The position numbers and the translations under genes were made by a program. The notes beneath the pieces were generated by a model. That model was given only the letters and a program-made list of their open reading frames with translations. It did no database searches and was not told the DNA's origin. DNA of 64,000 nucleotides from Microbulbifer sp. VAAF005. Its GTDB lineage: Bacteria > Pseudomonadota > Gammaproteobacteria > Pseudomonadales > Cellvibrionaceae. The stretch covers positions 930,001 to 994,000 of the forward strand of contig NZ_CP120233.1 of assembly GCF_030012985.1 (NCBI RefSeq). Direction: 5' to 3'. Shown here piece by piece: positions 1 through 64,000 of this stretch. The first letter of the stretch is position 1, and every line of letters begins with the position of its first letter.

Positions 1-144
1 GCTAAAGCCCTGATTCCTGAACCCGCGAAAGTCATCCAGCTTATTAACCAGTGACTCAGCCGAAACCGATGCATAACTTGAGTAGCTAAACAACAAGCAG
101 GCTATCGCCAACACCCACCCATAAAAAGAATTCAACTTATACAT
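1..144 (-). CDS. LolA-like outer-membrane lipoprotein-sorting protein, partial
   Basis: Only the N-terminus is present; the gene runs off the left edge. The ATG at 144 opens a signal peptide of about 25 residues (MYKLNSFYGWVLAIACLLFS, then a small-residue stretch), followed by a mature start containing LVNKLDDFRGFRNQGF. That mature start matches the beginning of LolA-like 'outer membrane lipoprotein-sorting' proteins, which carry lipidic cargo across the periplasm and are often encoded beside LolCDE/MacB-type ABC transporters. It begins 12 nt after the permease stop, so it is probably co-transcribed as the last visible gene of the operon. The family call rests on about 48 residues and the neighbourhood. 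Confidence 0.55.
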   Translation of the reverse strand, partial: MYKLNSFYGWVLAIACLLFSYSSYASVSAESLVNKLDDFRGFRNQGFS

Positions 145-156
145 AGAAGACCCAAA

Positions 157-1386
157 TCAAGTAAACCTAAGTGCTTTTACTACCGGCAGCCGGGATGCTT
201 TTATCGCTGGATAAAGGCTGGAAACAAGTGAAATACAAAAACCCAACAGGAATGTTTTCAATAAGATATCCGGCACGACAAACACACGGATAGGATAATC
301 CTGGGTACTGCCCGGTGGCCGAGGCATCATCCATTCGGCATAGGTAATTCCCTTGGCTGCCAGTGCACCAATCAGTAGCCCCAGCAAACTTCCGATCAAA
401 CCGAGAAATACCGACTCTAGTAAAATCAGGTTTACAACCTGCCGGGGAGTACCGCCCATGGCTCGGATAGTACCCAGCTCACGGGTACGCTCCATTACTG
501 CCATCAACATGGTATTGGAAATACTCAACGCGACGATTACCAACACAATGACGGTAATAAAACCAAAAACTCCGTTAAACAGGCCAACAACCTGATGATA
601 GTAACCCGCCAGTTCTTCCCAGCTTTTTATTTCTAGGTTCAAATTGTTCTGCTCAAAGACACTGGCCAGAGTCGCAATTGAGGTAGATGTAAGTTCGGTC
701 TCCTCCAGTAAAACCACTAGCCGTGTAATATCTGACGTATAGAGCAGTTCCTGGGCCAGAGGCAAATTCACCCTGAGCAAGCGATCATCCAGTTCCTTAA
801 CACCGGTTGTGATTACCCCCATCACCTGTACATCGACAGCATTGATTGCTCCATCCTGGGTGCTTGCCAACAGGGTCAAGTAGTCCCCAATCTGAACATC
901 CAGAGCATTGAACAAGTCTTCTCCAAGGTGGGCAGCAGAAATATCCTCTGGAAATAGATCGTCCCCTTGAACAATCTGAATTGCAGAGGAAAGCATCACT
1001 TCTTTCTCCGCATCGATACCAATTCCAGTGATGGCTATCGATTGCTTGCCATCACTAAGCAGGCCATTGAAATTAAGGCGTGGTGCTACCACCAGTGTAT
1101 CGGTTTCGTTTTCTACCAGCTCGGAAATCTTTTTGAGATCCCCATCAGCAATCAGGTATTTTTCCGGTTCCGCTTTGCCAAACTGGTTGTAACCTTTGGC
1201 ATAGATTTGTATATGACCAAGCTGCGAGCGGATCATACTCTCCCGCATCCCCTCATACATCGACTGTACAAAACCGCCAAAAATAATCAGGCTGGTACAA
1301 CCGAAAACGATCGCAGCCAAGGTAATCAGGCTGCGGCGCCCGTTACGCATAATATTCAGCAGTGCAACTTTCCAACCCAAGCCCAT
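157..1386 (-). CDS. FtsX/MacB-type ABC transporter permease
   Basis: A 409-residue inner-membrane permease. The layout is typical of the MacB/LolC/LolE family: a first membrane helix at about residues 18-40 (SLITLAAIVFGCTSLIIFGG), a large periplasmic domain of roughly 220 residues, then three C-terminal helices at about 270-395, with the MERTRELGTIRAMGGT segment characteristic of FtsX domains between helices 2 and 3. Such proteins use cytoplasmic ATPase hydrolysis to move substrates from the inner membrane or periplasm rather than to import. It starts 3 nt after the upstream gene's stop, and the matching ATPase is two genes upstream. In this operon it probably helps export or localise the cluster product. 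Confidence 0.88.
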   Translation of the reverse strand: MGLGWKVALLNIMRNGRRSLITLAAIVFGCTSLIIFGGFVQSMYEGMRESMIRSQLGHIQIYAKGYNQFGKAEPEKYLIADGDLKKISELVENETDTLVVAPRLNFNGLLSDGKQSIAITGIGIDAEKEVMLSSAIQIVQGDDLFPEDISAAHLGEDLFNALDVQIGDYLTLLASTQDGAINAVDVQVMGVITTGVKELDDRLLRVNLPLAQELLYTSDITRLVVLLEETELTSTSIATLASVFEQNNLNLEIKSWEELAGYYHQVVGLFNGVFGFITVIVLVIVALSISNTMLMAVMERTRELGTIRAMGGTPRQVVNLILLESVFLGLIGSLLGLLIGALAAKGITYAEWMMPRPPGSTQDYPIRVFVVPDILLKTFLLGFCISLVSSLYPAIKASRLPVVKALRFT

Positions 1387-1388
1387 GA

Positions 1389-2108
1389 CTAAATACTCCG
1401 AAGCGCCAGCTTGGCTTTAGCGGACCAGTCGGTATCCGACTCGGCCACCTTTCCCCAAAGAACCCGGGCATCATCGGGCTGTTTATTGCGCTCGTAAGCC
1501 TGGGCAAGGTAGAACTCTACAAAGCCAAGAAATTCTTTACCGAACCGATTGCCCACCTGTTCCTTAACCAGCTCCAGGTCTTCAACAGCGTAGCGCGCTC
1601 TTTTTAGAAAGGCCGGCATATTGGCACAGCTGATTCCCCGCTGAAGGCGGGCGCCCAGATTAAATGGAGATTGTTTAACAGCCCGGTCCATCATGCGATT
1701 GCCTCGTCTGGAGAACAGCGATAGTTTTGCCAATCGATCAAGGTAGAAGCTGGATTTAAAGGAAGTTGTCGATCCCAATGCAGCATTGAGTTCGGGGTCA
1801 TCCGGGAGACTCTCCACCAGTGACTGCATCAGAGCCTCTAACTCCTCAACATCCTGCAACTCTGCATCTTCCATCGACGTAAGGCGCGCAAGCTGAGCCA
1901 AGTAGGCCTGCTTTCTCTGCTCACTGGTCGTTTCTCCATTGACAGCAGCAAACAGCGCTTCCCTTTCGCTATTGGTGAATGGAATCGGAGTTGGATAGAC
2001 GAAGTCTTCAGCCAAAGCTGGTGCAGAAATTAAGAATACAACTGAAATAGCCAAAGCCGCTCTAGTTAGCGGGCCCCTAGCCAGCAACATTTTCATGATT
2101 GCTGTCAT
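1389..2108 (-). CDS. Exported helical-repeat protein in transporter cassette
   Basis: 239 residues with an N-terminal signal peptide (TRAALAISVVFLISAPALA, cleavage near residue 34). The mature part is rich in alanine and leucine helices, and its C-terminal half (GARLQRGISCANMPAFLKRA, then AQAYERNKQPDDARVLW) looks like tetratricopeptide-type repeats. Its ATG overlaps the stop of the ABC ATPase gene (ATGA) and the permease starts just after it, so it is embedded in the ABC transporter cassette. It is probably a periplasmic or membrane-tethered scaffold for the exporter. No enzymatic motif was seen, and the exact family is not recognised. Confidence 0.6.
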   Translation of the reverse strand: MTAIMKMLLARGPLTRAALAISVVFLISAPALAEDFVYPTPIPFTNSEREALFAAVNGETTSEQRKQAYLAQLARLTSMEDAELQDVEELEALMQSLVESLPDDPELNAALGSTTSFKSSFYLDRLAKLSLFSRRGNRMMDRAVKQSPFNLGARLQRGISCANMPAFLKRARYAVEDLELVKEQVGNRFGKEFLGFVEFYLAQAYERNKQPDDARVLWGKVAESDTDWSAKAKLALRSI

Positions 2109-2808
2109 GCAATAGCCTCCTGAACAATACCTTGAGGCGAAGCTGTATCCTCTACCAAATGACCATCTCGTACCGCGATAACACGAGATGCCAAGCTGGT
2201 TACATAATCATCATGGGTGGCTACGATAAAAGTGACACCCTGCTCCCGGTTGAGCTGCTTCACAAGGCTCATAATGCTCTCCGACGTGCGCGAATCCAGA
2301 TTGGCTGTAGGTTCGTCCGCAAGCACCAGATCCGGCTTACTGACAATTGCCCTGGCAATCGCCACTCGCTGCATCTGCCCCCCGAAAGCTGGGTAGGACG
2401 CTGATTAACCAACTTGGCAAGCCCCACTGCTTCCAGAGCGTCTAACGCTAGTTGCCTGGCATTGTTAGCCCCCCGCAGTGTCAGCGGGTACATCACATTC
2501 TCAAGTGCTGTAAGCACGGGAATCAGGTTAAAAGACTGGAAAACAATCCCAATATGACGACCTCGGAACAGGGAGCGCTGATGCTCTCCCAAACTCCCAA
2601 GATTAACGCCATCAATATGAACTGATCCGGAATCACACTGATCCAATGCGGATAGAAGGTTCAATAATGTGCTCTTACCACTACCGCTGGGTCCTTTCAC
2701 AGCCAGAAACTCACCTCGATCGATAGCAAGATCTATATCCCGCAAGGCGTGGACCCAGAGATCGCCCAATCGATAGCGCTTTGAAACACGCTTAAGCTCA
2801 ACCAACAT
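2105..2808 (-). pseudogene. MacB/LolD-type ABC ATPase, frameshifted in this sequence
   Basis: The ABC ATPase partner of the permease at 157-1386. The upstream frame (2808 to about 2380) carries Walker A (GPSGSGKSTLLNLLS), the Q-loop (FQSFNLIPVLTALENV) and the start of the ABC signature (QLSGG). The downstream frame continues with QRVAIARAIVSKPDLVLADE (Walker B), the D-loop NLDSR and the H-loop TH. The two halves join seamlessly if one base is added to the run of six C's (+ strand) at 2378-2383. As written the reading frame is broken inside the signature motif. The rest is well conserved with no other stop, so either a sequencing error or a very recent lesion is likely. Its start overlaps the stop of the preceding gene. 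Confidence 0.85.
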
Positions 2809-3542
2809 TAACTTTTACCCAGGGTGACTGCCATTTGCCCCAGTTGCTCACAAGAGGTTTGCATCGTGGCAGGACAAGGAGCCATTGCTATCGCTTTTTG
2901 GTAGTAATCCATGGCCACTACCAAATCCTCAGTGCCCTCTCCAGCTTTCACCCAGTAGGCATTAGCCAAAGACAAAAACACCACCTGCTGCATAGCAGCC
3001 GGCAATAGATCGGGCTCTGAATCCATCAGATTCTTAAACCAGGCTTCATCTTCAAACACCCGCTCAAAGTGGCCGCTTACTTCTCCTACATAAGAAAAAG
3101 TAATCAGCCGTATCAAGCGTACATTAAAATCTGAATCGGCACTGAGACCCGCTTGATCCACCTCATCCATCGCATGCCGCAGACGGTAGAGCTTGTAAAG
3201 ACCCATCGCAGGATCAAACATTGCACCTGCGCGCTTGCCCTCATTGGAGTAATACGCTGCACGTATCAGCATGTCGTCTGGACGCTGTTGATACGCGGCT
3301 TCCAGCAAGTGTGCAGCCTTTTCAAGCTCGTTATGGTGACTAAATAACTGCCCAAGCTCCAACATCAAGTCGGGGTCTGTACTATTTTCACCAATCTCCT
3401 GCTGGAGAAACTCCACCTGCTCCATCTCGCCTTCTGAATAGGCAATCTTGCCAAACTCGATGGGAGCAGCACCTGAAAACCAGGCAACAACATTTCCAAT
3501 AAAAAAACTACTGATGAGAATGGTAAGTACTTTTTTAAACAT
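2808..3542 (-). CDS. Membrane-anchored tetratricopeptide-like protein
   Basis: I place the start at the ATG at 3542 because a GGGAG Shine-Dalgarno lies about 7 nt upstream; a longer frame to 3596 would overlap the acyl carrier protein gene. The N-terminus is one hydrophobic segment (VLTILISSFFIGNVVAWFSG), a signal peptide or anchor. It is followed by repeats of TPR character (LMLELGQLFSHHNELEKAAH, then a copy with LLEAAYQQRPDDMLIRAAYY) and a C-terminal repeat with DLVVAMDYYQKAIAMAP. Its stop overlaps the ABC ATPase start. It probably acts as an adaptor between biosynthesis and export; no catalytic residues are apparent. Confidence 0.62.
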   Translation of the reverse strand: MFKKVLTILISSFFIGNVVAWFSGAAPIEFGKIAYSEGEMEQVEFLQQEIGENSTDPDLMLELGQLFSHHNELEKAAHLLEAAYQQRPDDMLIRAAYYSNEGKRAGAMFDPAMGLYKLYRLRHAMDEVDQAGLSADSDFNVRLIRLITFSYVGEVSGHFERVFEDEAWFKNLMDSEPDLLPAAMQQVVFLSLANAYWVKAGEGTEDLVVAMDYYQKAIAMAPCPATMQTSCEQLGQMAVTLGKS

Positions 3543-3561
3543 TGACTGCTCCCGAAGTGCG

Positions 3562-3816
3562 CTAAACTTCTTCCGAGTTTTCAAGTAGTTGACCATCCAT
3601 TTCCCTTAGGGTGGTGTGTTCGTCGAAAACAAGATTTTCAGGGCTCATCACCCCCGGGTATAACTGCTCGCAAATTAGAATCACCTCGACAATATTCAGG
3701 GAATCCACCCCGAGTTCTGCAATGGGTGTATCTGCATCGACAGCATCAACATTCAGCATAAGAGCTATTTGCTCACAAAGCTCTTGTACCTTGTTCTCTA
3801 CAACTGCTGTAGACAT
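3562..3816 (-). CDS. Acyl carrier protein
   Basis: 84-residue free-standing carrier protein. The phosphopantetheine attachment site is the serine in ELGVDSLNIVEV (about residue 40), within the usual DSL motif, and the flanking helices are acidic as expected for an ACP. It should carry the growing or activated substrate as a thioester for the operon's ligase, decarboxylase, dehydrogenases, ketosynthase-like proteins and halogenase. It is separated by 2 nt from the upstream asparagine-synthetase-like gene. No phosphopantetheinyl transferase gene is visible nearby, so a housekeeping one would have to activate it. Confidence 0.92.
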   Translation of the reverse strand: MSTAVVENKVQELCEQIALMLNVDAVDADTPIAELGVDSLNIVEVILICEQLYPGVMSPENLVFDEHTTLREMDGQLLENSEEV

Positions 3817-3818
3817 AA

Positions 3819-4949
3819 TTACTCTCCAGTAACATTTCCTATTTTTAAGTTATTAAATCGCAGCAAGTAGTCCAATGTTAAAGTAAAAACACAAACATGC
3901 TGCTCTCGTTCTGAGTATTTTTGCTGCTGTTTTATGGCAGCAGAACTGATCATGGGCGGTATATAGAACCAGACTTTTGCAAGCCAATGGTGTCCATAAA
4001 AAAACACCCGCTGAAAAGATTCGTAAATATTACAGATAGGTTTATCACTTATTGAAAGTGCCGGTGGAATTACACCCTCATCTCCCGAACCTTCAACAAT
4101 CTCCACCATCTTGCTGGTATTCATTGCCAGTATATTGAGTAAAAACTGGGCAAAAGGCAGATAGAAAGTTTGGAAGGTATAATCTTCCCTATCGAGACTT
4201 GATTCTGAGTCCTGCCAGGCTCGATCCAACTCTTCCTGCACCATGTCGGTGTAACTTTGTAGATCGATCCCTTCTACGACTCTATTTTTATGAGCCTTAT
4301 TAAAGATCTTTGCCCGCTTCTCCTGATAGCCAACCGTTAAAGGCAGGCTTTGTCTACCCACTTTTAATTTGGTGCCGCTTGACTCCGCCAAACGATTGGC
4401 AATATGAGCATAAAAAGTGGTATCAACAGGCGAGAAAAGCTTAGAGGTTACCTCAGGTAAACTGTTGAAGAGTTTATCGGTAGCTTCTTCAGGAGTCACC
4501 AGGGCTGCATCAAATGACCCAAATTGATGATGTTCAGCAGAGAGCCAAATAAGCTCTCTGGCTGATATAACAACATCATCTTCAGGAAAGAGCATTTTAA
4601 CATTCTGCAAAAGGCTCTTTCTTTCTATGGAGAAACCAAAATACTCTATTTCAATTAAGTAGTGGCAATCTACCGTATCGGCACCAACAGCAGGAAACAG
4701 TGATAAATCCTGACCAACAAATAGACGATCGTCCTTCAGGTAATAATAAAGGGGAAATCGAAACGCCTTGCCAACTTGCAAGTGAAAAGTGTTTTTATCA
4801 CTTCTCTTTATAGTTCCTAAAGATGTCCAATCTTCGCCATGGCCTGCTCCCCAATCGGTATCACTTAAAAATGAACTCAGTGAAACTTCTGCACCGACGG
4901 GCAACACTTTTTCTCGCATCAGGGGAGTTTTGCCTTTGCTAGGTCTCAT
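3819..4949 (-). CDS. Asparagine-synthetase-like protein with degenerate active sites
   Basis: 376 residues. Residues about 60-130 resemble the glutaminase-domain end of class B asparagine synthetases (FRFPLYYYLKDDRLFVGQDL, then LQNVKMLFPEDDVVIS). Residues about 170-310 resemble the synthetase domain. The ATP-pyrophosphatase loop SGGLDS appears as SPVDTT, and the later GGDE-type loop appears as GSGDEG. The N-terminal Cys nucleophile of the glutaminase domain is absent. It may therefore be a catalytically silent scaffold or an amide- or lactam-forming enzyme with changed chemistry, as in beta-lactam synthetase relatives. It overlaps the upstream hydrolase by 4 nt. The family call is inferred from motif spacing and is moderate. 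Confidence 0.55.
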   Translation of the reverse strand: MRPSKGKTPLMREKVLPVGAEVSLSSFLSDTDWGAGHGEDWTSLGTIKRSDKNTFHLQVGKAFRFPLYYYLKDDRLFVGQDLSLFPAVGADTVDCHYLIEIEYFGFSIERKSLLQNVKMLFPEDDVVISARELIWLSAEHHQFGSFDAALVTPEEATDKLFNSLPEVTSKLFSPVDTTFYAHIANRLAESSGTKLKVGRQSLPLTVGYQEKRAKIFNKAHKNRVVEGIDLQSYTDMVQEELDRAWQDSESSLDREDYTFQTFYLPFAQFLLNILAMNTSKMVEIVEGSGDEGVIPPALSISDKPICNIYESFQRVFFYGHHWLAKVWFYIPPMISSAAIKQQQKYSEREQHVCVFTLTLDYLLRFNNLKIGNVTGE

Positions 4950-5859
4950 GCAACAGCCCCCTCAGGTTGCCGCATCAAAGTTGTCAACCAGCTGGAAATA
5001 GGTTTTGCCGAAGCAGAAATAGCTGACATATGAGTAGCTCTGGGCAACTCAGTGAGTCCAGCCTTAATACTGGGAGAGAGATACCAGCTCAATACAGTGT
5101 GGAGCACATGGGTATCAAGTACTTCGTCCTTCTCACCGACAAAAAAGTGGGAGGGTACATTTAAACTCGCAAAGAGATCCGCGTATCTCTTTACGTTATA
5201 GGCACTGAGTAAGTTAAACGTGCAGTCCAGAACTCGCCCCTGATTTCCCGCTGCTGATCCCACCGGGGGAAAGCTCAGCACTGATAACTTCCTCAATGGG
5301 GGGAACAAAAGTGCCAGCCAATATTTCAGCATTTTTATTTTTGGCAGATTCTGATCACCAGCCGATGCCCTAGGCCGCGTATAGTGACGTTTCCTTCCGT
5401 AACGAATGTAATACTCAAAGCCAGATGCGGGAATATCGTACTTTCTTGTTTCCTCTGACTGAGTCAGAGGCGGTGCGATCGCAAAAAAACCTGCAATATC
5501 TTTACTGCCATATAGGTGCAGATATTTAAGTGCAACCAATGATCCCGCGCTGTGCCCTCCAAGAACAAAGGCCTTAGCCCCTCTTTTTTGAGGTGTTTTA
5601 ATAGATCGGCAAGATCGTCTTGCAGTTGATCGGAATAATCGAGATCCCCCGGATCACCTTCACTCTTGCCATGGCCTCGCCAGTCCGGCAGACACACACT
5701 AATGCCGTTCCGGTGTACCATTCGTCCGAACATTAAATACCACTGGCTACTGAACGTGCTCCCGTGCATGCAGACAAGCACCAAGTCAGATTCATCGCAC
5801 GGCAACCAGCGAAAGGAGAGTTTTTTTCCATCCCGCGCCTGAAAGAACTCCTGAATCAC
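4946..5859 (-). pseudogene. Alpha/beta hydrolase, frameshifted in this sequence
   Basis: The first frame (from ATG 5859) gives the N-terminal half of an alpha/beta hydrolase: oxyanion loop MHGSTFSSQW and strand CLPDWRGHGKSEGDPGDLDY. It then loses phase just before the nucleophile elbow. The other frame continues with AFVLGGHSAGSLVALKYLHL, supplying the catalytic Ser, then the acid region SLNVPSHFFVGEKDEVLDTH and a C-terminal His (LPRATHMSAIS). Adding one base to the run of six T's (+ strand) at 5584-5589 restores one frame of about 304 residues. It probably acts as a thioesterase or esterase that releases or edits the carrier-bound product. Starts and stops overlap both neighbours. Confidence 0.85.
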
Positions 5860-7823
5860 ACAACCTCCGAATCCGCATGAGCAGAGTCTAATTCAGCTGT
5901 GCGCATAGCTTCACGCTGGTCAATGACCGAATCCATTATGCTATCCGGCTGACTGCGTGCAAAAGCAAGAAATACAGGAACCATACTAGGGATCGCAATA
6001 TACTCCTGAGTCTGCACCCAGATAGATTTTGCTTTCTTGTTAACCTCAGCAAGTTCTTTATTGGAGTAGCTACCTGCAAGATCCATAACTTCAATCGTAT
6101 CTGTGTGGAAGGACTCTTCCGATACAACAACACTCACTGGATCTGCTATATCCTCATTGACTAGATCTGTAAGCTTGATAGATAACTTCTCAAGCAGCCA
6201 ATTGAGGTCAGTCCCATTCATATTTGGCTTTTGTAAAAGATCAGGCAGGGTAATAGCCTGCTGAACAACCATCCGATTTGCCAGTTTAGGGAGGTCGAGT
6301 CGCGCCTGGACAACTCTCAGGAAAACTTCAACCCAAAGTTTGACCCGCAGATCGATTCGCCAACCATCCCGGCCTTGGGTTCCCATTAAATATACAAAGT
6401 ACTTATAGTGATCGGCACCGGACTCAAAGAAACCTTCACTATTTCTGCGAAAATATCGATTCTGAGCTTTAAGCTCTTTTGCCGTTTCAACTAAAAGGCG
6501 TTGCAGGATTAACTCAAGGGCCATGTATCCACGGCGCAGGTAACTTTTGCGTAGCCAGTACTCCTGATCCAGATAATTACCTGACATATAATCCCAGGCA
6601 CTCTCCAGGAAATAAGCAGCGGTATTGTAGGCAAGCAGAGGAGAACACAGTTCAGCAGAGTCAATAACCGGGTATACATTTGCTACATGGGCATAGAGGC
6701 CCTGGTAAAATTCTGTGACCACTTGATTCGCGATCGGCAATTCTTTTGCAAGCCGCTGCTGAGCTTCATCACGATTATTGTCTGAAATATCGGCAACAAT
6801 GTACTTACAAATATGGTCATTAAACAGGGCTATCATGTCGCCCCCACCACTAAACAGAGGATCAAGGAACATCGAGGAAAATCCGGAGGTAGCCCAGCGG
6901 TCCTCAAAGATAAACTCATCTGCTCTATAGGCAAGCTGTCCCCAGGCCTCGAAATCAATAAGCTCGGCGCCTTCCAGAAGCTCCGAAATAGCTCTATAAG
7001 CCAACAGAAAATCTAGGAAATCTTGCTTCTTTGTGGGCGGCTTGTCGAATTTACTATTCTCGCCAACGATACCTACACTGGTATAGCCACCACTTAAGGG
7101 TATAAACCAAACCCAGTAACCATCTCCAGAAAAATGATTCGTTGAAAGAAAGCGTCCAAAGGCCTTCTTTCTCCAATTCATATCTCCCATGGAGTCGATA
7201 TCCTGTATGTTCTTAAACCGACCCCAGGCAGAGAAGTGTTTAGGGACATTCTCAACACGGGTAAGCTTCTTATGCTTCTTAGCAACCCGATTTCGACCAC
7301 TGCAATCTACTAACCAGCGGGCGTTAACCACTCCGCTAGCGCCATCTTCCATAAGCTCTATAGAATGGAGTTCATCACCTGGCTGTATGTTAAGATTTTT
7401 TGCTTTTACGCCCTGAATAACCTCTATGCCATTCGCCCTATTCATATCGACAAGGTCGGATTCCAATCTGGCCCGGTCAATTTGAAAAGCTGGATGAGGC
7501 GGAATACTGGTGGTTCCGTGCTCACTCATCTCTGTTAATGACAGTGTATGCTCAGGGTTATCGTAGAAAAAACGCAGACCATTTTTAGGCAAGTGATTCC
7601 TATAGAGATAATTCACCAAGCCCAACTGCTTCATAAAGTAGTGGCCGGTCATCTCCACTGTCGCTTCACCAACTTTAGCCTTAAACTCACTATTTGCCTC
7701 AACAACCAATATGGTTAAAGCATCATTATTGAGTTTAAGCTGACGGGCCAGGGTTAAGCCAGCCCATCCACCACCGATAATCACTACATCGTAATTTGAT
7801 TCCAGCTGATCAAGCTTGTTCAT
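5856..7823 (-). CDS. Flavin-dependent halogenase-family enzyme
   Basis: 655 residues. The FAD-binding GxGxxG appears as IIGGGWAGL (residues 15-23). A GEATVE segment (52-57) corresponds to the GEATVP halogenase motif. WVWFIP (about 250) fits the WxWxIP motif that separates halogenases from related monooxygenases, and FLDPLFSGGGD fits their FAD loop. A lysine at residue 80 (LPKNGLRFF) lies where tryptophan halogenases carry the catalytic Lys (Lys79 in PrnA). The protein is longer than the usual 500-550 residues, with an extra helical C-terminal region of about 150 residues. With an ACP in the same operon, the substrate may be carrier-bound. It overlaps both neighbours by 4 nt. A hydroxylase or oxidative role is the alternative. 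Confidence 0.82.
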   Translation of the reverse strand: MNKLDQLESNYDVVIIGGGWAGLTLARQLKLNNDALTILVVEANSEFKAKVGEATVEMTGHYFMKQLGLVNYLYRNHLPKNGLRFFYDNPEHTLSLTEMSEHGTTSIPPHPAFQIDRARLESDLVDMNRANGIEVIQGVKAKNLNIQPGDELHSIELMEDGASGVVNARWLVDCSGRNRVAKKHKKLTRVENVPKHFSAWGRFKNIQDIDSMGDMNWRKKAFGRFLSTNHFSGDGYWVWFIPLSGGYTSVGIVGENSKFDKPPTKKQDFLDFLLAYRAISELLEGAELIDFEAWGQLAYRADEFIFEDRWATSGFSSMFLDPLFSGGGDMIALFNDHICKYIVADISDNNRDEAQQRLAKELPIANQVVTEFYQGLYAHVANVYPVIDSAELCSPLLAYNTAAYFLESAWDYMSGNYLDQEYWLRKSYLRRGYMALELILQRLLVETAKELKAQNRYFRRNSEGFFESGADHYKYFVYLMGTQGRDGWRIDLRVKLWVEVFLRVVQARLDLPKLANRMVVQQAITLPDLLQKPNMNGTDLNWLLEKLSIKLTDLVNEDIADPVSVVVSEESFHTDTIEVMDLAGSYSNKELAEVNKKAKSIWVQTQEYIAIPSMVPVFLAFARSQPDSIMDSVIDQREAMRTAELDSAHADSEVV

Positions 7824-9682
7824 GAGACAGCCTCCACATTTGACAATAATGAATTCCAGGAGGAAGCGTCCATTTCACAAAAAGAGTCCTGATCCTGAAG
7901 GATATCCAGCACCAGCTTGGTACGGGGTAACTCATTGCGAATAAAGAATTTAGCACTGACAATTTTCGAGCGATAGAATTCCTCATCAGTATCATTCAGG
8001 TCCTGACTCAACTTATCTGATGACGCACATGCAGCCTCCAATAAAAGCCAGGCCAAGGTTATATCACCAAGCATATGTAGAATACGTGTGCTATAGGCAG
8101 GAATTTTGAACATTTCTTTTGTTTTCACCCATACCTGCACAGCTTTCAGTGCTGCCTCGAAATGTCCAAACGAAGTCTTTAAGCGCTCAAATTCAATCTC
8201 AAACTGAGGGTAGTCCGTGGCCCGATCGAGGAAATTGTCAATTTCTGCCTGGTAGAATTGGAATAGCTTACTGGAATTACCCAATCCTAACTTATCCCGG
8301 ATCAAGTCCTGGCTCTGGATATAATTCGTTCCCTCCCAGATTGCCAGCACTTTAATATCTCGGGCATATTGCTCTATACCCAGATCCTTGAGATAACCCT
8401 GACCACCACAGGTTTGAATCGCCAATTCACAGATACGCCAAGCCTGGTCACTGATATAGGCTTTAACAACTGGAGTTAGCAGGTTCATTAAACCCTGGTA
8501 GTGAGCAATGCGATCCTTTTTGTCTTCCTGCCCCTGGTAGATTTTGACTAAGCTCTCTGACAATGTCAGTTTAGCAATCAGTGCTCTACAGCCCTCTACC
8601 TTGGATTTCATTTCCAACAACATACGCTGGACATCGGTATGCTCAACGATATTGACCCGGCTTGCGGTAGAGCTAAAGCTCTCGTGAAATCTCTTGCCCT
8701 GTAAGCGCTTTGTCGAATAGGAAAGTGCATTATAGTAGGCTGAGGAAGCCATACCCAAGGCGTAAACACCTGTGCTGATTCGTGCCTGATTCATCAAGGT
8801 AAGAAACTGCAACAAGCCTACATTCTCACGATTCCCCAGTAGGTAAGCTCTACAGGGGCCATTGTCACCAAACCGAAGGTGAGTGTTTGCACACCCTTTA
8901 AAGCCCATTTTCTCAGCTAGAGAAATGCATTCGATATTATTAAACCCACCGAGACTCCCATCCTCTTCAACCCAGTACTTAGGCACAATAAAGCAGGACA
9001 AACCGTAGGTGCCCGAACCGCTTTTTTCGCCACGACCCATAACGAAATAAATGGTGTTTTCTGTCAGGTCGTGCATACCGGCACTTATCAGGTATTTTTC
9101 GCCCGTTAACAAATAAGTGCCATCTTCCAGTTTCGCAGCGCGAGTCTCTACAAGGGATACATCACTTCCCGCCTGGGGTTCAGTGAGGCAGAGACAAGAT
9201 GTCCACTCTGAGGTGGCTAATTTGTCCCTAAACAGGTCTTTTTGCAGATCGGTTCCATATTTTTCCACCAAGGTGGAGGACGGCAGGCAAAAACCACCAT
9301 AAGTCATAAAACTTGGATTTGCCCCCATAAACATTTCCAGGAGCATTTGCATTACAAAGGGCGGAATAGTTGTATTTTGTTCGCCCTCAAGTGAGGAAAT
9401 ATTCCCCCATTCATCCTTAAACCTCCGCCACATCTCAGGGAATGCGCTCGGGAGCTTCACTTTCCCACTCTCTAACTGGCATCCCTCTCGATCTGAATCC
9501 TGATATCCCGGCCCGAGAACCTCATAAGAGAATTTTTTAGCCCGAACTAAAATTTCATGGAGAATCTCTGGTGAGCACCCTTTAAATATCTGGTCGCTGA
9601 ACAGAGTTTTAGCTTCATGGAACTGTTCTTCAATAAGGAATTGAAATTCTCTTATATCAGTTTTATAAATATTATTATCCAT
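7820..9682 (-). CDS. Large acyl-CoA dehydrogenase-family enzyme (DmdC-like)
   Basis: About 620 residues from the ATG at 9682, chosen because AAGGAG sits about 6 nt upstream. The middle domain has CLTEPQAGSDVSLVETRA and GEKYLISAGMHD, the FAD-binding strands of acyl-CoA dehydrogenases. The C-terminal domain has CGGQGYLKDLGIEQYARD followed by IWEGTN, whose Glu is the expected catalytic base. An extra C-terminal helical segment of about 120 residues makes it resemble the long DmdC/FadE5-type enzymes. In this operon it probably introduces a double bond into an acyl-ACP or acyl-CoA intermediate. Its start overlaps the upstream gene's stop; its stop overlaps the halogenase start. Confidence 0.85.
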   Translation of the reverse strand: MDNNIYKTDIREFQFLIEEQFHEAKTLFSDQIFKGCSPEILHEILVRAKKFSYEVLGPGYQDSDREGCQLESGKVKLPSAFPEMWRRFKDEWGNISSLEGEQNTTIPPFVMQMLLEMFMGANPSFMTYGGFCLPSSTLVEKYGTDLQKDLFRDKLATSEWTSCLCLTEPQAGSDVSLVETRAAKLEDGTYLLTGEKYLISAGMHDLTENTIYFVMGRGEKSGSGTYGLSCFIVPKYWVEEDGSLGGFNNIECISLAEKMGFKGCANTHLRFGDNGPCRAYLLGNRENVGLLQFLTLMNQARISTGVYALGMASSAYYNALSYSTKRLQGKRFHESFSSTASRVNIVEHTDVQRMLLEMKSKVEGCRALIAKLTLSESLVKIYQGQEDKKDRIAHYQGLMNLLTPVVKAYISDQAWRICELAIQTCGGQGYLKDLGIEQYARDIKVLAIWEGTNYIQSQDLIRDKLGLGNSSKLFQFYQAEIDNFLDRATDYPQFEIEFERLKTSFGHFEAALKAVQVWVKTKEMFKIPAYSTRILHMLGDITLAWLLLEAACASSDKLSQDLNDTDEEFYRSKIVSAKFFIRNELPRTKLVLDILQDQDSFCEMDASSWNSLLSNVEAVS

Positions 9683-10694
9683 GTCTTGCTCCTTGATATT
9701 CCAACAGCGTACGCCAACTACCTGCACCTAATACCCAGTCAAATATCTGGTTGTGTCTTCCCCGGTAAATCCTCTTGGGATACCTTAATGCCTCACGAAT
9801 ATGCGAAAGGTAATCCTGGCCTAGAGTGTCACCCAGGTGCTGGGCGGAACTAAAATCTATATAGGCGTCTTCCAACACCAATTTCTCAACATTTACCAGT
9901 CTTGAAAGAAATCCCTGAAAATTGGGCGAAGGAATGTCTATTTTCAGGCAACCTACCCTGCCGCCACCCCCTAGAGTTAACAGCCATAGATCAGTCACCT
10001 TTTCCTCAATGTAATAACTGATCAATTCAGACAGAGGTTTAATACTCAAATAGTGCCAGCCGTCCTCTTCGATACTGGGTAACCATGAGGCCTTATCTCT
10101 GTGCGAAAACCCTTTCAGGAGCCCCTTGGCCCATTTCGAGCGGATATCAAAGGAAACTACTCGAGTATCATCACTAGCGTTGGTTGAGATTACCTGCTTA
10201 ATACTCTTTACTAAATCTGGTGCGCCAGATAAAGATGGCGCTTGAGAGAGAATATCGCAGCTGGATATTTGACAGAGATGTGTTTCACAATACTCTCGGC
10301 AGATCCAGGTAGCCGCCACACCTACAAGAACATCTAAGCCATCTTGATCAGGTCCAACTCCAATTCCCAATGAATCCAGGCACTCTTGTTGCCGCTCTTT
10401 GCCCAGTTCGAGATTTAAGATCAAAGCTTCGGCTTCACTACACTTTGAAAAACTCAATACTGCAGCATGGAAGCTGGTGCAGGCGCTACCCACAAATCGG
10501 ATATTATGCCCACCGTCTTCTAAGTCTGCTATAAACTCTACAATCCGACTATCCTGTAGAACATTAGCCTCTCCCGCAGAAACCACATAGATAAGCTCTG
10601 GTAACAAATCATATTGATCCAGGTGTCCTCTCAAGGCATCAAGTAATCGATCAACCTGCCCGCCACTGTCTACCCATAGGTTTTTAATAAACAT
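9675..10694 (-). CDS. Divergent ketosynthase-III/thiolase-fold protein
   Basis: 339 residues with no easily recognised full-length family, but several pieces follow the KAS III pattern. GSACTSFHAAVL, with Cys72, resembles the active-site Cys elbow. It is followed by a strand of the type ALILNLEL. AQHLGDTLGQDYLSHIREAL corresponds to the region around the GH/N motif, and FDWVLGAGSWRTLL to the closing GxGxxW-like strand. The N-terminus is some 40-50 residues shorter than in FabH. It probably forms a condensing pair with the 277-residue protein two genes upstream. The call is from motif order only. Confidence 0.5.
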   Translation of the reverse strand: MFIKNLWVDSGGQVDRLLDALRGHLDQYDLLPELIYVVSAGEANVLQDSRIVEFIADLEDGGHNIRFVGSACTSFHAAVLSFSKCSEAEALILNLELGKERQQECLDSLGIGVGPDQDGLDVLVGVAATWICREYCETHLCQISSCDILSQAPSLSGAPDLVKSIKQVISTNASDDTRVVSFDIRSKWAKGLLKGFSHRDKASWLPSIEEDGWHYLSIKPLSELISYYIEEKVTDLWLLTLGGGGRVGCLKIDIPSPNFQGFLSRLVNVEKLVLEDAYIDFSSAQHLGDTLGQDYLSHIREALRYPKRIYRGRHNQIFDWVLGAGSWRTLLEYQGARHG

Positions 10695-10696
10695 CT

Positions 10697-11227
10697 TTAT
10701 GCTGTCCCGTCCATGGTGTTTATTGTTATATCACCGAAACCGCACTCGATAAGTAATTTAGAAAGCCCCTCAATTAAGAGATCATGGCAATCAACATCCA
10801 CTGCCAACCTGATTTTCAGCTGGTTTGTTCCCGCTTCAAATGGGTGGCGAACCAAGCTATCCTCAATAGCTATATATCGTTTTCCTTCTCTAACCAATAT
10901 TGTTTCTTCACCAGCCAGGTCATGAAGCATTAAAACGGTGTCTTGTAATAGAGCACTTGGCATACGCCCGCCAGCAGGCATCTGCATTTTTATCAAGATT
11001 AAGTCTATATCCAGTTCAGAATCTTCAAAGTATCGCAGAATATCCAGCAGTAATTGATAGTGCTCTGAATGATTCAGTAGCACCGGGCTGGAATTAACTG
11101 GTAGACTGGATAATGCAAGATAGTCCTGCTCAGTACTCAACGGCAGCATTTGTGCTAAGCAGGATTTCAATGTGTCCGGATAGGGGTTACGTTCGAGACA
11201 CGTTGATAGCTCAACAGTCTTCATCAC
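10697..11227 (-). CDS. Unknown protein in the biosynthetic operon
   Basis: 176 residues, soluble, acidic, with no signal peptide or membrane segment. It starts at an ATG overlapping the stop of the upstream 277-residue gene and ends 2 nt before the 339-residue ketosynthase-like gene, so it sits between the two KAS III-like genes and is translationally coupled to the first. Predicted alternating strands near IKMQMPAGGRMPSALLQDTV and a C-terminal alpha/beta stretch (IRLAVDVDCHDLLIEGLSK) suggest a small folded domain. I do not recognise the family and assign no function. Confidence 0.65.
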   Translation of the reverse strand: MMKTVELSTCLERNPYPDTLKSCLAQMLPLSTEQDYLALSSLPVNSSPVLLNHSEHYQLLLDILRYFEDSELDIDLILIKMQMPAGGRMPSALLQDTVLMLHDLAGEETILVREGKRYIAIEDSLVRHPFEAGTNQLKIRLAVDVDCHDLLIEGLSKLLIECGFGDITINTMDGTA

Positions 11228-12057
11228 GCGGCCTCCATTAGATAGAAGTGACTTTGTTCATCAACGGTAACTTCTACAGTGCAATAATAACCATTCAATG
11301 CAATCGAACAGGCTAGAAAATTCTCTTGCTTGTCGAAGCCCTTTTCAGCGCCTTGGCAAATAATATTCAGCCAGGGATCACTACCAAAACAATGCCCCCA
11401 TCGATCATGCAAGTCTGGTAACTTTTGATTGGCCGACAACAATTTGGAGAAAATCTGGCGAATATTCTCCGGAAAGAATGGTAAAGATAAAGTCAGGTCA
11501 TCTCGTCCAACAGCCATTTTTCGGATGACAGTGGCAAATTCTGGAGTTGTATTATAAGTAATCGTGCAGGATGCATTAAGGTTTATACTGTCAAGATCCC
11601 GCACTTCAAACAACAGTGTACAGAGACCAAAACCACTATCGCCCCAATTTTCATTTTCTCGCCAAAACGTTAGATCTAAAACATTGGCGTCAAGAATACT
11701 AACCAGTAAGTAGCGCGATTCCGGATTTTGTGTCAGGTAATGCCGAAGGCTATAACCCCAAGATGCACATTCATAGGTATTAACAAAACTGGTAACTGGC
11801 GCTCTTGCATTATCACCGTAATTGAAGTCCTGCTCACTAATCGCCGATGAGCTCAAAGGAAGTTCAATCATGGTAGAGCATAAAAAATGGCGATCTATTT
11901 GCGAATCTTTTATCTCTGGAGCAGCATCTAATACACTATCTGTCTGTCTTCGGATAATCCTGGCAATATCACTAAAGGCAGTTGATACATCACTACTGGA
12001 TGAGACAGCGATACCTTCTATAGGGATAAAAGCTGCAGATCGTAAATACAGGCTCAT
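11224..12057 (-). CDS. Divergent ketosynthase-III-like protein
   Basis: 277 residues. NTYECASWGYSLRHYL places a cysteine (residue 97) at the KAS III nucleophile position, followed by the strand YLLVSILDA and ENWGDSGFGLCTLLFEV, which matches the FGDGAGAxLL motif. Near the C-terminus WGHCFGSDPWLNI aligns with the GHxxxxDxxxNL segment and LACSIALNGYYCTVEV with the last strands. The usual catalytic His and Asn are not clearly recognisable. Its size and that of the 339-residue partner recall the unequal KAS III heterodimer PqsB/PqsC, although no direct homology is claimed. Its start overlaps the upstream gene by 4 nt. Confidence 0.55.
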   Translation of the reverse strand: MSLYLRSAAFIPIEGIAVSSSSDVSTAFSDIARIIRRQTDSVLDAAPEIKDSQIDRHFLCSTMIELPLSSSAISEQDFNYGDNARAPVTSFVNTYECASWGYSLRHYLTQNPESRYLLVSILDANVLDLTFWRENENWGDSGFGLCTLLFEVRDLDSINLNASCTITYNTTPEFATVIRKMAVGRDDLTLSLPFFPENIRQIFSKLLSANQKLPDLHDRWGHCFGSDPWLNIICQGAEKGFDKQENFLACSIALNGYYCTVEVTVDEQSHFYLMEAA

Positions 12058-13094
12058 ACCCGCAGCCCCTTAAATTTGCTATATATCTCAAAGAAGCACC
12101 GATATGAACTGCCTTCCATTTTTGTGAAAGCCAACAGATCGCGCTGTCGATTCACGGATTTGATCTTTCCTGACAAGACCAGGTTCAGCAAAAGCTCATT
12201 GCTGGTAAATTTCGTTGCCAGTACACGGTTTACACTGTGCATAGAGAAAGTGGTTGCAGCTACCTGCTCATTACACAAATGAATTAGATACTCTATATGA
12301 GCCTGATCTTCGCTGGTTAAATGAGCTTCTTTACAGTCATGTAGCCAAAGCACAAAGTGCATTAGTGATTTAACAAAGCGCGGGCGAACCAGTGTTAAAA
12401 ACCGATTGACGCTACCCAACCCACCTTTGCTCAACAACATGTCTTTGGTAATTGATACTTTACCCTTACAATTTCCCAGCTGTAACGTGCCATTTAAAAA
12501 AGGCTCTCCTACAGCACTCTGCCGTAATTGGTTACAGAGTTCTGGTGGCAACATCACTGTCAGGGGAAAAGGCCTTCCCGGTTGCTTGGTAACTACCATG
12601 GCAAAGCCAAGCTTATGTGCTTCAATGCCGTGGATCTTGTCGACATTCAGTAGCATGTCGCTATCAGTTTCAACCAGCTCTGTCTTCCAACCCATAAGAC
12701 TCGGGCCGCCGGGGTCTGTCATAAGGAAGTGGCCGAAAATCCCCTGCTCCACCCATTTATTGACCTGGGCAAGCTGATCATCTGTAGCAGTCAGGCTCAA
12801 CATAATCGAGCCAAATAGCCCGATCATGTTGTGAAAGTGATTATCCAGTCCTTCATCCCGGACAGTGTCAATAATTTGATCAATAACAAAGGTCTGCTCA
12901 AACTGCTCTAATGGCTGCTGAACCGAAGCGTCCCTAAGTGGTGCAAGCTCTGTCAAAGGATCTTCGATAATCATTGATGCATCGAATAGCCGAGCACAAG
13001 AATTTTCTAACAGCGATTTCAATGTGCTGGGCACTGGTGAAATACTGGATAATTGATTGAGAACAAAACCGCCTACAACCGATTGCATTTCCAT
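12054..13094 (-). CDS. Divergent acyl-CoA dehydrogenase-like protein
   Basis: 346 residues. GHFLMTDPGGPSLMGWKTEL followed by VDKIHGIEAHKLGFAMVVTK is the degenerate form of the acyl-CoA dehydrogenase middle domain (TEPxxGSd, then nGxKxfitn). The C-terminal half is helical, as in that fold, but the YEGT-type catalytic motif is missing and the protein is about 40-50 residues short. It may act as a non-canonical flavoenzyme or as a partner of the 635-residue-class dehydrogenase downstream. It starts 3 nt after the decarboxylase stop and overlaps the next gene by 4 nt. Confidence 0.6.
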   Translation of the reverse strand: MEMQSVVGGFVLNQLSSISPVPSTLKSLLENSCARLFDASMIIEDPLTELAPLRDASVQQPLEQFEQTFVIDQIIDTVRDEGLDNHFHNMIGLFGSIMLSLTATDDQLAQVNKWVEQGIFGHFLMTDPGGPSLMGWKTELVETDSDMLLNVDKIHGIEAHKLGFAMVVTKQPGRPFPLTVMLPPELCNQLRQSAVGEPFLNGTLQLGNCKGKVSITKDMLLSKGGLGSVNRFLTLVRPRFVKSLMHFVLWLHDCKEAHLTSEDQAHIEYLIHLCNEQVAATTFSMHSVNRVLATKFTSNELLLNLVLSGKIKSVNRQRDLLAFTKMEGSSYRCFFEIYSKFKGLRV

Positions 13095-13097
13095 GAT

Positions 13098-14246
13098 CTA
13101 CTCCACCAGATAAGAGTTCGGAGCCGGCAACTTGAGGAAAGGTTCTACGGTATAACTTGCGTTATAGGCACCACATCCATCAAATATGACTAAGTCCCCT
13201 TCTCGAAGGCCAATATTGTTGACTTCCCCAATCACATCTTCCTTATTGCAAGAAGTGCCCACTAAAAGGACTTTCTGCCCCTCATCATTCCCTTTTAGAG
13301 GAGTCCCATTACGCAAAACATGAGGTTGCTGGAATCGTTTAAAGGTACTTTCCGTTTTCGCCAACAGAAAATTTTGGGCCATTCCCCCATCACATACGGC
13401 GTACTTGTCACCGTTAATGGACTTTTTATAGCGAACTTCCGTGACGAAATAACCGGCTGAGCCCATAATTGCTCGACCACTCTCGTGAACTACCTTGATA
13501 TGATCTGGAAATTCAGCAATCAAATTTCTATATTGCTCAAAATCAAACTCCTGCTCTCGCCAATTGGGGTCAAACCCACCACCTAGATTGGCTAATGACA
13601 GAGGGTATCCCAGTATTTCCTCAAACTTATAAACAACTTGCAAGGCCACTTTGGCAGTGTCGAAAGCACCTTTATTAAAGGAGTATGAGCCCCTGAACAA
13701 ATGAAAACCTAAAACTGGAATCTCATGTTTCTTGCAAAAATCCAAAGCCTCAAGGCAGCCATTCCAGTCGAAACCAAAATGATCTTTTCTTAGGCCCTTT
13801 TGATTTCTATCAAAGTGGCTCAAGATTGAGGGATTAAGCCTTAAAACGACAGGGTTTACTGGCCGCCTTGCCTTCAACTCCTCAACCAAAGCTAATTGAT
13901 TCAGGTTGTCGATAATTAAATGGCACTTACTCGCAATGGCAGCGCGTATAAAGGCCTTATCTGCCGATGGGTTATTGACAAATCGGGGACTATTCCCTTT
14001 GGGAAGTAGATTTAGTTCGCCTATAGATGCAATCTCAATACCGTCTTCAAAGATGTGCCCACAACGAAGTATTAAATCAAGACAACTATTGGCTTTTAGA
14101 GAGTATATCAATCCCGTGCCCAGCGCTTCCTTCAGCTGCTTGTAGTTATCGTGAGCAGTTTTAACGGAATAGATATAACAAGGTGTAGATAGCTGTTTCT
14201 TGTTTTGGCCCAACTGTTGAACCAGCGCATCTGACAGTGCACCCAT
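13098..14246 (-). CDS. Fold-type III PLP-dependent amino-acid decarboxylase
   Basis: 382 residues of the ornithine/diaminopimelate decarboxylase family. The PLP-binding lysine lies in YSLKANSCLDLIL (about residue 50). GFHLFRGSYSFN holds the specificity-helix region, NLGGGFDPNW the PLP phosphate-binding glycines, HESGRAIMGSAGYFV the Arg/Gly loop, and GTSCNKEDVIG the CxxxD catalytic Cys and substrate Asp pair. Members that work beside a ligase and an ACP, such as butirosin BtrK and the exosortase-A-associated decarboxylases, act on carrier-bound or unusual amino acids. The same logic is likely here because the ligase gene lies 92 nt upstream and the ACP is in the operon. The substrate is not identifiable from sequence. 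Confidence 0.88.
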   Translation of the reverse strand: MGALSDALVQQLGQNKKQLSTPCYIYSVKTAHDNYKQLKEALGTGLIYSLKANSCLDLILRCGHIFEDGIEIASIGELNLLPKGNSPRFVNNPSADKAFIRAAIASKCHLIIDNLNQLALVEELKARRPVNPVVLRLNPSILSHFDRNQKGLRKDHFGFDWNGCLEALDFCKKHEIPVLGFHLFRGSYSFNKGAFDTAKVALQVVYKFEEILGYPLSLANLGGGFDPNWREQEFDFEQYRNLIAEFPDHIKVVHESGRAIMGSAGYFVTEVRYKKSINGDKYAVCDGGMAQNFLLAKTESTFKRFQQPHVLRNGTPLKGNDEGQKVLLVGTSCNKEDVIGEVNNIGLREGDLVIFDGCGAYNASYTVEPFLKLPAPNSYLVE

Positions 14247-14338
14247 AACTCCCCCAAGGGTTAAACGTATCGTTTATATTTTTATTAAGTTAGCGTTTTA
14301 TGTCTTAGGCGGGATCCCGCCTAAATATACTCAGATCA

Positions 14339-15814
14339 TTAGGCATGGACTTGTAAATCCTGTTCTAAGCGCTTCCTATCGACCTTGCTATTAGCGGTTA
14401 ATTGAATTCCATCAACAAACCTGATATCTCTTGGCATGTAGTCAGTATCTATGTTCGCTTTCAGCCAAGTGCGAAACTGCTTCTGATTGTCAGCGATATT
14501 CTCATGAAGCTCCACAACACAAGTAGCCACTTCATTTTCGAGTTTATCTTTGGTGCCGATGACTGCATTGATATGCACCAATGGGCACATATCTATATGA
14601 TTTTCCAAGTCCTTTGGAAACAGGCAAAATCCGCCTTGTTTTATTAAGTCTTTTGAACGCCCTTTAAAATAGAAAAAGCCATCCTGATCACGGGTAAAAA
14701 GGTCTCCCGTCGCCAACCAATTGTCGTCTCGATATCTGCCCGAAAAGATTTCTGCACCACCTTGAGCGGCGGGGTTATAGTAGCCTTGCATCACTGCCGT
14801 CCCACGAACATAAAGCTCACCTACCTCATCAGCTTTTGCTTCTCTAAATTTACTGACCTCTGAGTGAGGTATAAATACACGTGCATCCAGGCCAGGGATC
14901 GGCTTGCCAACTGAACCCATCTTTTCTTCCCAAAGCTCTGGCTCCAAGTACAAGGCTCGCTTGCACTCAGTCAAACCATACATAGAGAAAACATTTAGAC
15001 TTGGGCAGTACTCCTTCCAGGCGCGAATCATGTACTCAGATAAATGGCCCCCAGTATTGGTGATACTGCGCAGGTTGCTGAGGTCAGGTTTAACCAAACC
15101 CACCAGTTTCACTAGGGCAGCCCCCATTGCTGGCACGATCGGAAGAACAGATATATCCCGCTCTGAAATCGTTTTAAGGGCTTGTATGGGGTTAAATGGT
15201 TTGTCGTAGAGGATGGTTGTACAGTTGCTATATAGCGCAAATAGTACCTGATAAAGACCGTAGTCAAATGATAAAGGGGATAAGCACAAAATTCTGTCCT
15301 GTGCTGTCAGGCCCAAATATTGGGATATTGAGGCCAAGGAGGTCAGAACATTTTGATGGGTAAGCATAATGCCTTTTGGCTTACCAGTACTTCCTGAGGT
15401 ATAGATCACCAGAGCCAGATCCACGCCTGTGACCACTGGAGTAGAAGACACTTCAAACTCTGAGCATTCCTGCTGATAATCGGGCAAGGCCTCAATTTTT
15501 CCAGCACGCCATATCGCCTTGGCATTGCAGTCTGAAGCGATCATTTTAATTGAAGAATGGCTCAGATCCCCCTTTGCAGGTACAACCACCAACCCCATCT
15601 TCCACGCCGCCAACATAATGGCGACCGCCTCTATTTCAGACTGAGTACACACTAAAATGCGATCGCCAGCACTGAAACAAACTTCTTCATTTGTAAGTGA
15701 GAGCCACGCATTCTCACAGTGAGCCGCGGTCAAAACCTCGCCATCCAGATTTTCCAGACGACCTTGCCAACATTTTTCCACAACTTTCTCGAACAGGCTG
15801 GCAAGAGAAAACAT
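14339..15814 (-). CDS. AMP-forming acyl/aminoacyl ligase
   Basis: 491 residues, ANL superfamily. Core motif A3 is VIYTSGSTGKPKGIMLTHQN (residues about 135-155), A5 is MYGLTECKR, A7 is LATGDLFTRD, A8 is FKGRSKDLIKQGG and the A10 lysine is in LTANSKVDRKRL. It activates a carboxylic or amino acid as an acyl-adenylate and loads it on CoA or, more likely here, on the operon's ACP. It is the first gene of the 16-gene operon and lies downstream of an 880-bp AT-rich region that should hold the promoter. The C-terminal domain appears complete. The specificity pocket cannot be read reliably by eye. Confidence 0.9.
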   Translation of the reverse strand: MFSLASLFEKVVEKCWQGRLENLDGEVLTAAHCENAWLSLTNEEVCFSAGDRILVCTQSEIEAVAIMLAAWKMGLVVVPAKGDLSHSSIKMIASDCNAKAIWRAGKIEALPDYQQECSEFEVSSTPVVTGVDLALVIYTSGSTGKPKGIMLTHQNVLTSLASISQYLGLTAQDRILCLSPLSFDYGLYQVLFALYSNCTTILYDKPFNPIQALKTISERDISVLPIVPAMGAALVKLVGLVKPDLSNLRSITNTGGHLSEYMIRAWKEYCPSLNVFSMYGLTECKRALYLEPELWEEKMGSVGKPIPGLDARVFIPHSEVSKFREAKADEVGELYVRGTAVMQGYYNPAAQGGAEIFSGRYRDDNWLATGDLFTRDQDGFFYFKGRSKDLIKQGGFCLFPKDLENHIDMCPLVHINAVIGTKDKLENEVATCVVELHENIADNQKQFRTWLKANIDTDYMPRDIRFVDGIQLTANSKVDRKRLEQDLQVHA

Positions 15815-16695
15815 TTTTAGTCCATTTATTATTCTAAGATTTTTGATCTAGTCCGAATAAGCCTAAAAAAAACTATTCAAACCGGCTACATGGGACGATC
15901 ATTTTATAAATCGGATGACCCAATAATGACAAGCATTTTCTGTAAAGCTTATGACAACCTCTTTATCAATCCATGAAAAGTTTCATCCTGTTAGAAATTA
16001 TTCGATCTGACTAAACATTACAAACATTCCAAAAGACAAATAAATCAAGAAGTTAATAAACCCTTTTTCCGATCTCGCACCACTACCAAGTAAAAAAATA
16101 GGCAATGAAAAACCAATTTATCCAGAATTTAATTCCGTCAAATGACCAAAAAAAGAAAATAATTTTTTTGGTAGTAAAACCCTATAAAGCCAAAAAAATT
16201 TGAACCGAATGGTCACAAAATAGGATGGGCAAATATTAAAAATTACTCAAACTTATTTCTGAAGGTGGTTTTTGAGAACCATGAAACCTTGAGAGATTTC
16301 TTTTACAAGTGATCGGCTACCGGCACTGAAAGCCAGATAAATATTTGAATGCAAGTTAATGTAATAATTTCGGTTACAGGAGAGTCAGATCAGTAGCGGT
16401 GTGAAATTACTGACTTCAAGTAAACCTTTAAATCCAGGTCTGTCAGACAAAACATGGGCGCCAGCCTAAAAACGACAGACTAATAATTACAATAAAATTG
16501 ACCTTTTAAATCACCGGCCTCATCAGATCAAAATTAAGCCAAACTTATCGCTAAAGATACCCAAGTTACGCCTGGGGATAGTCATCTTTATAATCCGGCA
16601 GTTAACACAAAAAATTGGCACGAAATAACCCCAATAGAGGAAGCAATACCACACACTTACGTATCACGCACGCCTTGCATATAGAGGTAGCTATT
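15815..16695. promoter_or_regulatory. Long AT-rich divergent upstream region
   Basis: About 880 bp without a supported gene, between the minus-strand biosynthetic operon and the plus-strand DUF1254 gene. It is visibly AT-rich, with many A and T tracts around 15,835-16,260, and must contain the promoters for both sides. I found no convincing operator palindrome, riboswitch or tRNA in it. Confidence 0.45.
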
Positions 16696-18228
16696 TTGAT
16701 TCGATTACTTCAGTACGCATTTGGGTCTGTCGGAATTTTTCTTCTGTTAACCAGCTCTCTGCCGCTTTGCGCCGATTTACATCCAGAGACTCTGAAATCA
16801 ATCAGTACTCCAGATAAGGTGGACAGTAGTATTGGCACTCTCGAATTCCGCGATGGCGCTCCCTACCCCCAGACCGCAGAAAAGCTCTACGACTATTTGG
16901 ATCATATGCGTGCGGTGGATAGTTTCCTCAAGGGAATTCAGGGAGCATCAGTACATGCTCTGATGAAAGGGGGAAGAGAGCTTGGCGCTAAGTCTGCCAA
17001 TGAAGTGTTAATTTTCGATCGATTAATGAACTCTGAGTCTCTTTTTCTCACAGGCAATACTTCGACTATCTATACGCTGGCTTTTTTAGATCTAAAACGA
17101 GACGGACCAACTGTGTTTCACTCGCCGCCCGACGTTATGGGCGCGTTTAATGATGCCTGGTTCCGCTTTGTTGAAGATATCGGCTCCTCTGGCCCGGATA
17201 AGGGGCGCGGGGGAAAGTTTCTGTTACTGCCACCAGACTATAAAGGCAATATTCCCTTCGGCTACATTCCCATCTACCCTCGCTCCTTCCGACTGTGGGT
17301 GTTTATGCGCTCGCCAAGTAACCAGCCTTTGCCGGAGGCCGTGCAAAACATCAAAGACAACTTGAGAATCTACCCCCTGGCTCAAAAAGGTAACCCGCCA
17401 AGGATGGTCTTTATCAGTGCGTCTGGAAAGGCCTTCAACACCATCCACCCCAATGACTATCAATTCTATAAGCACCTTAATGAAGTCGTTCAATACGAGT
17501 GGGTTGGTATGCTTAACCCAGAAACGCGCGGCCTCTTTGCCTCAATAGGCATTGAAAAAGGGAAAGCCTTCAGTCCAGATAAAAGAATGACCAAAATTCT
17601 TACGGACGCAGTTGCAATTGGTAATGGTATAGCCCGCTCAATTGTTTGGTATCCACGGACAGACAAATCCCTCTCCGATATCAAAATCTACCCAGGCACA
17701 GATAGCGCCTGGGTAATGGCGTTTCCCGGCAAGAACATCTTCTTCAATGGCCCCGATGGCAAAACCATTAATAGTGACGCTCGAGTCAGCTACTTCTATC
17801 CCTATACCGGTGTCAGCCCAGCAATGACTGCTATTGAACCTGGCAAAGGTTCTGATTACGCCATTGCCTTTGTCGATGAAAACAAAGAGCCTTTTGATGG
17901 CTCTAGAAAATACAAATTGCATCTGCCCCCCGATGTACCGGTCAATGCCTTTTGGGCAGTAAATATCTACGACAGCCAAACGCGCTCAATGTTAAAAACC
18001 AGCCAACCCTTTCCCGCAGTAAGCAGCCAGTCGAAAGGGATAAGACAAAATTCCGATGGTTCTTATGACGTTTATTTTGGACCCAAGGCGCCAAAAGGGT
18101 TTGAGAAAAACTGGCTGGAGACCTTACCTAACAAAGGTTTTTTCGTAATCCTGAGACTGTATGGACCCTTGGGGCCATGGCTGGAGAAAACCTGGCGTCC
18201 TGGAGAGGTGGAGCCTACTGAATATTGA
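16696..18228 (+). CDS. DUF1254/DUF1214 exported protein
   Basis: I place the start at the TTG at 16696, because GAGG lies 8 nt upstream and the following residues (IRLLQYAFGSVGIFLLLTSS, then LPLCAD) form a signal peptide; an earlier TTG at 16615 lacks this. The mature protein has a DUF1254 region (residues about 90-190, with SANEVLIFDRLMNSESLFL and NTSTIYTLAFLDLKRDGPTV) and a C-terminal DUF1214 region (about 390-500, with DVPVNAFWAVNIYDSQTRSM and GFEKNWLETLPNKGFFVILR). The family is widespread in periplasms and poorly characterised; an enzymatic role is unproven. It is convergent with the AraC regulator gene. Confidence 0.88.
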   Translation: MIRLLQYAFGSVGIFLLLTSSLPLCADLHPETLKSISTPDKVDSSIGTLEFRDGAPYPQTAEKLYDYLDHMRAVDSFLKGIQGASVHALMKGGRELGAKSANEVLIFDRLMNSESLFLTGNTSTIYTLAFLDLKRDGPTVFHSPPDVMGAFNDAWFRFVEDIGSSGPDKGRGGKFLLLPPDYKGNIPFGYIPIYPRSFRLWVFMRSPSNQPLPEAVQNIKDNLRIYPLAQKGNPPRMVFISASGKAFNTIHPNDYQFYKHLNEVVQYEWVGMLNPETRGLFASIGIEKGKAFSPDKRMTKILTDAVAIGNGIARSIVWYPRTDKSLSDIKIYPGTDSAWVMAFPGKNIFFNGPDGKTINSDARVSYFYPYTGVSPAMTAIEPGKGSDYAIAFVDENKEPFDGSRKYKLHLPPDVPVNAFWAVNIYDSQTRSMLKTSQPFPAVSSQSKGIRQNSDGSYDVYFGPKAPKGFEKNWLETLPNKGFFVILRLYGPLGPWLEKTWRPGEVEPTEY

Positions 18229-18250
18229 AAGAACTGCCCCCTCCAGGCTT

Positions 18251-19287
18251 TTACGGAGATTCTGGCCGCCCCACAATTGCGCTGCCTGCAAGGCGTATGC
18301 GGTGATTCCGGGGAGTCTCCGCAAACCAACGTCGACAAGCTCGCTGAAATGTACTCTGCTCGGAGTACCCCAACAAACCCGTAATCTGCCCCAAGGCCAG
18401 ATTCGGATCGGATAAGTATCGAGTCGCCAGATCCCGCCGCACGTTATCCAATAGCTCTTCGAACCTAAGCCCTTCCGCAGACAGGCGGCGCTGTAAAGTT
18501 CTGGGGTGGAGCTTCAGCGCCCCTGCCACAGTGCCGAGCTGAGATCTGCCGCTGGGCAATATTTCACTGAGCAATTGTCGAATTTCTACAGTTAGAGGAA
18601 CCGGCAGCGTCGCGCTCTGCTGCTCCAAATGGTGAATGGCCAATCGCTCAACCACTGGATCGGCAGACTTCAGTGGTGTATCCAGAAATGCAGCTGGGAA
18701 GTCCATCGCGCAATAGCCCGAGCTAAACAGAACCTCACAGCCAAAGTAATTGCAGTAGTCACCCTCTGCCATTTGAGGACCATGAGGCAGCAGTACGTTT
18801 TGCGGGCAACACTCAGTCTCTACCAACATCCGTATCATCGTCAGCGTATTTCCCAGCACCTGCTCCCGGATCTGGCGATAGCTACTGAGAGCTGGGTCCT
18901 GCCAATCAAAAACAATACGTAGTACATCTCCCTCACTTAATGGCTCCAGTTGCATACTGAGGGATGAACTATGAAGAGAAAGAAAGCGCCTAACGGATAG
19001 CAAGGCTTTCCGGGGAGTGGCCGCGTTGCATGCAACTACACCTATCCCACCCAAGCGGTCCACCCCTTGTCGCGATGCGAGGCACAGCCCCAAATCGGGG
19101 CGATCTAACCGGCATGCTGCAGTTTCCAGCAGGCGCGCGACCTCAACAAATGATACCAAGCGGGAATCCGCCGGGCTGATATCACAAGGCATACCGAACT
19201 CGGCCAAGAAGGCTTCCCCCTGCCCCCAAGCTGCTCCAGGAATTCACTGAAACCGGAAAGAATACTGACTCGTACAAGGCTACCCAT
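18251..19287 (-). pseudogene. AraC-family regulator, frameshifted in this sequence
   Basis: The N-terminal arabinose-binding-like domain (PF12625-type) and C-terminal helix-turn-helix are recognisable: RRLSAEGLRFEELLDNVRRD followed by LGYSEQSTFQRACRRW, typical of OruR/ArgR-type AraC proteins. The start is the ATG at 19287 with AGGGGAG upstream (MGSLVRVSILSGFSEFLEQL). The frame breaks near residue 22; adding one base to either C5 run at 19216-19220 or 19223-19227 joins it to the main frame. Together this gives about 345 residues. It is divergent from the flavin monooxygenase gene, which it probably controls. Sequencing error is likely. Confidence 0.82.
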
Positions 19288-19402
19288 AACTTGCTCCCCT
19301 TCTTTGTGGCGCGGAAAGACAATTATTTGTCGCAATCTAACAATAAATCATGGGCACATCTACCCAGTCTATAAGGCATAGAAATTTGCAGGGATAGGGA
19401 TT

Positions 19403-20932
19403 GTGAAATCGACTCATTTCGATGTATTAATTATCGGCGCGGGACTCTCAGGGGTAGGAATGGCTTGTCATTTAAGTCGCGAATGCCCCAGGCGCAGCTT
19501 CGCCATTATCGAGCGTCGGGCACAAGTGGGCGGCACTTGGGACCTATTTAAATACCCTGGCATTCGATCTGATTCCGATATGTACAGCTTCGGCTATGAC
19601 TTCCAGCCCTGGTCCGGCGAGAAAATACTCGCGGATGGCCCATCTATCCAAAAGTATATTGAAACCACCGCAGAGCAATATGACGTTAAAAAGAGAATTC
19701 ACTTTGGAATAAATTTAACTACGGCAAACTGGTCCAGTACAGACCGAGCTTGGACTCTGGAAGGTCACAACACCGAATCTGGCAGCCCAGTGAGATATAC
19801 CTGTAGCTTTCTGATTGCCTGTACTGGGTATTACGACCATAAAGAGGGCTACTTGCCGCAATATCCAGGTATAGAACACTATCAAGGAAAACTGATTCAC
19901 CCCCAACAGTGGCCAGAAAATCTGGACTACCGCAGCAAGCGTATTATCGTGATCGGCAGCGGCGCCACCGCTGTTACCCTGGTCCCCTCGCTCGCAACCA
20001 CCGCCCAACATGTCACCATGTTGCAACGCTCCCCAAGCTATATCATTTCAGTTCCATCTATCGATAAAATCTCTCGTGTACTATCAAAATTTCTGCCAGC
20101 ACCCTGGGTCCACAGGCTAGGACGCTGGCGCAATATCAAATTGCAGCGCTGGATTTTTAAAGCTGCTAAGCGCTGGCCTAACTTTATTAGAAAGTTACTA
20201 TTAAAAGATGTAAGAAAAAGCCTTCCAGCTAATTACGATCTCAGTCACTTCGATCCCAGTTACAACCCCTGGGATCAACGTCTCTGCGTTGTACCTGACG
20301 GAGATCTGTTCTCCTCAATCTGCTCAGGGAAAGCTTCTGTTGCCACCGGTGAAATAGAAACCTTCTCAGATAAGGGTATCCTGCTTACGTCAGGGCAACA
20401 ATTAGACGCAGACATTGTTATCAGTGCGACCGGATTAAAGTTACAAGTGCTAGGAGGTATCAAGCTCTGTATTGATGGTGCACCGGTAGCAGTCAATCAA
20501 AAGCTGACTTACAAAGCAGTGCTAATGGAGGGGGTTCCTAACATCTCATGGGTATTCGGCTATACCAACGCCCCCTGGACTCTTAAAGCAGACATTACCG
20601 CTCGCTATATTTGCCGATTATTCAAGTATATGGACACACATAACTTTCAAGTGTGTACAGCGATAGATAGCGAAGGCAGTTCTGAACAAGGTTCGGTAAT
20701 GAGCAGCCTTGACTCTGGCTATGTAAAACGGGCAGATGGAGAACTCCCCAGACAGGGTAAGCGCTATCCATGGCGCCTGTTAAATAACTATGAGGAGGAC
20801 TGTAAGATACTCCTTGATTCAGCGATTGAGGATGAATTTTTAACTTTTGTGCCGCACCAATCTGACACCCAGAAAATTCTAAAGGCAAAAGATAAAAACA
20901 ACACATCCTCTATCGAAGTAAGCAGTATTTAA
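19403..20932 (+). CDS. Baeyer-Villiger-type flavin monooxygenase
   Basis: 509 residues from a GTG with AGGGA upstream. FAD-binding IIGAGLSGVGMA is at residues 10-21, NADPH-binding VIGSGATAVTL near 180, and between them YQGKLIHPQQWP, close to the FxGxxxHxxxW fingerprint of type I Baeyer-Villiger monooxygenases. It inserts oxygen next to ketones or oxidises S/N centres using NADPH. The nearest well-known relatives are the EthA-like enzymes. An AraC regulator lies divergently upstream, and a hairpin terminator follows. Substrate unknown; a hydrophobic ketone from alkane or steroid breakdown is only a guess. Confidence 0.9.
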   Translation: MKSTHFDVLIIGAGLSGVGMACHLSRECPRRSFAIIERRAQVGGTWDLFKYPGIRSDSDMYSFGYDFQPWSGEKILADGPSIQKYIETTAEQYDVKKRIHFGINLTTANWSSTDRAWTLEGHNTESGSPVRYTCSFLIACTGYYDHKEGYLPQYPGIEHYQGKLIHPQQWPENLDYRSKRIIVIGSGATAVTLVPSLATTAQHVTMLQRSPSYIISVPSIDKISRVLSKFLPAPWVHRLGRWRNIKLQRWIFKAAKRWPNFIRKLLLKDVRKSLPANYDLSHFDPSYNPWDQRLCVVPDGDLFSSICSGKASVATGEIETFSDKGILLTSGQQLDADIVISATGLKLQVLGGIKLCIDGAPVAVNQKLTYKAVLMEGVPNISWVFGYTNAPWTLKADITARYICRLFKYMDTHNFQVCTAIDSEGSSEQGSVMSSLDSGYVKRADGELPRQGKRYPWRLLNNYEEDCKILLDSAIEDEFLTFVPHQSDTQKILKAKDKNNTSSIEVSSI

Positions 20933-20953
20933 ATTTCAGGCAGCATTAAGAAT

Positions 20954-20977
20954 GCGAGCCTCGGCTCGCTTCTATTT
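20954..20977 (+). terminator. Rho-independent terminator of the monooxygenase gene
   Basis: Perfect 6-bp GC stem (GCGAGC / GCTCGC, loop CTCG) starting 22 nt after the stop codon, followed by the T-rich TTCTATTTT. Confidence 0.65.
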
Positions 20978-21226
20978 TACCTTTCATTAGGTAGACAGAT
21001 ATAGATACTGCACAAAATCCCTAGCTCTAAGCCCAGACTTAAACTCCAAAGTGAACAACCGCGATCAACATTATTTGACCCAGCAGTCGCACTTCACAAA
21101 AAGTAGCAAACACCTCTAATTAATCCACCACCGATGCCTTCTCGGAATTCGTTACGGGCTTCACGTAACCATATAATCTTGGGGTAGCAAATCCGAATAT
21201 TAGGTCACCAGACGGGATGGCTTACT

Positions 21227-21538
21227 GTGAGAGCTGTGAGTATTTTTTTAATTTTGTCCTCGCTATCAATAGCTTCAATGGCGTCTTCTGTAAGTATACA
21301 ATTAGAAAACTGGGACAGAATTTGTCAAATTCAAGTTACCGGCGGAAAAAACCCGTCGTTCACAAACTTCCAAACTTTTAATAACATTAAAAGAGGCTGG
21401 TCAATTTCCAAGCCCTATCAAATATGCTATCGCCGGAATGAAGAACCTTCCCAATGTAATTCAAAAATGACAATCTGGCGGTGCAAACGGTATGTTCAAT
21501 CTGAAGACCAGAAAGCAAATACTTTTCCTATATTCTAG
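21227..21538 (+). CDS. Small secreted hypothetical protein
   Basis: 103 residues from a GTG. The first 20 residues (MRAVSIFLILSSLSIASMAS) form a good signal peptide. The mature part has four cysteines (residues 33, 67, 77 and 86), suggesting disulphides. No Shine-Dalgarno is obvious and I do not recognise the family. The two sides are an intergenic region and a convergent DJ-1 gene. Confidence 0.5.
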   Translation: MRAVSIFLILSSLSIASMASSVSIQLENWDRICQIQVTGGKNPSFTNFQTFNNIKRGWSISKPYQICYRRNEEPSQCNSKMTIWRCKRYVQSEDQKANTFPIF

Positions 21539-21574
21539 GTTTTATCGTCTCCACCTTTAACGAAAGCTACCAAA

Positions 21575-22549
21575 TTATGACGCTTGATCTAATATGCTGA
21601 ACTTAAGCACCCAAGGATTGATATCAGAGGGAGCAACGAAGTCAACTTGCAATATAGTACGATCATCAGAAAACTGATACACCCATTTATTGTCAATAGA
21701 CTTACCCTGCCCCTTCCTCCACTCGGGATTTTCTTTCATTTGCTCACTTAACCAGGCTTTTACAGTTTCCACATCACCGGAAAGCTGAAATGCGGTGTAC
21801 CATTCTTCCAGGCTACCATAGCTATACTCCTTAGAAACAAACTGAATTGACTCAGGCAAATCACCAAGGTTTGGCATGATTTTATCCGCCATCATCCCCC
21901 GGATATAGCCCCCCTCTGGCACCCACAGGTACTCAATCTTCGCTGCGACACTTTTGGCTTTTTCAATCGTATCAACCTTGCTTACCAGATATAAAGCGCC
22001 GTCTATACCAGATGAAAGGCCGGCTGTAGTAATAAACTTTCCGTTATCAACAAACTTTTTATTCTTTACCAATTCAACATCTGAGAAGTTCTTCTCGAAA
22101 GAATCAAATGCTCCGCGAATGGTGGTTGCTTTCTTACCATCCAGGAGTCCGGTACTCGCCAAAATAAAAGCACCGTTACATACCGATAGAACATACTGAG
22201 CCTGTTTGGACTGCTCTTTAATCCACTGCAAAACTTCCGGGCTCTCCATTGCTTCATTAATACTGCCCCCAGGGATAATTACTGCATCAAATTGATTATC
22301 CTGATCAAAGCTGGTATCTGGAGCCACTTTAAGCCCCATGGCTGAAGTAATGGCTCCACCATCTTCCGAAACCGTTGTCAAACGATAATTGGCTTGCCCA
22401 AAAACCTCATAGGGCCCGGCATAATCAATGGTTTGTGCACCGTCGTACAACAATATCCCTATATGGAATGCATCTTTAGATGTGGAGTGGGCCCAGACCA
22501 TATTGCTAAAAAGTAGCGAGCATAGGCCAGCCCAGATTAAAGAACGCAT
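21575..22549 (-). CDS. Exported DJ-1/PfpI-family protein
   Basis: 324 residues. A signal peptide (LIWAGLCSLLFSNMVWAHS) precedes a class-I glutamine amidotransferase-like domain (residues about 27-210). The nucleophile elbow Cys is in VLSVCNGAFILASTGLLDG, and FDAVIIPGG and TTAGLSSGIDGALYLVSK are other conserved segments. This is the sensor-type domain otherwise found at the N-terminus of AraC regulators, here alone and exported, with a C-terminal extension of about 100 residues containing SLEEWYTAFQLSGDVETVKA. Isonitrile-hydratase and protease-like activities are known in the family; which applies is unknown. Confidence 0.85.
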   Translation of the reverse strand: MRSLIWAGLCSLLFSNMVWAHSTSKDAFHIGILLYDGAQTIDYAGPYEVFGQANYRLTTVSEDGGAITSAMGLKVAPDTSFDQDNQFDAVIIPGGSINEAMESPEVLQWIKEQSKQAQYVLSVCNGAFILASTGLLDGKKATTIRGAFDSFEKNFSDVELVKNKKFVDNGKFITTAGLSSGIDGALYLVSKVDTIEKAKSVAAKIEYLWVPEGGYIRGMMADKIMPNLGDLPESIQFVSKEYSYGSLEEWYTAFQLSGDVETVKAWLSEQMKENPEWRKGQGKSIDNKWVYQFSDDRTILQVDFVAPSDINPWVLKFSILDQAS

Positions 22550-22910
22550 GGCTATTTCCTTTTTATTTTGGTGAGTACAGATACATGCTTAAGCGCTTAT
22601 CGCGGGTACCTCACGCCAAGCTCAAACATATAAATAAGGTATCTCTAGGGGTAACAGACAGAATTGTAAGCTAGTAAATTCGGTCGCAAATGACATAAAG
22701 TCGACAAATTCAGACATCGATGATTGGGCACGACAAATCTTTATTCGAAAAATAATATTTAGCTGGGCTTACATACTTTCTACTGCACTATATATCTCAG
22801 CAGCAAAGGACATTATCCAAAGCGAGTGTTTAGCCAATGAGATATCCGAATAAATCTACAACCCAAAATAAAACAAATAAAAATATCTGCATCAACCACT
22901 ATCTACCCAT

Positions 22911-23256
22911 GAAGAGGTTCGAGTTACCAATGAACTGCGTAAACGCGGTATATTTGTGTCCCCTAGTGGCGTTTGGAGCATCTGGTTACGGCATGACCTG
23001 GCTAACTTCAAATTGTGATTAATGGCACTTGGGGCCAATTACATGGACGGACCTTATGAATGACCGTGTAATACCCTTTTATGCCATACATGATCTACCA
23101 GTTAGATCTGAGTGTGATCGAAATAGAACAAACCAAGACAAAAGCCAGTCATCCACAAACTAACGAAACCTGTGAGCGCTTTTATAAGACCATTTTAGAA
23201 GAGTTCTACCAACCTTCATCACGCCGCAAGATTTATGGATTAATAGAAGAGTTATA
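22911..23256 (+). pseudogene. IS481-family transposase relic
   Basis: Two fragments in different frames. 22911-23018 reads EEVRVTNELRKRGIFVSPSG and then VWSIWLRHDLANFKL before a stop, the N-terminal helix-turn-helix part of IS481-type transposases. 23117-23256 reads EQTKTKASHPQTNETCERFY followed by KTILEEFYQ, the C-terminal part around the last catalytic acid. The middle of the gene, including the DDE core, is deleted. It is inactive, with no terminal repeats recognised. Confidence 0.72.
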
Positions 23257-23386
23257 AAAGGATCTGAAGGGAAATACTCGTAAACTAAATTTGACCAGAA
23301 AGGGCACCTCCTCAAAAACCGGTAACTGTCAGATCAAGCATGAACTACTACAAATAAATTACTACAAATGTATAAGTATAATTTAG

Positions 23387-23414
23387 TTTGGGGCAAGCCT
23401 AAGCTTACCCCAAA
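23387..23414 (-). terminator. Stem-loop downstream of the lipoprotein gene
   Basis: Inverted repeat TTTGGGGCAAGC / GCTTACCCCAAA (one mismatch) immediately after the stop codon at 23424 on the minus strand. No long T run follows, so it is only a candidate terminator. Confidence 0.45.
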
Positions 23415-23423
23415 TCAGCACAA

Positions 23424-25409
23424 TTAATTTACGCTATCAGAATGATAGACAATTGCCTGCCAAACATTTTGTTGGCCACCTATATAATTATCCAGGGTAG
23501 GATTCTTAATATAGCTCCAGGCAACTTTACCATTACCCAAGTACATAGGCTCATCCAAACCACCCCAACCGTAGTCAGTCAGTTTTACCGGCCCCTCAAG
23601 TACATTTAAGTCTGCATCAATCTCCATTACATAGTAGGCTTTTGGCACCAACATACGCATGGCATCACCACTCTTATTGTAACTGCGATTGTACGGGAGG
23701 TTATCGGAGATACACTGGAACTGCGCGTAACCAAATAAGTAACGGCCATTTTTCAGATCAACCAACTGGGGATCACTAATTTGGCAGTCAGAATCCGTTG
23801 CCAGCCATTCAATGCCATTACCTTCAATACTGCCTTCCCCATCAACTTTTGCAACACCTACACGTGTCAGGGAAGTAGTATCCAGGGCATCCCCAGAGTA
23901 GAGACCCTGCCTGGAGATTACGGGATATTCACCACTATCGATATATGAGAAGAAGCAATTGCGAATGCCATTATCAGCACATTGCTCATCGTAGGGCCCA
24001 TCACCACTAATATCGATGCCCAGCTCGTCCTGTAAGAACATATCCATGTTCGCATCTTCAATATACTTCGGAGATACAATAACTGAGAGGTTTGTATCGG
24101 CATCAACCGGGACAACTGTATGGCCACCACCGTTGGATATCATTGCACTTGTCGAGGGCACTAAATGATTGTACGTGCCTTCATAAACAGAAGATCCACT
24201 ATCTTCCATTTTAATGGCGATCGCATTCAGGCCCGGGGATGGATAATATTTATTTCCGTCACTAGTACAAAGAGCCCCGTACATCTCATTCCCGGGATTA
24301 TAAAAGGCTCGAATGTTCAAAACATGGCCATGGCCACATGCCCAGTACCAACCCCGATGATCATCACCGGAGAAAGACATTGACCAGTCATCTCGATTAA
24401 TAACCGTTAACCCTGCCGAATAATGCGAACCACTAACAAGAACACGAGCAGTTACGGAAAATGCATAACTTGTACGTCCCTGGCTATCATCCTCTACATA
24501 CAGTAGCTCTTGAGTCCCCAAATGAGTGCCACCATGCATCTTATTGACAACATAGGCATCAGGGACCTCTGTTATTGATTTATCATCCCACTCTAATAAC
24601 CAAATTTGATCATTGTACTTCTCTTCATTATCAGTACCTTCAACACTGGAAAGATTGTCTTCAATCTTCATCCAAGTGGTACCGTACTCTTCGACCAGAT
24701 CCTTCTCAATATCATATTGCTCACTGGCTTTGTATTCAGTGTTACATAAAACGGCTACCCTGGAGCAATCTGCACTGGCCGTTATGCCATGTGACTCATA
24801 GCACTGATTCAGTATTGTAGCATTACCCGTTTGCTCAAAACTCAAACTATCCGGGTTATATTTAAGCTCGTAAATTGACCCATAGGTTGTATCAGAAGCC
24901 CTCTGCCCCTCTGACAGAGTAGTGGAAACAAACATTCTCGGTTCAGCAGTATCCGTGGCACAGGTGGCTGTATAGCTTCGGATGGGGATATCAATGTTTT
25001 CCTCATCCTGCTCACTGTCCGTACGACCTATGTAGTGGGCTAATTGATAAACTTCCTGAGCATTTACCATCGCATCAGGTAAAGTGATATCTGTAGCAGT
25101 AATAGTCGCAAATCCTAACTCTGATTGTGACACATCACCAACTATAACTGTCGATGGATCATTATCCGGCAGAGAAGAATTACTTCCACTATCTCCTGAC
25201 CCACTCCCCTGATCTCCCCCATCACCCACAGGTGCTGATTCAGAGTCAGAATCTGATGATCCCCCTCCACCACCACAAGCTGCCAGTACTGCAGTAAGCG
25301 CCAGTACTAATAGTTTCTGCCCGAATAAATTGTCTATAATCGCCTTAAGTGCTTTGTTTTTTATTTTGATGTTGAGTACTGCCCAAAACACAAGTTCCGA
25401 AGCAGTCAT
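23424..25409 (-). CDS. Large outer-membrane-type lipoprotein, unknown function
   Basis: I use the ATG at 25409; an in-frame TTG at 25445 is weaker. After a basic stretch comes LLVLALTAVLAACGG, a lipobox with the lipidated Cys, and then a low-complexity linker of Gly, Ser, Asp and Glu. The remaining roughly 580 residues are rich in Trp, Tyr and Asp, with recurring beta-strand-like segments (YLFGYAQFQC, WLLEWDDKS), consistent with a secreted beta-propeller-like or repeat domain. Its function is not recognised. It is flanked by an IS relic and a 470-bp gene-free stretch. Confidence 0.7.
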   Translation of the reverse strand: MTASELVFWAVLNIKIKNKALKAIIDNLFGQKLLVLALTAVLAACGGGGGSSDSDSESAPVGDGGDQGSGSGDSGSNSSLPDNDPSTVIVGDVSQSELGFATITATDITLPDAMVNAQEVYQLAHYIGRTDSEQDEENIDIPIRSYTATCATDTAEPRMFVSTTLSEGQRASDTTYGSIYELKYNPDSLSFEQTGNATILNQCYESHGITASADCSRVAVLCNTEYKASEQYDIEKDLVEEYGTTWMKIEDNLSSVEGTDNEEKYNDQIWLLEWDDKSITEVPDAYVVNKMHGGTHLGTQELLYVEDDSQGRTSYAFSVTARVLVSGSHYSAGLTVINRDDWSMSFSGDDHRGWYWACGHGHVLNIRAFYNPGNEMYGALCTSDGNKYYPSPGLNAIAIKMEDSGSSVYEGTYNHLVPSTSAMISNGGGHTVVPVDADTNLSVIVSPKYIEDANMDMFLQDELGIDISGDGPYDEQCADNGIRNCFFSYIDSGEYPVISRQGLYSGDALDTTSLTRVGVAKVDGEGSIEGNGIEWLATDSDCQISDPQLVDLKNGRYLFGYAQFQCISDNLPYNRSYNKSGDAMRMLVPKAYYVMEIDADLNVLEGPVKLTDYGWGGLDEPMYLGNGKVAWSYIKNPTLDNYIGGQQNVWQAIVYHSDSVN

Positions 25410-25881
25410 GAAATGAAAATATGAACAGGATTTTAGCCGGAACAAAATTTAATTCTGTGCGTAACTTAATAAAATGTGAACACAATAAGGAAGGCCGAAT
25501 ATGAGACATTCAACACCGACCACAATCAAAATAAAGTATATGGGCCCCAGGCATCGAAAGATAAAAAGGTATTAAACACCATTCAACATAGGGTACCTAA
25601 CACTAACCTGCTGAAATAATCGCAAAACAAACAAGGCATTATAAAAATAAAAAACTAAACCATTACGCAAACCCAGTCAAAAATGCCGCCAGCCGTTTTC
25701 CCGCCCCTAATGGGCAAACATATCTTGCGAAGGAACTGATTTTTCAAAAATTTACAACTCGGAAATTCATTCCGCAAAAGTAACAAGTAAGGACCCTCCC
25801 CCTATTGCCCGCTATAACCCAATATAAATAGCAGACTACATAGGACTCCGTAAGGCAACCCCTTTTAAAACTGCATGAATG
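25410..25881. other. Gene-free AT-rich intergenic region
   Basis: About 470 bp between the lipoprotein and the first PhyH-like gene. It contains A-rich tracts but no reading frame with a plausible start and no hairpin that I could support. Confidence 0.4.
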
Positions 25882-27108
25882 TTAATCTTCCAATATCTTG
25901 TTGTAGCCAAAAGTATCCCTGCCATACACTTGGAAGCTACCTACCTCTGGAAGTTCATACTCCACCATTCCCTCCGCTGTTGAGTATATATCCTTACCTC
26001 CCGGTGCAATCCGTACATGATTTGCCGTACATCTTCCCACAAAAGAAAACCGGGAATTACTTTTGCATGTATTTGGATATGATGCATGCATATTTAGAGA
26101 TGAAAACACAATACACTCACCCGGCTTCATCTCCATATCTTTAACTTTAAACTTATCAAAAAAATCCTCCCCTAAAAGCTTCGCCGCTGTAAGAAAGACT
26201 AATATACTCTTAGCAAAAATCTGACCAAATAAAACCACCTTAAAAACATCAAAAAAATACCGAAATGAAAAAGGAAGCAGGGAAATATAAAACAATTTAT
26301 TATCTTGGATAAAGCTATATAGAAAATCCATTCTTGCATCACTAAAAGACCCCGGCAAAAATCTCAAACAGCCGTTTTCAATAGTGGATTCTGATAGAGC
26401 TATCCAGGCAGTAAGCTGTATTACCGCAGGATCAGTATCTTTTGTAGGTTGCAATTTCGCATATTTACCAGTTTCCCTAAAAGTCGCGTTTTGATGCCAT
26501 ATGGTACCGCTAGCACCAGGAAATTTATCAAAAAACTGAGATCGCCAACACATCACCTCATCACCCAATAGACTGGCAAGCTTTCGCGATAACTTTGGAT
26601 TCCTCAGTAGCTCCCTAAAAGATTTCATTCTCAGGGCCTGGTAAAGACCTGCACTTTCAATTTGCCATTGCCCATGTCGCTTTTCTATCTCTCTTACTTT
26701 ACTGCCAACATAGCTTACCCCTTGAAAATCTTCCGAAAATGCTTTCTCAGCCTCCTTGCGCAAATTTGCTGCCTGCTCTTCAGAAACTAACTGAAATGGA
26801 GGCAGATACCCATTTTTTTCAAAGTAACATATTTGCTCTTCTGTTAGGAACTCATCCTTACCACCATCTCTGGAGACATTTTCCCTCGGAATAGACACTG
26901 TCATATTTCTCAGCCTATCCAACTCATCAAACATCTGCTTCTTTTTCGAACCACGCCATGGGAGGATCAATAACTTATAAAGTAAAACGACAGTGATCAT
27001 CAATAGAACCTGAAAAGCCTGCACTTTGGAGATTTCAAAATCTGCAGCATCTCCCATAGAGCCAAATCCCTTCAGCATTTCCGAAAAAGTACTTTTGCCA
27101 GCTTCCAT
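25882..27108 (-). CDS. Membrane-anchored PhyH-like dioxygenase, copy 1
   Basis: 408 residues from the ATG at 27108 with GAGGTG upstream. An N-terminal helix (VLLMITVVLLYKLLILPW) anchors it. Residues about 90-380 follow the phytanoyl-CoA dioxygenase (Fe(II)/2-oxoglutarate) fold: YFEKNGYLPPFQLVSEE, the first metal motif IWHQNATF near residue 205, IENGCLRFLPGS, the distal His in MHASYPN, and a later Arg in NSRFSFVG. The canonical HxD is HxN here. A second hydrophobic stretch (ISLLPFSFRYFF) may associate with the membrane. It is a tandem paralogue of the next gene upstream. The substrate is probably a lipid; enzymatic activity is uncertain. Confidence 0.78.
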   Translation of the reverse strand: MEAGKSTFSEMLKGFGSMGDAADFEISKVQAFQVLLMITVVLLYKLLILPWRGSKKKQMFDELDRLRNMTVSIPRENVSRDGGKDEFLTEEQICYFEKNGYLPPFQLVSEEQAANLRKEAEKAFSEDFQGVSYVGSKVREIEKRHGQWQIESAGLYQALRMKSFRELLRNPKLSRKLASLLGDEVMCWRSQFFDKFPGASGTIWHQNATFRETGKYAKLQPTKDTDPAVIQLTAWIALSESTIENGCLRFLPGSFSDARMDFLYSFIQDNKLFYISLLPFSFRYFFDVFKVVLFGQIFAKSILVFLTAAKLLGEDFFDKFKVKDMEMKPGECIVFSSLNMHASYPNTCKSNSRFSFVGRCTANHVRIAPGGKDIYSTAEGMVEYELPEVGSFQVYGRDTFGYNKILED

Positions 27109-27148
27109 CAATTTTTCACCTCTTTTAAGTAATGAATACTACCACCCA

Positions 27149-28375
27149 CTAGTTTCGCAATATTTTGTTGTACCCATAAGAATCACCACCGTATATTTGA
27201 AAAGAACTAACCTCTGGCAATTCAAACTCAACCAACCCCTCAGCACTAGGAAATCTATCTTTACCGGAGGGGGAAACCTTTACATGAGTTGTTGTACATC
27301 GCCCCAGAAAGGAAAATCGACAGTCACTTTTAGTTATATTCGGGTAAGACGCATGCATATTTAAGGCAGAAAAGATAAGACATTCCCCCGCTTTCATCTC
27401 AACATCAAGAACCTCAAAATTTTCAAAAAAATCTTCCCCTAAAATCTCTACCGCCGTAAAAAAAACCAACGCACTCTTAGCAAAGATTGAGCCATAGAAA
27501 CCGATTTTTGCTATAGCGTATAAATAAGAAAGTGAAAGCGGAAGCTGCGACAAATAGAAGTATCTATTGTTTTGTATATATTCATATAAAAAACTAATCC
27601 GGGCATCGGCACATGATCCAGGAAGCAATCGCAAGCAGCCATTTTCACGAGTGGAATCGGAAAGCGCCACCCATGCGTTCAACTGAATCATCGCTGGATC
27701 TGTGTCTAGGGTTGGCTGAAGCTTGGCAAATTTTCCAGATTCTCTAAAGGTCGCGTTTTGATGCCAAACTGTCGGCTCAGTATCTGGCAACTTATGAAAG
27801 AACTGTGTCCTCCAGCAAATCACTTCCTCCCCCAACAAACTAGCCAGTCGATGTGCAATTTGCGGTTTCCTTAGAAGCTCTCTGAACTGAGGCAATCGCA
27901 AAGCCTGATAAGTTCCAGCATCTTCTATCGGCCAATTTCCATGCTTCAATTCAATATCATGAACTTTATCCCCAAGAAAGCTAATCCCATGGAAATCTTT
28001 ATCATACTCATCCAAAGCTAGATCTTTTAACTCGGCAGCCTCCTGTTCAGAAACTACGGAAAATGGGGGCAGATAACCGTTCTGTTTGAAAAATTCTAAC
28101 TCATTCTCATTGAGGAAATACTTAGTTTCAGATTCACTACCCAATATTGGATCAGGTAACCGAAGCGGCAAGTTCTTAAGCGATTTCATTTCTGTATTGA
28201 ATGCTATCTTTTTCCGACCTTTCCATGGCGCAACCAAAAATCGATATGCAATAAGCACAACAATTGCAGAACAAATATGTACTACTCGAAACCAAGAAAC
28301 ATCAAAATCAGCACTTTCTTCCAGTGTACCGATTCCTTTTAACATCTCAGAAAGCGTTTTTCCTTTCTCCGCCAT
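27149..28375 (-). CDS. Membrane-anchored PhyH-like dioxygenase, copy 2
   Basis: 408 residues from the ATG at 28375, with AAGGTGG a few nt upstream. It is the tandem paralogue of copy 1, with the same length and the same order of motifs: FFKQNGYLPPFSVVSEQE, VWHQNATF (His at about residue 205), RENGCLRLLPGS, MHASYPN and DCRFSFLG. It shares the HxN substitution for HxD. An N-terminal membrane helix (ICSAIVVLIAYRFLVAPW) is followed by basic residues. The two genes are 40 nt apart and probably co-transcribed, with promoter sequence between 28376 and 28443. The conserved deviation in both copies argues that it is functional rather than decay. Confidence 0.78.
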   Translation of the reverse strand: MAEKGKTLSEMLKGIGTLEESADFDVSWFRVVHICSAIVVLIAYRFLVAPWKGRKKIAFNTEMKSLKNLPLRLPDPILGSESETKYFLNENELEFFKQNGYLPPFSVVSEQEAAELKDLALDEYDKDFHGISFLGDKVHDIELKHGNWPIEDAGTYQALRLPQFRELLRKPQIAHRLASLLGEEVICWRTQFFHKLPDTEPTVWHQNATFRESGKFAKLQPTLDTDPAMIQLNAWVALSDSTRENGCLRLLPGSCADARISFLYEYIQNNRYFYLSQLPLSLSYLYAIAKIGFYGSIFAKSALVFFTAVEILGEDFFENFEVLDVEMKAGECLIFSALNMHASYPNITKSDCRFSFLGRCTTTHVKVSPSGKDRFPSAEGLVEFELPEVSSFQIYGGDSYGYNKILRN

Positions 28376-28443
28376 TCCTGCCACCTTAATTAAGCCTCCC
28401 AATACAACTGAAGGTATCCACTTATCACAAAGTTAGCCCAAGT

Positions 28444-30450
28444 TCAGAAATCTTTTGGCACCATCTTGTCCATCGGTTCAGGCGTAACAAGGTTCCACCA
28501 AAAATCAAACCGGTCCATTAAGGAAAGTAATGCCTTCAACTCTCCCGCATCGCCCTCAATTTTGATTTTCCCATCCTCCATCTTCTCCTGGATAGATGCG
28601 CTCCCCAAGATGATGTCATTAAGATCTGAGCGGTTTATCTGGACACTACTGCCTGGATTCTTAACCGGGGGTCCGTAGTTCAATACCGCATTCTCAAGAA
28701 CAAGCGCATACTTTTCTTTTACATCCGGCATATTGATATTGATGGAGAGATTTTTGCCAGTTGCCTTTGGGCCGTTGAGTCGAATTCCCAGGTAATCAAA
28801 AATCAAACCAGCCGGCATACTGCGAATAGTGTCCGGGCTCGCAGTCAGAGGAACTGGGTATCGCTGAATGCCATCCCTCAACTCCCTGGCACCACTTAAG
28901 AAGAAATTTCTCCAGGTACCATTTTCCTGCTGATAACCCAATTGCTCTAATGCATCTGCCAACAAATCTCTTGCTGCGCGATTATTAGGCTCCGCGGAAA
29001 CCAATTTATCTAGCACCTCCGCAACCCAGCGGTACTCTCCGGCCTCATAGTCTTTCTTTGCCTGCTTGATAATATTGGCTGCCCCGCCCATATACTCGAC
29101 GTACTTTATTCCCGCTGCCGTCGGTGGCATTGGATATAGACGAGCGGGATTGCCATCAAAAAACCCCAAGTAGTAGTTCCAAACCGCACGGGTATCGTGA
29201 TTTACACTGCCGTAATAACCCCGATTAGCCCAATATTGTGAGAGCTCTGGGGGCAGCTCCATCAGCTCAGCCGTTTGAACCATGTTGTATCCGTGATTGG
29301 CTAACCGCAGGGTTTGATCGTTGAGATACTTGTAGAGGTCCCGCTGCTTTTTCAGGTGATTCACCACATTTTCTGGGCCCCAGGTTGGCCAGTGATGGGG
29401 CGCAAACAGGACTTCGGCTTTTCCACCCCAGCGCTGCACTGTTTCATTGAGGTAGCGAGACCAGTCGCGAGCATTTCGGACCTTTGCTCCCCGCAAAGTG
29501 TAGAGGTTGTGCAAAGTGTGGGTTGCGTTCTCCGCTGCGGTTACGGCTTTGAGCTGAGGAATATAGAAGTGCATTTCTGCCGGCGCTTCAGAGCCCGGCG
29601 CCAAGAGAAATTCAAAGATAAGTCCATCCAGTTCCAAGGTTTGTCCGGTCTCAACAATGGGGTCTGTAGGCTCTATCAGTGTGATAGTGCCAGTGGAGGT
29701 TTCGAGACCGAGACCAGCCCCTAAGGTACCTTTAGGATCTTTAGGAATCAGGTTCCCGTACATAAAACTGGCTCGACGCGCCATATGATTTCCCGCGAAG
29801 ACATTTTCACTAACAGCTTCAATCAGGAAATCCTGTGGGGCTATTACCTTAACCTTGCCGGACTTTACATCTTCCTCATCGATAACACCGCGAACACCCC
29901 CATAGTGGTCAACGTGACTATGAGTGTAGATCACAGCAACGACAGGCTTGTTTCCGCGATGCTGCCGATAGAGACTCAACGCTGCTTCAGCCGTCTCGGC
30001 AGAGATCAGCGGGTCCATAACAATGATCCCGGTATCGCCCTCAATAAAAGTAATATTGGAGAGGTCCGCACTGCGAACCTGGTAGATTCGCGGTATCACC
30101 TCGTAAAGACCACCTTCCGAAATTAATTGCAGTTGCCGCCACAGGCTGGGGTTGGCAGTGTCAGGAGCCTCTTTATCACGAGCAAATTGAAATTGCTCCA
30201 AGTTCCACACCGTATCGCCTTTGCTGTTTTTGATAACACCACTGTTTGGCAAAGGAGCAATAAAGCCCCGCTTTACATCCTCAAAATCCTTTCGATTTGC
30301 AAAGGGGAGCTCTTTCAGTACAGCTTGGTTTGATTTCATTGTGACGACACTGGCAGGATTGGGTTCTTGCGCCATGACACTTACGGTCGTTAGCGAACAG
30401 CCAAGGAATACTAGAAATAGCGAAAACAGCGGCAGCTTGTTAACGTTCAT
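28444..30450 (-). CDS. Alkyl/aryl-sulfatase (SdsA1/BDS1 type), copy 1
   Basis: I place the start at the ATG at 30450 (AAAGGA 8 nt upstream), giving 668 residues with a signal peptide or lipobox-like start (NVNKLPLFSLFLVFLGCS). The metallo-beta-lactamase zinc site is THSHVDHYGG, with further ligands in ENATHTLHNLYTLRGA and PHHWPTWG. It is followed by the dimerisation helices and a C-terminal SCP2-like domain. It hydrolyses alkyl sulfate esters such as SDS to alcohol and sulfate, in the periplasm. A second copy lies at 37025-39001. Confidence 0.9.
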   Translation of the reverse strand: MNVNKLPLFSLFLVFLGCSLTTVSVMAQEPNPASVVTMKSNQAVLKELPFANRKDFEDVKRGFIAPLPNSGVIKNSKGDTVWNLEQFQFARDKEAPDTANPSLWRQLQLISEGGLYEVIPRIYQVRSADLSNITFIEGDTGIIVMDPLISAETAEAALSLYRQHRGNKPVVAVIYTHSHVDHYGGVRGVIDEEDVKSGKVKVIAPQDFLIEAVSENVFAGNHMARRASFMYGNLIPKDPKGTLGAGLGLETSTGTITLIEPTDPIVETGQTLELDGLIFEFLLAPGSEAPAEMHFYIPQLKAVTAAENATHTLHNLYTLRGAKVRNARDWSRYLNETVQRWGGKAEVLFAPHHWPTWGPENVVNHLKKQRDLYKYLNDQTLRLANHGYNMVQTAELMELPPELSQYWANRGYYGSVNHDTRAVWNYYLGFFDGNPARLYPMPPTAAGIKYVEYMGGAANIIKQAKKDYEAGEYRWVAEVLDKLVSAEPNNRAARDLLADALEQLGYQQENGTWRNFFLSGARELRDGIQRYPVPLTASPDTIRSMPAGLIFDYLGIRLNGPKATGKNLSININMPDVKEKYALVLENAVLNYGPPVKNPGSSVQINRSDLNDIILGSASIQEKMEDGKIKIEGDAGELKALLSLMDRFDFWWNLVTPEPMDKMVPKDF

Positions 30451-30582
30451 CAGTTGTTTCCTTTCCATGATTCGCAAAGTGATGCGGCAGAGCCCCTTGT
30501 AGAGGATAGGTAGGAAACTATTAAGCGGGCGGGTATTTATGCCGGTATCAGGAGAATATCTGACAAATTTAGGGGAAAGGAA

Positions 30583-30610
30583 CAAAAAAGCCGGCGAAGA
30601 GCGCCGGCTT
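30583..30610 (-). terminator. Rho-independent terminator of the acyl-CoA dehydrogenase gene
   Basis: On the minus strand AAGCCGGCG / CGCCGGCTT forms a strong GC stem, followed by TTTTTTG. It lies 16 nt after the stop at 30626. Confidence 0.75.
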
Positions 30611-30625
30611 ATGTGTCATTAAATA

Positions 30626-31780
30626 CTATCTGACATCCAATAAATGCCTGGCAATAATCAGGCGCTGGATCTCACTGGTACCTTCGTAGATTGTAGTGAT
30701 TCTCACATCCCGACTCATACGTTCGAGTGGGTATTCACGGGTATAGCCCACGCCACCGTGCATTTGCAGAGCTAGATAACATGCCTCGTTAGCCTTCTCA
30801 CTAGCGAACAGTTTGCCCATTGAAGCGGCAGGGCCAAACGGCATTCCGGCATCTTTCTGCCAAGCGGCTTGCAACAATAGGAGTCGCGCACCTTCCATCT
30901 CAGTATATTTATCGGCAAGCTGCCATTGCAGCCCTTGGAATTCCGCCAGCTTTTTACCAAACTGCTCCCGCTCATGCAGATAAGACCTGGCACAATCCAA
31001 AGCTTCAAAGCCAATACCCAGCGCCAGGGAACCAATGCCGATTCGACCTCCTGCAAGTTCACCCGCAGCAATACGGAACCCACGGTTTTCTTCGCCCAGT
31101 AAATTGGACGCAGGAATTCGGCAGTTGTCGAAGGAAACCTCATTGGTAACAGAGGCCTTCTGCCCCATTTTCTCTTCGGCCTTGCCGATCACCAAACCAG
31201 GCGTGCCGGCTTCAACCAGGAAGCAGGAAATACCTTTGCCTTTTGGCGCGGAAGAATCTGTCACCGCCCAAACAACAAAAATACCGGCAAATTCGGCACT
31301 ACTAATAAAGAGCTTACTGCCATTGAGAACGTATTCGTCGCCCTGTTTCTCCGCACGGGTGCGCATAGAGGCCGCATCTGAACCAGAACCGGGCTCGGTG
31401 AGGCAGAAAGAACCTGCCGGGTATTCACCACTACAAATCTTAGGGAGGTATTTTTGGCGCTGCTCTTCCGAACCTACCGCCTGAATAACCTCAGCCACCA
31501 TGTTGGTTACCGAGGTGGTGGTTGCTGTGGATGCACAGCCTCTCGCCAGTTCAGCAATCGCCAGGGAAAACGCCACAGTACCAGCACCAGTACCGCCGTA
31601 ATTGGGATCAATATTGATTCCCATAAAGCCCAGCTCTGCCAATTGCTTGAGCTTTTCTAACAAGAGCTCTCTATTACCGGTCTTGTCGAGTTCGGCAGCA
31701 ATGGGTTTCAGTTCACTGTCAGCAAATTGCTTTGCTGCATCCTGAATCATCTGCTGTTCTTCGCTCAGTGAAAAATCCAT
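30626..31780 (-). CDS. Short/branched-chain acyl-CoA dehydrogenase
   Basis: 384 residues from the ATG at 31780 (MDFSLSEEQQMIQDAAKQFA, the standard start of the family). FAD/substrate motifs are FCLTEPGSGSDAASMRTRAE and GSKLFISSAEFAGIF; the C-terminal domain has MHGGVGYTREYPLERMSRDV and IYEGTSEIQ with the catalytic Glu. It oxidises acyl-CoA to enoyl-CoA and passes electrons to ETF. It is the standard-length type, unlike the two enzymes of the biosynthetic operon. A terminator follows. Chain-length preference cannot be told from sequence. Confidence 0.92.
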   Translation of the reverse strand: MDFSLSEEQQMIQDAAKQFADSELKPIAAELDKTGNRELLLEKLKQLAELGFMGINIDPNYGGTGAGTVAFSLAIAELARGCASTATTTSVTNMVAEVIQAVGSEEQRQKYLPKICSGEYPAGSFCLTEPGSGSDAASMRTRAEKQGDEYVLNGSKLFISSAEFAGIFVVWAVTDSSAPKGKGISCFLVEAGTPGLVIGKAEEKMGQKASVTNEVSFDNCRIPASNLLGEENRGFRIAAGELAGGRIGIGSLALGIGFEALDCARSYLHEREQFGKKLAEFQGLQWQLADKYTEMEGARLLLLQAAWQKDAGMPFGPAASMGKLFASEKANEACYLALQMHGGVGYTREYPLERMSRDVRITTIYEGTSEIQRLIIARHLLDVR

Positions 31781-31802
31781 ACAGTACCTACTTATAGTTA
31801 TT

Positions 31803-31990
31803 ACGGACAAATCACACGGCACCCACCTTGGTACCGCATCGCTATGCCGAGCATAATAAAAACCGCGCCGACAATGGTTGCCAATTCCACCTGTTCAGCC
31901 ATGAAATCAGCAATCAATCCCTATGATTGAGGCCTGAGGAGAGAATTCAGATTCCTACCCAGGCTCCCAAAAAAGCCAACCAGCAAAATC
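31803..31990 (-). pseudogene. Possible C-terminal relic of an EamA-type transporter
   Basis: On the minus strand, two short fragments read ILLVGFFGSLGRNLNSLL and, after a frame change, MAEQVELATIVGAVFIMLGI. They resemble the last two helices of EamA/DMT permeases (a gEpl..xxliGaxlIlxGi pattern). There is no start, and internal stops are present. Weak evidence, based on a short match by eye. Confidence 0.3.
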
Positions 31991-32034
31991 GCTACAGTTC
32001 TCTCACTCCGCACAGGATATTTGACTGCGCTCAA

Positions 32035-32544
32035 TTAGCGTCGCGAACCTTTCACGCTGGGTTCTGGGTCCGGTACCGCTACAGCGGTATCAGTCTTCAC
32101 TTCCTCCATCACCACATAGGTGTGGGTTTCCCGTACTCCCGGTACGGATGCCAGCTTTTCACCGAGGAAGCGACGATAACCCAGCATATCCTTAATACGA
32201 ATTTTCACCAGATAATCAAAACCACCGGCAACCATATGGCACTCCTGAACTTCCTCCAGCCCAGCCACATGCTCATTAAAGGCTTCCAATGCCTCAGTTG
32301 CTGTATTGTTCAGGGTCACCTGGATATAGACCACCAGGCCCGCATGAACTTTGAGCGGGTCGAGTAGCGCTACATAGTCGCGAATAAATCCTTCCCTTTC
32401 GAGCCGCTTGACTCGCTCCAGGCAAGGGGTGGGACTAAGGTTAACCCTGCGCGCCAATTCCACATTCGGCAAGCGGCCGTGACGTTGCAGAATTCGCAGT
32501 ATTTGGCGATCAATACGATCAAGATCTTCCAACTGTCGAGACAT
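32035..32544 (-). CDS. Lrp/AsnC-family regulator, probably of putA
   Basis: 169 residues. The N-terminal winged helix-turn-helix (LDRIDRQILRILQRHGRLPN, then VNLSPTPCLERVKRLE) and C-terminal AsnC ligand-binding domain (HAGLVVYIQVTLN, ECHMVAGGFDYLVKIRIKDM) are complete, plus a short acidic/basic tail. It is divergent from putA with a 141-bp shared region, the classical arrangement of the PutR/BkdR activator of proline catabolism. This fits because the PutA here lacks a DNA-binding domain. Confidence 0.88.
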   Translation of the reverse strand: MSRQLEDLDRIDRQILRILQRHGRLPNVELARRVNLSPTPCLERVKRLEREGFIRDYVALLDPLKVHAGLVVYIQVTLNNTATEALEAFNEHVAGLEEVQECHMVAGGFDYLVKIRIKDMLGYRRFLGEKLASVPGVRETHTYVVMEEVKTDTAVAVPDPEPSVKGSRR

Positions 32545-32685
32545 TACAAAATACCCTACTGGTAATCACGCAATTAGGCGTGATATTTAACCACAACTCG
32601 CAACATTATGGCGATTAATTCTAACGATTTTCGCACATAATCCGGTTTTTTATTCTGACCCTAGATATAGAGCTTGGGAGACGAT
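32545..32685. promoter_or_regulatory. Divergent promoter region between lrp-type gene and putA
   Basis: 141-bp region holding promoters for both divergent genes. The putA side has GGGAG 5-6 nt before the ATG at 32686, which decides its start over an in-frame TTG at 32674. No operator is defined by eye. Confidence 0.5.
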
Positions 32686-35600
32686 ATGTCGACAAACTTC
32701 GCCGGAGACCTCCAGAATGCCCGGGACCGGGCACGCGAGTATTTGCACGCCGACGAAAACCTCTGCGTGAGCGAGCTGCTGGCTGCGCCACGCCCCAGCG
32801 ACGAGATGCGCAAGAAAATTCTGAACACCTCGCGCGCACTGGTTCATCATTCGCGACAGCAGCGCAGCAAGCGCGGAACGCTGGACGCTTTCCTTCAGCA
32901 ATTCGGCCTTTCCAATAAGGAAGGGGTTGCATTGATGTGTCTGGCGGAGTCCCTGCTCCGGGTACCAGACGCCGATACTGCCGACAAACTAATCGCCGAG
33001 AAAGTGCATTCCGGCAACTGGTCCAGCCATCGTGGCCAGTCCGACTCCCTGTTTGTGAACGCCTCAACCTGGGGCCTGATGCTTACCGGCAGCGTGGTAG
33101 AACTGGACCCGGATATCACCGAGCGCCCCTCCCACTGGATGAAACGCCTGGTGAGCCGTATCGGCGAACCCATGGTGCGCACCTCTATGATGCAGGCCAT
33201 GAAAATTATGGGTGGCCAGTACGTACTCGGCCGCACCATCAAGGAAGCTTTGAAGCGCGGCCCCAAAGAAAACCTCCCGGGCACCCGCTTTTCCTTCGAC
33301 ATGCTGGGCGAAGGCGCCCGTACCATGGCCGACGCCCACCGCTACTTCGATGCGTATATGATGGCTATCGAAGAGATCGGCAAAGACAACACCCAGCGGG
33401 ATGTGGTTGAGGCCAACGGTATTTCCATCAAGCTTTCCGCCCTGCACCCCCGCTACAGTGTGCTGCAGCGGGATCGCGTAATGGACGAATTGCTGCCCCA
33501 GGTGAAGCGTCTTTGTGTCGCCGCAGCCCAATACGATATGGGCCTTAATATCGATGCAGAAGAGGCAGACCGCCTGGATATCTCTCTGGATATCTTCGAG
33601 GCGCTCGCCCGAGACCCCGAAATTAAAGACTGGCAAGGATTGGGCTTTGTACTCCAGGCCTACCAAAAGCGCGCCCCCCATGTCGCCGACTGGCTGATTG
33701 CCCTGGGCCGCGATACAGGTCGCAAGCTGATGGTGCGCCTGGTTAAAGGCGCTTACTGGGATAGTGAAATCAAACACTCCCAGCAGATGGGCCTGCCGGA
33801 CTACCCGGTGTACACGCGCAAATGCCACACCGATCTGTCATACCAGGTCTGTGCGAAAAAACTGTTGGAAGCTGGCGATGCAATCTATCCGCAATTTGCC
33901 ACCCACAACGCCTACACCGTCGGGCTGATCCTCGAGCTGGCCAATGGCCGCACCGACTTTGAATTCCAGCGCCTGCACGGCATGGGCCACTTGCTGTACG
34001 CACAAATTGAAGCGGTACACGGCAAGCGTGTGCCCGTGCGCGTCTACGCACCCGTGGGGGCACATCGTGACTTACTGCCCTACCTGGTTCGCCGCCTGCT
34101 GGAAAACGGAGCTAATAGCTCCTTTGTTAACCGCTTTATGGACGAGGCAACGCCGGTTGAAGCCCTGGTCCAGGACACCCTGGAACAAAGCGAAGCCTGC
34201 AACCCCTACCGTCACCCGCAAATTCCTGTCCCGGAGAATATTTATATGGGCGCAGAAGCCCTGCCACGGAAAAACTCACACGGCATCGAACTGACTGATC
34301 CACTCTCCGTTGATCCCCTGCTGAAAGAGCTTGAGCAGCAACGCGAAAAGCATTTCCTCGGTGGCCCTATCGTCAACGGCACCATGGGCGAAGCAGAAGA
34401 ACCGGTTTACAACCCGGCAACCGGCGAAAAAATTGGACACACCGCGAATACTGACAAGCACCTGATTGAGCAGGCCTATGCCTCCGCCACTGAGGCGCAG
34501 ATCGACTGGGATCGTCAGGGTGGAAAACACCGCGCGGATATTCTCGATAGAATTGCCGATCTTTACGAAGACAAAGCCAATGAACTGGCTGCAATTATTT
34601 GTATTGAAGCGGGCCGCACCCTAAATGACGGCATTAGTGAAGTCCGCGAAGCTATCGACTTCTGCCGCTATTATGCCAACGGCGCACGCCAGCATTTCAG
34701 TGAACCCACCGAACTGCCCGGCCCTACCGGTGAGCAAAATCAGCTGTATTTGAGTGGCCGTGGCACCTTCGTGTGCATCAGCCCTTGGAACTTCCCCCTG
34801 GCAATCTTTACCGGCCAGGTAGTTGCCGCACTCGCCGCCGGTAATGCCGTACTGGCCAAGCCCGCAGAGCAAACCCCCATCATCGCTGCACACGCCGTGC
34901 GCTTGATGCTCGATGCCGGCGTGCCGCCAAAAGTACTGCACTTGATCACAGGTACCGGTGCCGCAGTGGGCAAACTGCTGATCGAAGATCCCCGCCTGGG
35001 CGGTGTAGCCTTTACCGGCTCCACTGAAACCGCACGCCTGATCAACCAGCAGCTGGCAGCGAAAGAAGGTCCGATTGTACCGCTGATCGCCGAAACCGGC
35101 GGCCAAAATGTCATGGTCGTAGACTCCACTGCCCTGCCCGAGCAAGTGGTAGACGATGTAATTCAATCTGCCTTCCTCAGTGCCGGTCAGCGCTGTTCCG
35201 CTCTGCGTATCCTGTGTGTACAGGATGTCATCGCTGATAACCTGCTGAATATGCTGAAAGGCGCGTGTGAAGAACTAACCCTCGGCGATCCCGGTAAACT
35301 GGATACCGATATCGGTCCGGTTATCGACGAAAAAGCCCTCGGCATGCTGGAATCCCATCGCGAGCGCATGGCTAAAGAAGCCAAGCCGCTATTTGCATTT
35401 GAGGAAGCGAAGAAGCCCAGCAATGGCACCTTCTTCGGCCCGCAGGTAGTAGAGATTGAAGATTTCTCCGTGCTCAAGCGCGAGACTTTCGGACCTTTCC
35501 TACATGTAGTTCGCTTCAAGGCAGACGAGCTGGAAGACGTAATCCGCCGCATTAATGCCACCGGCTACGGCCTTACCTTCGGACTGCACTCCCGCATCGA

Positions 35601-35832
35601 AGGCCGCGCCCACGCGGTATTCAAGCGTATCAACGTCGGCAACTGCTATGTAAACCGCGATATGGTTGGTGCAGTAGTAGGTGTTAACCCCTTCGGCGGC
35701 CACGGCCTATCCGGCACCGGCCCCAAAGCCGGTGGCCCGCACTACCTATTCCGTTTCGCCAGCGAAAAAACCAAAACTATTAACACTGTTGCCACTGGCG
35801 GTAACACCGCACTGTTTACATTGGGACAATAA
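32686..35832 (+). CDS. putA: Bifunctional proline dehydrogenase / P5C dehydrogenase
   Basis: 1048 residues from the ATG at 32686. The N-terminal half is the FAD proline dehydrogenase barrel (ISIKLSALHPRYSVLQRDRV, KLMVRLVKGAYWDSEIK, QFATHNAYTV, FEFQRLHGMG). The C-terminal half is the NAD-dependent aldehyde dehydrogenase: ISPWNFPLAIF, Glu in IAETGGQNVMV, and the catalytic Cys at about residue 837 in GQRCSALRI. It oxidises proline to glutamate with channelled P5C. There is no N-terminal ribbon-helix-helix domain, so it is the short, non-autoregulating type; the adjacent AsnC-family gene probably regulates it. A clear terminator follows. Confidence 0.97.
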   Translation: MSTNFAGDLQNARDRAREYLHADENLCVSELLAAPRPSDEMRKKILNTSRALVHHSRQQRSKRGTLDAFLQQFGLSNKEGVALMCLAESLLRVPDADTADKLIAEKVHSGNWSSHRGQSDSLFVNASTWGLMLTGSVVELDPDITERPSHWMKRLVSRIGEPMVRTSMMQAMKIMGGQYVLGRTIKEALKRGPKENLPGTRFSFDMLGEGARTMADAHRYFDAYMMAIEEIGKDNTQRDVVEANGISIKLSALHPRYSVLQRDRVMDELLPQVKRLCVAAAQYDMGLNIDAEEADRLDISLDIFEALARDPEIKDWQGLGFVLQAYQKRAPHVADWLIALGRDTGRKLMVRLVKGAYWDSEIKHSQQMGLPDYPVYTRKCHTDLSYQVCAKKLLEAGDAIYPQFATHNAYTVGLILELANGRTDFEFQRLHGMGHLLYAQIEAVHGKRVPVRVYAPVGAHRDLLPYLVRRLLENGANSSFVNRFMDEATPVEALVQDTLEQSEACNPYRHPQIPVPENIYMGAEALPRKNSHGIELTDPLSVDPLLKELEQQREKHFLGGPIVNGTMGEAEEPVYNPATGEKIGHTANTDKHLIEQAYASATEAQIDWDRQGGKHRADILDRIADLYEDKANELAAIICIEAGRTLNDGISEVREAIDFCRYYANGARQHFSEPTELPGPTGEQNQLYLSGRGTFVCISPWNFPLAIFTGQVVAALAAGNAVLAKPAEQTPIIAAHAVRLMLDAGVPPKVLHLITGTGAAVGKLLIEDPRLGGVAFTGSTETARLINQQLAAKEGPIVPLIAETGGQNVMVVDSTALPEQVVDDVIQSAFLSAGQRCSALRILCVQDVIADNLLNMLKGACEELTLGDPGKLDTDIGPVIDEKALGMLESHRERMAKEAKPLFAFEEAKKPSNGTFFGPQVVEIEDFSVLKRETFGPFLHVVRFKADELEDVIRRINATGYGLTFGLHSRIEGRAHAVFKRINVGNCYVNRDMVGAVVGVNPFGGHGLSGTGPKAGGPHYLFRFASEKTKTINTVATGGNTALFTLGQ

Positions 35833-35852
35833 GCTTCCATAAAACAACAAGA

Positions 35853-35878
35853 GAGCGGGCTTTTAGCCCGCTTTTTTG
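35853..35878 (+). terminator. Rho-independent terminator of putA
   Basis: GCGGGC TTTTA GCCCGC followed by TTTTTT, about 20 nt after the putA stop. Confidence 0.85.
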
Positions 35879-36080
35879 TGGAGAAACATTTCGCCACCCC
35901 CCCATAGAGTACCAACTCCAAACTCCCCAACTCCGTAAGCTTTTCATAACCCCCTGTAAATTAATCGGATGAACCAAGGCAATTACTTCTATTTCAACCG
36001 CAGTCTTTTGCGGCAACAAACCAAGTATTTTCTTTTACAGCTCCACATAAGGTATAGTTGGCCAGCCCTAAAAAAATAGA

Positions 36081-36479
36081 ATGGATTCAATGAAAAACAT
36101 AATAGCTGGAATAACAATAGGCTTAGTCGCCGGATACTTAGGCCCATTAATTACAGAATATTCTGCAGCCATCGCTATACCCGAAGCTTTCATAGCATTT
36201 CTTTCAGACGGAGGGGCTGTCCTTTGGGAAATTTTTGTTGTCCATTTACTAGGATATGGACTAATTGTTTTCACACTCATTTTCTTAGCATCTAGGCTGA
36301 TAAAACTGCATCCATGGGCAACTGCAGCAATTGCCATTATCGCCTGCGAAGCCACTCTGTATTTTTTCCACACCAGTGAATACACACTTTACGTACCTCA
36401 TATCGTAACTCTGGCATTTTGCGCATTCTTAAGCGCAACGCTTTCTAGAAAGAGCACAAATATATCACCTGCCGTTTAA
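36081..36479 (+). CDS. Small membrane protein, unknown
   Basis: 132 residues with four hydrophobic segments (IIAGITIGLVAGYLGPL, FVVHLLGYGLIVFTLIFLAS, WATAAIAIIACEATLYFF, VTLAFCAFLSATL). It starts at an ATG, with a second in-frame ATG at 36090. The gene stands alone and no family was recognised. Confidence 0.6.
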   Translation: MDSMKNIIAGITIGLVAGYLGPLITEYSAAIAIPEAFIAFLSDGGAVLWEIFVVHLLGYGLIVFTLIFLASRLIKLHPWATAAIAIIACEATLYFFHTSEYTLYVPHIVTLAFCAFLSATLSRKSTNISPAV

Positions 36480-37024
36480 TTATCTATCAAGTTAAGGTTA
36501 ATAGAAGGTAAAGAACTTTTGATCGACGATCTGATCAAACTTCAGTAAGATAGTGTCTTTTTGTAAAATAGAATTTGATAAATAAGACACGCCATTTTGA
36601 ATGGCTAGCTTGGTACTAGCACGAACAGAAAAAAGCTAAAAATAAATTTACCTTTACTACCATAGAAACCTTCCTAAACTTGTTAAATATAAAATCCCTA
36701 AGGGCATATAAAAACAGATCAGATTAAACTATCAGCTACGACAATCCAGCGTCTTCGATTCAGGAACCACAAACTCTTCACACATCACAATACCGACAAT
36801 CGTGACTGTATTGGTAGAAAATACAAAGCCCAATGACAAAACTGGTTAACCAGTGGGTAACATGAAACTGTTTCCCTTGCAGAAAGACTTTTACGCCGCC
36901 AAAGAGGTAGTTCTTGTCTTGACGCGCCACCACAGGTGGGGGAAGCTAAGGCCACTCTGGGCAATAAAAACCCTGTCCCAGTATAAAAATGAAGTTTCAT
37001 ATACACCGATTTTGGGGAGTCTCA
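36480..37024. other. Gene-free intergenic region
   Basis: 545 bp, AT-rich in its first half. No supported reading frame, RNA or repeat was seen. The right end should contain the promoter of the second sulfatase gene. Confidence 0.4.
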
Positions 37025-39001
37025 ATGCGCTCGCTGATACTGATGTGGTTGCTGTCCTTCTTTTTGATTGCCTGTGGTAGTGAACCGAAAACTCACACAG
37101 AAAATTTAAATACCGAGATCAAACCCGCCTCCAAGGCAACTATTTCCCACAATAGATCCCTGGCAAAACAACTCCCCTTCGGCGATGAAACTGATTTTCT
37201 GCTGGCTAAACGAGGCTTTATTGAATCTATTCCCGGCGCCCAAGTGAAAAATACCGAAGGTCGGGAAGTCTATGGCCTATCCCAGATGCAATTTTTACAG
37301 GGCACCGCTCCTGATACAGTCAACCCCAGCCTTTGGCGTCAGGCCCAGCTCAACGTCCTGAATAACGGCCTGTTCAAAGTGGTAGATGGTATCTATCAGG
37401 TGCGCTCGCTGGATCTGGCCAATATGACTCTGGTGCAGGGAGAAAGCGGCTGGATTGTTATCGACCCTCTCACTTCCGCAGAGACTGCAGCTGCAGCTCT
37501 TGCGCTGGCCAACAAGGCACTAGGAGAGCAACCTGTAAGTGCCGTTATTTTTACCCATAGCCACGCAGACCATTTCGCCGGAATAACTGGAGTTCTGACT
37601 AAAGAACAGCTCGCGAGCGGTTCTATCGACATTATTGCACCAGAGGGTTTTGCTGAGGAGGCGATTAGCGAGAATGTGCGCACCGGGAATGTGATGCAGC
37701 GCCGTGCGTTATACCAATTTGGAAATTTGCTGCCCTCCAGTCCGGAGGGTTTTGTCTCATCCGGCTTAGGCAACCGGGTATCAGATGGTGAACACGGAAT
37801 AGCTACACCAACAATAGAGATTACTGAAACCGGTGCAGAGATGACAGTTGATGGAGTGGACATCGTCTTCATTAACACACCCGGGGCCGAAGCACCCGCA
37901 GAGATTGTGTTTTTCTTCCCTCAATTTAACGCACTCTGCATGAGTGAGATCGCCAACCATACACTGCATAATATTTACACTCTGCGTGGTGCGAAAACCC
38001 GCGATGCCAAGGCCTGGAGTCGCTATATTGAGTACGCCATGGAGAAATTTGGCGATAAGACAGAGGTGGTTTTCAGCAGCCACCACTGGCCCACCTGGGG
38101 CAAAGATGAAGCAATCGATTACCTGGCTAAGCAGAGGGATCTTTATAAGTACATCCACGACCAAACCCTGCGCCTAGCTAACCACGGTTACGATATGGTC
38201 GAAGTCGCAGAGCGCCTTGAGCTGCCCGAGAACCTCTCTCAGGCTTGGGCCAATCGAGGATACTACGGCACTGTCAATGTTGGAGCCAAGGCAGTTTACA
38301 ATCGCTATCTGGGTTATTTCGATGGCAACCCAGCAAACCTCCACCCTATTCCTCAGGAAGAAGCTGCAGAGCACTACATTGACTACATGGGGGGAGAAGC
38401 CATTATGGCTCGGGCCCGACAGGATTTTGCCCAAGGCAATTATCGCTGGGTAGCCATGGTGCTAAAGCACTTGGTTTTCGCTGAACCTAAAAATGAGCAA
38501 GCCCGCTATCTATTGGCTGACAGCTTAGAGCAACTTGGCTACCAGGCAGAGTCCGGTATCTGGCGAAATTTTTACCTCTCAGGTGCCAAGGAGCTACGCC
38601 ATGGAATTGAGTACCGTGAAGAAATGCTGCCCGATGAAGATATCGTAGCCCGAGTCCCTCTCCAGCTACTTTTCGACGCCATGGCTGTGCGTCTTAATGG
38701 AGAGAAAGCAGCTGACGCTGACATTCGTTTAAATATTGATATGACTGACACCGGAGAAAAGTACTTAGTCGTGGTACAAAATGGGGTGCTTCACGGCTAT
38801 CCTGGCCGGCACAGTAGTGAACCCTCTGCAAGCCTCGCTCTGAACAGTAGCGACTTGCGCATGATGTTTAGCGGGTTGGTAGGCGCCCCAACCCTAATCA
38901 AGGATGGTCGACTCAAGGTGAGCGGAAATCCTTTGGCCCTAATAAAATTTGGGCGTTTATTTGATAAATTTGATCGTAATTTTAGCCTTGTTACACCATA
39001 A
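37025..39001 (+). CDS. Alkyl/aryl-sulfatase (SdsA1/BDS1 type), lipoprotein copy 2
   Basis: 658 residues from the ATG at 37025 with GGGGAG upstream. The signal MRSLILMWLLSFFLIACGSE contains a lipobox, so the mature protein is a lipoprotein. The zinc-binding motif is FTHSHADHFAGITGVL, with further ligands in EIANHTLHNIYTLRGAKT and SSHHWPTWGKDE; the SCP2-like domain occupies the last 130 residues. It is a paralogue of 28444-30450 (shared segments such as DTVNPSLWRQ, YTLRGAK and ANRGYYG). It cleaves alkyl sulfate esters at the cell envelope. Confidence 0.9.
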   Translation: MRSLILMWLLSFFLIACGSEPKTHTENLNTEIKPASKATISHNRSLAKQLPFGDETDFLLAKRGFIESIPGAQVKNTEGREVYGLSQMQFLQGTAPDTVNPSLWRQAQLNVLNNGLFKVVDGIYQVRSLDLANMTLVQGESGWIVIDPLTSAETAAAALALANKALGEQPVSAVIFTHSHADHFAGITGVLTKEQLASGSIDIIAPEGFAEEAISENVRTGNVMQRRALYQFGNLLPSSPEGFVSSGLGNRVSDGEHGIATPTIEITETGAEMTVDGVDIVFINTPGAEAPAEIVFFFPQFNALCMSEIANHTLHNIYTLRGAKTRDAKAWSRYIEYAMEKFGDKTEVVFSSHHWPTWGKDEAIDYLAKQRDLYKYIHDQTLRLANHGYDMVEVAERLELPENLSQAWANRGYYGTVNVGAKAVYNRYLGYFDGNPANLHPIPQEEAAEHYIDYMGGEAIMARARQDFAQGNYRWVAMVLKHLVFAEPKNEQARYLLADSLEQLGYQAESGIWRNFYLSGAKELRHGIEYREEMLPDEDIVARVPLQLLFDAMAVRLNGEKAADADIRLNIDMTDTGEKYLVVVQNGVLHGYPGRHSSEPSASLALNSSDLRMMFSGLVGAPTLIKDGRLKVSGNPLALIKFGRLFDKFDRNFSLVTP

Positions 39002-39041
39002 AAAGCTCTGGCGGGCAATCCTTGGTTAACTTTAACTAAAG

Positions 39042-39473
39042 CTAGTCATCCACTTTGCAGAAATACTCATAGAAGCCCCATGGAGCTACTTCCCTATAGA
39101 AACAATTATCCTCGCGGTGAAGTATTTCTGTCACTTCCCGCGCCTCAAGCTCATCATAGTGATTTAATTCAAAATACTGTTCCGACTCAGAAACCAGTGT
39201 ATACGAGGCGAAGTTATGACTTTCCTCAGTATTGAGTTCCTCCTTATCGAAGTAAACCCTCACCTCAGTTTCTGTAAACTCAAAAAATAAATGCCCAAAA
39301 AAGTCATCCTCCATAAACTTTCGCGCTTTCTCTGGGACTCCCTGAACTTTAATCATACTGGAAATTGTTCTGTCCGCATTAGATTTCCAAACACCTACTA
39401 GCGCACTCTTTTTAGCCTCACATGCAAATATAAAGGGGAATATAGAGAAAAAAAGCACTAATTTTTTAATCAT
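39042..39473 (-). CDS. Small lipoprotein, unknown
   Basis: 143 residues. A signal with lipobox (LVLFFSIFPFIFAC) is followed by a soluble domain starting ALVGVWKSNADRTISSM, the pattern of small lipocalin-like or beta-sandwich lipoproteins. It is convergent with the sulfatase gene. No specific function is recognised. Confidence 0.6.
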   Translation of the reverse strand: MIKKLVLFFSIFPFIFACEAKKSALVGVWKSNADRTISSMIKVQGVPEKARKFMEDDFFGHLFFEFTETEVRVYFDKEELNTEESHNFASYTLVSESEQYFELNHYDELEAREVTEILHREDNCFYREVAPWGFYEYFCKVDD

Positions 39474-39937
39474 TTACCACACCAACAAATAGGATAATCA
39501 AACCGAAAATATATAGCCCTATAAGGCCACCGACAGGCCCAGACTATGAATTGAGCCTCCTAGAGCTATCACAAAAATCTGGACGTAGCGAATACAATTC
39601 GAGCCCCTACCCTGAAAATTTTAACCTACTAGCCGTAGTTAACTTTGCAATCACAGATCCCACAGAAATGTGAATCTTCCATCCATACGAATCAACAAAC
39701 TATTAAGAAATAACTTTTCTATCGTAAAAGAAAGATCAAATCAGGCTGCTACATATATTTTCAACAAACCTACCCTGCGGACACACCTATTAAAACCCTG
39801 ACTTAGAAGCCTACATCCAACTTTAAACTTAACAAAAACACCCTAAGCGCAAAAAATATAACCACAGTTCCTAGTAACTGAAGCGTAATTTGCACCCACA
39901 AGCCCTACAGGAATTTACCAAGGTAATATGCTATTAG
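39474..39937. other. Gene-free AT-rich intergenic region
   Basis: About 460 bp with no supported reading frame, RNA or repeat. Confidence 0.4.
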
Positions 39938-40264
39938 TTAGCGTGAACCTTTGCGCATCCTCATGGTGCTGCCACGTTTCATTTCAACTTCATCTGCAGT
40001 AATAGATATGAGCTTATGTGATCCAACATTCGACATCATCAATCTATTTTCTTCCACAGACCAAGTACCATTCTGCCTCCAAAAACTATCAACCCAATGA
40101 TATGAACCATCTTTATTTAAAGTTATCGTAACTTTTTTCGAGACCACATTTCCTGCCGCATCCTGCTCATAAAAGGACCAGGTGCCATTAAGCTCAGCAG
40201 CCTCAAAGGCATTAGCCATACCTGAAACTAAAGCAATAAGACTCGCCAGAATCAGTTTTCTCAT
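39938..40264 (-). CDS. Small exported lipocalin-like protein
   Basis: 108 residues. The signal peptide is MRKLILASLIALVSGMANA. The mature part has LNGTWSFYEQDAAGNVVSKK and ITLNKDGSYHWVDSFWRQNG, the repeating strand pattern of small lipocalin-like domains. It starts at an ATG with upstream AGAGGAAA. It stands alone. Confidence 0.62.
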   Translation of the reverse strand: MRKLILASLIALVSGMANAFEAAELNGTWSFYEQDAAGNVVSKKVTITLNKDGSYHWVDSFWRQNGTWSVEENRLMMSNVGSHKLISITADEVEMKRGSTMRMRKGSR

Positions 40265-40480
40265 TATTACTTTCCTCTAATTTAGAATCTCTGATTTTAC
40301 CGAATTCCACTCATATACACCCAAAAAACAGCAGGTCAGATGCACTACAAACAGTGCTGCAACAGGTATCCCAAGTCCGTAACTATTTGGCTTCTGGATA
40401 AAATTAACGGAAGCTATATTGAATTTATTCAAACATCATCAGCATACCATGCATAAACTGAGCAGCAATCTATAAACAAA

Positions 40481-40746
40481 TTAAACCACTCTATAAACAC
40501 TTCTCATGAACGCATCAACAGCCTCCATATTATCAAGAGAACACGTAAGCTCTACGGGTGTTTCACCATCGCTATTCGGTAACATTTTACCCCCCAACTT
40601 TCTTAATAAAATAATAGCATCGGGTTAATTTTGTTCTGCTGCGCAATGTAAAAGGGATCTCCATATTCATTTCTGCACCTAACAGAATCTACATCATGCC
40701 CAATAAAGCCCTGCACTGCCTCTACATCTATAAAATTTTCCTCAAC
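40481..40746 (-). pseudogene. Frameshifted ankyrin-like fragment
   Basis: On the minus strand, VRCRNEYGDPFYIAQQNK continues in another frame as IILLRKLGGKMLPNSDGETP and VELTCSLDNMEAVDAFMRSV. This is an ankyrin-repeat pattern. The switch lies at the CCC run (+ strand GGG at 40622-40624) and one added base would restore it. No start codon is found upstream, so the gene is truncated as well. Confidence 0.5.
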
Positions 40747-40888
40747 TCATAGTATAATTCTTACGCTCGTCATATTAGGCCTTAGGGTGCTATCTTTTTC
40801 ATGATAATCAAACAACTAGCAAGCATGGAGTAACAACCCCAAGGGCTCATCCGACCGCGATATCATACTCGGTATAAAATCATAACCG

Positions 40889-41314
40889 TTACTTATCGAA
40901 TCTAACTTTAGGCATTTTATAGTAGTGTAGTACCGACAAAATGGTACCAATTGGTATATTTAACAAAGAAAAGGCCGCAAATATATGAAGGGGAATTTGA
41001 CACCAGGATTTTCTACGAAAATAACCAATAATACAGAATGCTTCAGCCCCAAAAAATAAGGTGATAAAGCCAGCAACCATCACATTGGCTACCGTAATAT
41101 TATCCTCGGCCCCAATCAATCCAACCACAAAGATTAAAATAAAAATAACATCTCCAGCAAGCCGCAATCCCCATACAAAATTCAATGTCTGGATTGCCCT
41201 GGATTCTTCTATTTGCCGGCGCGACTCAGCCAACCTCTCCGAAAGAGATAAATCCTTATATGGCTTCGTCGACTCTAATTCAGAATCAGGAGGGCTATAA
41301 ATTGACTCTTCCAT
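40889..41314 (-). CDS. Small membrane protein, unknown
   Basis: 141 residues with a charged N-terminal 45 residues (SLSERLAESRRQIEESRAIQ) and three hydrophobic segments (LAGDVIFILIFVVGLIG, ANVMVAGFITLFFGAEAFCI, LHIFAAFSLLNIPIGTILSV). No family was recognised. It is one of a series of small minus-strand genes in the cassette-like region. Confidence 0.6.
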   Translation of the reverse strand: MEESIYSPPDSELESTKPYKDLSLSERLAESRRQIEESRAIQTLNFVWGLRLAGDVIFILIFVVGLIGAEDNITVANVMVAGFITLFFGAEAFCIIGYFRRKSWCQIPLHIFAAFSLLNIPIGTILSVLHYYKMPKVRFDK

Positions 41315-41403
41315 TTTTACACCTACTTACATAAAATTTCTTGACACATATGCCTTACATCAGGCCAACAAACTCCTAAGGCTGTGATACCCCAAATACT
41401 ACC

Positions 41404-41430
41404 AGGCTAAAGCGCCGCAGCCTATTTTTT
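41404..41430 (+). terminator. Terminator-like hairpin
   Basis: AGGCT / AGCCT stem with a GC-rich loop, followed by ATTTTTT. No plus-strand gene ends near it, so it may be a decayed cassette hairpin. Confidence 0.3.
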
Positions 41431-41464
41431 GTTTACCCTACATTTCTATTATTATATTTACGAA

Positions 41465-41728
41465 TCAGTGCAATTGCCAACTTAGATTTATTAGAGATGA
41501 TTTTTTTCGTAATCCCTCAAGAACGAGAACTTCGGCAGCCTGAAAAGTTAACAACTTTTCCTTTGCTTCATCGATATTTCCCGCTTCAATACTCTGAAAG
41601 ATATCATGATACTTTACCGCACTATATAAAGCATAGTTTTCGCGCAATTTTCCGCAATGACGAGCATCTGTCACACTCAGTTACAGTGATTAAGTAGAAA
41701 ACTGGAACCAACAGCCCACACAACTTCA
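41465..41728 (-). pseudogene. Small exported protein gene, frameshifted
   Basis: The ATG at 41728 lies 2 nt after the stop of the upstream gene and opens a signal-like MKLCGLLVPVFYLITVT. In another frame the coding continues as DARHCGKLRENYALYSAVKY and IFQSIEAGNIDEAKEKLL. The frame change lies near 41,680. The coupled start and coherent second half suggest a once-intact gene of about 85 residues. Confidence 0.42.
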
Positions 41729-41730
41729 TT

Positions 41731-42138
41731 TTATTTCATATGACCAATATGGATCCGAAGATTTTCAGTAGCGTACTCGCCATTACTAAGCTTTTTGGCA
41801 TCGAAGCCAAAGATTAGATTGCCCTTGATAGTACGGATTTGTTCCTGCAACTTAGCTACAGAGGCTTGGAAGTTACTATACCTTACCTCGGAGTCCTTCA
41901 CTTGGCCAAAATGAATTGCATTGTCTATCAGACACTCCGGTCTATACCGTATATGTAGAATTACAGTTTTTGGCGGATCGGGCTCTGAAAGCCAGGAAAG
42001 ACCATGATTGACAAATTCAAACCTATAGTGATCTTTGCCAATTTCTTCGAAAAATTTTGGTGTGGTATTGATAAAAAGAATACTCGCCAGGGTATTGCTG
42101 GCGATGAGGCTTACGATAAGGACTAGCAATATCTTCAT
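41731..42138 (-). CDS. Small exported hypothetical protein
   Basis: The ATG at 42138 gives 135 residues with signal peptide MKILLVLIVSLIASNTLAS. The soluble part is beta-rich (HYRFEFVNHGLSWLSEPDPP, LHIRYRPECL). No family was recognised. It is in series with the small genes on both sides. Confidence 0.58.
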   Translation of the reverse strand: MKILLVLIVSLIASNTLASILFINTTPKFFEEIGKDHYRFEFVNHGLSWLSEPDPPKTVILHIRYRPECLIDNAIHFGQVKDSEVRYSNFQASVAKLQEQIRTIKGNLIFGFDAKKLSNGEYATENLRIHIGHMK

Positions 42139-42166
42139 GGGATATAACACCCCTAATCTTACTTTA

Positions 42167-42532
42167 TTAAAACGGGTCTTCCGATTTTGGATAGCTCGCA
42201 AGCTGATACTTCTTTGCACATATTTTGCAGGCCGCATCGATTTTGAGCGTATAGTTGACCAAGTAACTAGAGGCATTAATAACCTTAGGTAAAAAATAAT
42301 ATAGAAATAGTAATACTACTACCCCTCCAGGGACTATCCTCTGACCAAATATACCCCTTTCAGTGAACGAACCACCCTCAATGGAAGATACAAGTGTGAC
42401 CGATGCTAACCAAGTAGCAATAATGGCAATTCCTATGAAAAACCCTAACAATATACAAAGCCCTAGTGAATCAAGAAGACTCGCTTTGTAGTCGATTTTC
42501 GGAATTAGATACTTCCCACAACATTTCTTCAT
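42167..42532 (-). CDS. Small membrane protein, unknown
   Basis: 121 residues from the ATG at 42532, with a possible GTG start at 42580. Two hydrophobic segments (LGLCILLGFFIGIAIIATWL, IVPGGVVVLLFLYYFL) are followed by a C-terminal tail with a CxxC (ACKICAKKYQ). No family was recognised. Confidence 0.5.
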   Translation of the reverse strand: MKKCCGKYLIPKIDYKASLLDSLGLCILLGFFIGIAIIATWLASVTLVSSIEGGSFTERGIFGQRIVPGGVVVLLFLYYFLPKVINASSYLVNYTLKIDAACKICAKKYQLASYPKSEDPF

Positions 42533-42576
42533 AGTGAGTTTTAACCCCAGCCGCACAAGCAAGCAACCTGCCACAA

Positions 42577-42604
42577 GCACAAAGCGTGAAACCTGTATTT
42601 GTGC
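42577..42604 (-). repeat. Hairpin after small gene, attC-like candidate
   Basis: GCACAAA / TTTGTGC perfect 7-bp stem about 22 nt downstream of the small gene at 42626-42856. Its position mirrors the hairpins after other small genes in this region. Confidence 0.35.
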
Positions 42605-42625
42605 CGGTGCTCCCTACGAATAATT

Positions 42626-42856
42626 TCAGTCATGAAGACCAGTACCCATATTATCATCAAGCACTTCTCCAGTTTGGTGGAGCCCGACGACTGTAAAATT
42701 TTCAGCCACCCAATGCAGATTGGTAATTATTTCTCGAATCGCTTTTCTATCCAGACTCAAGCTTAAGTGTGCGTAGAGAGACTGCAACTCACCGGAAAGC
42801 TGTATGCAAGAAGTCGCGACTATATCAAGCTTCCATCTCAATTCTTCAGGTTCCAT
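42626..42856 (-). CDS. Small hypothetical protein just downstream of group II intron
   Basis: 76 residues (MEPEELRWKLDIVATSCIQL, then SLYAHLSLSLDRKAIREIIT). It starts 15 nt beyond the 3' end of intron 1, so the intron lies in its upstream region and leaves the frame intact. Helical and soluble; no family was recognised. Confidence 0.5.
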   Translation of the reverse strand: MEPEELRWKLDIVATSCIQLSGELQSLYAHLSLSLDRKAIREIITNLHWVAENFTVVGLHQTGEVLDDNMGTGLHD

Positions 42857-42871
42857 TTTTTATTACTTATA

Positions 42872-44710
42872 ATCGGGATAGGGAGGCACCTCACGATGCC
42901 CCTCCTCCCACACCACCAGGCATACGGGTCACGTACCATGGCGGTTCAATTCTATTCCCCTTCCTATCTGCCAATTCCGGCAGCCCCAAGTTCCTAAAGT
43001 ATCTATTTGGCAATGCTCTGTAAAGGGCAGGACTTTTGCTTAGCCTCCATGGTCCATGCGCTGATTTGGCCGTGTTCCACGCTAAAAAACGATCAACGCC
43101 CAGCCTTCTTAATCTGCGGTAACCACTACGTCCCCATTGCTTCCATAAATAACATCGCAACTTCCGCCTTATCCACTTGTCCAGATCTTTCAGAGGGCTC
43201 AGTACTTCACTGATGTCAAAGTACGCTTTCCAACCAAGCAGGGACTTCTTTAACTCTTCTATGATCTGAGTAAACTTGCGGCCTCGTGTTCGGCGGGTGA
43301 CCATTCTGATCTTTGCCTTCAATTTATTAATCGATGATTCTGATACCTTTATCCGGGCATCCTTCTTCAGCAATCTAAATCCTAGAAAGCTCCGCTTCCA
43401 GAAGTGATCCTCTGCACTCTTCTCAGTATTTACTGTGAGCTTCAGCTTACATTTGATGAAGTGCGTAAGGCTTACTTTTATCCGCTCTGCAGACCGACGA
43501 CTTCCCACCAGTATTTGAAAATCATCGGCATATCGTACAAAACTGAGTTGCCGCTTGTGCAGCTCCCAGTCCAGTTCATTAAGCACAATATTCGCTAGAA
43601 GCGGAGATAACGGCCCACCTTGCGGGACGCCTTTTATTGTAGCTATTACCTTGCCATCGACTACCGTTGGCGCTTTTAGGTATCGGTTTATCAACCCCAG
43701 CACATCAGCCGGTATTCCGCTTTGCTTCAGTGTTAGCATGAGCCTGTCATGATTCACTTCATCAAAGAAGGATTTCAAGTCCATATCGATCGTCCAGCGC
43801 TTTCCTTGCCGGACAAAGTTTTGGACCTGTCTAATCGCCTGGTGTGCCGATCGATTTGGTCTAAAACCAAAACTAAGAGCATGAAACTTCGGCTCCCATT
43901 GCTCACTGAGTATCTGTGCGATAGCTTGTTGGATCAACCTATCTTGCACAGTGGGTATACCCAATGGACGCAGGCCTCCATTGCCTTTTGGTATAAAGAC
44001 GCGTTTCACCGGTTGAGGACGATAGCTACTACTTAACACCTTTTGTCGGGTAGCAATCCAGGTCTGCTTAAGATGTTCCGGCAACTGTTTTACCGTCATA
44101 CCATCGAGACCTGGCGCACCCTGGTTACGAGAAACTTGTTGTAATGCTCGAAACAGATTATTCCTATCTAGAATTCGCTGCATTAAAAGAGATGGGAAAT
44201 TGGACAATGTATGATTAAGTTTCCAGTTTGATGTTCATCCAGAAAAAAATATTTTTTTTCTGGCAACTAAGTTACTTGTCAGATGCAGTCATCAAGCTCT
44301 GCATTAATAATACTGTCCAGAATTGTTCAGGCCTTCAGTAGCACGAAATCTACCTACTATGCCCTCTGCTGACTTCTATGGGTCGGTCAAAACCAATCTC
44401 TCAGTTTTCAGTTATTCCATTAACAACCCATAGACCTCCCAGGGTAAGACATTTAACTTTCTTCACGTAGATGCTGGATTTATAAAACGTAGGCCAATTG
44501 TGGATGGAGAGCTTTATGGTCACGTGCCCACTGGCTCCACCTACGTCACACCTCATATCCAGTTCTTGTTCATCACCCCGTGAATTTGCGTTGAGCTTCC
44601 TCCAGCTAATACCTCGCGATATTAACCTTGCCCTTTCGCTAACCTTCGGCTCCACGAATACCTGGTAAGAGGACTTTCACCTCTCTAGTTAAATGTCATG
44701 CCTGGCACAC
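42872..44710 (-). mobile_element. Group II intron 1, complete
   Basis: Minus-strand intron of about 1.84 kb. The 5' end is GTGTGCCAGG at 44710, followed by the AGGTGAAAGTCCTC segment and the GGAGCCGAAGG domain I segment. It encodes the reverse transcriptase at 42891-44207. Domain V is recognisable as ACCGCCATGGTACG paired with CGTATGCCTGGTGGT, and the 3' end is the domain VI hairpin followed by CTATCCCGAT at 42872. It is inserted directly after a GC-rich hairpin (44711-44760). Boundaries are by consensus, within a few bases. Confidence 0.82.
42891..44207 (-). CDS. Group II intron reverse transcriptase/maturase, intron 1
   Basis: 438 residues. RT domains are in order: NQGAPGLDGMTVKQL, GLRPLGIPTVQDRLIQQAI, SFGFRPNRSAHQAI, WTIDMDLKSFFDEVNHDRLM, GVPQGGPLSPLLANIVLNEL and the catalytic FVRYADDFQILV. 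They are followed by the maturase X domain and the GIIM segment (LLGWKAYFDISEVLSPLKDL). There is no HNH endonuclease. Complete and apparently intact, so intron 1 could still be mobile. The gene lies inside intron domain IV. Confidence 0.95.
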   Translation of the reverse strand: MSNFPSLLMQRILDRNNLFRALQQVSRNQGAPGLDGMTVKQLPEHLKQTWIATRQKVLSSSYRPQPVKRVFIPKGNGGLRPLGIPTVQDRLIQQAIAQILSEQWEPKFHALSFGFRPNRSAHQAIRQVQNFVRQGKRWTIDMDLKSFFDEVNHDRLMLTLKQSGIPADVLGLINRYLKAPTVVDGKVIATIKGVPQGGPLSPLLANIVLNELDWELHKRQLSFVRYADDFQILVGSRRSAERIKVSLTHFIKCKLKLTVNTEKSAEDHFWKRSFLGFRLLKKDARIKVSESSINKLKAKIRMVTRRTRGRKFTQIIEELKKSLLGWKAYFDISEVLSPLKDLDKWIRRKLRCYLWKQWGRSGYRRLRRLGVDRFLAWNTAKSAHGPWRLSKSPALYRALPNRYFRNLGLPELADRKGNRIEPPWYVTRMPGGVGGGAS

Positions 44711-44760
44711 ACGTTGCCGGAAATGGTAGCCAAAGCGGAGCGTAGGCTATCCAGCTGCCA
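44711..44760 (-). repeat. GC-rich hairpin at the intron 1 insertion site
   Basis: GGATAGCC / GGCTACC stem with loop containing CCTACGCTCCGC, ending in GGCAACGT at the intron 5' boundary. The loop and flank resemble the hairpin at 47330-47385 (shared GCCTACGCTC and GCTTTG). It could be an attC-type site or a terminator-like target of the intron. Confidence 0.5.
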
Positions 44761-45075
44761 CCCACTGGGTGATCCCTCTAGGCCTGGTTATACTGGTACA
44801 CACTGAACGACCTACATACTCTATGTCAGCCACCTTTGGGTGGCCACTACCCAGTTAGTCTATAAGGAAAAATACCACAGTTTCCCCACCAGTTAACTAT
44901 CTGAATCGCAATCCACGATGTGTGAAATTGGCTTGCAAGGCTTGTTGACTCATAACGAAATATTGTGCCAGTTTTCAGAGCAACTTTCTGGAAAAGTGTG
45001 ATCCGGCAGAGGTTAGTACTTACCGCAACTACAAACTTCCTAAAAATTGACCGTTATAATAACGACTACTGCAGG

Positions 45076-45125
45076 GGGAGCTGGACTATAGGCTGCTGCG
45101 CAAAGGGCCGAGGGCCCGTGGCAAC
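45076..45125 (-). repeat. GC-rich hairpin after small gene, attC-like candidate
   Basis: Core stem GGGCC / GGCCC with a 3-nt loop, flanked by CTGCGCAAAG and CGTGGCAACC. It lies about 25 nt after the stop of the gene at 45149. Confidence 0.35.
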
Positions 45126-45148
45126 CTACTTGCATTTGTAATACGTAG

Positions 45149-45523
45149 TTACGACCACACTACCCACCCAATTATGAAGCCCAAAGCTAGACACGTAAAA
45201 CCTACCTTTACCAATGCGTTCCTCTCTGCGGTACTTTCCATAATAGAACCTTGTATATAGAGTTCTAGAACTGCTTTAGATACAGAGAGCTTTGGTCTTG
45301 AGCTAAAACATGCTAATAAAGCCGCTTGAACATTTGGAACCCAGCATGACGGATGATCATCCAAATGATCATAATCGAGAGCCTGCTGAATTTCCTTCGC
45401 CTCACCTGTCCCGTGCAACTCGGGACTCTCAGCGATCTCTTTAGCTTTTCGATAATACTCGTTTACTTTCACAACCCAATACCCGTATAACGAGGTTGAA
45501 GGAGAGCTTACCCCATATTTCAT
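45149..45523 (-). CDS. Small hypothetical protein with C-terminal membrane anchor
   Basis: 124 residues. The soluble helical part (VNEYYRKAKEIAESPELHGT) is followed by a C-terminal hydrophobic helix (VGFTCLALGFIIGWVVW). No family was recognised. A GC hairpin follows its stop, as after other small genes here. Confidence 0.48.
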   Translation of the reverse strand: MKYGVSSPSTSLYGYWVVKVNEYYRKAKEIAESPELHGTGEAKEIQQALDYDHLDDHPSCWVPNVQAALLACFSSRPKLSVSKAVLELYIQGSIMESTAERNALVKVGFTCLALGFIIGWVVWS

Positions 45524-46443
45524 ACCGTACTTCTACGTAAATATCGTCTACTTACCAGTGAAAACTTAACCAGAAACCGTCTAGAACCATCATTTACAGT
45601 TAATATTCGATCATATGTAAGGAGGCAAAGACACACATTAGCTTTTCTACAACCTGAGCACCTGTGTTTGGGGCCGAAAATCCCAGCCTGCGGAGTGAGT
45701 GAGCAACATGCACTTATTAGGCATTTATGCAACACCCCATTCTTTTTAACTATCAGATTATCAACTTTAACATACTTTAGGCTATAGGACCGCTGTATTG
45801 GCCTAATGGCTTCTTTAACGAAATTTAGCATTAACTGGGCATGCTCTTTATCCCATACCCACAATAATTCACCTCGGAGTTCTCATTAGCAATAAGCGTG
45901 CTCGGCCAGTTTAATTCATACTTTCTATTCGAGCGGTAGTGAGAGCACTGAACTAAACTATTGATGAGCAAAGGATAATCACCGCTGTGTGTATCGTCTC
46001 CACCTCTTAAATAACGACTTGATTCAGGCGGCGCTTTCCAGCTAATTCGAGAAAGGAACCTTTCGAGCACGGCCCCCCAACTGATAGGCTGGCTTTGTTT
46101 CATCCGGATGATCATCATTTTTCGGTAAGAAGTTAAACGGTTCTTCGAATTTTGCGAGCTCTCCACAATTGAGGCACTTAATGTCGATTGGCTCACGCTT
46201 CATTATGAGGCCTAATTCCTGAAGTAACAGTGAAGTACGTAGTATTGAGTCCGGCACGCGAAGCCTGTATATTGTCGCCGCATGTTCATGGCTTAATAAG
46301 CAAAGTACTCGATAGCTTCGCCATTGTTTTTTTGTTGTTCGATTATAAATTAAACCTTTACCATCATAAAGATACTCGACCTCAAAGAACTTCTCTTCCT
46401 CTTTACACTTTGTAAGTTTAGGAGTCTTGCCAGTACCACAAAT
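45520..46443 (-). pseudogene. Degraded gene with zinc-ribbon-like start, several frameshifts
   Basis: Three successive frames form one plausible protein. The first contains MKREPIDIKCLNCGELAKFE and FNFLPKNDDHPDE; the second continues WGAVLERFLSRISWKAPPES and YPLLINSLVQCSHY; the third has LWVWDKEHAQLMLNFVKEAI. Frame changes fall at the C6 run 46073-46078 (one base too many) and near 45,860 (one base too few). The CxxC, WGxVLE and WVWD motif order suggests a single conserved family, which I cannot name. The frame upstream of MKREP also looks coding (KCKEEEKFFEVEYLYDGKGL) but has no start. Confidence 0.45.
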
Positions 46444-46631
46444 CAGCTGAATGTAGTAGCCCTAACCTTCCTATATTCTTGCGCAACCTCTTTTTCATCA
46501 ATAGCCTCAGATACAACCTCAGGAGAAACTTTCAATCCTGCACCTGCATAAGCTTGCTCAGTAGCACTATCACAAGAGGAAGCAATTTCTGGCAGAAAGG
46601 CATATAAAAACATTGCTATTTGAACGCTCAT
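46443..46631 (-). CDS. Short exported peptide, possibly truncated
   Basis: 62 residues with a signal-like N-terminus (MSVQIAMFLYAFLPEIASSC) and an acidic mature part. A different frame directly downstream (YYIQLICGTGKTPKLTKCK) looks coding, so this may be the 5' end of a frameshifted gene. Low confidence. Confidence 0.3.
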   Translation of the reverse strand: MSVQIAMFLYAFLPEIASSCDSATEQAYAGAGLKVSPEVVSEAIDEKEVAQEYRKVRATTFS

Positions 46632-46654
46632 ACAGTTACCAGCCCATTAATACT

Positions 46655-47152
46655 TCAATCAGTCAATACTTTATCGGCGGGCTGTATTAAATGATGATGA
46701 CTTTTCACGCATAAGAAATAGGCCCATGCAATCAATATGATTTGCAGTGGTCCGCGTATTAATAAATAAACAGCCCCCCATTGATGCCCCCCAAGACCAA
46801 CACCATTTAGTGCCGCATAAATATTCGCCGGAAAGAAAATAATAAAAACTACAATAGCAAGCCTTGCAGCAAGGGACTGATATCTTGGCACAAAGAGAGC
46901 AACACCTATCAATAGCTCAATCAATCCAGTGACGTACACTAATGCTAGGCGAAAAGGAATCCAAGACGGTAACATTTCCACCATTCCTTCCGCTTGAATA
47001 AAGTGTCCAATAAAGAAAAATATAAAGGCTATTCCCAACCCCCAACAGGCATACTTTGTAACATTCAAAGGCGTGTCACTAAACTTCGAATAAATAAAGG
47101 AAATAGCCAAGGGGCTGGACAACAGAAAAAGAATAATTATTGGAGTTACCAT
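46655..47152 (-). CDS. DoxX-like membrane protein
   Basis: 165 residues, four hydrophobic helices. The helix-1 to helix-2 region FFFIGHFIQAEGMVEMLPSW, then YVTGLIELLIGVALFVPRYQ and FIIFFPANIYAALNGVG, are typical of DoxX/MauE-like small membrane proteins, often tied to thiol redox or quinone metabolism. It stands alone on the minus strand among cassette-like genes. Confidence 0.78.
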   Translation of the reverse strand: MVTPIIILFLLSSPLAISFIYSKFSDTPLNVTKYACWGLGIAFIFFFIGHFIQAEGMVEMLPSWIPFRLALVYVTGLIELLIGVALFVPRYQSLAARLAIVVFIIFFPANIYAALNGVGLGGHQWGAVYLLIRGPLQIILIAWAYFLCVKSHHHLIQPADKVLTD

Positions 47153-47329
47153 AGCATCCTCATAACAAGGGTGTAAAAAACTCAGCCCTCTTTTCGCGTT
47201 GTGATTCTACATAAAAAATAGCCCACTCATCAGTGAAAGCTAAATTAGAATTCAGGTAAAACCCCACACACGATCAATATTTAATCATGCTTAAAGGGTC
47301 ATAGATACACATTGGTATCCTACAGCCTG

Positions 47330-47385
47330 ACCATTGCCAACAGAGCAGTCAAAGCCGAGCGTAGGCCGCCCAGTCCGGCAATGGT
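47330..47385 (-). repeat. attC-like imperfect hairpin
   Basis: Perfect outer arms ACCATTGCC / GGCAATGGT (9 bp) enclose an imperfect inner stem (GGGC, GCC / GGC, CTGCTC) with loop TACGCTC, about 55 bp long. It starts about 30 nt after the stop of the gene at 47416. The nested arms with unpaired bases are the layout of integron attC sites, though the GTTRRRY box is not canonical. Confidence 0.5.
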
Positions 47386-47415
47386 TGATTAATTCTACTT
47401 AACTTAGTTAAAACT

Positions 47416-47709
47416 TTACACTGACATCTTAAAGTATCCATAAATTAAAATCCCAATAAGTACCAGACAAAAGATAGGCAAACGTAAAAACCACATTTTA
47501 CCTACAAGCCGATGGCAATCGTCACACCATGCGCCCGTGAATGGAACCGGACCAGGATAATGACAAGTATGACCATTAGCACCACATCGCTCGCACTTTC
47601 CACAGTACCCTTTTGGTAAGCCTTGCTTTATTAGATGTTTTGGTGCCTCTTCGTCATCCCAGACACCGCAGTAACACCCTCTTTCCTCTGCTTTTTCTCT
47701 ATGGCTCAT
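47416..47709 (-). CDS. Small Cys-rich membrane-anchored protein
   Basis: 97 residues. Several Cys/His pairs (GCYCGVW, GYCGKCERCGANGHTCHY, WCDDCHRLVG) suggest one or two zinc ribbons, followed by a C-terminal helix (FLRLPIFCLVLIGILIYGYF). No family was recognised. It lies between a candidate attC-like hairpin and the IS3 element. Confidence 0.6.
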   Translation of the reverse strand: MSHREKAEERGCYCGVWDDEEAPKHLIKQGLPKGYCGKCERCGANGHTCHYPGPVPFTGAWCDDCHRLVGKMWFLRLPIFCLVLIGILIYGYFKMSV

Positions 47710-48123
47710 TTCGGATTTTACTTCCTACAACAAGAGCGGCTAATACGTAGCGCAAACCGTCCAACCGATCTACCAACAGAGGCCAGAACTAACCGGCTGT
47801 AATTGTTGTCAAGTTCAGCATTGGGCTTCAATATCATGACTTTTCTTTTTTCAAAATGGTTAAGCCACCTGAGTATGAAAGTATCACAAGGAGATTTTTT
47901 ACAAAATAGTCAGCGCCTTTATCTAGTGCTTTGCAAAGGTTTACCTCACATGAATGCTCAGAAACTCCTGCATATTGCCCGGGCAACGACTTTAGCAATT
48001 AATTAATAAAAAAGAACTCTCATCAAAAGAAGTTTGTATGCCTCCATTAAAGGTAAGAAAGTGATCCTACCCACCAACGACGGACACTCTCTTAAGCGAT
48101 AAACTACGCAGCAGAGGTGCTCT

Positions 48124-48423
48124 ATGACAAGATCAAATAAACCAACCAAAACCACTCGTAAACAGTACTCAGAGGAGTATAGAAAGGATGCCCTAGCACT
48201 TGCGCTCAAAGTTGGGGTAAGCGTTGCCGCTAAACAGCTTGGGTTACATCCTTCTCAGATTTACGGATGGCGAAGCAAGGCTAAGTTACATCAGTGCCGA
48301 GGGGATGCCGAGAGAGAGCTGGCCACAGAGAATGCTCGCCTTAAGCGGCAGCTGGCTGAGCAGGCAGAGGAGCTGGCGATCTTAAAAAAGGCCGCAGCGT
48401 ACTTTGCAAAGAGCCTGAAATGA
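48124..48423 (+). CDS. IS3-family transposase OrfA
   Basis: 99 residues. Helix-turn-helix ([20 protein letters not shown], then [16 protein letters not shown]) and C-terminal leucine zipper ([20 protein letters not shown]). It binds the IS ends. Its stop overlaps the orfB start by 4 nt, so OrfB is expressed by coupling or, as in many IS3 elements, by frameshifting to OrfAB. Confidence 0.92.
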
Positions 48424-49286
48424 GGTACGCCTTCATGCAAATGCACAGGCATGAATTCAGCATCAAAGCGATGGCCAAGGTATTGAACGTATCTCGCAGT
48501 GGGTTTTACGACTGGGTGTCAAGATCGGCCGGCCAATCCAGGTACCAGCAGTACCGAATGCAGCTCGATAGCTTGGTACAGCAGCGCTTTATAGCCAGTA
48601 AAGAACGTAGTGGCTCTCCTCGCCTGACGAAGGAGTTGGCCAGTGAGGGGAGTAAATATAATCAAAAAACAATTGCTGCCAGCATGCGTCGACAGGGCCT
48701 ACGGGCTAAAGCCGCCAAGAGATATAAAGCCACAACCTATTCAAAACATGGTCTGCCAGTAGCTCCAAATCTGCTCGAGCAGAACTTCAATGCTGAAGGG
48801 CCGAATCAGAAATGGGCTGGGGATATAACCTACCTGAGAACGGAAGAAGGTTGGTTATATCTGGCTGTAGTGATAGACCTATATAGTCGGCTAGTTATTG
48901 GTTGGGCGATGTCAGAAACGATGACAGCTACATTGGTCTGTGACGCTCTTCAAATGGCTTTATGGCGACGTAAGAAACCTACGAATGTTATCGTGCATAC
49001 TGACAGGGGAAGCCAGTATTGCTCTAAAGATTATCAATCTTTGATTACAGCTTATGGTCTGCGGTGCAGCATGAGCGCCAAAGGTAATTGCTATGATAAC
49101 GCTTGTGCAGAAACATTCTTTCACTCACTTAAGGTAGAAGCAATCCATGGTAACCGCTTTCCCACAAGGTGCCTCATGCGAGAGACCGTATTTGAGTATA
49201 TAGAGATAGACTACAATCGAAATCGCTTACACAGCGCCAATGGCTATCTCAGCCCTGAGGCGTTTGAGGAACAACTAGTCGCTTAG
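48420..49286 (+). CDS. IS3-family transposase OrfB (DDE integrase)
   Basis: 288 residues, rve integrase core. Catalytic triad: Asp in [10 protein letters not shown], Asp in [13 protein letters not shown], Glu in [18 protein letters not shown]. The N-terminal HTH_21 region ([18 protein letters not shown]) is present. It appears intact. Confidence 0.94.
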
Positions 49287-49316
49287 TGGTGTGTCCGTTG
49301 TTGATGGGTAGGATCA

Positions 49317-49915
49317 GGCGCACCCTGGTTACGAGAAACTTGTTGTAATGCTCGAAACAGATTATTCCTATCTAGAATTCGCTGCATTAAAAGAGATGGG
49401 AAATTGGACAATGTATGATTAAGTTTCCAGTTTGATGTTCACCCAGAAAAAAAAATTTTTTTCTCTGGTAACTAAGTTACTTGTCAGATGCAGTCATCAA
49501 GCTCTGCATTAATAATACTGTCCAGAATTGTTCAGGCCTTCAGTAGCACGAAATCTACCTACTATGCCTTCTGCTGACTTCTATGGATCGGTCAAAACCA
49601 ATCTCTCAGTTTTCAGTTACTCCATTAACAACCCATAGACCTCCCAGGGTAAGACATTTAACTTTCTTCACGTAGATGCTGGATTTATAAAACGTAGGCC
49701 AGTTGTGGATGGAGAGCTTTATGGTCACGTGCCCACTGGCTCCGCCTACGTCACACCTCATATCCAGTTCTTGTTCATCACCCCGTGAATTTGCGTTGGG
49801 CTTCCTCCAGCCAATACCTCGCGATATTAACCTTGCCCTTTCGCTAACCTTCGGCTCCACGAATACCTGGTAAGAGGACTTTCACCTCTCTAGTTAAATG
49901 CCATGCCTGGCACAC
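49317..49915 (-). mobile_element. 5' fragment of a group II intron of the intron 1 family
   Basis: About 600 bp almost identical to 44113-44710: the intron 5' end (GTGTGCCAGG at 49915), domain I and the first roughly 30 codons of the reverse transcriptase. The left side stops exactly at the IS3 right end, and the rest of the intron is missing, so it is inactive. Point differences occur (for example T to C changes near 49,440 and 49,800). Confidence 0.85.
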
Positions 49916-49918
49916 ACG

Positions 49919-49959
49919 CCTAAATCAGGTGCGCCGTAGGCGTCACCTGGATTTACTTG
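49919..49959. repeat. 41-bp palindromic hairpin between two intron 5' ends
   Basis: AAATC AGGTG CGCC and its complement GGCG CACCT GATTT, with single bulged bases, form a long imperfect hairpin with loop GTA. On the minus strand the intron fragment begins just after it; on the plus strand intron 2 begins just after it. Both intron types in this window insert beside hairpins. Confidence 0.7.
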
Positions 49960-51875
49960 GTACGCCCAGCATGGGCGTGAACTAATGGGGTGAAAGTCCC
50001 CTGTAGGAAGATCACCGTTTAATGGACTTCATTAAATGCTAACTACTAGCGAATGGCAACTGCAACACCGTGAGGTCTTGTGGGGAGGAAGCCGCTAGCA
50101 AAACTACGAGCTGACGGACAGAAACATCATATAAGGCTTAGCCTGGAGGCGAGGTGGCCAAGAACACCGAAGCCATGTGATCTAACGGGTAGAGTAAATG
50201 ATGCAGTTGTGTAGTGAAAGTTCACGTTCTTATCTGGGGAGATCTGTTCAACCTGCTGCTGTAAAGCTGTCAGCGTGGCCGCTGACTCATAAGTAGGCTC
50301 AGCCCGCTAGCCACTATCGCGGGGGTAAACAAAATTGGTGGAACACAGCAGCGCCTTGGTCAGTAATGATCAAGGTGATTAAACAGAAGTCAGCCGACGG
50401 CATAGTAGCCTAATGCCAAGATTAATACCTTGGATACGGTGAAGGCCTGAACCCAAAATCCACGAGTTAAAAGACAGGGCTAGCTTACGGATATGTTGCC
50501 AGCCGGATATAAAATTGACGTAGCGCACTGCCATGACACTCAACTCAAATGAAAATCTGCTTGAAGCCATCCTCAGCAAAGAAAATCTTAATGCTGCATG
50601 GAAACACGTGCGAAGCAACAAAGGTGCCGCAGGCATTGACGGGATTACTGTCGATAATTTTGTGCAGCACTTCAAGGCAGTTGGCGACGAGCTCATCGAG
50701 ACCATTCGACAGGGTCATTACCAGCCGCTTCCCGTCAGGCGCGTCTACATTCGCAAGCCAGATGGTGGCCAGCGTGGTCTCGGGATACCTACGATCTTTG
50801 ATCGTGTTATTCAGCAGGCTATCGCCCAAATCATCGGTCCCTGTTTCGATAAAACCTTTTCGGAGTTCAGCTATGGATTCCGCCCAAAGCGATCACAGCA
50901 TCATGCGGTGAAAAAGCTGCGAAAGTATATCGAGGGAGGGAAACGAATAGCAGTGGATGTCGATTTATCCAAATTCTTCGACCGGGTAAATCATGATTTC
51001 CTCATGAGTTTACTTGGCCAAAGAATCAGCGATAAGCGCGTACTCAAACTGATCGCAAGCTACTTGCGTGCAGGAAGTGTAGAAGATGGATGCTGGAAAG
51101 CCTGTCATGAGGGGGTGCCACAAGGTGGCCCTTTATCGCCGCTGCTCTCCAACATTGTACTCCACTTGCTCGACAAAGAGCTGGAAAAACGCCGACACAA
51201 TTTCGTCCGCTATGCGGACGATTTTGTGATTGTGGTTTCCTCTAAACGCGCGGGTGAACGGGTTATGGCGAGTATTAAACGCTTTGTTGAGCGCAAGCTT
51301 AAGCTCAAAGTTAACGATACTAAAAGCCAAGTGGTTCCTGTCAGCCGTTGTAAGTTCCTAGGCTTCTCTTTTCGGGGGCAAAGCTTGTCTGGCATGATAA
51401 GTCCCTGCTCCAATTTAAATACCGCGTCCGACAGATTACAGGGCGATCTCGTGGTATCTCTATGGAAAAGAAACTGAAAGAACTTACCGTATACCTCCGT
51501 GGTTGGATCAACTATTTTGGAATAGCGCAAGGCTATCAAAAATGTATCGATCTAGACTGCTGGATACGACGGCGATTAAGAATGAGCTATTGGAAGAATT
51601 GGCGCAGAGTGAGAACGAAAGTTCGAAATTTACTGCGTATGGGTGTGAGTGAATCGCTGGCAGTTACCTGCGGCTCGTCCGGTAAAAGTTACTGGCGAAG
51701 CGCAAAAACTGAGGGTATTCATATTGCGCTCAATAATGAGTTCTTCGAAGGGATGGGTTTGATTTCATTGCGAGATCGTTGGGTAGAGATTCATTACGGA
51801 TAGGGAACCGCCCATTGCGGACCCGCACGATGGGTGGTGTGGGGGCCGGTAGTTAGAAACTACCGGCTACCCGAT
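49960..51875 (+). mobile_element. Group II intron 2
   Basis: The 5' end is near GTACGCCCAGCATGGGCGTG, followed by GGGGTGAAAGTCCCC. The reverse transcriptase is at 50533-51803 (frameshifted). Domain V is ACCGCCCATTGCGG paired with CCGCACGATGGGTGGT. Domain VI is GCCGGTAGTT / ACTACCGGC, ending CTACCCGAT at 51875. It is a different family from intron 1 by RNA and RT sequence, inserted on the opposite strand. Confidence 0.82.
50533..51803 (+). pseudogene. Group II intron RT/maturase, intron 2, frameshifted
   Basis: The first frame has the RT core: NKGAAGIDGITVDNF, GLGIPTIFDRVIQQAIAQI, YGFRPKRSQHHAVKKL, VDVDLSKFFDRVNHDF, GVPQGGPLSPLLSNIVLHLL and FVRYADDFVIVV. It shifts phase at the G5 run 51374-51378; the second frame then gives the maturase and GIIM parts (LKELTVYLRGWINYFGIAQG). 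One added G gives a single frame with VWHDKSLLQFKYRV across the junction. It is otherwise intact, so this may be a sequencing error. Confidence 0.88.
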
Positions 51876-51886
51876 TTAGCACTACA

Positions 51887-52720
51887 CTACAATGTGCTCA
51901 CAAAGTGATTAATTATAGATTTTTTAATTTCTGGAGCTGTTTCTTTACTGAAACCATGACCGGTTTTATAAGAATTATGTACTACTTTGTATTTAAAATT
52001 TTTATTCTGTAAATACAACTCTATGTCTTTGGACATTTGATAGGAAGGCCAAACTTGATCATTTTCTGCTGAAACCATTAATATAGGACCGTTTATATTC
52101 TCAAACTTAAATAATGACTTCTTCACATTATTTAAATTTCCTAAAGCAACGTTAAACCTGTCTATTAATTTTGCATTTGAATCTAATCCTAAGCCTAAAG
52201 CTGGAATATCTTTATCTTTAAACGTCCAAGCAGATTTTGGTATTGTTAGTCCATACCATGCAACTTTGCTTGGTGTAGTAACAGCTATTGACTTAATTCT
52301 AGAGTCCATTGCAGCAAGTAAAAAAGCAGCTTCAGAGCCACGAGAACCACCGACTATACCGATCCTAGAAGAATCTATTGACGGATGTGATTCTAAATAA
52401 TCAATTGCATCAACAAAATATTCCATTGGAATTTGGTCTAATGTTTTAGGAAGCCCTTTTTCTTTAAAGTATGCTAGCGCAAGAACGGCAACACCGTGAG
52501 GGGCGATCATTTCACCATTAGCATTACCTGTGCTCAATCCACCTTCAGAGCCACCAAAAGCAATTACTACGGGTAACTTATGTTCAATTTTAGGTAAATA
52601 TAGATTAGCAACTAAATTTTTATGTTTTACCTTACTTGTTTCGTATTGATAATTTTCAGCTTTTAATGAAAAAGAAAATAATGAAAAGGTTAAAAGAAAG
52701 AACGGTATAAATTTTTGCAC
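51887..52720 (-). CDS. Exported BAAT-type acyl-CoA thioester/dienelactone hydrolase-like protein
   Basis: I prefer the GTG at 52720 (AGGAG 6 nt upstream) to the ATG at 52744. The signal peptide (FIPFFLLTFSLFSFSLKA) precedes an alpha/beta hydrolase with oxyanion region VVIAFGGSEGG, nucleophile Ser in IGIVGGSRGSEAAFLLA, acid Asp in VSAENDQVWP and His in KTGHGFSKE: the acyl-CoA thioesterase/BAAT C-terminal family. It is visibly AT-richer than its neighbours and abuts the end of intron 2, suggesting recent acquisition. The substrate is unknown. Confidence 0.82.
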   Translation of the reverse strand: MQKFIPFFLLTFSLFSFSLKAENYQYETSKVKHKNLVANLYLPKIEHKLPVVIAFGGSEGGLSTGNANGEMIAPHGVAVLALAYFKEKGLPKTLDQIPMEYFVDAIDYLESHPSIDSSRIGIVGGSRGSEAAFLLAAMDSRIKSIAVTTPSKVAWYGLTIPKSAWTFKDKDIPALGLGLDSNAKLIDRFNVALGNLNNVKKSLFKFENINGPILMVSAENDQVWPSYQMSKDIELYLQNKNFKYKVVHNSYKTGHGFSKETAPEIKKSIINHFVSTL

Positions 52721-53203
52721 GCCATCTCCTTGTAGTGCTAACATTTATATAGTAATCACTCTGACCACTATTGTATTGACTACTATCTCATAATCAATCT
52801 ACCGCCGCCACTACAGTTTCTCATTAGAAATCAGCTAGTTACACTAAAATGGCACGATTAAACAAACTACAAAAACGATCACCATGACTACTATCTCAAT
52901 TTCACCCTACTCACGTAACCCCATAATTTTTAAGTGTTTTCCACAAACTTTCAGCCGAACCCAGAAATAACACTCATCATGATCATATTTCTCCAAGCTG
53001 GCACTTACCAACTGGCGTAAATTATAATCTGACCAACATTCAAATGAGCTTAACCGTGAGCAAGCTCCTGAAAATTAATATTCAGAAAGAGGGAGCAAGT
53101 TGAGGGCAGGCATGTCTGGATGGCTTAAGTAGATTTTAAAGGCCAAGAAACTACCTCTACACAATAATCTGTTATACCTCTAACCTTTCTTACTGCCAAA
53201 AAT
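52721..53203. other. Gene-free intergenic region
   Basis: About 480 bp, AT-rich. No supported reading frame, hairpin or repeat was seen. Confidence 0.4.
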
Positions 53204-53785
53204 CTATTTTTGAATATTTAAACGTTCTATCACTTCCAACACCGAATCAAAACCCTTGGTATGAAACGCAGTCATACCCACCTTATTCGCCACCTCTACG
53301 TTTCTAGAGATATCATCCATATACACAACACTACTGGCTTCGACTTCCAGCTGCTCAAGCGCATGCTTGAAAAATGCTTCATCGGGCTTTGCCATACCTA
53401 TAAGGTGGGAAGCGAATATTCTGCCCAAATAGTTATGTGCATTAAATTCATGAGTGATGCGTGGCCAGTGAAGTTCATTGGTATTTGTCAATGCGGCCAC
53501 TTTGTAGTTTTTCTCTAGAGAACTGAGTAATTCAATTGCTCCTGGATAGAATCCAGCAGGCCAGTTTGTGAAATGATCGATAATAGTCTCTATCGATTCC
53601 TCTATTTCCAATTGAGATTTTAAAGCGTTTGCAAATTCTTCCGTGGTGATTTCTCCTCTCTCAAACTGCCTTACCGGACCGGAAATAATGACATCTGTCA
53701 CAGGCGCTTTACCGGTTGGTAATGGACGGCCTTTTAGCTCTATTAGTACGCCGCCGAGATCAAACAGTAATACATCAATTTTCAA
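53204..53785 (-). CDS. HAD-superfamily hydrolase (YihX-like)
   Basis: 193 residues. Motif I LLFDLGGVLIE (nucleophile Asp, though the second Asp is replaced by Gly-Gly as in YihX-like members), motif II AALTNTNE, motif III Lys in MAKPDEAFFKHALEQL, and motif IV VVYMDDISRNVEVA. It probably acts as a small-molecule phosphatase. It stands alone on the minus strand. Confidence 0.85.
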   Translation of the reverse strand: MKIDVLLFDLGGVLIELKGRPLPTGKAPVTDVIISGPVRQFERGEITTEEFANALKSQLEIEESIETIIDHFTNWPAGFYPGAIELLSSLEKNYKVAALTNTNELHWPRITHEFNAHNYLGRIFASHLIGMAKPDEAFFKHALEQLEVEASSVVYMDDISRNVEVANKVGMTAFHTKGFDSVLEVIERLNIQK

Positions 53786-53965
53786 AACCCATAACCCTCA
53801 TACTTTCAACAGCCAGAAACAAGCTTCGCACTCTTCACCATCAGATACGCCTCGGAGAAATCAAGGCTAGTGCCATCAAATTAGCCAATATCATTCTTAT
53901 CGTCCTACTTTCTTCCTCTCTATGATCTAAGATCCCAAGTACAATCAGAAGCTAGTAAGCAAACT

Positions 53966-55348
53966 ATGACGACTTCCCTTCATGAGCTTGTGGAGATGGT
54001 GCTCGCAAGAAAGATTAGCGCAGTATCACTGATTGAAGAAGCTTGTGACAATGCAGTTGCTCATTCCGAACTCAATGCTTTTATCTGTCTCGATCGGCAT
54101 GGTGCCCTTCAAAAAGCCAAGTGTATTGACAGAGAATTGGCCTCCGGTAGCCACCGTAGGCCCCTTGCCGGTATCCCCATCGTTGTTAAAGACAATATCA
54201 ATGTAAAGGGTATGCATACCACTGCTGGGACCCTCGGCATGAACTTTCTGCCGAAGTCCTCTGCCCCAGTGGTTGAGCGGCTAGAGGGATGTGGGGCCAT
54301 AGTGGTTGGGAAGACCAATCTACATGAACTCGCCTTTGGCGTAACCTCCAATAACGCTGCATTTGGTGCCGTAAGGAATCCGTGGGACATCGCTTGCTTC
54401 CCCGGCGGTTCATCGGGGGGCACCGCTGTTGCTGTAGCCGCGGGGATTGTACCCGCTGGCCTCGGCACCGATACCGCCGGCTCCGTCAGATTACCGGCGG
54501 CGTTAACTGGTATTGTTGGCTTTCGCCCTTCAACTGGCAGCCTTAGCAGCCAGGGAGTCGTACCCTCTGTGCCAGCATTTGACACTATCGGCCCTTTGGC
54601 TGTTAGTGTCGAAGATACCATCTATCTGTTTGAAGTGATGACAAGGGGCTCCGTACCCCAATGCAAGCCAATCAATCAGTTGCGCTTGGGGCTTGCCCAC
54701 CCTCTATTTGACAACCTCTCACCTGGAGTAAACCAGTCTTTCAGGGCTCTAATAAGCACCCTTATTGATGCCGGAGTAGACCTTGTAGAAGTAGACCTTT
54801 CACCAATAGTCAGCGCCGCTCTCGAAATCGGATTTCCCATCGGGTTTCATCAGATGCGGACAGCCATGGGGCATTTCCTGGCAAATTATCAACCACAAAC
54901 TCAACTAGAAGGTTTGGTAGCAATGATCAAAAGTGAGGATGTGAAAGAGGTCTATCAGGAATCAGTGCTCGGCCCTAAGGCACCGCCAGACTCAGCCTAT
55001 CAAGCGGCCTTAAAGAAATTGCCTGCTGTGCGCGACAGCTATTCGAAGATCATCCAGCAGCATCAACTGGACGCGATCGTATTTCCAACTGCACCTATCG
55101 AAGCGCAACCCCTGGAAACATCCTCATATCAACTGGAGCTAAATGGACAGACACTCCCCACCCTGGACACACTGATATACAACAATGTCTCCGCACCAGT
55201 TACCGGTGCCCCAAGCATCAGCATCCCCATCGGGCCTGGTACCAATGGATTACCGGTGGGCTTGGAGATAGATGGGTTACCTGGAGCGGATTTGGCACTA
55301 CTTGCCGTAGCTAGACAGATCGAACAGGTAATAACACTCCAAAAGTAA
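53966..55348 (+). CDS. Amidase-signature hydrolase
   Basis: 460 residues. The Ser-cisSer-Lys triad is visible: Lys in IPIVVKDNINVKG, cis-Ser in CFPGGSSGGTAVAVAAG, nucleophile Ser in LGTDTAGSVRLPAALTG. The overall length fits amidases of the GatA/indoleacetamide-hydrolase group; no GatB or GatC partner is nearby, so it is a free-standing amidase. Substrate unknown. Confidence 0.9.
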   Translation: MTTSLHELVEMVLARKISAVSLIEEACDNAVAHSELNAFICLDRHGALQKAKCIDRELASGSHRRPLAGIPIVVKDNINVKGMHTTAGTLGMNFLPKSSAPVVERLEGCGAIVVGKTNLHELAFGVTSNNAAFGAVRNPWDIACFPGGSSGGTAVAVAAGIVPAGLGTDTAGSVRLPAALTGIVGFRPSTGSLSSQGVVPSVPAFDTIGPLAVSVEDTIYLFEVMTRGSVPQCKPINQLRLGLAHPLFDNLSPGVNQSFRALISTLIDAGVDLVEVDLSPIVSAALEIGFPIGFHQMRTAMGHFLANYQPQTQLEGLVAMIKSEDVKEVYQESVLGPKAPPDSAYQAALKKLPAVRDSYSKIIQQHQLDAIVFPTAPIEAQPLETSSYQLELNGQTLPTLDTLIYNNVSAPVTGAPSISIPIGPGTNGLPVGLEIDGLPGADLALLAVARQIEQVITLQK

Positions 55349-55354
55349 GAGGAA

Positions 55355-56341
55355 CTATCCCCCCTCTTCCCCTCGGGGAATTGTCTTCCATATAGCGGTA
55401 TTACTTGATGAGTAAATTGCTTTACCGTCAGTTGCTACGCTATACACACCGCCGGGAACAGGGTAAAGATTAACCAGGGAGCCGTTCTCTCGATAGTGTC
55501 GCAGTCCGTCACCTGCCGCCACCCACAGATCATTTTTGGGGCCAGTAACAATAAAACCATCAGGAATCCCTACTGGTACCGACAACACCCATTGCTTCTC
55601 TTCCAATTTTTCCGGGGTTAGCAAAGAGCTTACATAAATGTCTTTTGTTTTTTTGGGGTTGTAAGGATTCTTTCCATCGATAGCTGCAGTATCACCAATA
55701 TAAATTTGGTTGCCCATTGGAGAGATTGCCAACCCATGAGGCATCATGTACTCCGCTGACAAGCGAATTAACATTTTTGTTGAAGGATCAAAAGCGTAGA
55801 CAGCTGGCGTTAACATTGGCTCAGGCTTGAAGCCTTGGTTGTAGCCATAATCTGGATCGGTGAAGTAGATCCAGCCAGAGGGTGACTGTACAACTTTATT
55901 GGGTGAATTAAATGGCTTACCTTTATAGGCATCTACGAACACTTCTCGTTGACCGTCTGAAAGGCTTATGCGGCTGATAGCGCCCGGGATTGCTCCTTTC
56001 CCCTGCTCTGCAACCAATAAATGTTCACCGTCATTGCTAAGCCACATGCTGTTTGCCATATTGCTTCGGTGCTTCCAGGTTACAACTTCGCCAGTAATAA
56101 AGTCGTAGTAACGGATCGATATTTGTGGATTCTCAATCTCTAAATCTGGAACACTGGTGAAGTAGAGACGTTTCTGGGAGGGTACATAAACAAGCCCCTC
56201 ATGTGCATCCGTTTCCACCAAGATCGAATGGGTAGCCTGCATCGGGGAATTCCCCAGTAGATAATTGCTGTAAGTAATAGCCAAGAAAAGGACTGAGCTG
56301 AAAAGCAAAGAAAAGAAGACACTGGGGGATTTAGTAGTCAT
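55355..56341 (-). CDS. SMP-30/gluconolactonase-like exported protein
   Basis: 328 residues, signal or anchor (SVFFSLLFSSVLFLAITYS). A beta-propeller with metal-site pattern: ETDAHEGLVYVPSQKRLYFT, NSPNKVVQSPSGWIYFTDPD, MPHGLAISPMGNQIYIGDT and IPDGFIVTGPKNDLWVAAGD. This is the sugar-lactone lactonase/SMP-30 family. The real substrate may be another lactone. It is convergent with the amidase gene (6 nt between stops). Confidence 0.85.
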   Translation of the reverse strand: MTTKSPSVFFSLLFSSVLFLAITYSNYLLGNSPMQATHSILVETDAHEGLVYVPSQKRLYFTSVPDLEIENPQISIRYYDFITGEVVTWKHRSNMANSMWLSNDGEHLLVAEQGKGAIPGAISRISLSDGQREVFVDAYKGKPFNSPNKVVQSPSGWIYFTDPDYGYNQGFKPEPMLTPAVYAFDPSTKMLIRLSAEYMMPHGLAISPMGNQIYIGDTAAIDGKNPYNPKKTKDIYVSSLLTPEKLEEKQWVLSVPVGIPDGFIVTGPKNDLWVAAGDGLRHYRENGSLVNLYPVPGGVYSVATDGKAIYSSSNTAIWKTIPRGEEGG

Positions 56342-56388
56342 ATCGCCCCTAATTAGACTTTATCTGTACGGATACTTCGGCGACTATT

Positions 56389-57213
56389 CTACTGTGAGCC
56401 GCTGAAGGTATCATCAGGGTCATTCTCTGAACCCACACTGGAAACGGCCTTATCCAGCATTCTATTGATCTCCCCACTCTCCTTTAGGCTTTCTAGAGCA
56501 GCATTTAATCGTTCGAGCAGTTCCTTATTCCCTTTCTTAACACCGATACCAAAGGGCTTTGGCGGGAAGTCTCCACTAATATTCACCAGACGATATAAAG
56601 TCGGATAGGCTGATGCCTTACGCAAAAGTACTAGGTTAATAATGTCATTGGAGGCAGCATCAGCATTTCCGCTTTGAACAGCCTCTAAGGTCGCTGAGCT
56701 TGTGGGCGCTACAACCAATCTTGCCCCCTCCAATGACGGCAGGACAGCACGCATTCTTTTTAGGGAAAGTGAGCCTTTAGTAACAGCAATTATCTTACCT
56801 TCCAGATCAATAAAGCTCTCAATATCGCTATCTTTATGGACCAGTAAACCCTCCCCAGTGACGTAATAAGGAATCGAAAAGTCCACTTTTTCTTCGCGCT
56901 CTGGAGTGATGGTAAACTGGGATACCACCATATCCACTCTTCCGTCTTCAAGTGCCTTTATACGATCCTCATCCAGCACACGGGTTAGCCTTATATAGCC
57001 AGGGCCGCCAAATAACTTCTCCCCAATTGCCCTGACCAGGTCAGGCTCAAAGCCTTCTATAGCGCCAGAAGAGGGTTCTCTATACGCCAGCCCTGGAATA
57101 TCATAAGTAACCCCAGCAACTAGCTCTCGATCCTCAAGATCAGCCCAAACATACCCCACATAAATAACCGATAAAACTAGCAAGCTGCCTATTAGACGGG
57201 ACACTAGATACAT
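56389..57213 (-). CDS. Periplasmic amino-acid-type solute-binding protein
   Basis: 274 residues, SBP_bac_3 family. Signal segment SRLIGSLLVLSVIYVGYVWA; EGFEPDLVRAIGEKLFGG, VDMVVSQFTITPEREEKVDF and KIIAVTKGSLSLKRMRAVLP are the typical order. It binds a polar amino acid or similar ligand, but no permease or ATPase gene is adjacent, so it may be an orphan receptor. Confidence 0.88.
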   Translation of the reverse strand: MYLVSRLIGSLLVLSVIYVGYVWADLEDRELVAGVTYDIPGLAYREPSSGAIEGFEPDLVRAIGEKLFGGPGYIRLTRVLDEDRIKALEDGRVDMVVSQFTITPEREEKVDFSIPYYVTGEGLLVHKDSDIESFIDLEGKIIAVTKGSLSLKRMRAVLPSLEGARLVVAPTSSATLEAVQSGNADAASNDIINLVLLRKASAYPTLYRLVNISGDFPPKPFGIGVKKGNKELLERLNAALESLKESGEINRMLDKAVSSVGSENDPDDTFSGSQ

Positions 57214-57516
57214 AGCTAAGATCCAGTAATTTCAAATATATTGGCTCAGAGCCCCCTAAGTAATTCTGTAATATCCACTGAGACACCAAAGGCCGAAACC
57301 TTAGTCGACTAGCAGAAAGAGGCTATAGGTAAATATAGGCGTATATAAAACCAATACAGGTGATACTGCACTTTAAGCTACTACGGATATTGGCTTGCTG
57401 GCGTATCTATAATTGACAAGCGGACTATTCGTGCCACCAATACAATAAGCGCAATGTTTTTTCATTTTCATAATTACTAACATTGCGCTTGTTGACACCC
57501 ACTTACTGCTTAGCAC
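57214..57516. other. Gene-free intergenic region
   Basis: About 300 bp. A partial inverted repeat (ACATTGCGCTT at 57478 and AAGCGCAATGTTT at 57447) may be a terminator-type stem for the downstream gene. Otherwise nothing was seen. Confidence 0.35.
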
Positions 57517-58647
57517 CTAACCCTTTCTCTTTTTCAACACCATCAGTTTTGCAAAGGTACGCACGGAGACTGTCTCCACCAAGTAGAAAGGACTATCACT
57601 AAAGAGTTGGTTCCATTCACTCAACGTTCGCTCCCGCCCACGAGTTCCCATCAACATCTGCATGTCCATGGCAGCCAAATTAAGGTCTGCGCCCTTCTCA
57701 GGTAATACTGCGTCAACAATGGTGAGCGTAGCATTTTGCCCTTGCATGGCAGAGTAAATATTATTAAGGAGTCGCTTTGCCTTACTGTCATTCAGCAAGT
57801 GAAAAACGGCCGTACACAAGTAGATATCCTTATCACTATTAGCTACCGGCAGCCTATCGTTAATAATATCTGCTGGGAAGAAGTCCAATCGCTCTTCAAC
57901 TGAATCACTCAATGAGTTTTTCCAGTACTCTCTTGCCGTCCCCTCAACATTATTCCTGTCGACCACCATCGCCATCATGTGTTTATATGAAGAGAGGACA
58001 CTCGCACTTTTGCTGCCTTTTGCCCCGCCCAAGTCAATAATCCTATCAAACCTGCTCCAATCAAAATCTTGTAAATACTGTAGCCCGGTAAGATTATCAA
58101 CGGTATCCATAGCGTCCGAAAACAGCGTGCTCACAGATTGATGATCATTCATATAATCAAACATTTCCTGATCATAAACACCTTCAAAAGGCACACTCCC
58201 ATCTTTAATATGGTCTTCAAACCCATTAAACCAAGGCTTGCTGAACTCAGGGGAGTTATGCATAAGCACCATGCTTCTTACGCTGTTACTGGCATCACTG
58301 CGCAACACTTCAGAGTTTCGATTGTGTGAAAAGTGCCTTGCTTTTACCTCCTTAAAAATCCCCATTGCACACAACATCCTCATCAATCGATATAGATGCT
58401 CTTTATCTGCATTACAATCATTTGCCAGTTTTTCTACTGGAACAACTTCACCGTTAATATGATCAGCTATATTGAGTCGGACAGCCGTATACAGACATCT
58501 AGACTGCCAAAATAGCGATCCAATTTGCATTACTCGAAATGGCGGCGGCATCAGAGCATTAGGAATATTACAAATACTATTAATCATATTAGAAGCGCGT
58601 TGAAAGACCCAATTTACGGCCCTATTTCTTTGCATTGACTGGGGCAT
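57517..58647 (-). CDS. Class-II SAM-dependent O-methyltransferase
   Basis: 376 residues. An N-terminal dimerisation domain (YTAVRLNIADHINGEVVPVE, LYRLMRMLCAMGIFKEVKAR) precedes the methyltransferase fold. SAM motif I is IIDLGGAKGSKS (an altered DxGGGxG), and the usual catalytic-base His region appears as LCTAVFHLLNDSKAKRLLNN. The family methylates phenols or other hydroxyls of small molecules. The TetR gene 74 bp upstream, on the same strand, may regulate it. Confidence 0.85.
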   Translation of the reverse strand: MPQSMQRNRAVNWVFQRASNMINSICNIPNALMPPPFRVMQIGSLFWQSRCLYTAVRLNIADHINGEVVPVEKLANDCNADKEHLYRLMRMLCAMGIFKEVKARHFSHNRNSEVLRSDASNSVRSMVLMHNSPEFSKPWFNGFEDHIKDGSVPFEGVYDQEMFDYMNDHQSVSTLFSDAMDTVDNLTGLQYLQDFDWSRFDRIIDLGGAKGSKSASVLSSYKHMMAMVVDRNNVEGTAREYWKNSLSDSVEERLDFFPADIINDRLPVANSDKDIYLCTAVFHLLNDSKAKRLLNNIYSAMQGQNATLTIVDAVLPEKGADLNLAAMDMQMLMGTRGRERTLSEWNQLFSDSPFYLVETVSVRTFAKLMVLKKRKG

Positions 58648-58721
58648 AAGAACTCCTCAGAAATAACATCTGATTAAAAATAGATAAAAGGGACAGGCGT
58701 CAACTTGCTGAGGCCATATCG

Positions 58722-59315
58722 CTATAAGCTTTGCAAACCTGACTTCAGAAGTCGGCCATTAAACTCTGCAAGCTGTTTTAAGAAATCGGGGTCCATAACG
58801 TGCCCCATTTGCTCTTCCAGGACGGGTTTGGCCAACATCGGCAACATAGCCAAACTGACAAATGAAATCCTGAGTAAATCATACTTGGGGTCTTCAGGTT
58901 CAGCTTCTTCACCCTTAATTTCAGCTAACCGCCGAGACCCCCTTTGACGCCCCCGCTCCAGGAGCTGACGGATCACATTTTTCCCCGGCCCTTGATTAAG
59001 GGCCATGACTTTCAGGATCAGAGCCGGAAACTTGGGATTCTCTTGCATGGTGGAGTAGTAAAGGGCAAAGAAATCTCCAAAATCCCAATCGCCATCAAGG
59101 CTGAGTTGCTCTACGGCCTCGATCAATGGCAGAAGGGTTTGGCGGATCATATCTTCATAGAGGCCATCCTTGCTACCGAAGTAATATCGAATCATCGATA
59201 CCGCCACTCCAGCCTTAGCAGCAATCTGGCGAGTTGTGACCCGTTGGTACTCATCGTTCAAAAAGCACTCTCGCGCCGCATCGATTAGCCGATTGGCAAC
59301 ATCCGACTCCTGCAT
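58722..59315 (-). CDS. TetR-family repressor
   Basis: 197 residues. Helix-turn-helix YQRVTTRQIAAKAGVAVSMI followed by RYYFGSKDGLYEDMIRQTL is typical of TetR. The C-terminal helical domain is for ligand binding and dimerisation. It precedes the O-methyltransferase gene on the same strand. The ligand is unknown. Confidence 0.9.
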   Translation of the reverse strand: MQESDVANRLIDAARECFLNDEYQRVTTRQIAAKAGVAVSMIRYYFGSKDGLYEDMIRQTLLPLIEAVEQLSLDGDWDFGDFFALYYSTMQENPKFPALILKVMALNQGPGKNVIRQLLERGRQRGSRRLAEIKGEEAEPEDPKYDLLRISFVSLAMLPMLAKPVLEEQMGHVMDPDFLKQLAEFNGRLLKSGLQSL

Positions 59316-59857
59316 AGGCCCGCTCCTTCCTATCTAGCTTGCAAGAGAGGCTAACAGGGCACTCTACTGCCTTCCAGGCTATTTGTTGTTCAATTTGAGG
59401 GGTTTGTACGACTGGTTGACGTGGCCCCATATCCCCAAACTGGATACGACCCCACTCATTCATATGAAATTGTCTCGAAGATATTCGTAGTTTAGAGCAA
59501 GTGGATTTGAATCTGGCACTAATTACCCAGCTAACAAAGCACCTGGGTGATCTCTAATATTCAGAATACAAGTATTGCTAATAACACCAAGATATACACT
59601 CGAAAATTGATAGTCATCCTCTACATTTTATCTCGTTCGTAAGCCCATCCTTCGAGAAATGCCACGAATCAAATCTCGCATTCTGAATCAACTTAAAACC
59701 ACCTATCGACCTCAAATCCAAACATCGGTATTCTCCCGCGCGGCGGCATATTCATCCTGATTTAACTTGTTGCCAGAGTTAATCAGACATGCCTCCTACT
59801 CGACTATTTATGGATAAAAGTTTGGCAAAACATTAAAAACATTTTCAAAGCAGGAAC
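59316..59857. other. Gene-free intergenic region
   Basis: About 540 bp, divergent promoters of the TetR gene and the protease gene expected. No RNA or repeat was recognised. Confidence 0.4.
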
Positions 59858-62095
59858 ATGAAAATGAAACTATTTACCAGTACAGCACTGGGAATTTCAG
59901 CGACCTTGACTCTAACCTTGCAGTCGGCAGTGGCATACAGTCAGGCTGTAGATATAACGATACCAAGTTACACCGGCAATGAGTTTGCTCAATTGGAAGA
60001 GCAACCCAAATCGAGCCAAGTCATTATTGATGGCAAACTATACCAGCTGACCGGAGATATGCTGGAGCCAGTTCAAGAGGATTCCGGTCAAGTTAGCATT
60101 ATGTCCGCTGTTGAAATATCAGCGAATAAGTGGCCTGATGGAATCATATATTACGACTTTTACGATAGTGTCACTGAAGAAAATCAACAGCGTTTTATCG
60201 ACGCCACCAAAGTCTGGGAAGAAATTGCAGACTTACAATTTTTAAGGCGCACCGATCAATCAGACTACGTTCACGTAAGAAACGGAACTGAAAACCGCTC
60301 CATGGTTGGAAAAACTGGCGGCGGGCAATTCTTCAGCATGAACAACTGGGATACCAAGTACATTATTGTCCATGAATTGGGCCATGTTATTGGTATGAGG
60401 CATGAACATCAGCGATCTGATCGTGATGAATATGTCGAAATCATTGAGGATAATATTAAACCCGAGTATGTCCACAATTTTGATATACGGCAAACCCACA
60501 ACTACAGTAACTATGACTTCCTGTCTGTCATGCACTATCCATCACGTGCATTTTCGGTTAATGGCCAAGAGACTATTATCCCTAAAACGGGTTATGAGCA
60601 CTTCAGCCGTATAATGGCCCAGCGTATCGACTTGGGCGGCGGTGATCAGGTTGCGGCAGCATCCCACTATGGTGCGGTCAATATTAATATTCCTGACCCT
60701 GCATTCAAGTCATATTTGACGTCCTATTTCGACACAAACAACGATGGTGAGATCGACAGCCTGGAGGCAGCAAACATTGAAGAAATTCGCACTCCTGGCA
60801 ACGGGGAAATCCAGTCACTGCAAGGTATTCACGTATTCCGATACTTAAAGCACTTAACCGCTGTTAATGAAAACCTCACCGAGTTACCCGAATTACCTAA
60901 ACGTCTAGAAACGTTAAATATTGCCGGCAACTACTTGGACACTGCACAATTCGTGTGGGTAATGGACCGACATTTCTTAACCGATATTGATGTTACGGAC
61001 AACCTCCTCGATGTCTACTCCTGCGAGGCACTTGAGTTAATTGATTCTTATCTTAATGAAGGGAGCATTAGCTTCAGCCCCGCTAAAGGCGGTAACTCAA
61101 TAGTTTGTGATGAGGAGGCAGAGCTAACTCTTATTCCATCAAAAACGCGAGAGAACTTAAGTAGCAAAGGCGAAAAAGTATTCCATATCGACGTGCCCGA
61201 AAATGCTCAAACCTTGACAGTTATTACTGACAATTCAGGCGATGAACTGGGCGGTGAAATGAATATGTATGTGGCCTATAATCGCCAACCTACCACAGCC
61301 GATTTTGACTTCAGTTCTAAAAATAGCGGTAATATTGAAGATATTGAGATCACTTCGCCAGAAACCGGCCGCTGGTACATATTACTGTCTCCTATCGAAC
61401 GCTCCTTCGAGGGGGTAGATTTGACGGCAACGGTAACCCTGGCTGATCAGTCCGACAATATTCTGATTAATCAGAAACCTGTCAGCGGTCTTAATGCCAG
61501 TGCAGGAGAGTCGTTGTTCTACACCATGACAGTACCGGAAAATGCCAGCGACCTTTCATTTGAGATATCCGGTGGTAGTGGCGATGCGGATCTCTATATT
61601 CGTTTTGCTAGCAGACCTACTGAATCAGTCTATGATTATCGGCCCTATTTAGGTGGCAATGAGGAGTCCGTTGCTATAGCAAACCCAACTCCCGGGATCT
61701 GGCATGTCATGCTCCACGGCTACTCAGACTTCGATCAAGTATCCCTGACCGGCTCTTTTACTGAATCATCTACTGATGAATTTTTAATCCCCGGCGAGGT
61801 TATCTCTGACCTGAATGGCCATGCAGGAGATCAATTAGAGTTTAAGATTGAAGTTCCTGAAGGAGCGACCCAGCTTTCTGTAGCTACGGGGGCTGCTCTG
61901 TTCAACTCCGTTGGTGATGCAGATCTCTACATCAAGCACGGTGAACCCGCCACTGAGTCAAATGCCGACTACGCTTCTGAAAACTGGGGCAACTATGAAT
62001 CCATAGATTTGAACGCTCCTCAATCGGGCACTTGGTATATTACCATCTATGGTTATACCGACTTTGAAAATGTTTGGATTAGTGCTGATTATTGA
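59858..62095 (+). CDS. Secreted astacin-like (M12A) metalloprotease with PPC domains
   Basis: 745 residues from an ATG with AGGAAC upstream. Signal peptide to about residue 27. The zinc motif is VHELGHVIGMRHEHQRSDRD (HExxHxxGxxHExxR), with the Met-turn SVMHYPSRAFS. Next come an EF-hand-like DTNNDGEIDSLE and leucine-rich-like segments (about 290-400), then three prepeptidase C-terminal domains (about 420-745, each with DADLYI-type and GTWYI-type strands). It is probably secreted and processed at the C-terminus. Confidence 0.93.
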   Translation: MKMKLFTSTALGISATLTLTLQSAVAYSQAVDITIPSYTGNEFAQLEEQPKSSQVIIDGKLYQLTGDMLEPVQEDSGQVSIMSAVEISANKWPDGIIYYDFYDSVTEENQQRFIDATKVWEEIADLQFLRRTDQSDYVHVRNGTENRSMVGKTGGGQFFSMNNWDTKYIIVHELGHVIGMRHEHQRSDRDEYVEIIEDNIKPEYVHNFDIRQTHNYSNYDFLSVMHYPSRAFSVNGQETIIPKTGYEHFSRIMAQRIDLGGGDQVAAASHYGAVNINIPDPAFKSYLTSYFDTNNDGEIDSLEAANIEEIRTPGNGEIQSLQGIHVFRYLKHLTAVNENLTELPELPKRLETLNIAGNYLDTAQFVWVMDRHFLTDIDVTDNLLDVYSCEALELIDSYLNEGSISFSPAKGGNSIVCDEEAELTLIPSKTRENLSSKGEKVFHIDVPENAQTLTVITDNSGDELGGEMNMYVAYNRQPTTADFDFSSKNSGNIEDIEITSPETGRWYILLSPIERSFEGVDLTATVTLADQSDNILINQKPVSGLNASAGESLFYTMTVPENASDLSFEISGGSGDADLYIRFASRPTESVYDYRPYLGGNEESVAIANPTPGIWHVMLHGYSDFDQVSLTGSFTESSTDEFLIPGEVISDLNGHAGDQLEFKIEVPEGATQLSVATGAALFNSVGDADLYIKHGEPATESNADYASENWGNYESIDLNAPQSGTWYITIYGYTDFENVWISADY

Positions 62096-62121
62096 TGCAT
62101 GAATAATTAACTAATATGTTG

Positions 62122-62157
62122 GTAGTAGAGCTTCGTTAAATCAACGGACTCTACTAC
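62122..62157 (+). terminator. Stem-loop downstream of the protease gene
   Basis: GTAGTAGAG / CTCTACTAC (9 bp) enclosing CGTT / AACG, 27 nt after the stop. No strong T run, so termination is uncertain. Confidence 0.5.
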
Positions 62158-62241
62158 TCCTCTTGAGGAGTAAATTTGCATAGAATTTTACTAATAACTT
62201 AACCACTTGTAACATTACAGTATGTATTTAGAGGTTAAGAA

Positions 62242-62838
62242 ATGACTATTCCAACGCGCCAGATCCGCGCTAGCTTTAACAATCACACCATTCGCGTCTA
62301 CCAAGCATACAATACAGCCATTGCAAATTCCGCCCTACAAAACGGAACCTTTGTATCCCCACCATTCAAAATGGAACGTATGACTTGGATTAAACCCTCT
62401 TTCCTATGGATGATGTACCGTTCGGGTTGGGGAGAAAAAGACAACGGACAAAACCGCATTCTGGCGATAGATATCACTAGAGAAGGATTTGAATGGGCCT
62501 TACAGAATAGCCTGCTTAGCCACCAAACCAATCAATACCCTACGAAAGAAGCATGGTTGGAGGCTAAGAGAACTACACCTGTCCGTATTCAATGGGACCC
62601 TGAACGGAATTTAGATCTGGAACCCCTTCCTCACAGAGCTATTCAGATTGGGCTGTCGAATAAAGCTGTAATGCTTTACGTTAACGAATGGATTCAGAAA
62701 ATTACTGATGTAACTGAAAGCGCCCACAGAATTCACCAACTAGTCAAAGCGGGAGAATTTGAGCAAGCGGAGAATCTTCTTCCCTCAGAGGTTGAGTACC
62801 CCTTAAGTGTTTCATTAAAAGAAAGATTGGAAATGTAA
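62242..62838 (+). CDS. DUF4291 protein
   Basis: 198 residues. RQIRASFNNHTIRVYQAYNT, MTWIKPSFLWMMYRSGWGEK and VRIQWDPERNLDLEPLPHRA are the conserved order of DUF4291. Soluble and of unknown function. It has its own start (ATG after AGAGGTTAAG) and lies downstream of the protease stem-loop. Confidence 0.88.
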   Translation: MTIPTRQIRASFNNHTIRVYQAYNTAIANSALQNGTFVSPPFKMERMTWIKPSFLWMMYRSGWGEKDNGQNRILAIDITREGFEWALQNSLLSHQTNQYPTKEAWLEAKRTTPVRIQWDPERNLDLEPLPHRAIQIGLSNKAVMLYVNEWIQKITDVTESAHRIHQLVKAGEFEQAENLLPSEVEYPLSVSLKERLEM

Positions 62839-63291
62839 ATCTGCACGGCCAATACCAGCGTTAAGCCCCTGTGACACATCCAAAAACCGCAAAGTCCGAT
62901 GAAAATTTTGGTCAGCAAATGGGGCTCAATTGAACTGATGGTATTACTTTTAAAAACCAATATAGAGAATGACAAGCAGCGTTATCCTTCTCCCCAGAAA
63001 TACAACAACCCACAGTAGACTTTTCAAAAAAACACAAAATATAGGCACTAAAATGATCTTATTGGATTTTATTAAGTTTGTTTTAGTGTCAAAGCTGCGT
63101 AAAATTGATGAATATTTATCGGAATTAGAGTCTTACCCAGCAGTTTTTTAAGGATTGTTGATTCAAGTAAATCCAAGACTCATTTCTCAAAGGAGAACAG
63201 TAGCGTGACGTAAAAGTAAGTAAAAGGCGCTGACCCAAGGTGCGCCAACACCAGGGGCCAGCTAACCAAGTTGATAAACGCACTATCAAAG
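62839..63291. other. Gene-free region before the third intron
   Basis: About 450 bp. A 60-codon frame at 62969-63151 has no Shine-Dalgarno and is not supported. A GC-rich inverted repeat (GGCGC / GCGCC) lies at about 63,221-63,245, just outside the intron's 3' end. Confidence 0.4.
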
Positions 63292-64000
63292 GTCGAGTAG
63301 ACCAAAGGAACTTCCCCTTCGACCTCTCACAGAACCGTACGTGAACCTCTCAATTCATACGGCTCTTCGTATTCAGCACATTTTCAATCTTCCCATTCTC
63401 CAGTGTGCAAACAAGCCGCGCATTTGTTGACGAACTTTTCCAATAAAGGCCCAACTTTTGAAACAGCTTCGCTTCAGATGCTTAAACTTCTTCCTGGCCC
63501 AACGCATCAGCGTTTGGTCAAGATACTTCTGAAGTCGATAAACACCATATCTCCGCCCAAAGTGACCATAGTAGTTCAGCCAACCCTGTATTGCGGGATT
63601 AAGTACTTTTGCCATTTCAGATAGTGATCGATCCACCCAGTTTATTACTCGCCATTGCCTGACCTTATCCTTAATCCTCTTGAAGGCCTTAGGGCTCATT
63701 GAAGGACTAAATGCGGTGAAGATCTGTCCTTGGCGATTCCTTGCTTTTCTGGGACCAAATCGAAAGCCCAGAAAGTCAAAGTGGATCACTGGGTGGGAGT
63801 CTTTACGATTACTGTTCTTGCAATAGACCTTGCGCGTTTTCTCTGGATGAGCCTCAAGCCCGCAGGTAGTCAAGCGTGCTTTTAGAGCCGCCAGTAAGCG
63901 ATCCGCCTCTCGAGGATTACGACAATGGTAAACAGCATCATCCGCGTAACGCTCAAAAGGAATATCTCTGTGCGTTCTCACCATCCAGGCGTCCAGCGCG
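63292..64000 (-). mobile_element. Group II intron 3, partial (3' part)
   Basis: Domain V reads GAGCCGTATGAATTGAGAGG with CACGTACGGTTC, followed by the domain VI stem and the 3' end near CTACTCGACC at about 63292. It contains the C-terminal part of the reverse transcriptase and runs off the right edge. Its domain V differs from both other introns. Confidence 0.85.
63373..64000 (-). CDS. Group II intron RT/maturase, intron 3, partial
   Basis: The frame is open to the window edge. Present are the catalytic FERYADDAVYHC, the thumb region HFDFLGFRFGPRKARN, and the maturase/GIIM domain (LNPAIQGWLNYYGHFGRRYG). It is of a different subgroup from the other two RTs (the thumb-region lengths differ). 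No frameshift is seen in the visible part. Confidence 0.9.
   Translation of the reverse strand, partial: ALDAWMVRTHRDIPFERYADDAVYHCRNPREADRLLAALKARLTTCGLEAHPEKTRKVYCKNSNRKDSHPVIHFDFLGFRFGPRKARNRQGQIFTAFSPSMSPKAFKRIKDKVRQWRVINWVDRSLSEMAKVLNPAIQGWLNYYGHFGRRYGVYRLQKYLDQTLMRWARKKFKHLKRSCFKSWAFIGKVRQQMRGLFAHWRMGRLKMC

Follow-up and report, generated by a model that had tools for sequence, protein, structure and literature searches.

A Microbulbifer operon orthologous in its core to the afc cluster and likely to direct assembly of an oligo-beta-alanine or dehydro-beta-alanine peptide without condensation domains

Judged by pairwise sequence comparison, the core of a minus-strand operon in Microbulbifer sp. 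VAAF005 is orthologous to the core of the afc cluster (AfcQ, P, J, K, L, and E, together with the ABC ATPase and permease), and the operon likely specifies an afc-like assembly line that would make an oligo-beta-alanine or dehydro-beta-alanine peptide without condensation domains. In the Burkholderia cepacia complex, the afc cluster directs formation of AFC-BC11, an antifungal N-acyl-tri(dehydro-beta-alanyl) peptide presented in 2025 as an unprecedented structure from nonclassical machinery (PMC12186527). The product of the Microbulbifer operon is probably related to AFC-BC11 but undescribed. An earlier note on this DNA did not recognize the gene run as a described cluster; the orthology to the characterized afc core now makes it assignable (PMC12186527). 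The two clusters have the core in common, at 29-54% identity over six Afc enzymes, as well as an AfcM-position gene, a LolA-like gene, a single carrier, and the lack of a condensation domain. Gene order is shared only in part (AfcJ-L-M position and ABC-permease-LolA), and the accessory sets differ: AfcA, AfcO, and AfcR are missing from the Microbulbifer operon, which instead contains a 339-aa Cys/His protein, a halogenase-type enzyme, a serine hydrolase, an AsnB-like protein, and TPR proteins.

The operon lies at the start of the window, by which we mean the whole 64,000-nucleotide stretch analyzed. ORF coordinates bear out a tight run of minus-strand genes from 15814 to 157, at the window edge (Table 1). 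With each split gene counted once, the window holds 15 of these genes, and two more follow on the same strand past the edge, giving an operon of 17 genes rather than the 16 counted in the earlier note. At 11 of the 14 junctions in the window, neighboring genes overlap by 1-4 bases or stand 2-3 bases apart; of the other three, one is a gap of 92 bases that follows the ligase, and two are overlaps, of 53 and 35 bases, that depend on start choice. Profile and PDB matches uphold the calls of an AMP-forming ligase, a fold-III PLP decarboxylase, and a free ACP, and the operon does have its own transporter, an ABC ATPase with a MacB/FtsX permease. The Pfam lists for the operon proteins, including the two genes beyond the edge, contain no match to an NRPS condensation domain, no PKS or NRPS module, and neither of the citrate synthase and O-methyltransferase families represented in afc by AfcS and AfcT, which form the malic-acid tail of AFC-BC11.

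Table 1. Genes of the operon, those in the window listed in transcriptional order. Coordinates are window positions unless a locus is named.
Feature	Length (aa)	Coordinates	Strand	Basis
AfcQ-type adenylating ligase	491	14339..15814	-	Predicted L-Asp side-chain activation; best PDB match VinN 3wvn
AfcP-type fold-III PLP decarboxylase	382	13098..14246	-	Best PDB match BtrK 2j66
AfcJ-type divergent acyl-CoA-dehydrogenase-like protein	346	12054..13094	-	B. puraquae orthologue match
AfcL-type KAS III-like acyltransferase	277	11224..12057	-	AfcL orthologue
AfcM-position small protein	176	10697..11227	-	22%, E 4e-4 pairwise; iterated-profile match in afc loci
Protein with invariant Cys72/His214	339	9675..10694	-	Restricted to second architecture
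AfcE-type acyl-CoA dehydrogenase	635	7820..9727	-	Pfam ACAD domains
Halogenase-type flavoenzyme	655	5856..7823	-	PF04820; best PDB match PltA 5dbj
Alpha/beta hydrolase, front piece (split gene)		5464..5859	-	PF12146; one open frame in G010
Alpha/beta hydrolase, rear piece		4946..5539	-	ORF list
Degenerate asparagine-synthetase-like protein	376	3819..4949	-	Remote relative
AfcK-type free carrier protein	84	3562..3816	-	PF00550; Ser39
TPR protein 1		2808..3596	-	One TPR match at cut-off
ABC ATPase, front piece (split gene)		2269..2808	-	PF00005; 42% to afc ABC ATPase, E 6e-23
ABC ATPase, rear piece		2105..2374	-	PF00005 tail just below cut-off; 46% to afc ABC ATPase
TPR-like protein 2		1389..2108	-	Weak TPR matches below cut-off
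MacB/FtsX-type permease		157..1386	-	PF02687, PF12704; 31% to afc permease, E 3e-55
Gene with no family (Pfam)	447	Locus L002 14036-15379, beyond edge	Same as operon	Pfam
LolA-like gene		Locus L002 15392-16144, beyond edge	Same as operon	LolA_like PF17131 (Pfam)

Iterated profile scores include distant members by construction, and we therefore based orthology on pairwise comparison with the Burkholderia puraquae proteins. The afc gene names are anchored by Cys111 of the B. puraquae AfcL orthologue and by Ser40, both of which fall at published positions, and by a citrate synthase gene adjoining the ACAD gene, as BCAS0207 (citrate synthase) is numbered next to afcE (BCAS0208). The decarboxylase is 36% identical to AfcP (E 1e-69) and retains K51, H182, C333, and Y361 in 50 of 50 rows, and the carrier protein is 54% identical to AfcK (E 2e-20) with its serine kept in 44 of 44. 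Two acyl-CoA-dehydrogenase-type proteins had been proposed: the 635-aa protein is a full ACAD, 46% identical to AfcE (E 0) and with E465 in 30/30 rows, whereas the 346-aa protein matched nothing in Pfam or NCBIfam, and its best PDB profile match, FadE3, is at E 0.03; it is the AfcJ orthologue (35%, E 7e-65), with 145 homologues and Glu327 present in 52 of 52 rows. The two supposed KAS III-like proteins likewise fared differently. The 277-aa protein is the orthologue of AfcL (37% over 187 aa, E 3e-37), itself termed KAS III-like in the AFC paper (PMC12186527), and its C97/H222/D227 triad, in which the Asp is our own assignment, occurs in 52/52 rows. The 339-aa protein has invariant Cys72 and His214 (27/27 rows) and gave no family, PDB, or profile match. 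Five hhalign figures for the 277-aa family, each about 99%, were disregarded as unreliable; one of them paired it with the 376-aa family, to which it is unrelated, across 13 columns, and smaller hhalign alignments of the 277-aa family with the 339-aa and 376-aa families gave less than 1% each. The LolA-like protein (26%, E 2e-12 to its afc counterpart) and the AfcM-position protein match afc more weakly than the core does.

The ligase is the best guide to the building block. It is closest to B. puraquae AfcQ (29%, E 8e-49, 168 bits) and not to AfcA (E 1e-12, 62 bits), which rules out its identification as AfcA, and its pocket code, D184/T254/R286/K477, is that of AfcQ. We checked the code against independent BLASTP typing of 81 ligase rows, a set with two copies of the window and duplicate entries for some organisms, and the two agreed in 80: all 56 rows with D/T/R/K were closest to AfcQ and all 24 with D/G/L/K to AfcA, and a single row with C/A/P/K, closest to AfcQ, fits neither code. 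Four of 84 ORFs (from L017, L051, L054, and L055) were dropped from this alignment by length, leaving three afc loci without a typed AfcQ. The pocket points to activation of the aspartate side chain, a substrate assignment drawn from few pocket residues, at one of which VinN carries Ser where the ligase and AfcQ carry Thr. The earlier suggestion of carrier-bound amino-acid chemistry stands for the butirosin kind, BtrK being the best PDB match of the decarboxylase. Pyrrole (prolyl-carrier) chemistry is not supported, since the ligase resembles VinN and AfcQ and has a decarboxylase partner. In a plasmid search with the ligase, all 3109 records lay below 60%.

VinN/VinO/VinL of vicenistatin and BtrK/BtrI of butirosin, in which a PLP decarboxylase and a carrier, joined in the case of VinN by the ligase, act on carrier-bound acidic amino acids, each supply one amino-acyl unit to a polyketide or an aminoglycoside. 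Their standing as the best solved-structure matches, together with the lack of AfcA, the determinant of trimer length in afc, raises the alternative that the ligase, decarboxylase, and ACP make one beta- or gamma-amino acyl unit, possibly from a different amino acid, for another molecule. The bolagladin cluster of Burkholderia gladioli is comparable: VinN-like side-chain activation of Asp, a BtrK-like decarboxylase, a free ACP, and an ACAD that forms dehydro-beta-alanine (BolO/N/C/Q) are reported for it as well, together with an effect of bolQ deletion. Bolagladin assembly goes on to a modular NRPS, whereas the Microbulbifer operon encodes neither an NRPS nor a PKS module to use such a unit. 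A passage of the solanimycin report concerns dehydro-alpha-alanine. The vicenistatin and butirosin systems are not known to have AfcJ, AfcL, and AfcE partners, and AfcL- and AfcJ-type partners accompany the decarboxylase in 50 of 53 related loci, a figure that partly reflects selection of the loci by the AfcJ-type protein. We consider the single-unit alternative unlikely.

These loci also separate an afc-like architecture from a second one to which the window belongs. The set of 53 was obtained from 55 by removal of L062, which has the same match list as L061, and of L068, replaced by L076 from the same record; the ORF set is without loci L001, L003-L010, L019, and L020, and the loci were read with 10-kb flanks, so that absences hold for the stretch read. 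The decarboxylase, AfcJ, AfcL, and AfcM-position genes occur together in 50/53. The 339-aa gene is present in 26 of the 53, and AfcA is found in none of these 26 stretches nor in the window operon; the nearest relative elsewhere in the genome is at 31%. AfcO and AfcR, each detected in 22/53 loci (phmmer, E 1e-8), are at the same threshold absent from all 26 stretches with the 339-aa gene and from the window. An identity of the 339-aa protein with AfcO or AfcR was not supported by profile comparison. TPR protein 1 was found in 24 of the 26. It is conceivable, though only tentatively proposed here, that the second architecture makes a whole undescribed family of halogenated or oxidized oligo-dehydro-beta-alanine lipopeptides without condensation domains across marine gammaproteobacteria (Microbulbifer, Pleionea, Pseudoalteromonas, Marinomonas, Colwellia, Thalassomonas, and relatives); in it, a KAS-like enzyme would replace the FAAL in chain-length control and capping, and a hydrolase would carry out the release step left unassigned in afc.

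Among the proteins that set the operon apart from afc, the predicted halogenase holds up as a Trp_halogenase-family flavoprotein with hallmark motifs. GxGxxG, WxWxIP, and FxxPxxSxG are present in 31/31 members, and the Lys80 position is Lys in all 32 aligned rows (window twice), with a strict K-x-G in 23/31; these motifs, including the Lys, are common to the halogenases PltA, CmlS, and ChlB4. The structure 3nix, which is not named a halogenase, aligns over the same motifs, most PDB matches leave out about 300 residues at the C terminus, and a search returned relatives at 46-99% followed by flavoproteins at 33-40%. The alpha/beta hydrolase family call is right, and its gene is split into two frames here. 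Its GHSxG elbow is present in 31 of 34 whole relatives and absent in the Xenorhabdus and Serratia members, so release by the hydrolase would not be general. The asparagine-synthetase-like protein is a remote and degenerate relative of that family, with GATase_7 at E 3e-5 in the Xenorhabdus member and AsnB as best PDB match at a nonsignificant E 0.1; none of the 34 members has the SGGxDS loop or the glutaminase Cys2, and with starts as called, none has a Met-Cys in the first 60 residues.

Exosortase-A loci also contain an ACP and an asparagine-synthetase-like protein, and several profile matches lead in the same direction. In NCBIfam, the ligase scores best against TIGR03098 (exosortase-A ligase), TIGR03099 (exosortase-A) is second for the decarboxylase, and the hydrolase front piece matches TIGR03101 (exosortase-A hydrolase 2) marginally (E 0.03). 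The set might then decorate a surface lipid or polysaccharide delivered by a Lol-like transporter, with which the Lol/MacB-type transporter and LolA-like protein of the operon and the altered membrane lipids of Burkholderia afcE mutants are in keeping. All three scores are, however, far below cut-off, at 260 of 592 bits for the ligase and 130 of 478 for the decarboxylase, on which ground we rejected membership in an exosortase-A system; Pfam matched none of the operon proteins to an exosortase family, and the AfcJ-, AfcL-, and AfcE-type genes belong to a pathway whose product is known to be a peptide. A role of this type in lipid or cell-envelope modification is improbable in our estimation.

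It is comparably improbable that the operon is decaying and functionless in strain VAAF005, an alternative compatible with the assembly-line reading for its relatives. The hydrolase and ABC ATPase genes each comprise two overlapping frames in the window assembly, whereas a 98% relative (G010) has one open frame for each, and a promoter scan upstream of the operon gave 0 sigma-70-like matches versus 2.8 in shuffles. Yet the other 13 window genes are open, and the comparison with the relative shows only two gaps in 15.9 kb, one adjoining a 7-base run and the other adjoining runs of at most 3, so that sequencing error is possible; an identical pair of flanking genes brackets the operon in five congeners.

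If the operon is indeed an afc-like assembly line, a pathway can be proposed by analogy with afc, in which AfcQ, K, P, A, and L have known activities in vitro and multiple Asp or beta-Ala additions on AfcK are reported. The ligase would, like AfcQ and VinN, adenylate the side-chain carboxylate of L-Asp and load the ACP, and the PLP decarboxylase would convert the loaded Asp to beta-alanyl-S-ACP; in each further round of the cycle, the ligase would attach another Asp to the free amine. The 635-aa dehydrogenase would introduce the double bonds, possibly together with its 346-aa counterpart, and the AfcL-type enzyme may take the chain onto Cys97 and then transfer it to an amine. More speculatively, capping or transfer may fall to the 339-aa protein in place of AfcA/AfcO/AfcR, and the chain, while on the carrier, may be halogenated or oxidized by the halogenase-type enzyme before the serine hydrolase releases it. 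AfcA is the FAAL that provides the fatty acyl cap in afc, and its absence here leaves both the cap and the control of chain length seen in afc without an explanation. The ABC/FtsX/LolA-like set may move the amphiphile in the direction of the outer membrane, an exporter role weakened by the dispensability in afc of the ABC transporter gene BCAS0204 for antifungal activity and of the outer-membrane channel gene afcI for AFC production.

Should this reading hold, the afc machinery would be a broad family comprising two or more architectures, whose comparison would separate the core (AfcQ, P, J, L, AfcM-position, K, and E) from the enzymes for capping, chain length, release, and decoration. Questions about afc itself, including the role of AfcJ, release, and acyl maturation, would become testable by such comparison. 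The isomers of AFC-BC11 absorb at 326-336 nm, and culturable marine bacteria would be possible producers of light-sensitive peptides.

The 346-aa protein of the window, which has no assigned family, has 145 homologues, 120 of them among the matches listed, and a genome-record search with an alignment of 30 of these gave 55 loci. The genes around the homologues revealed the core of the window operon, differently ordered, in loci of Burkholderia, Chromobacterium and Pseudomonas, a finding that pointed to the afc cluster, the Burkholderia genes for the antifungal lipopeptide AFC-BC11, described with its enzymes in J Am Chem Soc 2025 (PMC12186527, accessible text). The gene mapping is anchored in B. 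puraquae (locus L076), because the Cys of the AfcL orthologue (residue 111) and the Ser of the AfcK orthologue (residue 40) carry the numbers found in the accessible text of that paper, and because the dehydrogenase gene has a citrate synthase gene as its neighbour, just as BCAS0208 (afcE) follows BCAS0207 (citrate synthase) in numbering (PMC6301696). The name AfcM for the gene after AfcL is given by position alone.

The window (G000:C1:930001-994000) belongs to a one-contig genome of 5.4 Mb, with Microbulbifer as the source of the closest named proteins, and carries 15 tightly packed minus-strand genes; a LolA-like gene and a 447-aa gene of no assigned family come next, just beyond its edge. 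In afc letters the order is Q-P-J-L-M-339aa-E-halogenase-hydrolase-376aa-K-TPR1-ABC-TPR2-permease-LolA-447aa, whereas B. puraquae has A-ABC-permease-LolA-J-K-L-M-O-P-Q-R-E-S with other genes in between; the two orders have the neighbour groups J-(K)-L-M and ABC-permease-LolA in common. Nothing in the two stretches read from B. puraquae (36 kb) significantly matched the halogenase-type, 339-aa, 376-aa, hydrolase or TPR proteins.

Pairwise matches of the operon proteins with their B. puraquae counterparts
Protein	Counterpart	Identity	E value
Dehydrogenase	AfcE	46%	0
Decarboxylase	AfcP	36%	1e-69
346-aa	AfcJ	35%	7e-65
Permease	afc permease	31%	3e-55
Ligase	AfcQ	29%	8e-49
277-aa	AfcL	37% over 187 aa	3e-37
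ABC ATPase pieces	afc ABC ATPase	42% and 46%	6e-23 and 5e-18
ACP	AfcK	54%	2e-20
LolA-like	afc LolA-like	26%	2e-12
176-aa	AfcM-position gene	22%	4e-4 (weak; profile support too)

The alpha/beta hydrolase and ABC ATPase genes are each broken into overlapping frames in the window and are single open frames in G010, a congener about 98% alike. Over 15.9 kb the alignment with G010 has only two gaps, one beside a 7-base run and the other beside runs of at most 3; either sequencing error or mutation may be the cause. Left of the window (L002), a Sulfatase and a Sulfatase_C domain are spread over two frames with a 4-base overlap, possibly a third split gene of the assembly.

Coordinates of features, by record
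Feature	Record	Position (strand)
Operon	window	15814-157 (-)
DUF1254/DUF1214 protein	window	16615-18228 (+)
FMO-like monooxygenase	window	19403-20932 (+)
Group II intron match (Rfam)	window	44330-44623 (-)
Group II intron match (Rfam)	window	49535-49828 (-)
Group II intron match (Rfam)	window	50064-50447 (+)
Group II intron match (Rfam)	window	63292-63367 (-)
Sulfatase/Sulfatase_C frames	L002	9015-10603 (-)
Halogenase-type relative	L018	7022-8842 (+)
AfcJ-type gene	L057	9524-11047 (+)

The top PDB match of the ligase is VinN (3wvn), whose pocket positions correspond, counted in the alignment, to Asp184, Thr254 and Arg286; Thr stands in place of the Ser of VinN, as in AfcQ. Among 81 aligned ligase rows the code is D/T/R with the catalytic Lys in 56, D/G/L/K in 24 and deviating in one (42 and 19 for the first two when limited to the 55 searched loci minus L070). 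Independent BLASTP typing placed 56/56 D/T/R/K rows closest to AfcQ and 24/24 D/G/L/K rows closest to AfcA, the deviating row being closer to AfcQ than to AfcA. AfcQ activates L-Asp in vitro (PMC12186527, accessible text).

Catalytic residues are invariant, window included, in the decarboxylase (K51, H182, C333 and Y361; 50/50 rows), the ACP (Ser39; 44/44) and the AfcL-type protein (C97/H222/D227; 52/52). The same holds for AfcE-type E465 (30/30), AfcJ-type E327 (52/52) and C72, H214 and E42 of the 339-aa protein (27/27); for these three proteins the roles of the residues are presumed from the general biochemistry of the families. PDB and profile comparisons found no link between the 339-aa protein and KAS III.

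The loci fall into two architectures and a reduced set. Because the search for them started from the AfcJ-type protein, all of them contain it by construction; genes for the decarboxylase, AfcJ, AfcL and the AfcM position occur jointly in 50/53. The exceptions are Collimonas humicola L057, with the AfcJ-type gene and no other core gene in the stretch read, L071, which starts within that gene, and L030, where the AfcM-position frame is uncalled and tblastn finds the sequence. The 339-aa gene, which marks the architecture of the window, is present in 26/53 loci, AfcA in 20, and AfcO and AfcR in 22 each; within the stretches read, the 339-aa gene accompanies AfcA, AfcO or AfcR in 0/53, absences being lower bounds because 10 kb flanks cut several loci. 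All 22 loci with a halogenase-type gene have the 339-aa gene, and four 339-aa loci have none called: L030, where the contig end cuts inside it, Xenorhabdus L039, Serratia L040 and L061. The smaller third set (Rheinheimera L042/L043, Rhodanobacter L046, Pseudomonas costantinii L047 and a relative, L048) carries the decarboxylase, AfcJ, AfcL, AfcM-position and transporter genes, with no ligase within the stretch read; AfcO and AfcR are present in L047 and L048. Pseudoalteromonas denitrificans L083 has its AfcE-type gene downstream of the 447-aa gene. When the labels are placed on a quick tree of 54 AfcJ-type rows, 7 changes are required (minimum possible 5, shuffled mean 25.7); the deep split of this tree is weakly supported (78), with long branches.

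Of 398 genomes sampled across the phylum 2 have the 346-aa protein, G000 and one congener; the halogenase-type protein was found in 7/36 other genomes of the genus, with a 35% relative in 1/21 genomes of other families. That relative, from another family of the order, adjoins FtsX-type permease frames on a 10.7 kb contig (L018), on which no afc core was found. In the operon-bearing congeners G010, G004, G030, G003 and G014 the same two genes flank it on one contig at a spacing of 23.6-23.9 kb, as in the window, and the locus was therefore inherited in place there; in G009 they lie on two contigs, in G006 neither was matched, and in G460, compared for the flanks alone, they are similarly spaced. 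A DUF1254/DUF1214 protein and an FMO-like monooxygenase adjoin the operon; the former is 86-93% alike in 6/7 congeners with the operon, G006 being the exception, and also in G460, other congeners having 43-51% relatives or none. Several group II intron copies are suggested by seven Rfam matches, six to D1-D4 pieces and one to RF00029, inside a stretch of about 19 kb in the window.

No description of the marine architecture was found in the literature searched, which covered titles, abstract openings and accessible text of the papers cited here; the names Microbulbifer, Pseudoalteromonas, Chromobacterium and Xenorhabdus and the word halogenase are all absent from the main text of PMC12186527. 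Dehydro-alpha-alanine appears in the solanimycin paper (PMC10204066, accessible text). Against the export step speaks the dispensability of two genes, the B. cenocepacia ABC transporter BCAS0204 for antifungal activity (PMC6301696), which may be either of two ABC ATPases encoded in the vicinity of afc, and B. pyrrocinia afcI for production (PMC12186527), both in the text accessible.

The 376-aa protein matches AsnB best in the PDB at a nonsignificant E of 0.1, and GATase_7 at 3e-5 in one family member and 0.03 in another; SGGxDS and a Met-Cys near the start each occur in 0/34, and at most the protein represents a remodelled scaffold. The flavoenzyme has PltA as its top PDB match (1e-15), followed by ChlB4, CmlS, other halogenases and flavoprotein 3nix. 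Its family retains GxGxxG, WxWxIP and FxxPxxSxG in 31/31 rows and the Lys in 32/32 aligned rows (strict K-x-G in 23/31), motifs that we take to be halogenase hallmarks, and from sequence it is predicted to halogenate. The hydrolase keeps a GHSxG elbow in 31/34 whole relatives, the elbow missing from two Xenorhabdus-locus rows and a Serratia row. Since PMC12186527 reports the final release in afc to lack an assigned enzyme, a releasing role is attractive for the hydrolase, making it a candidate release enzyme of this afc-like assembly.
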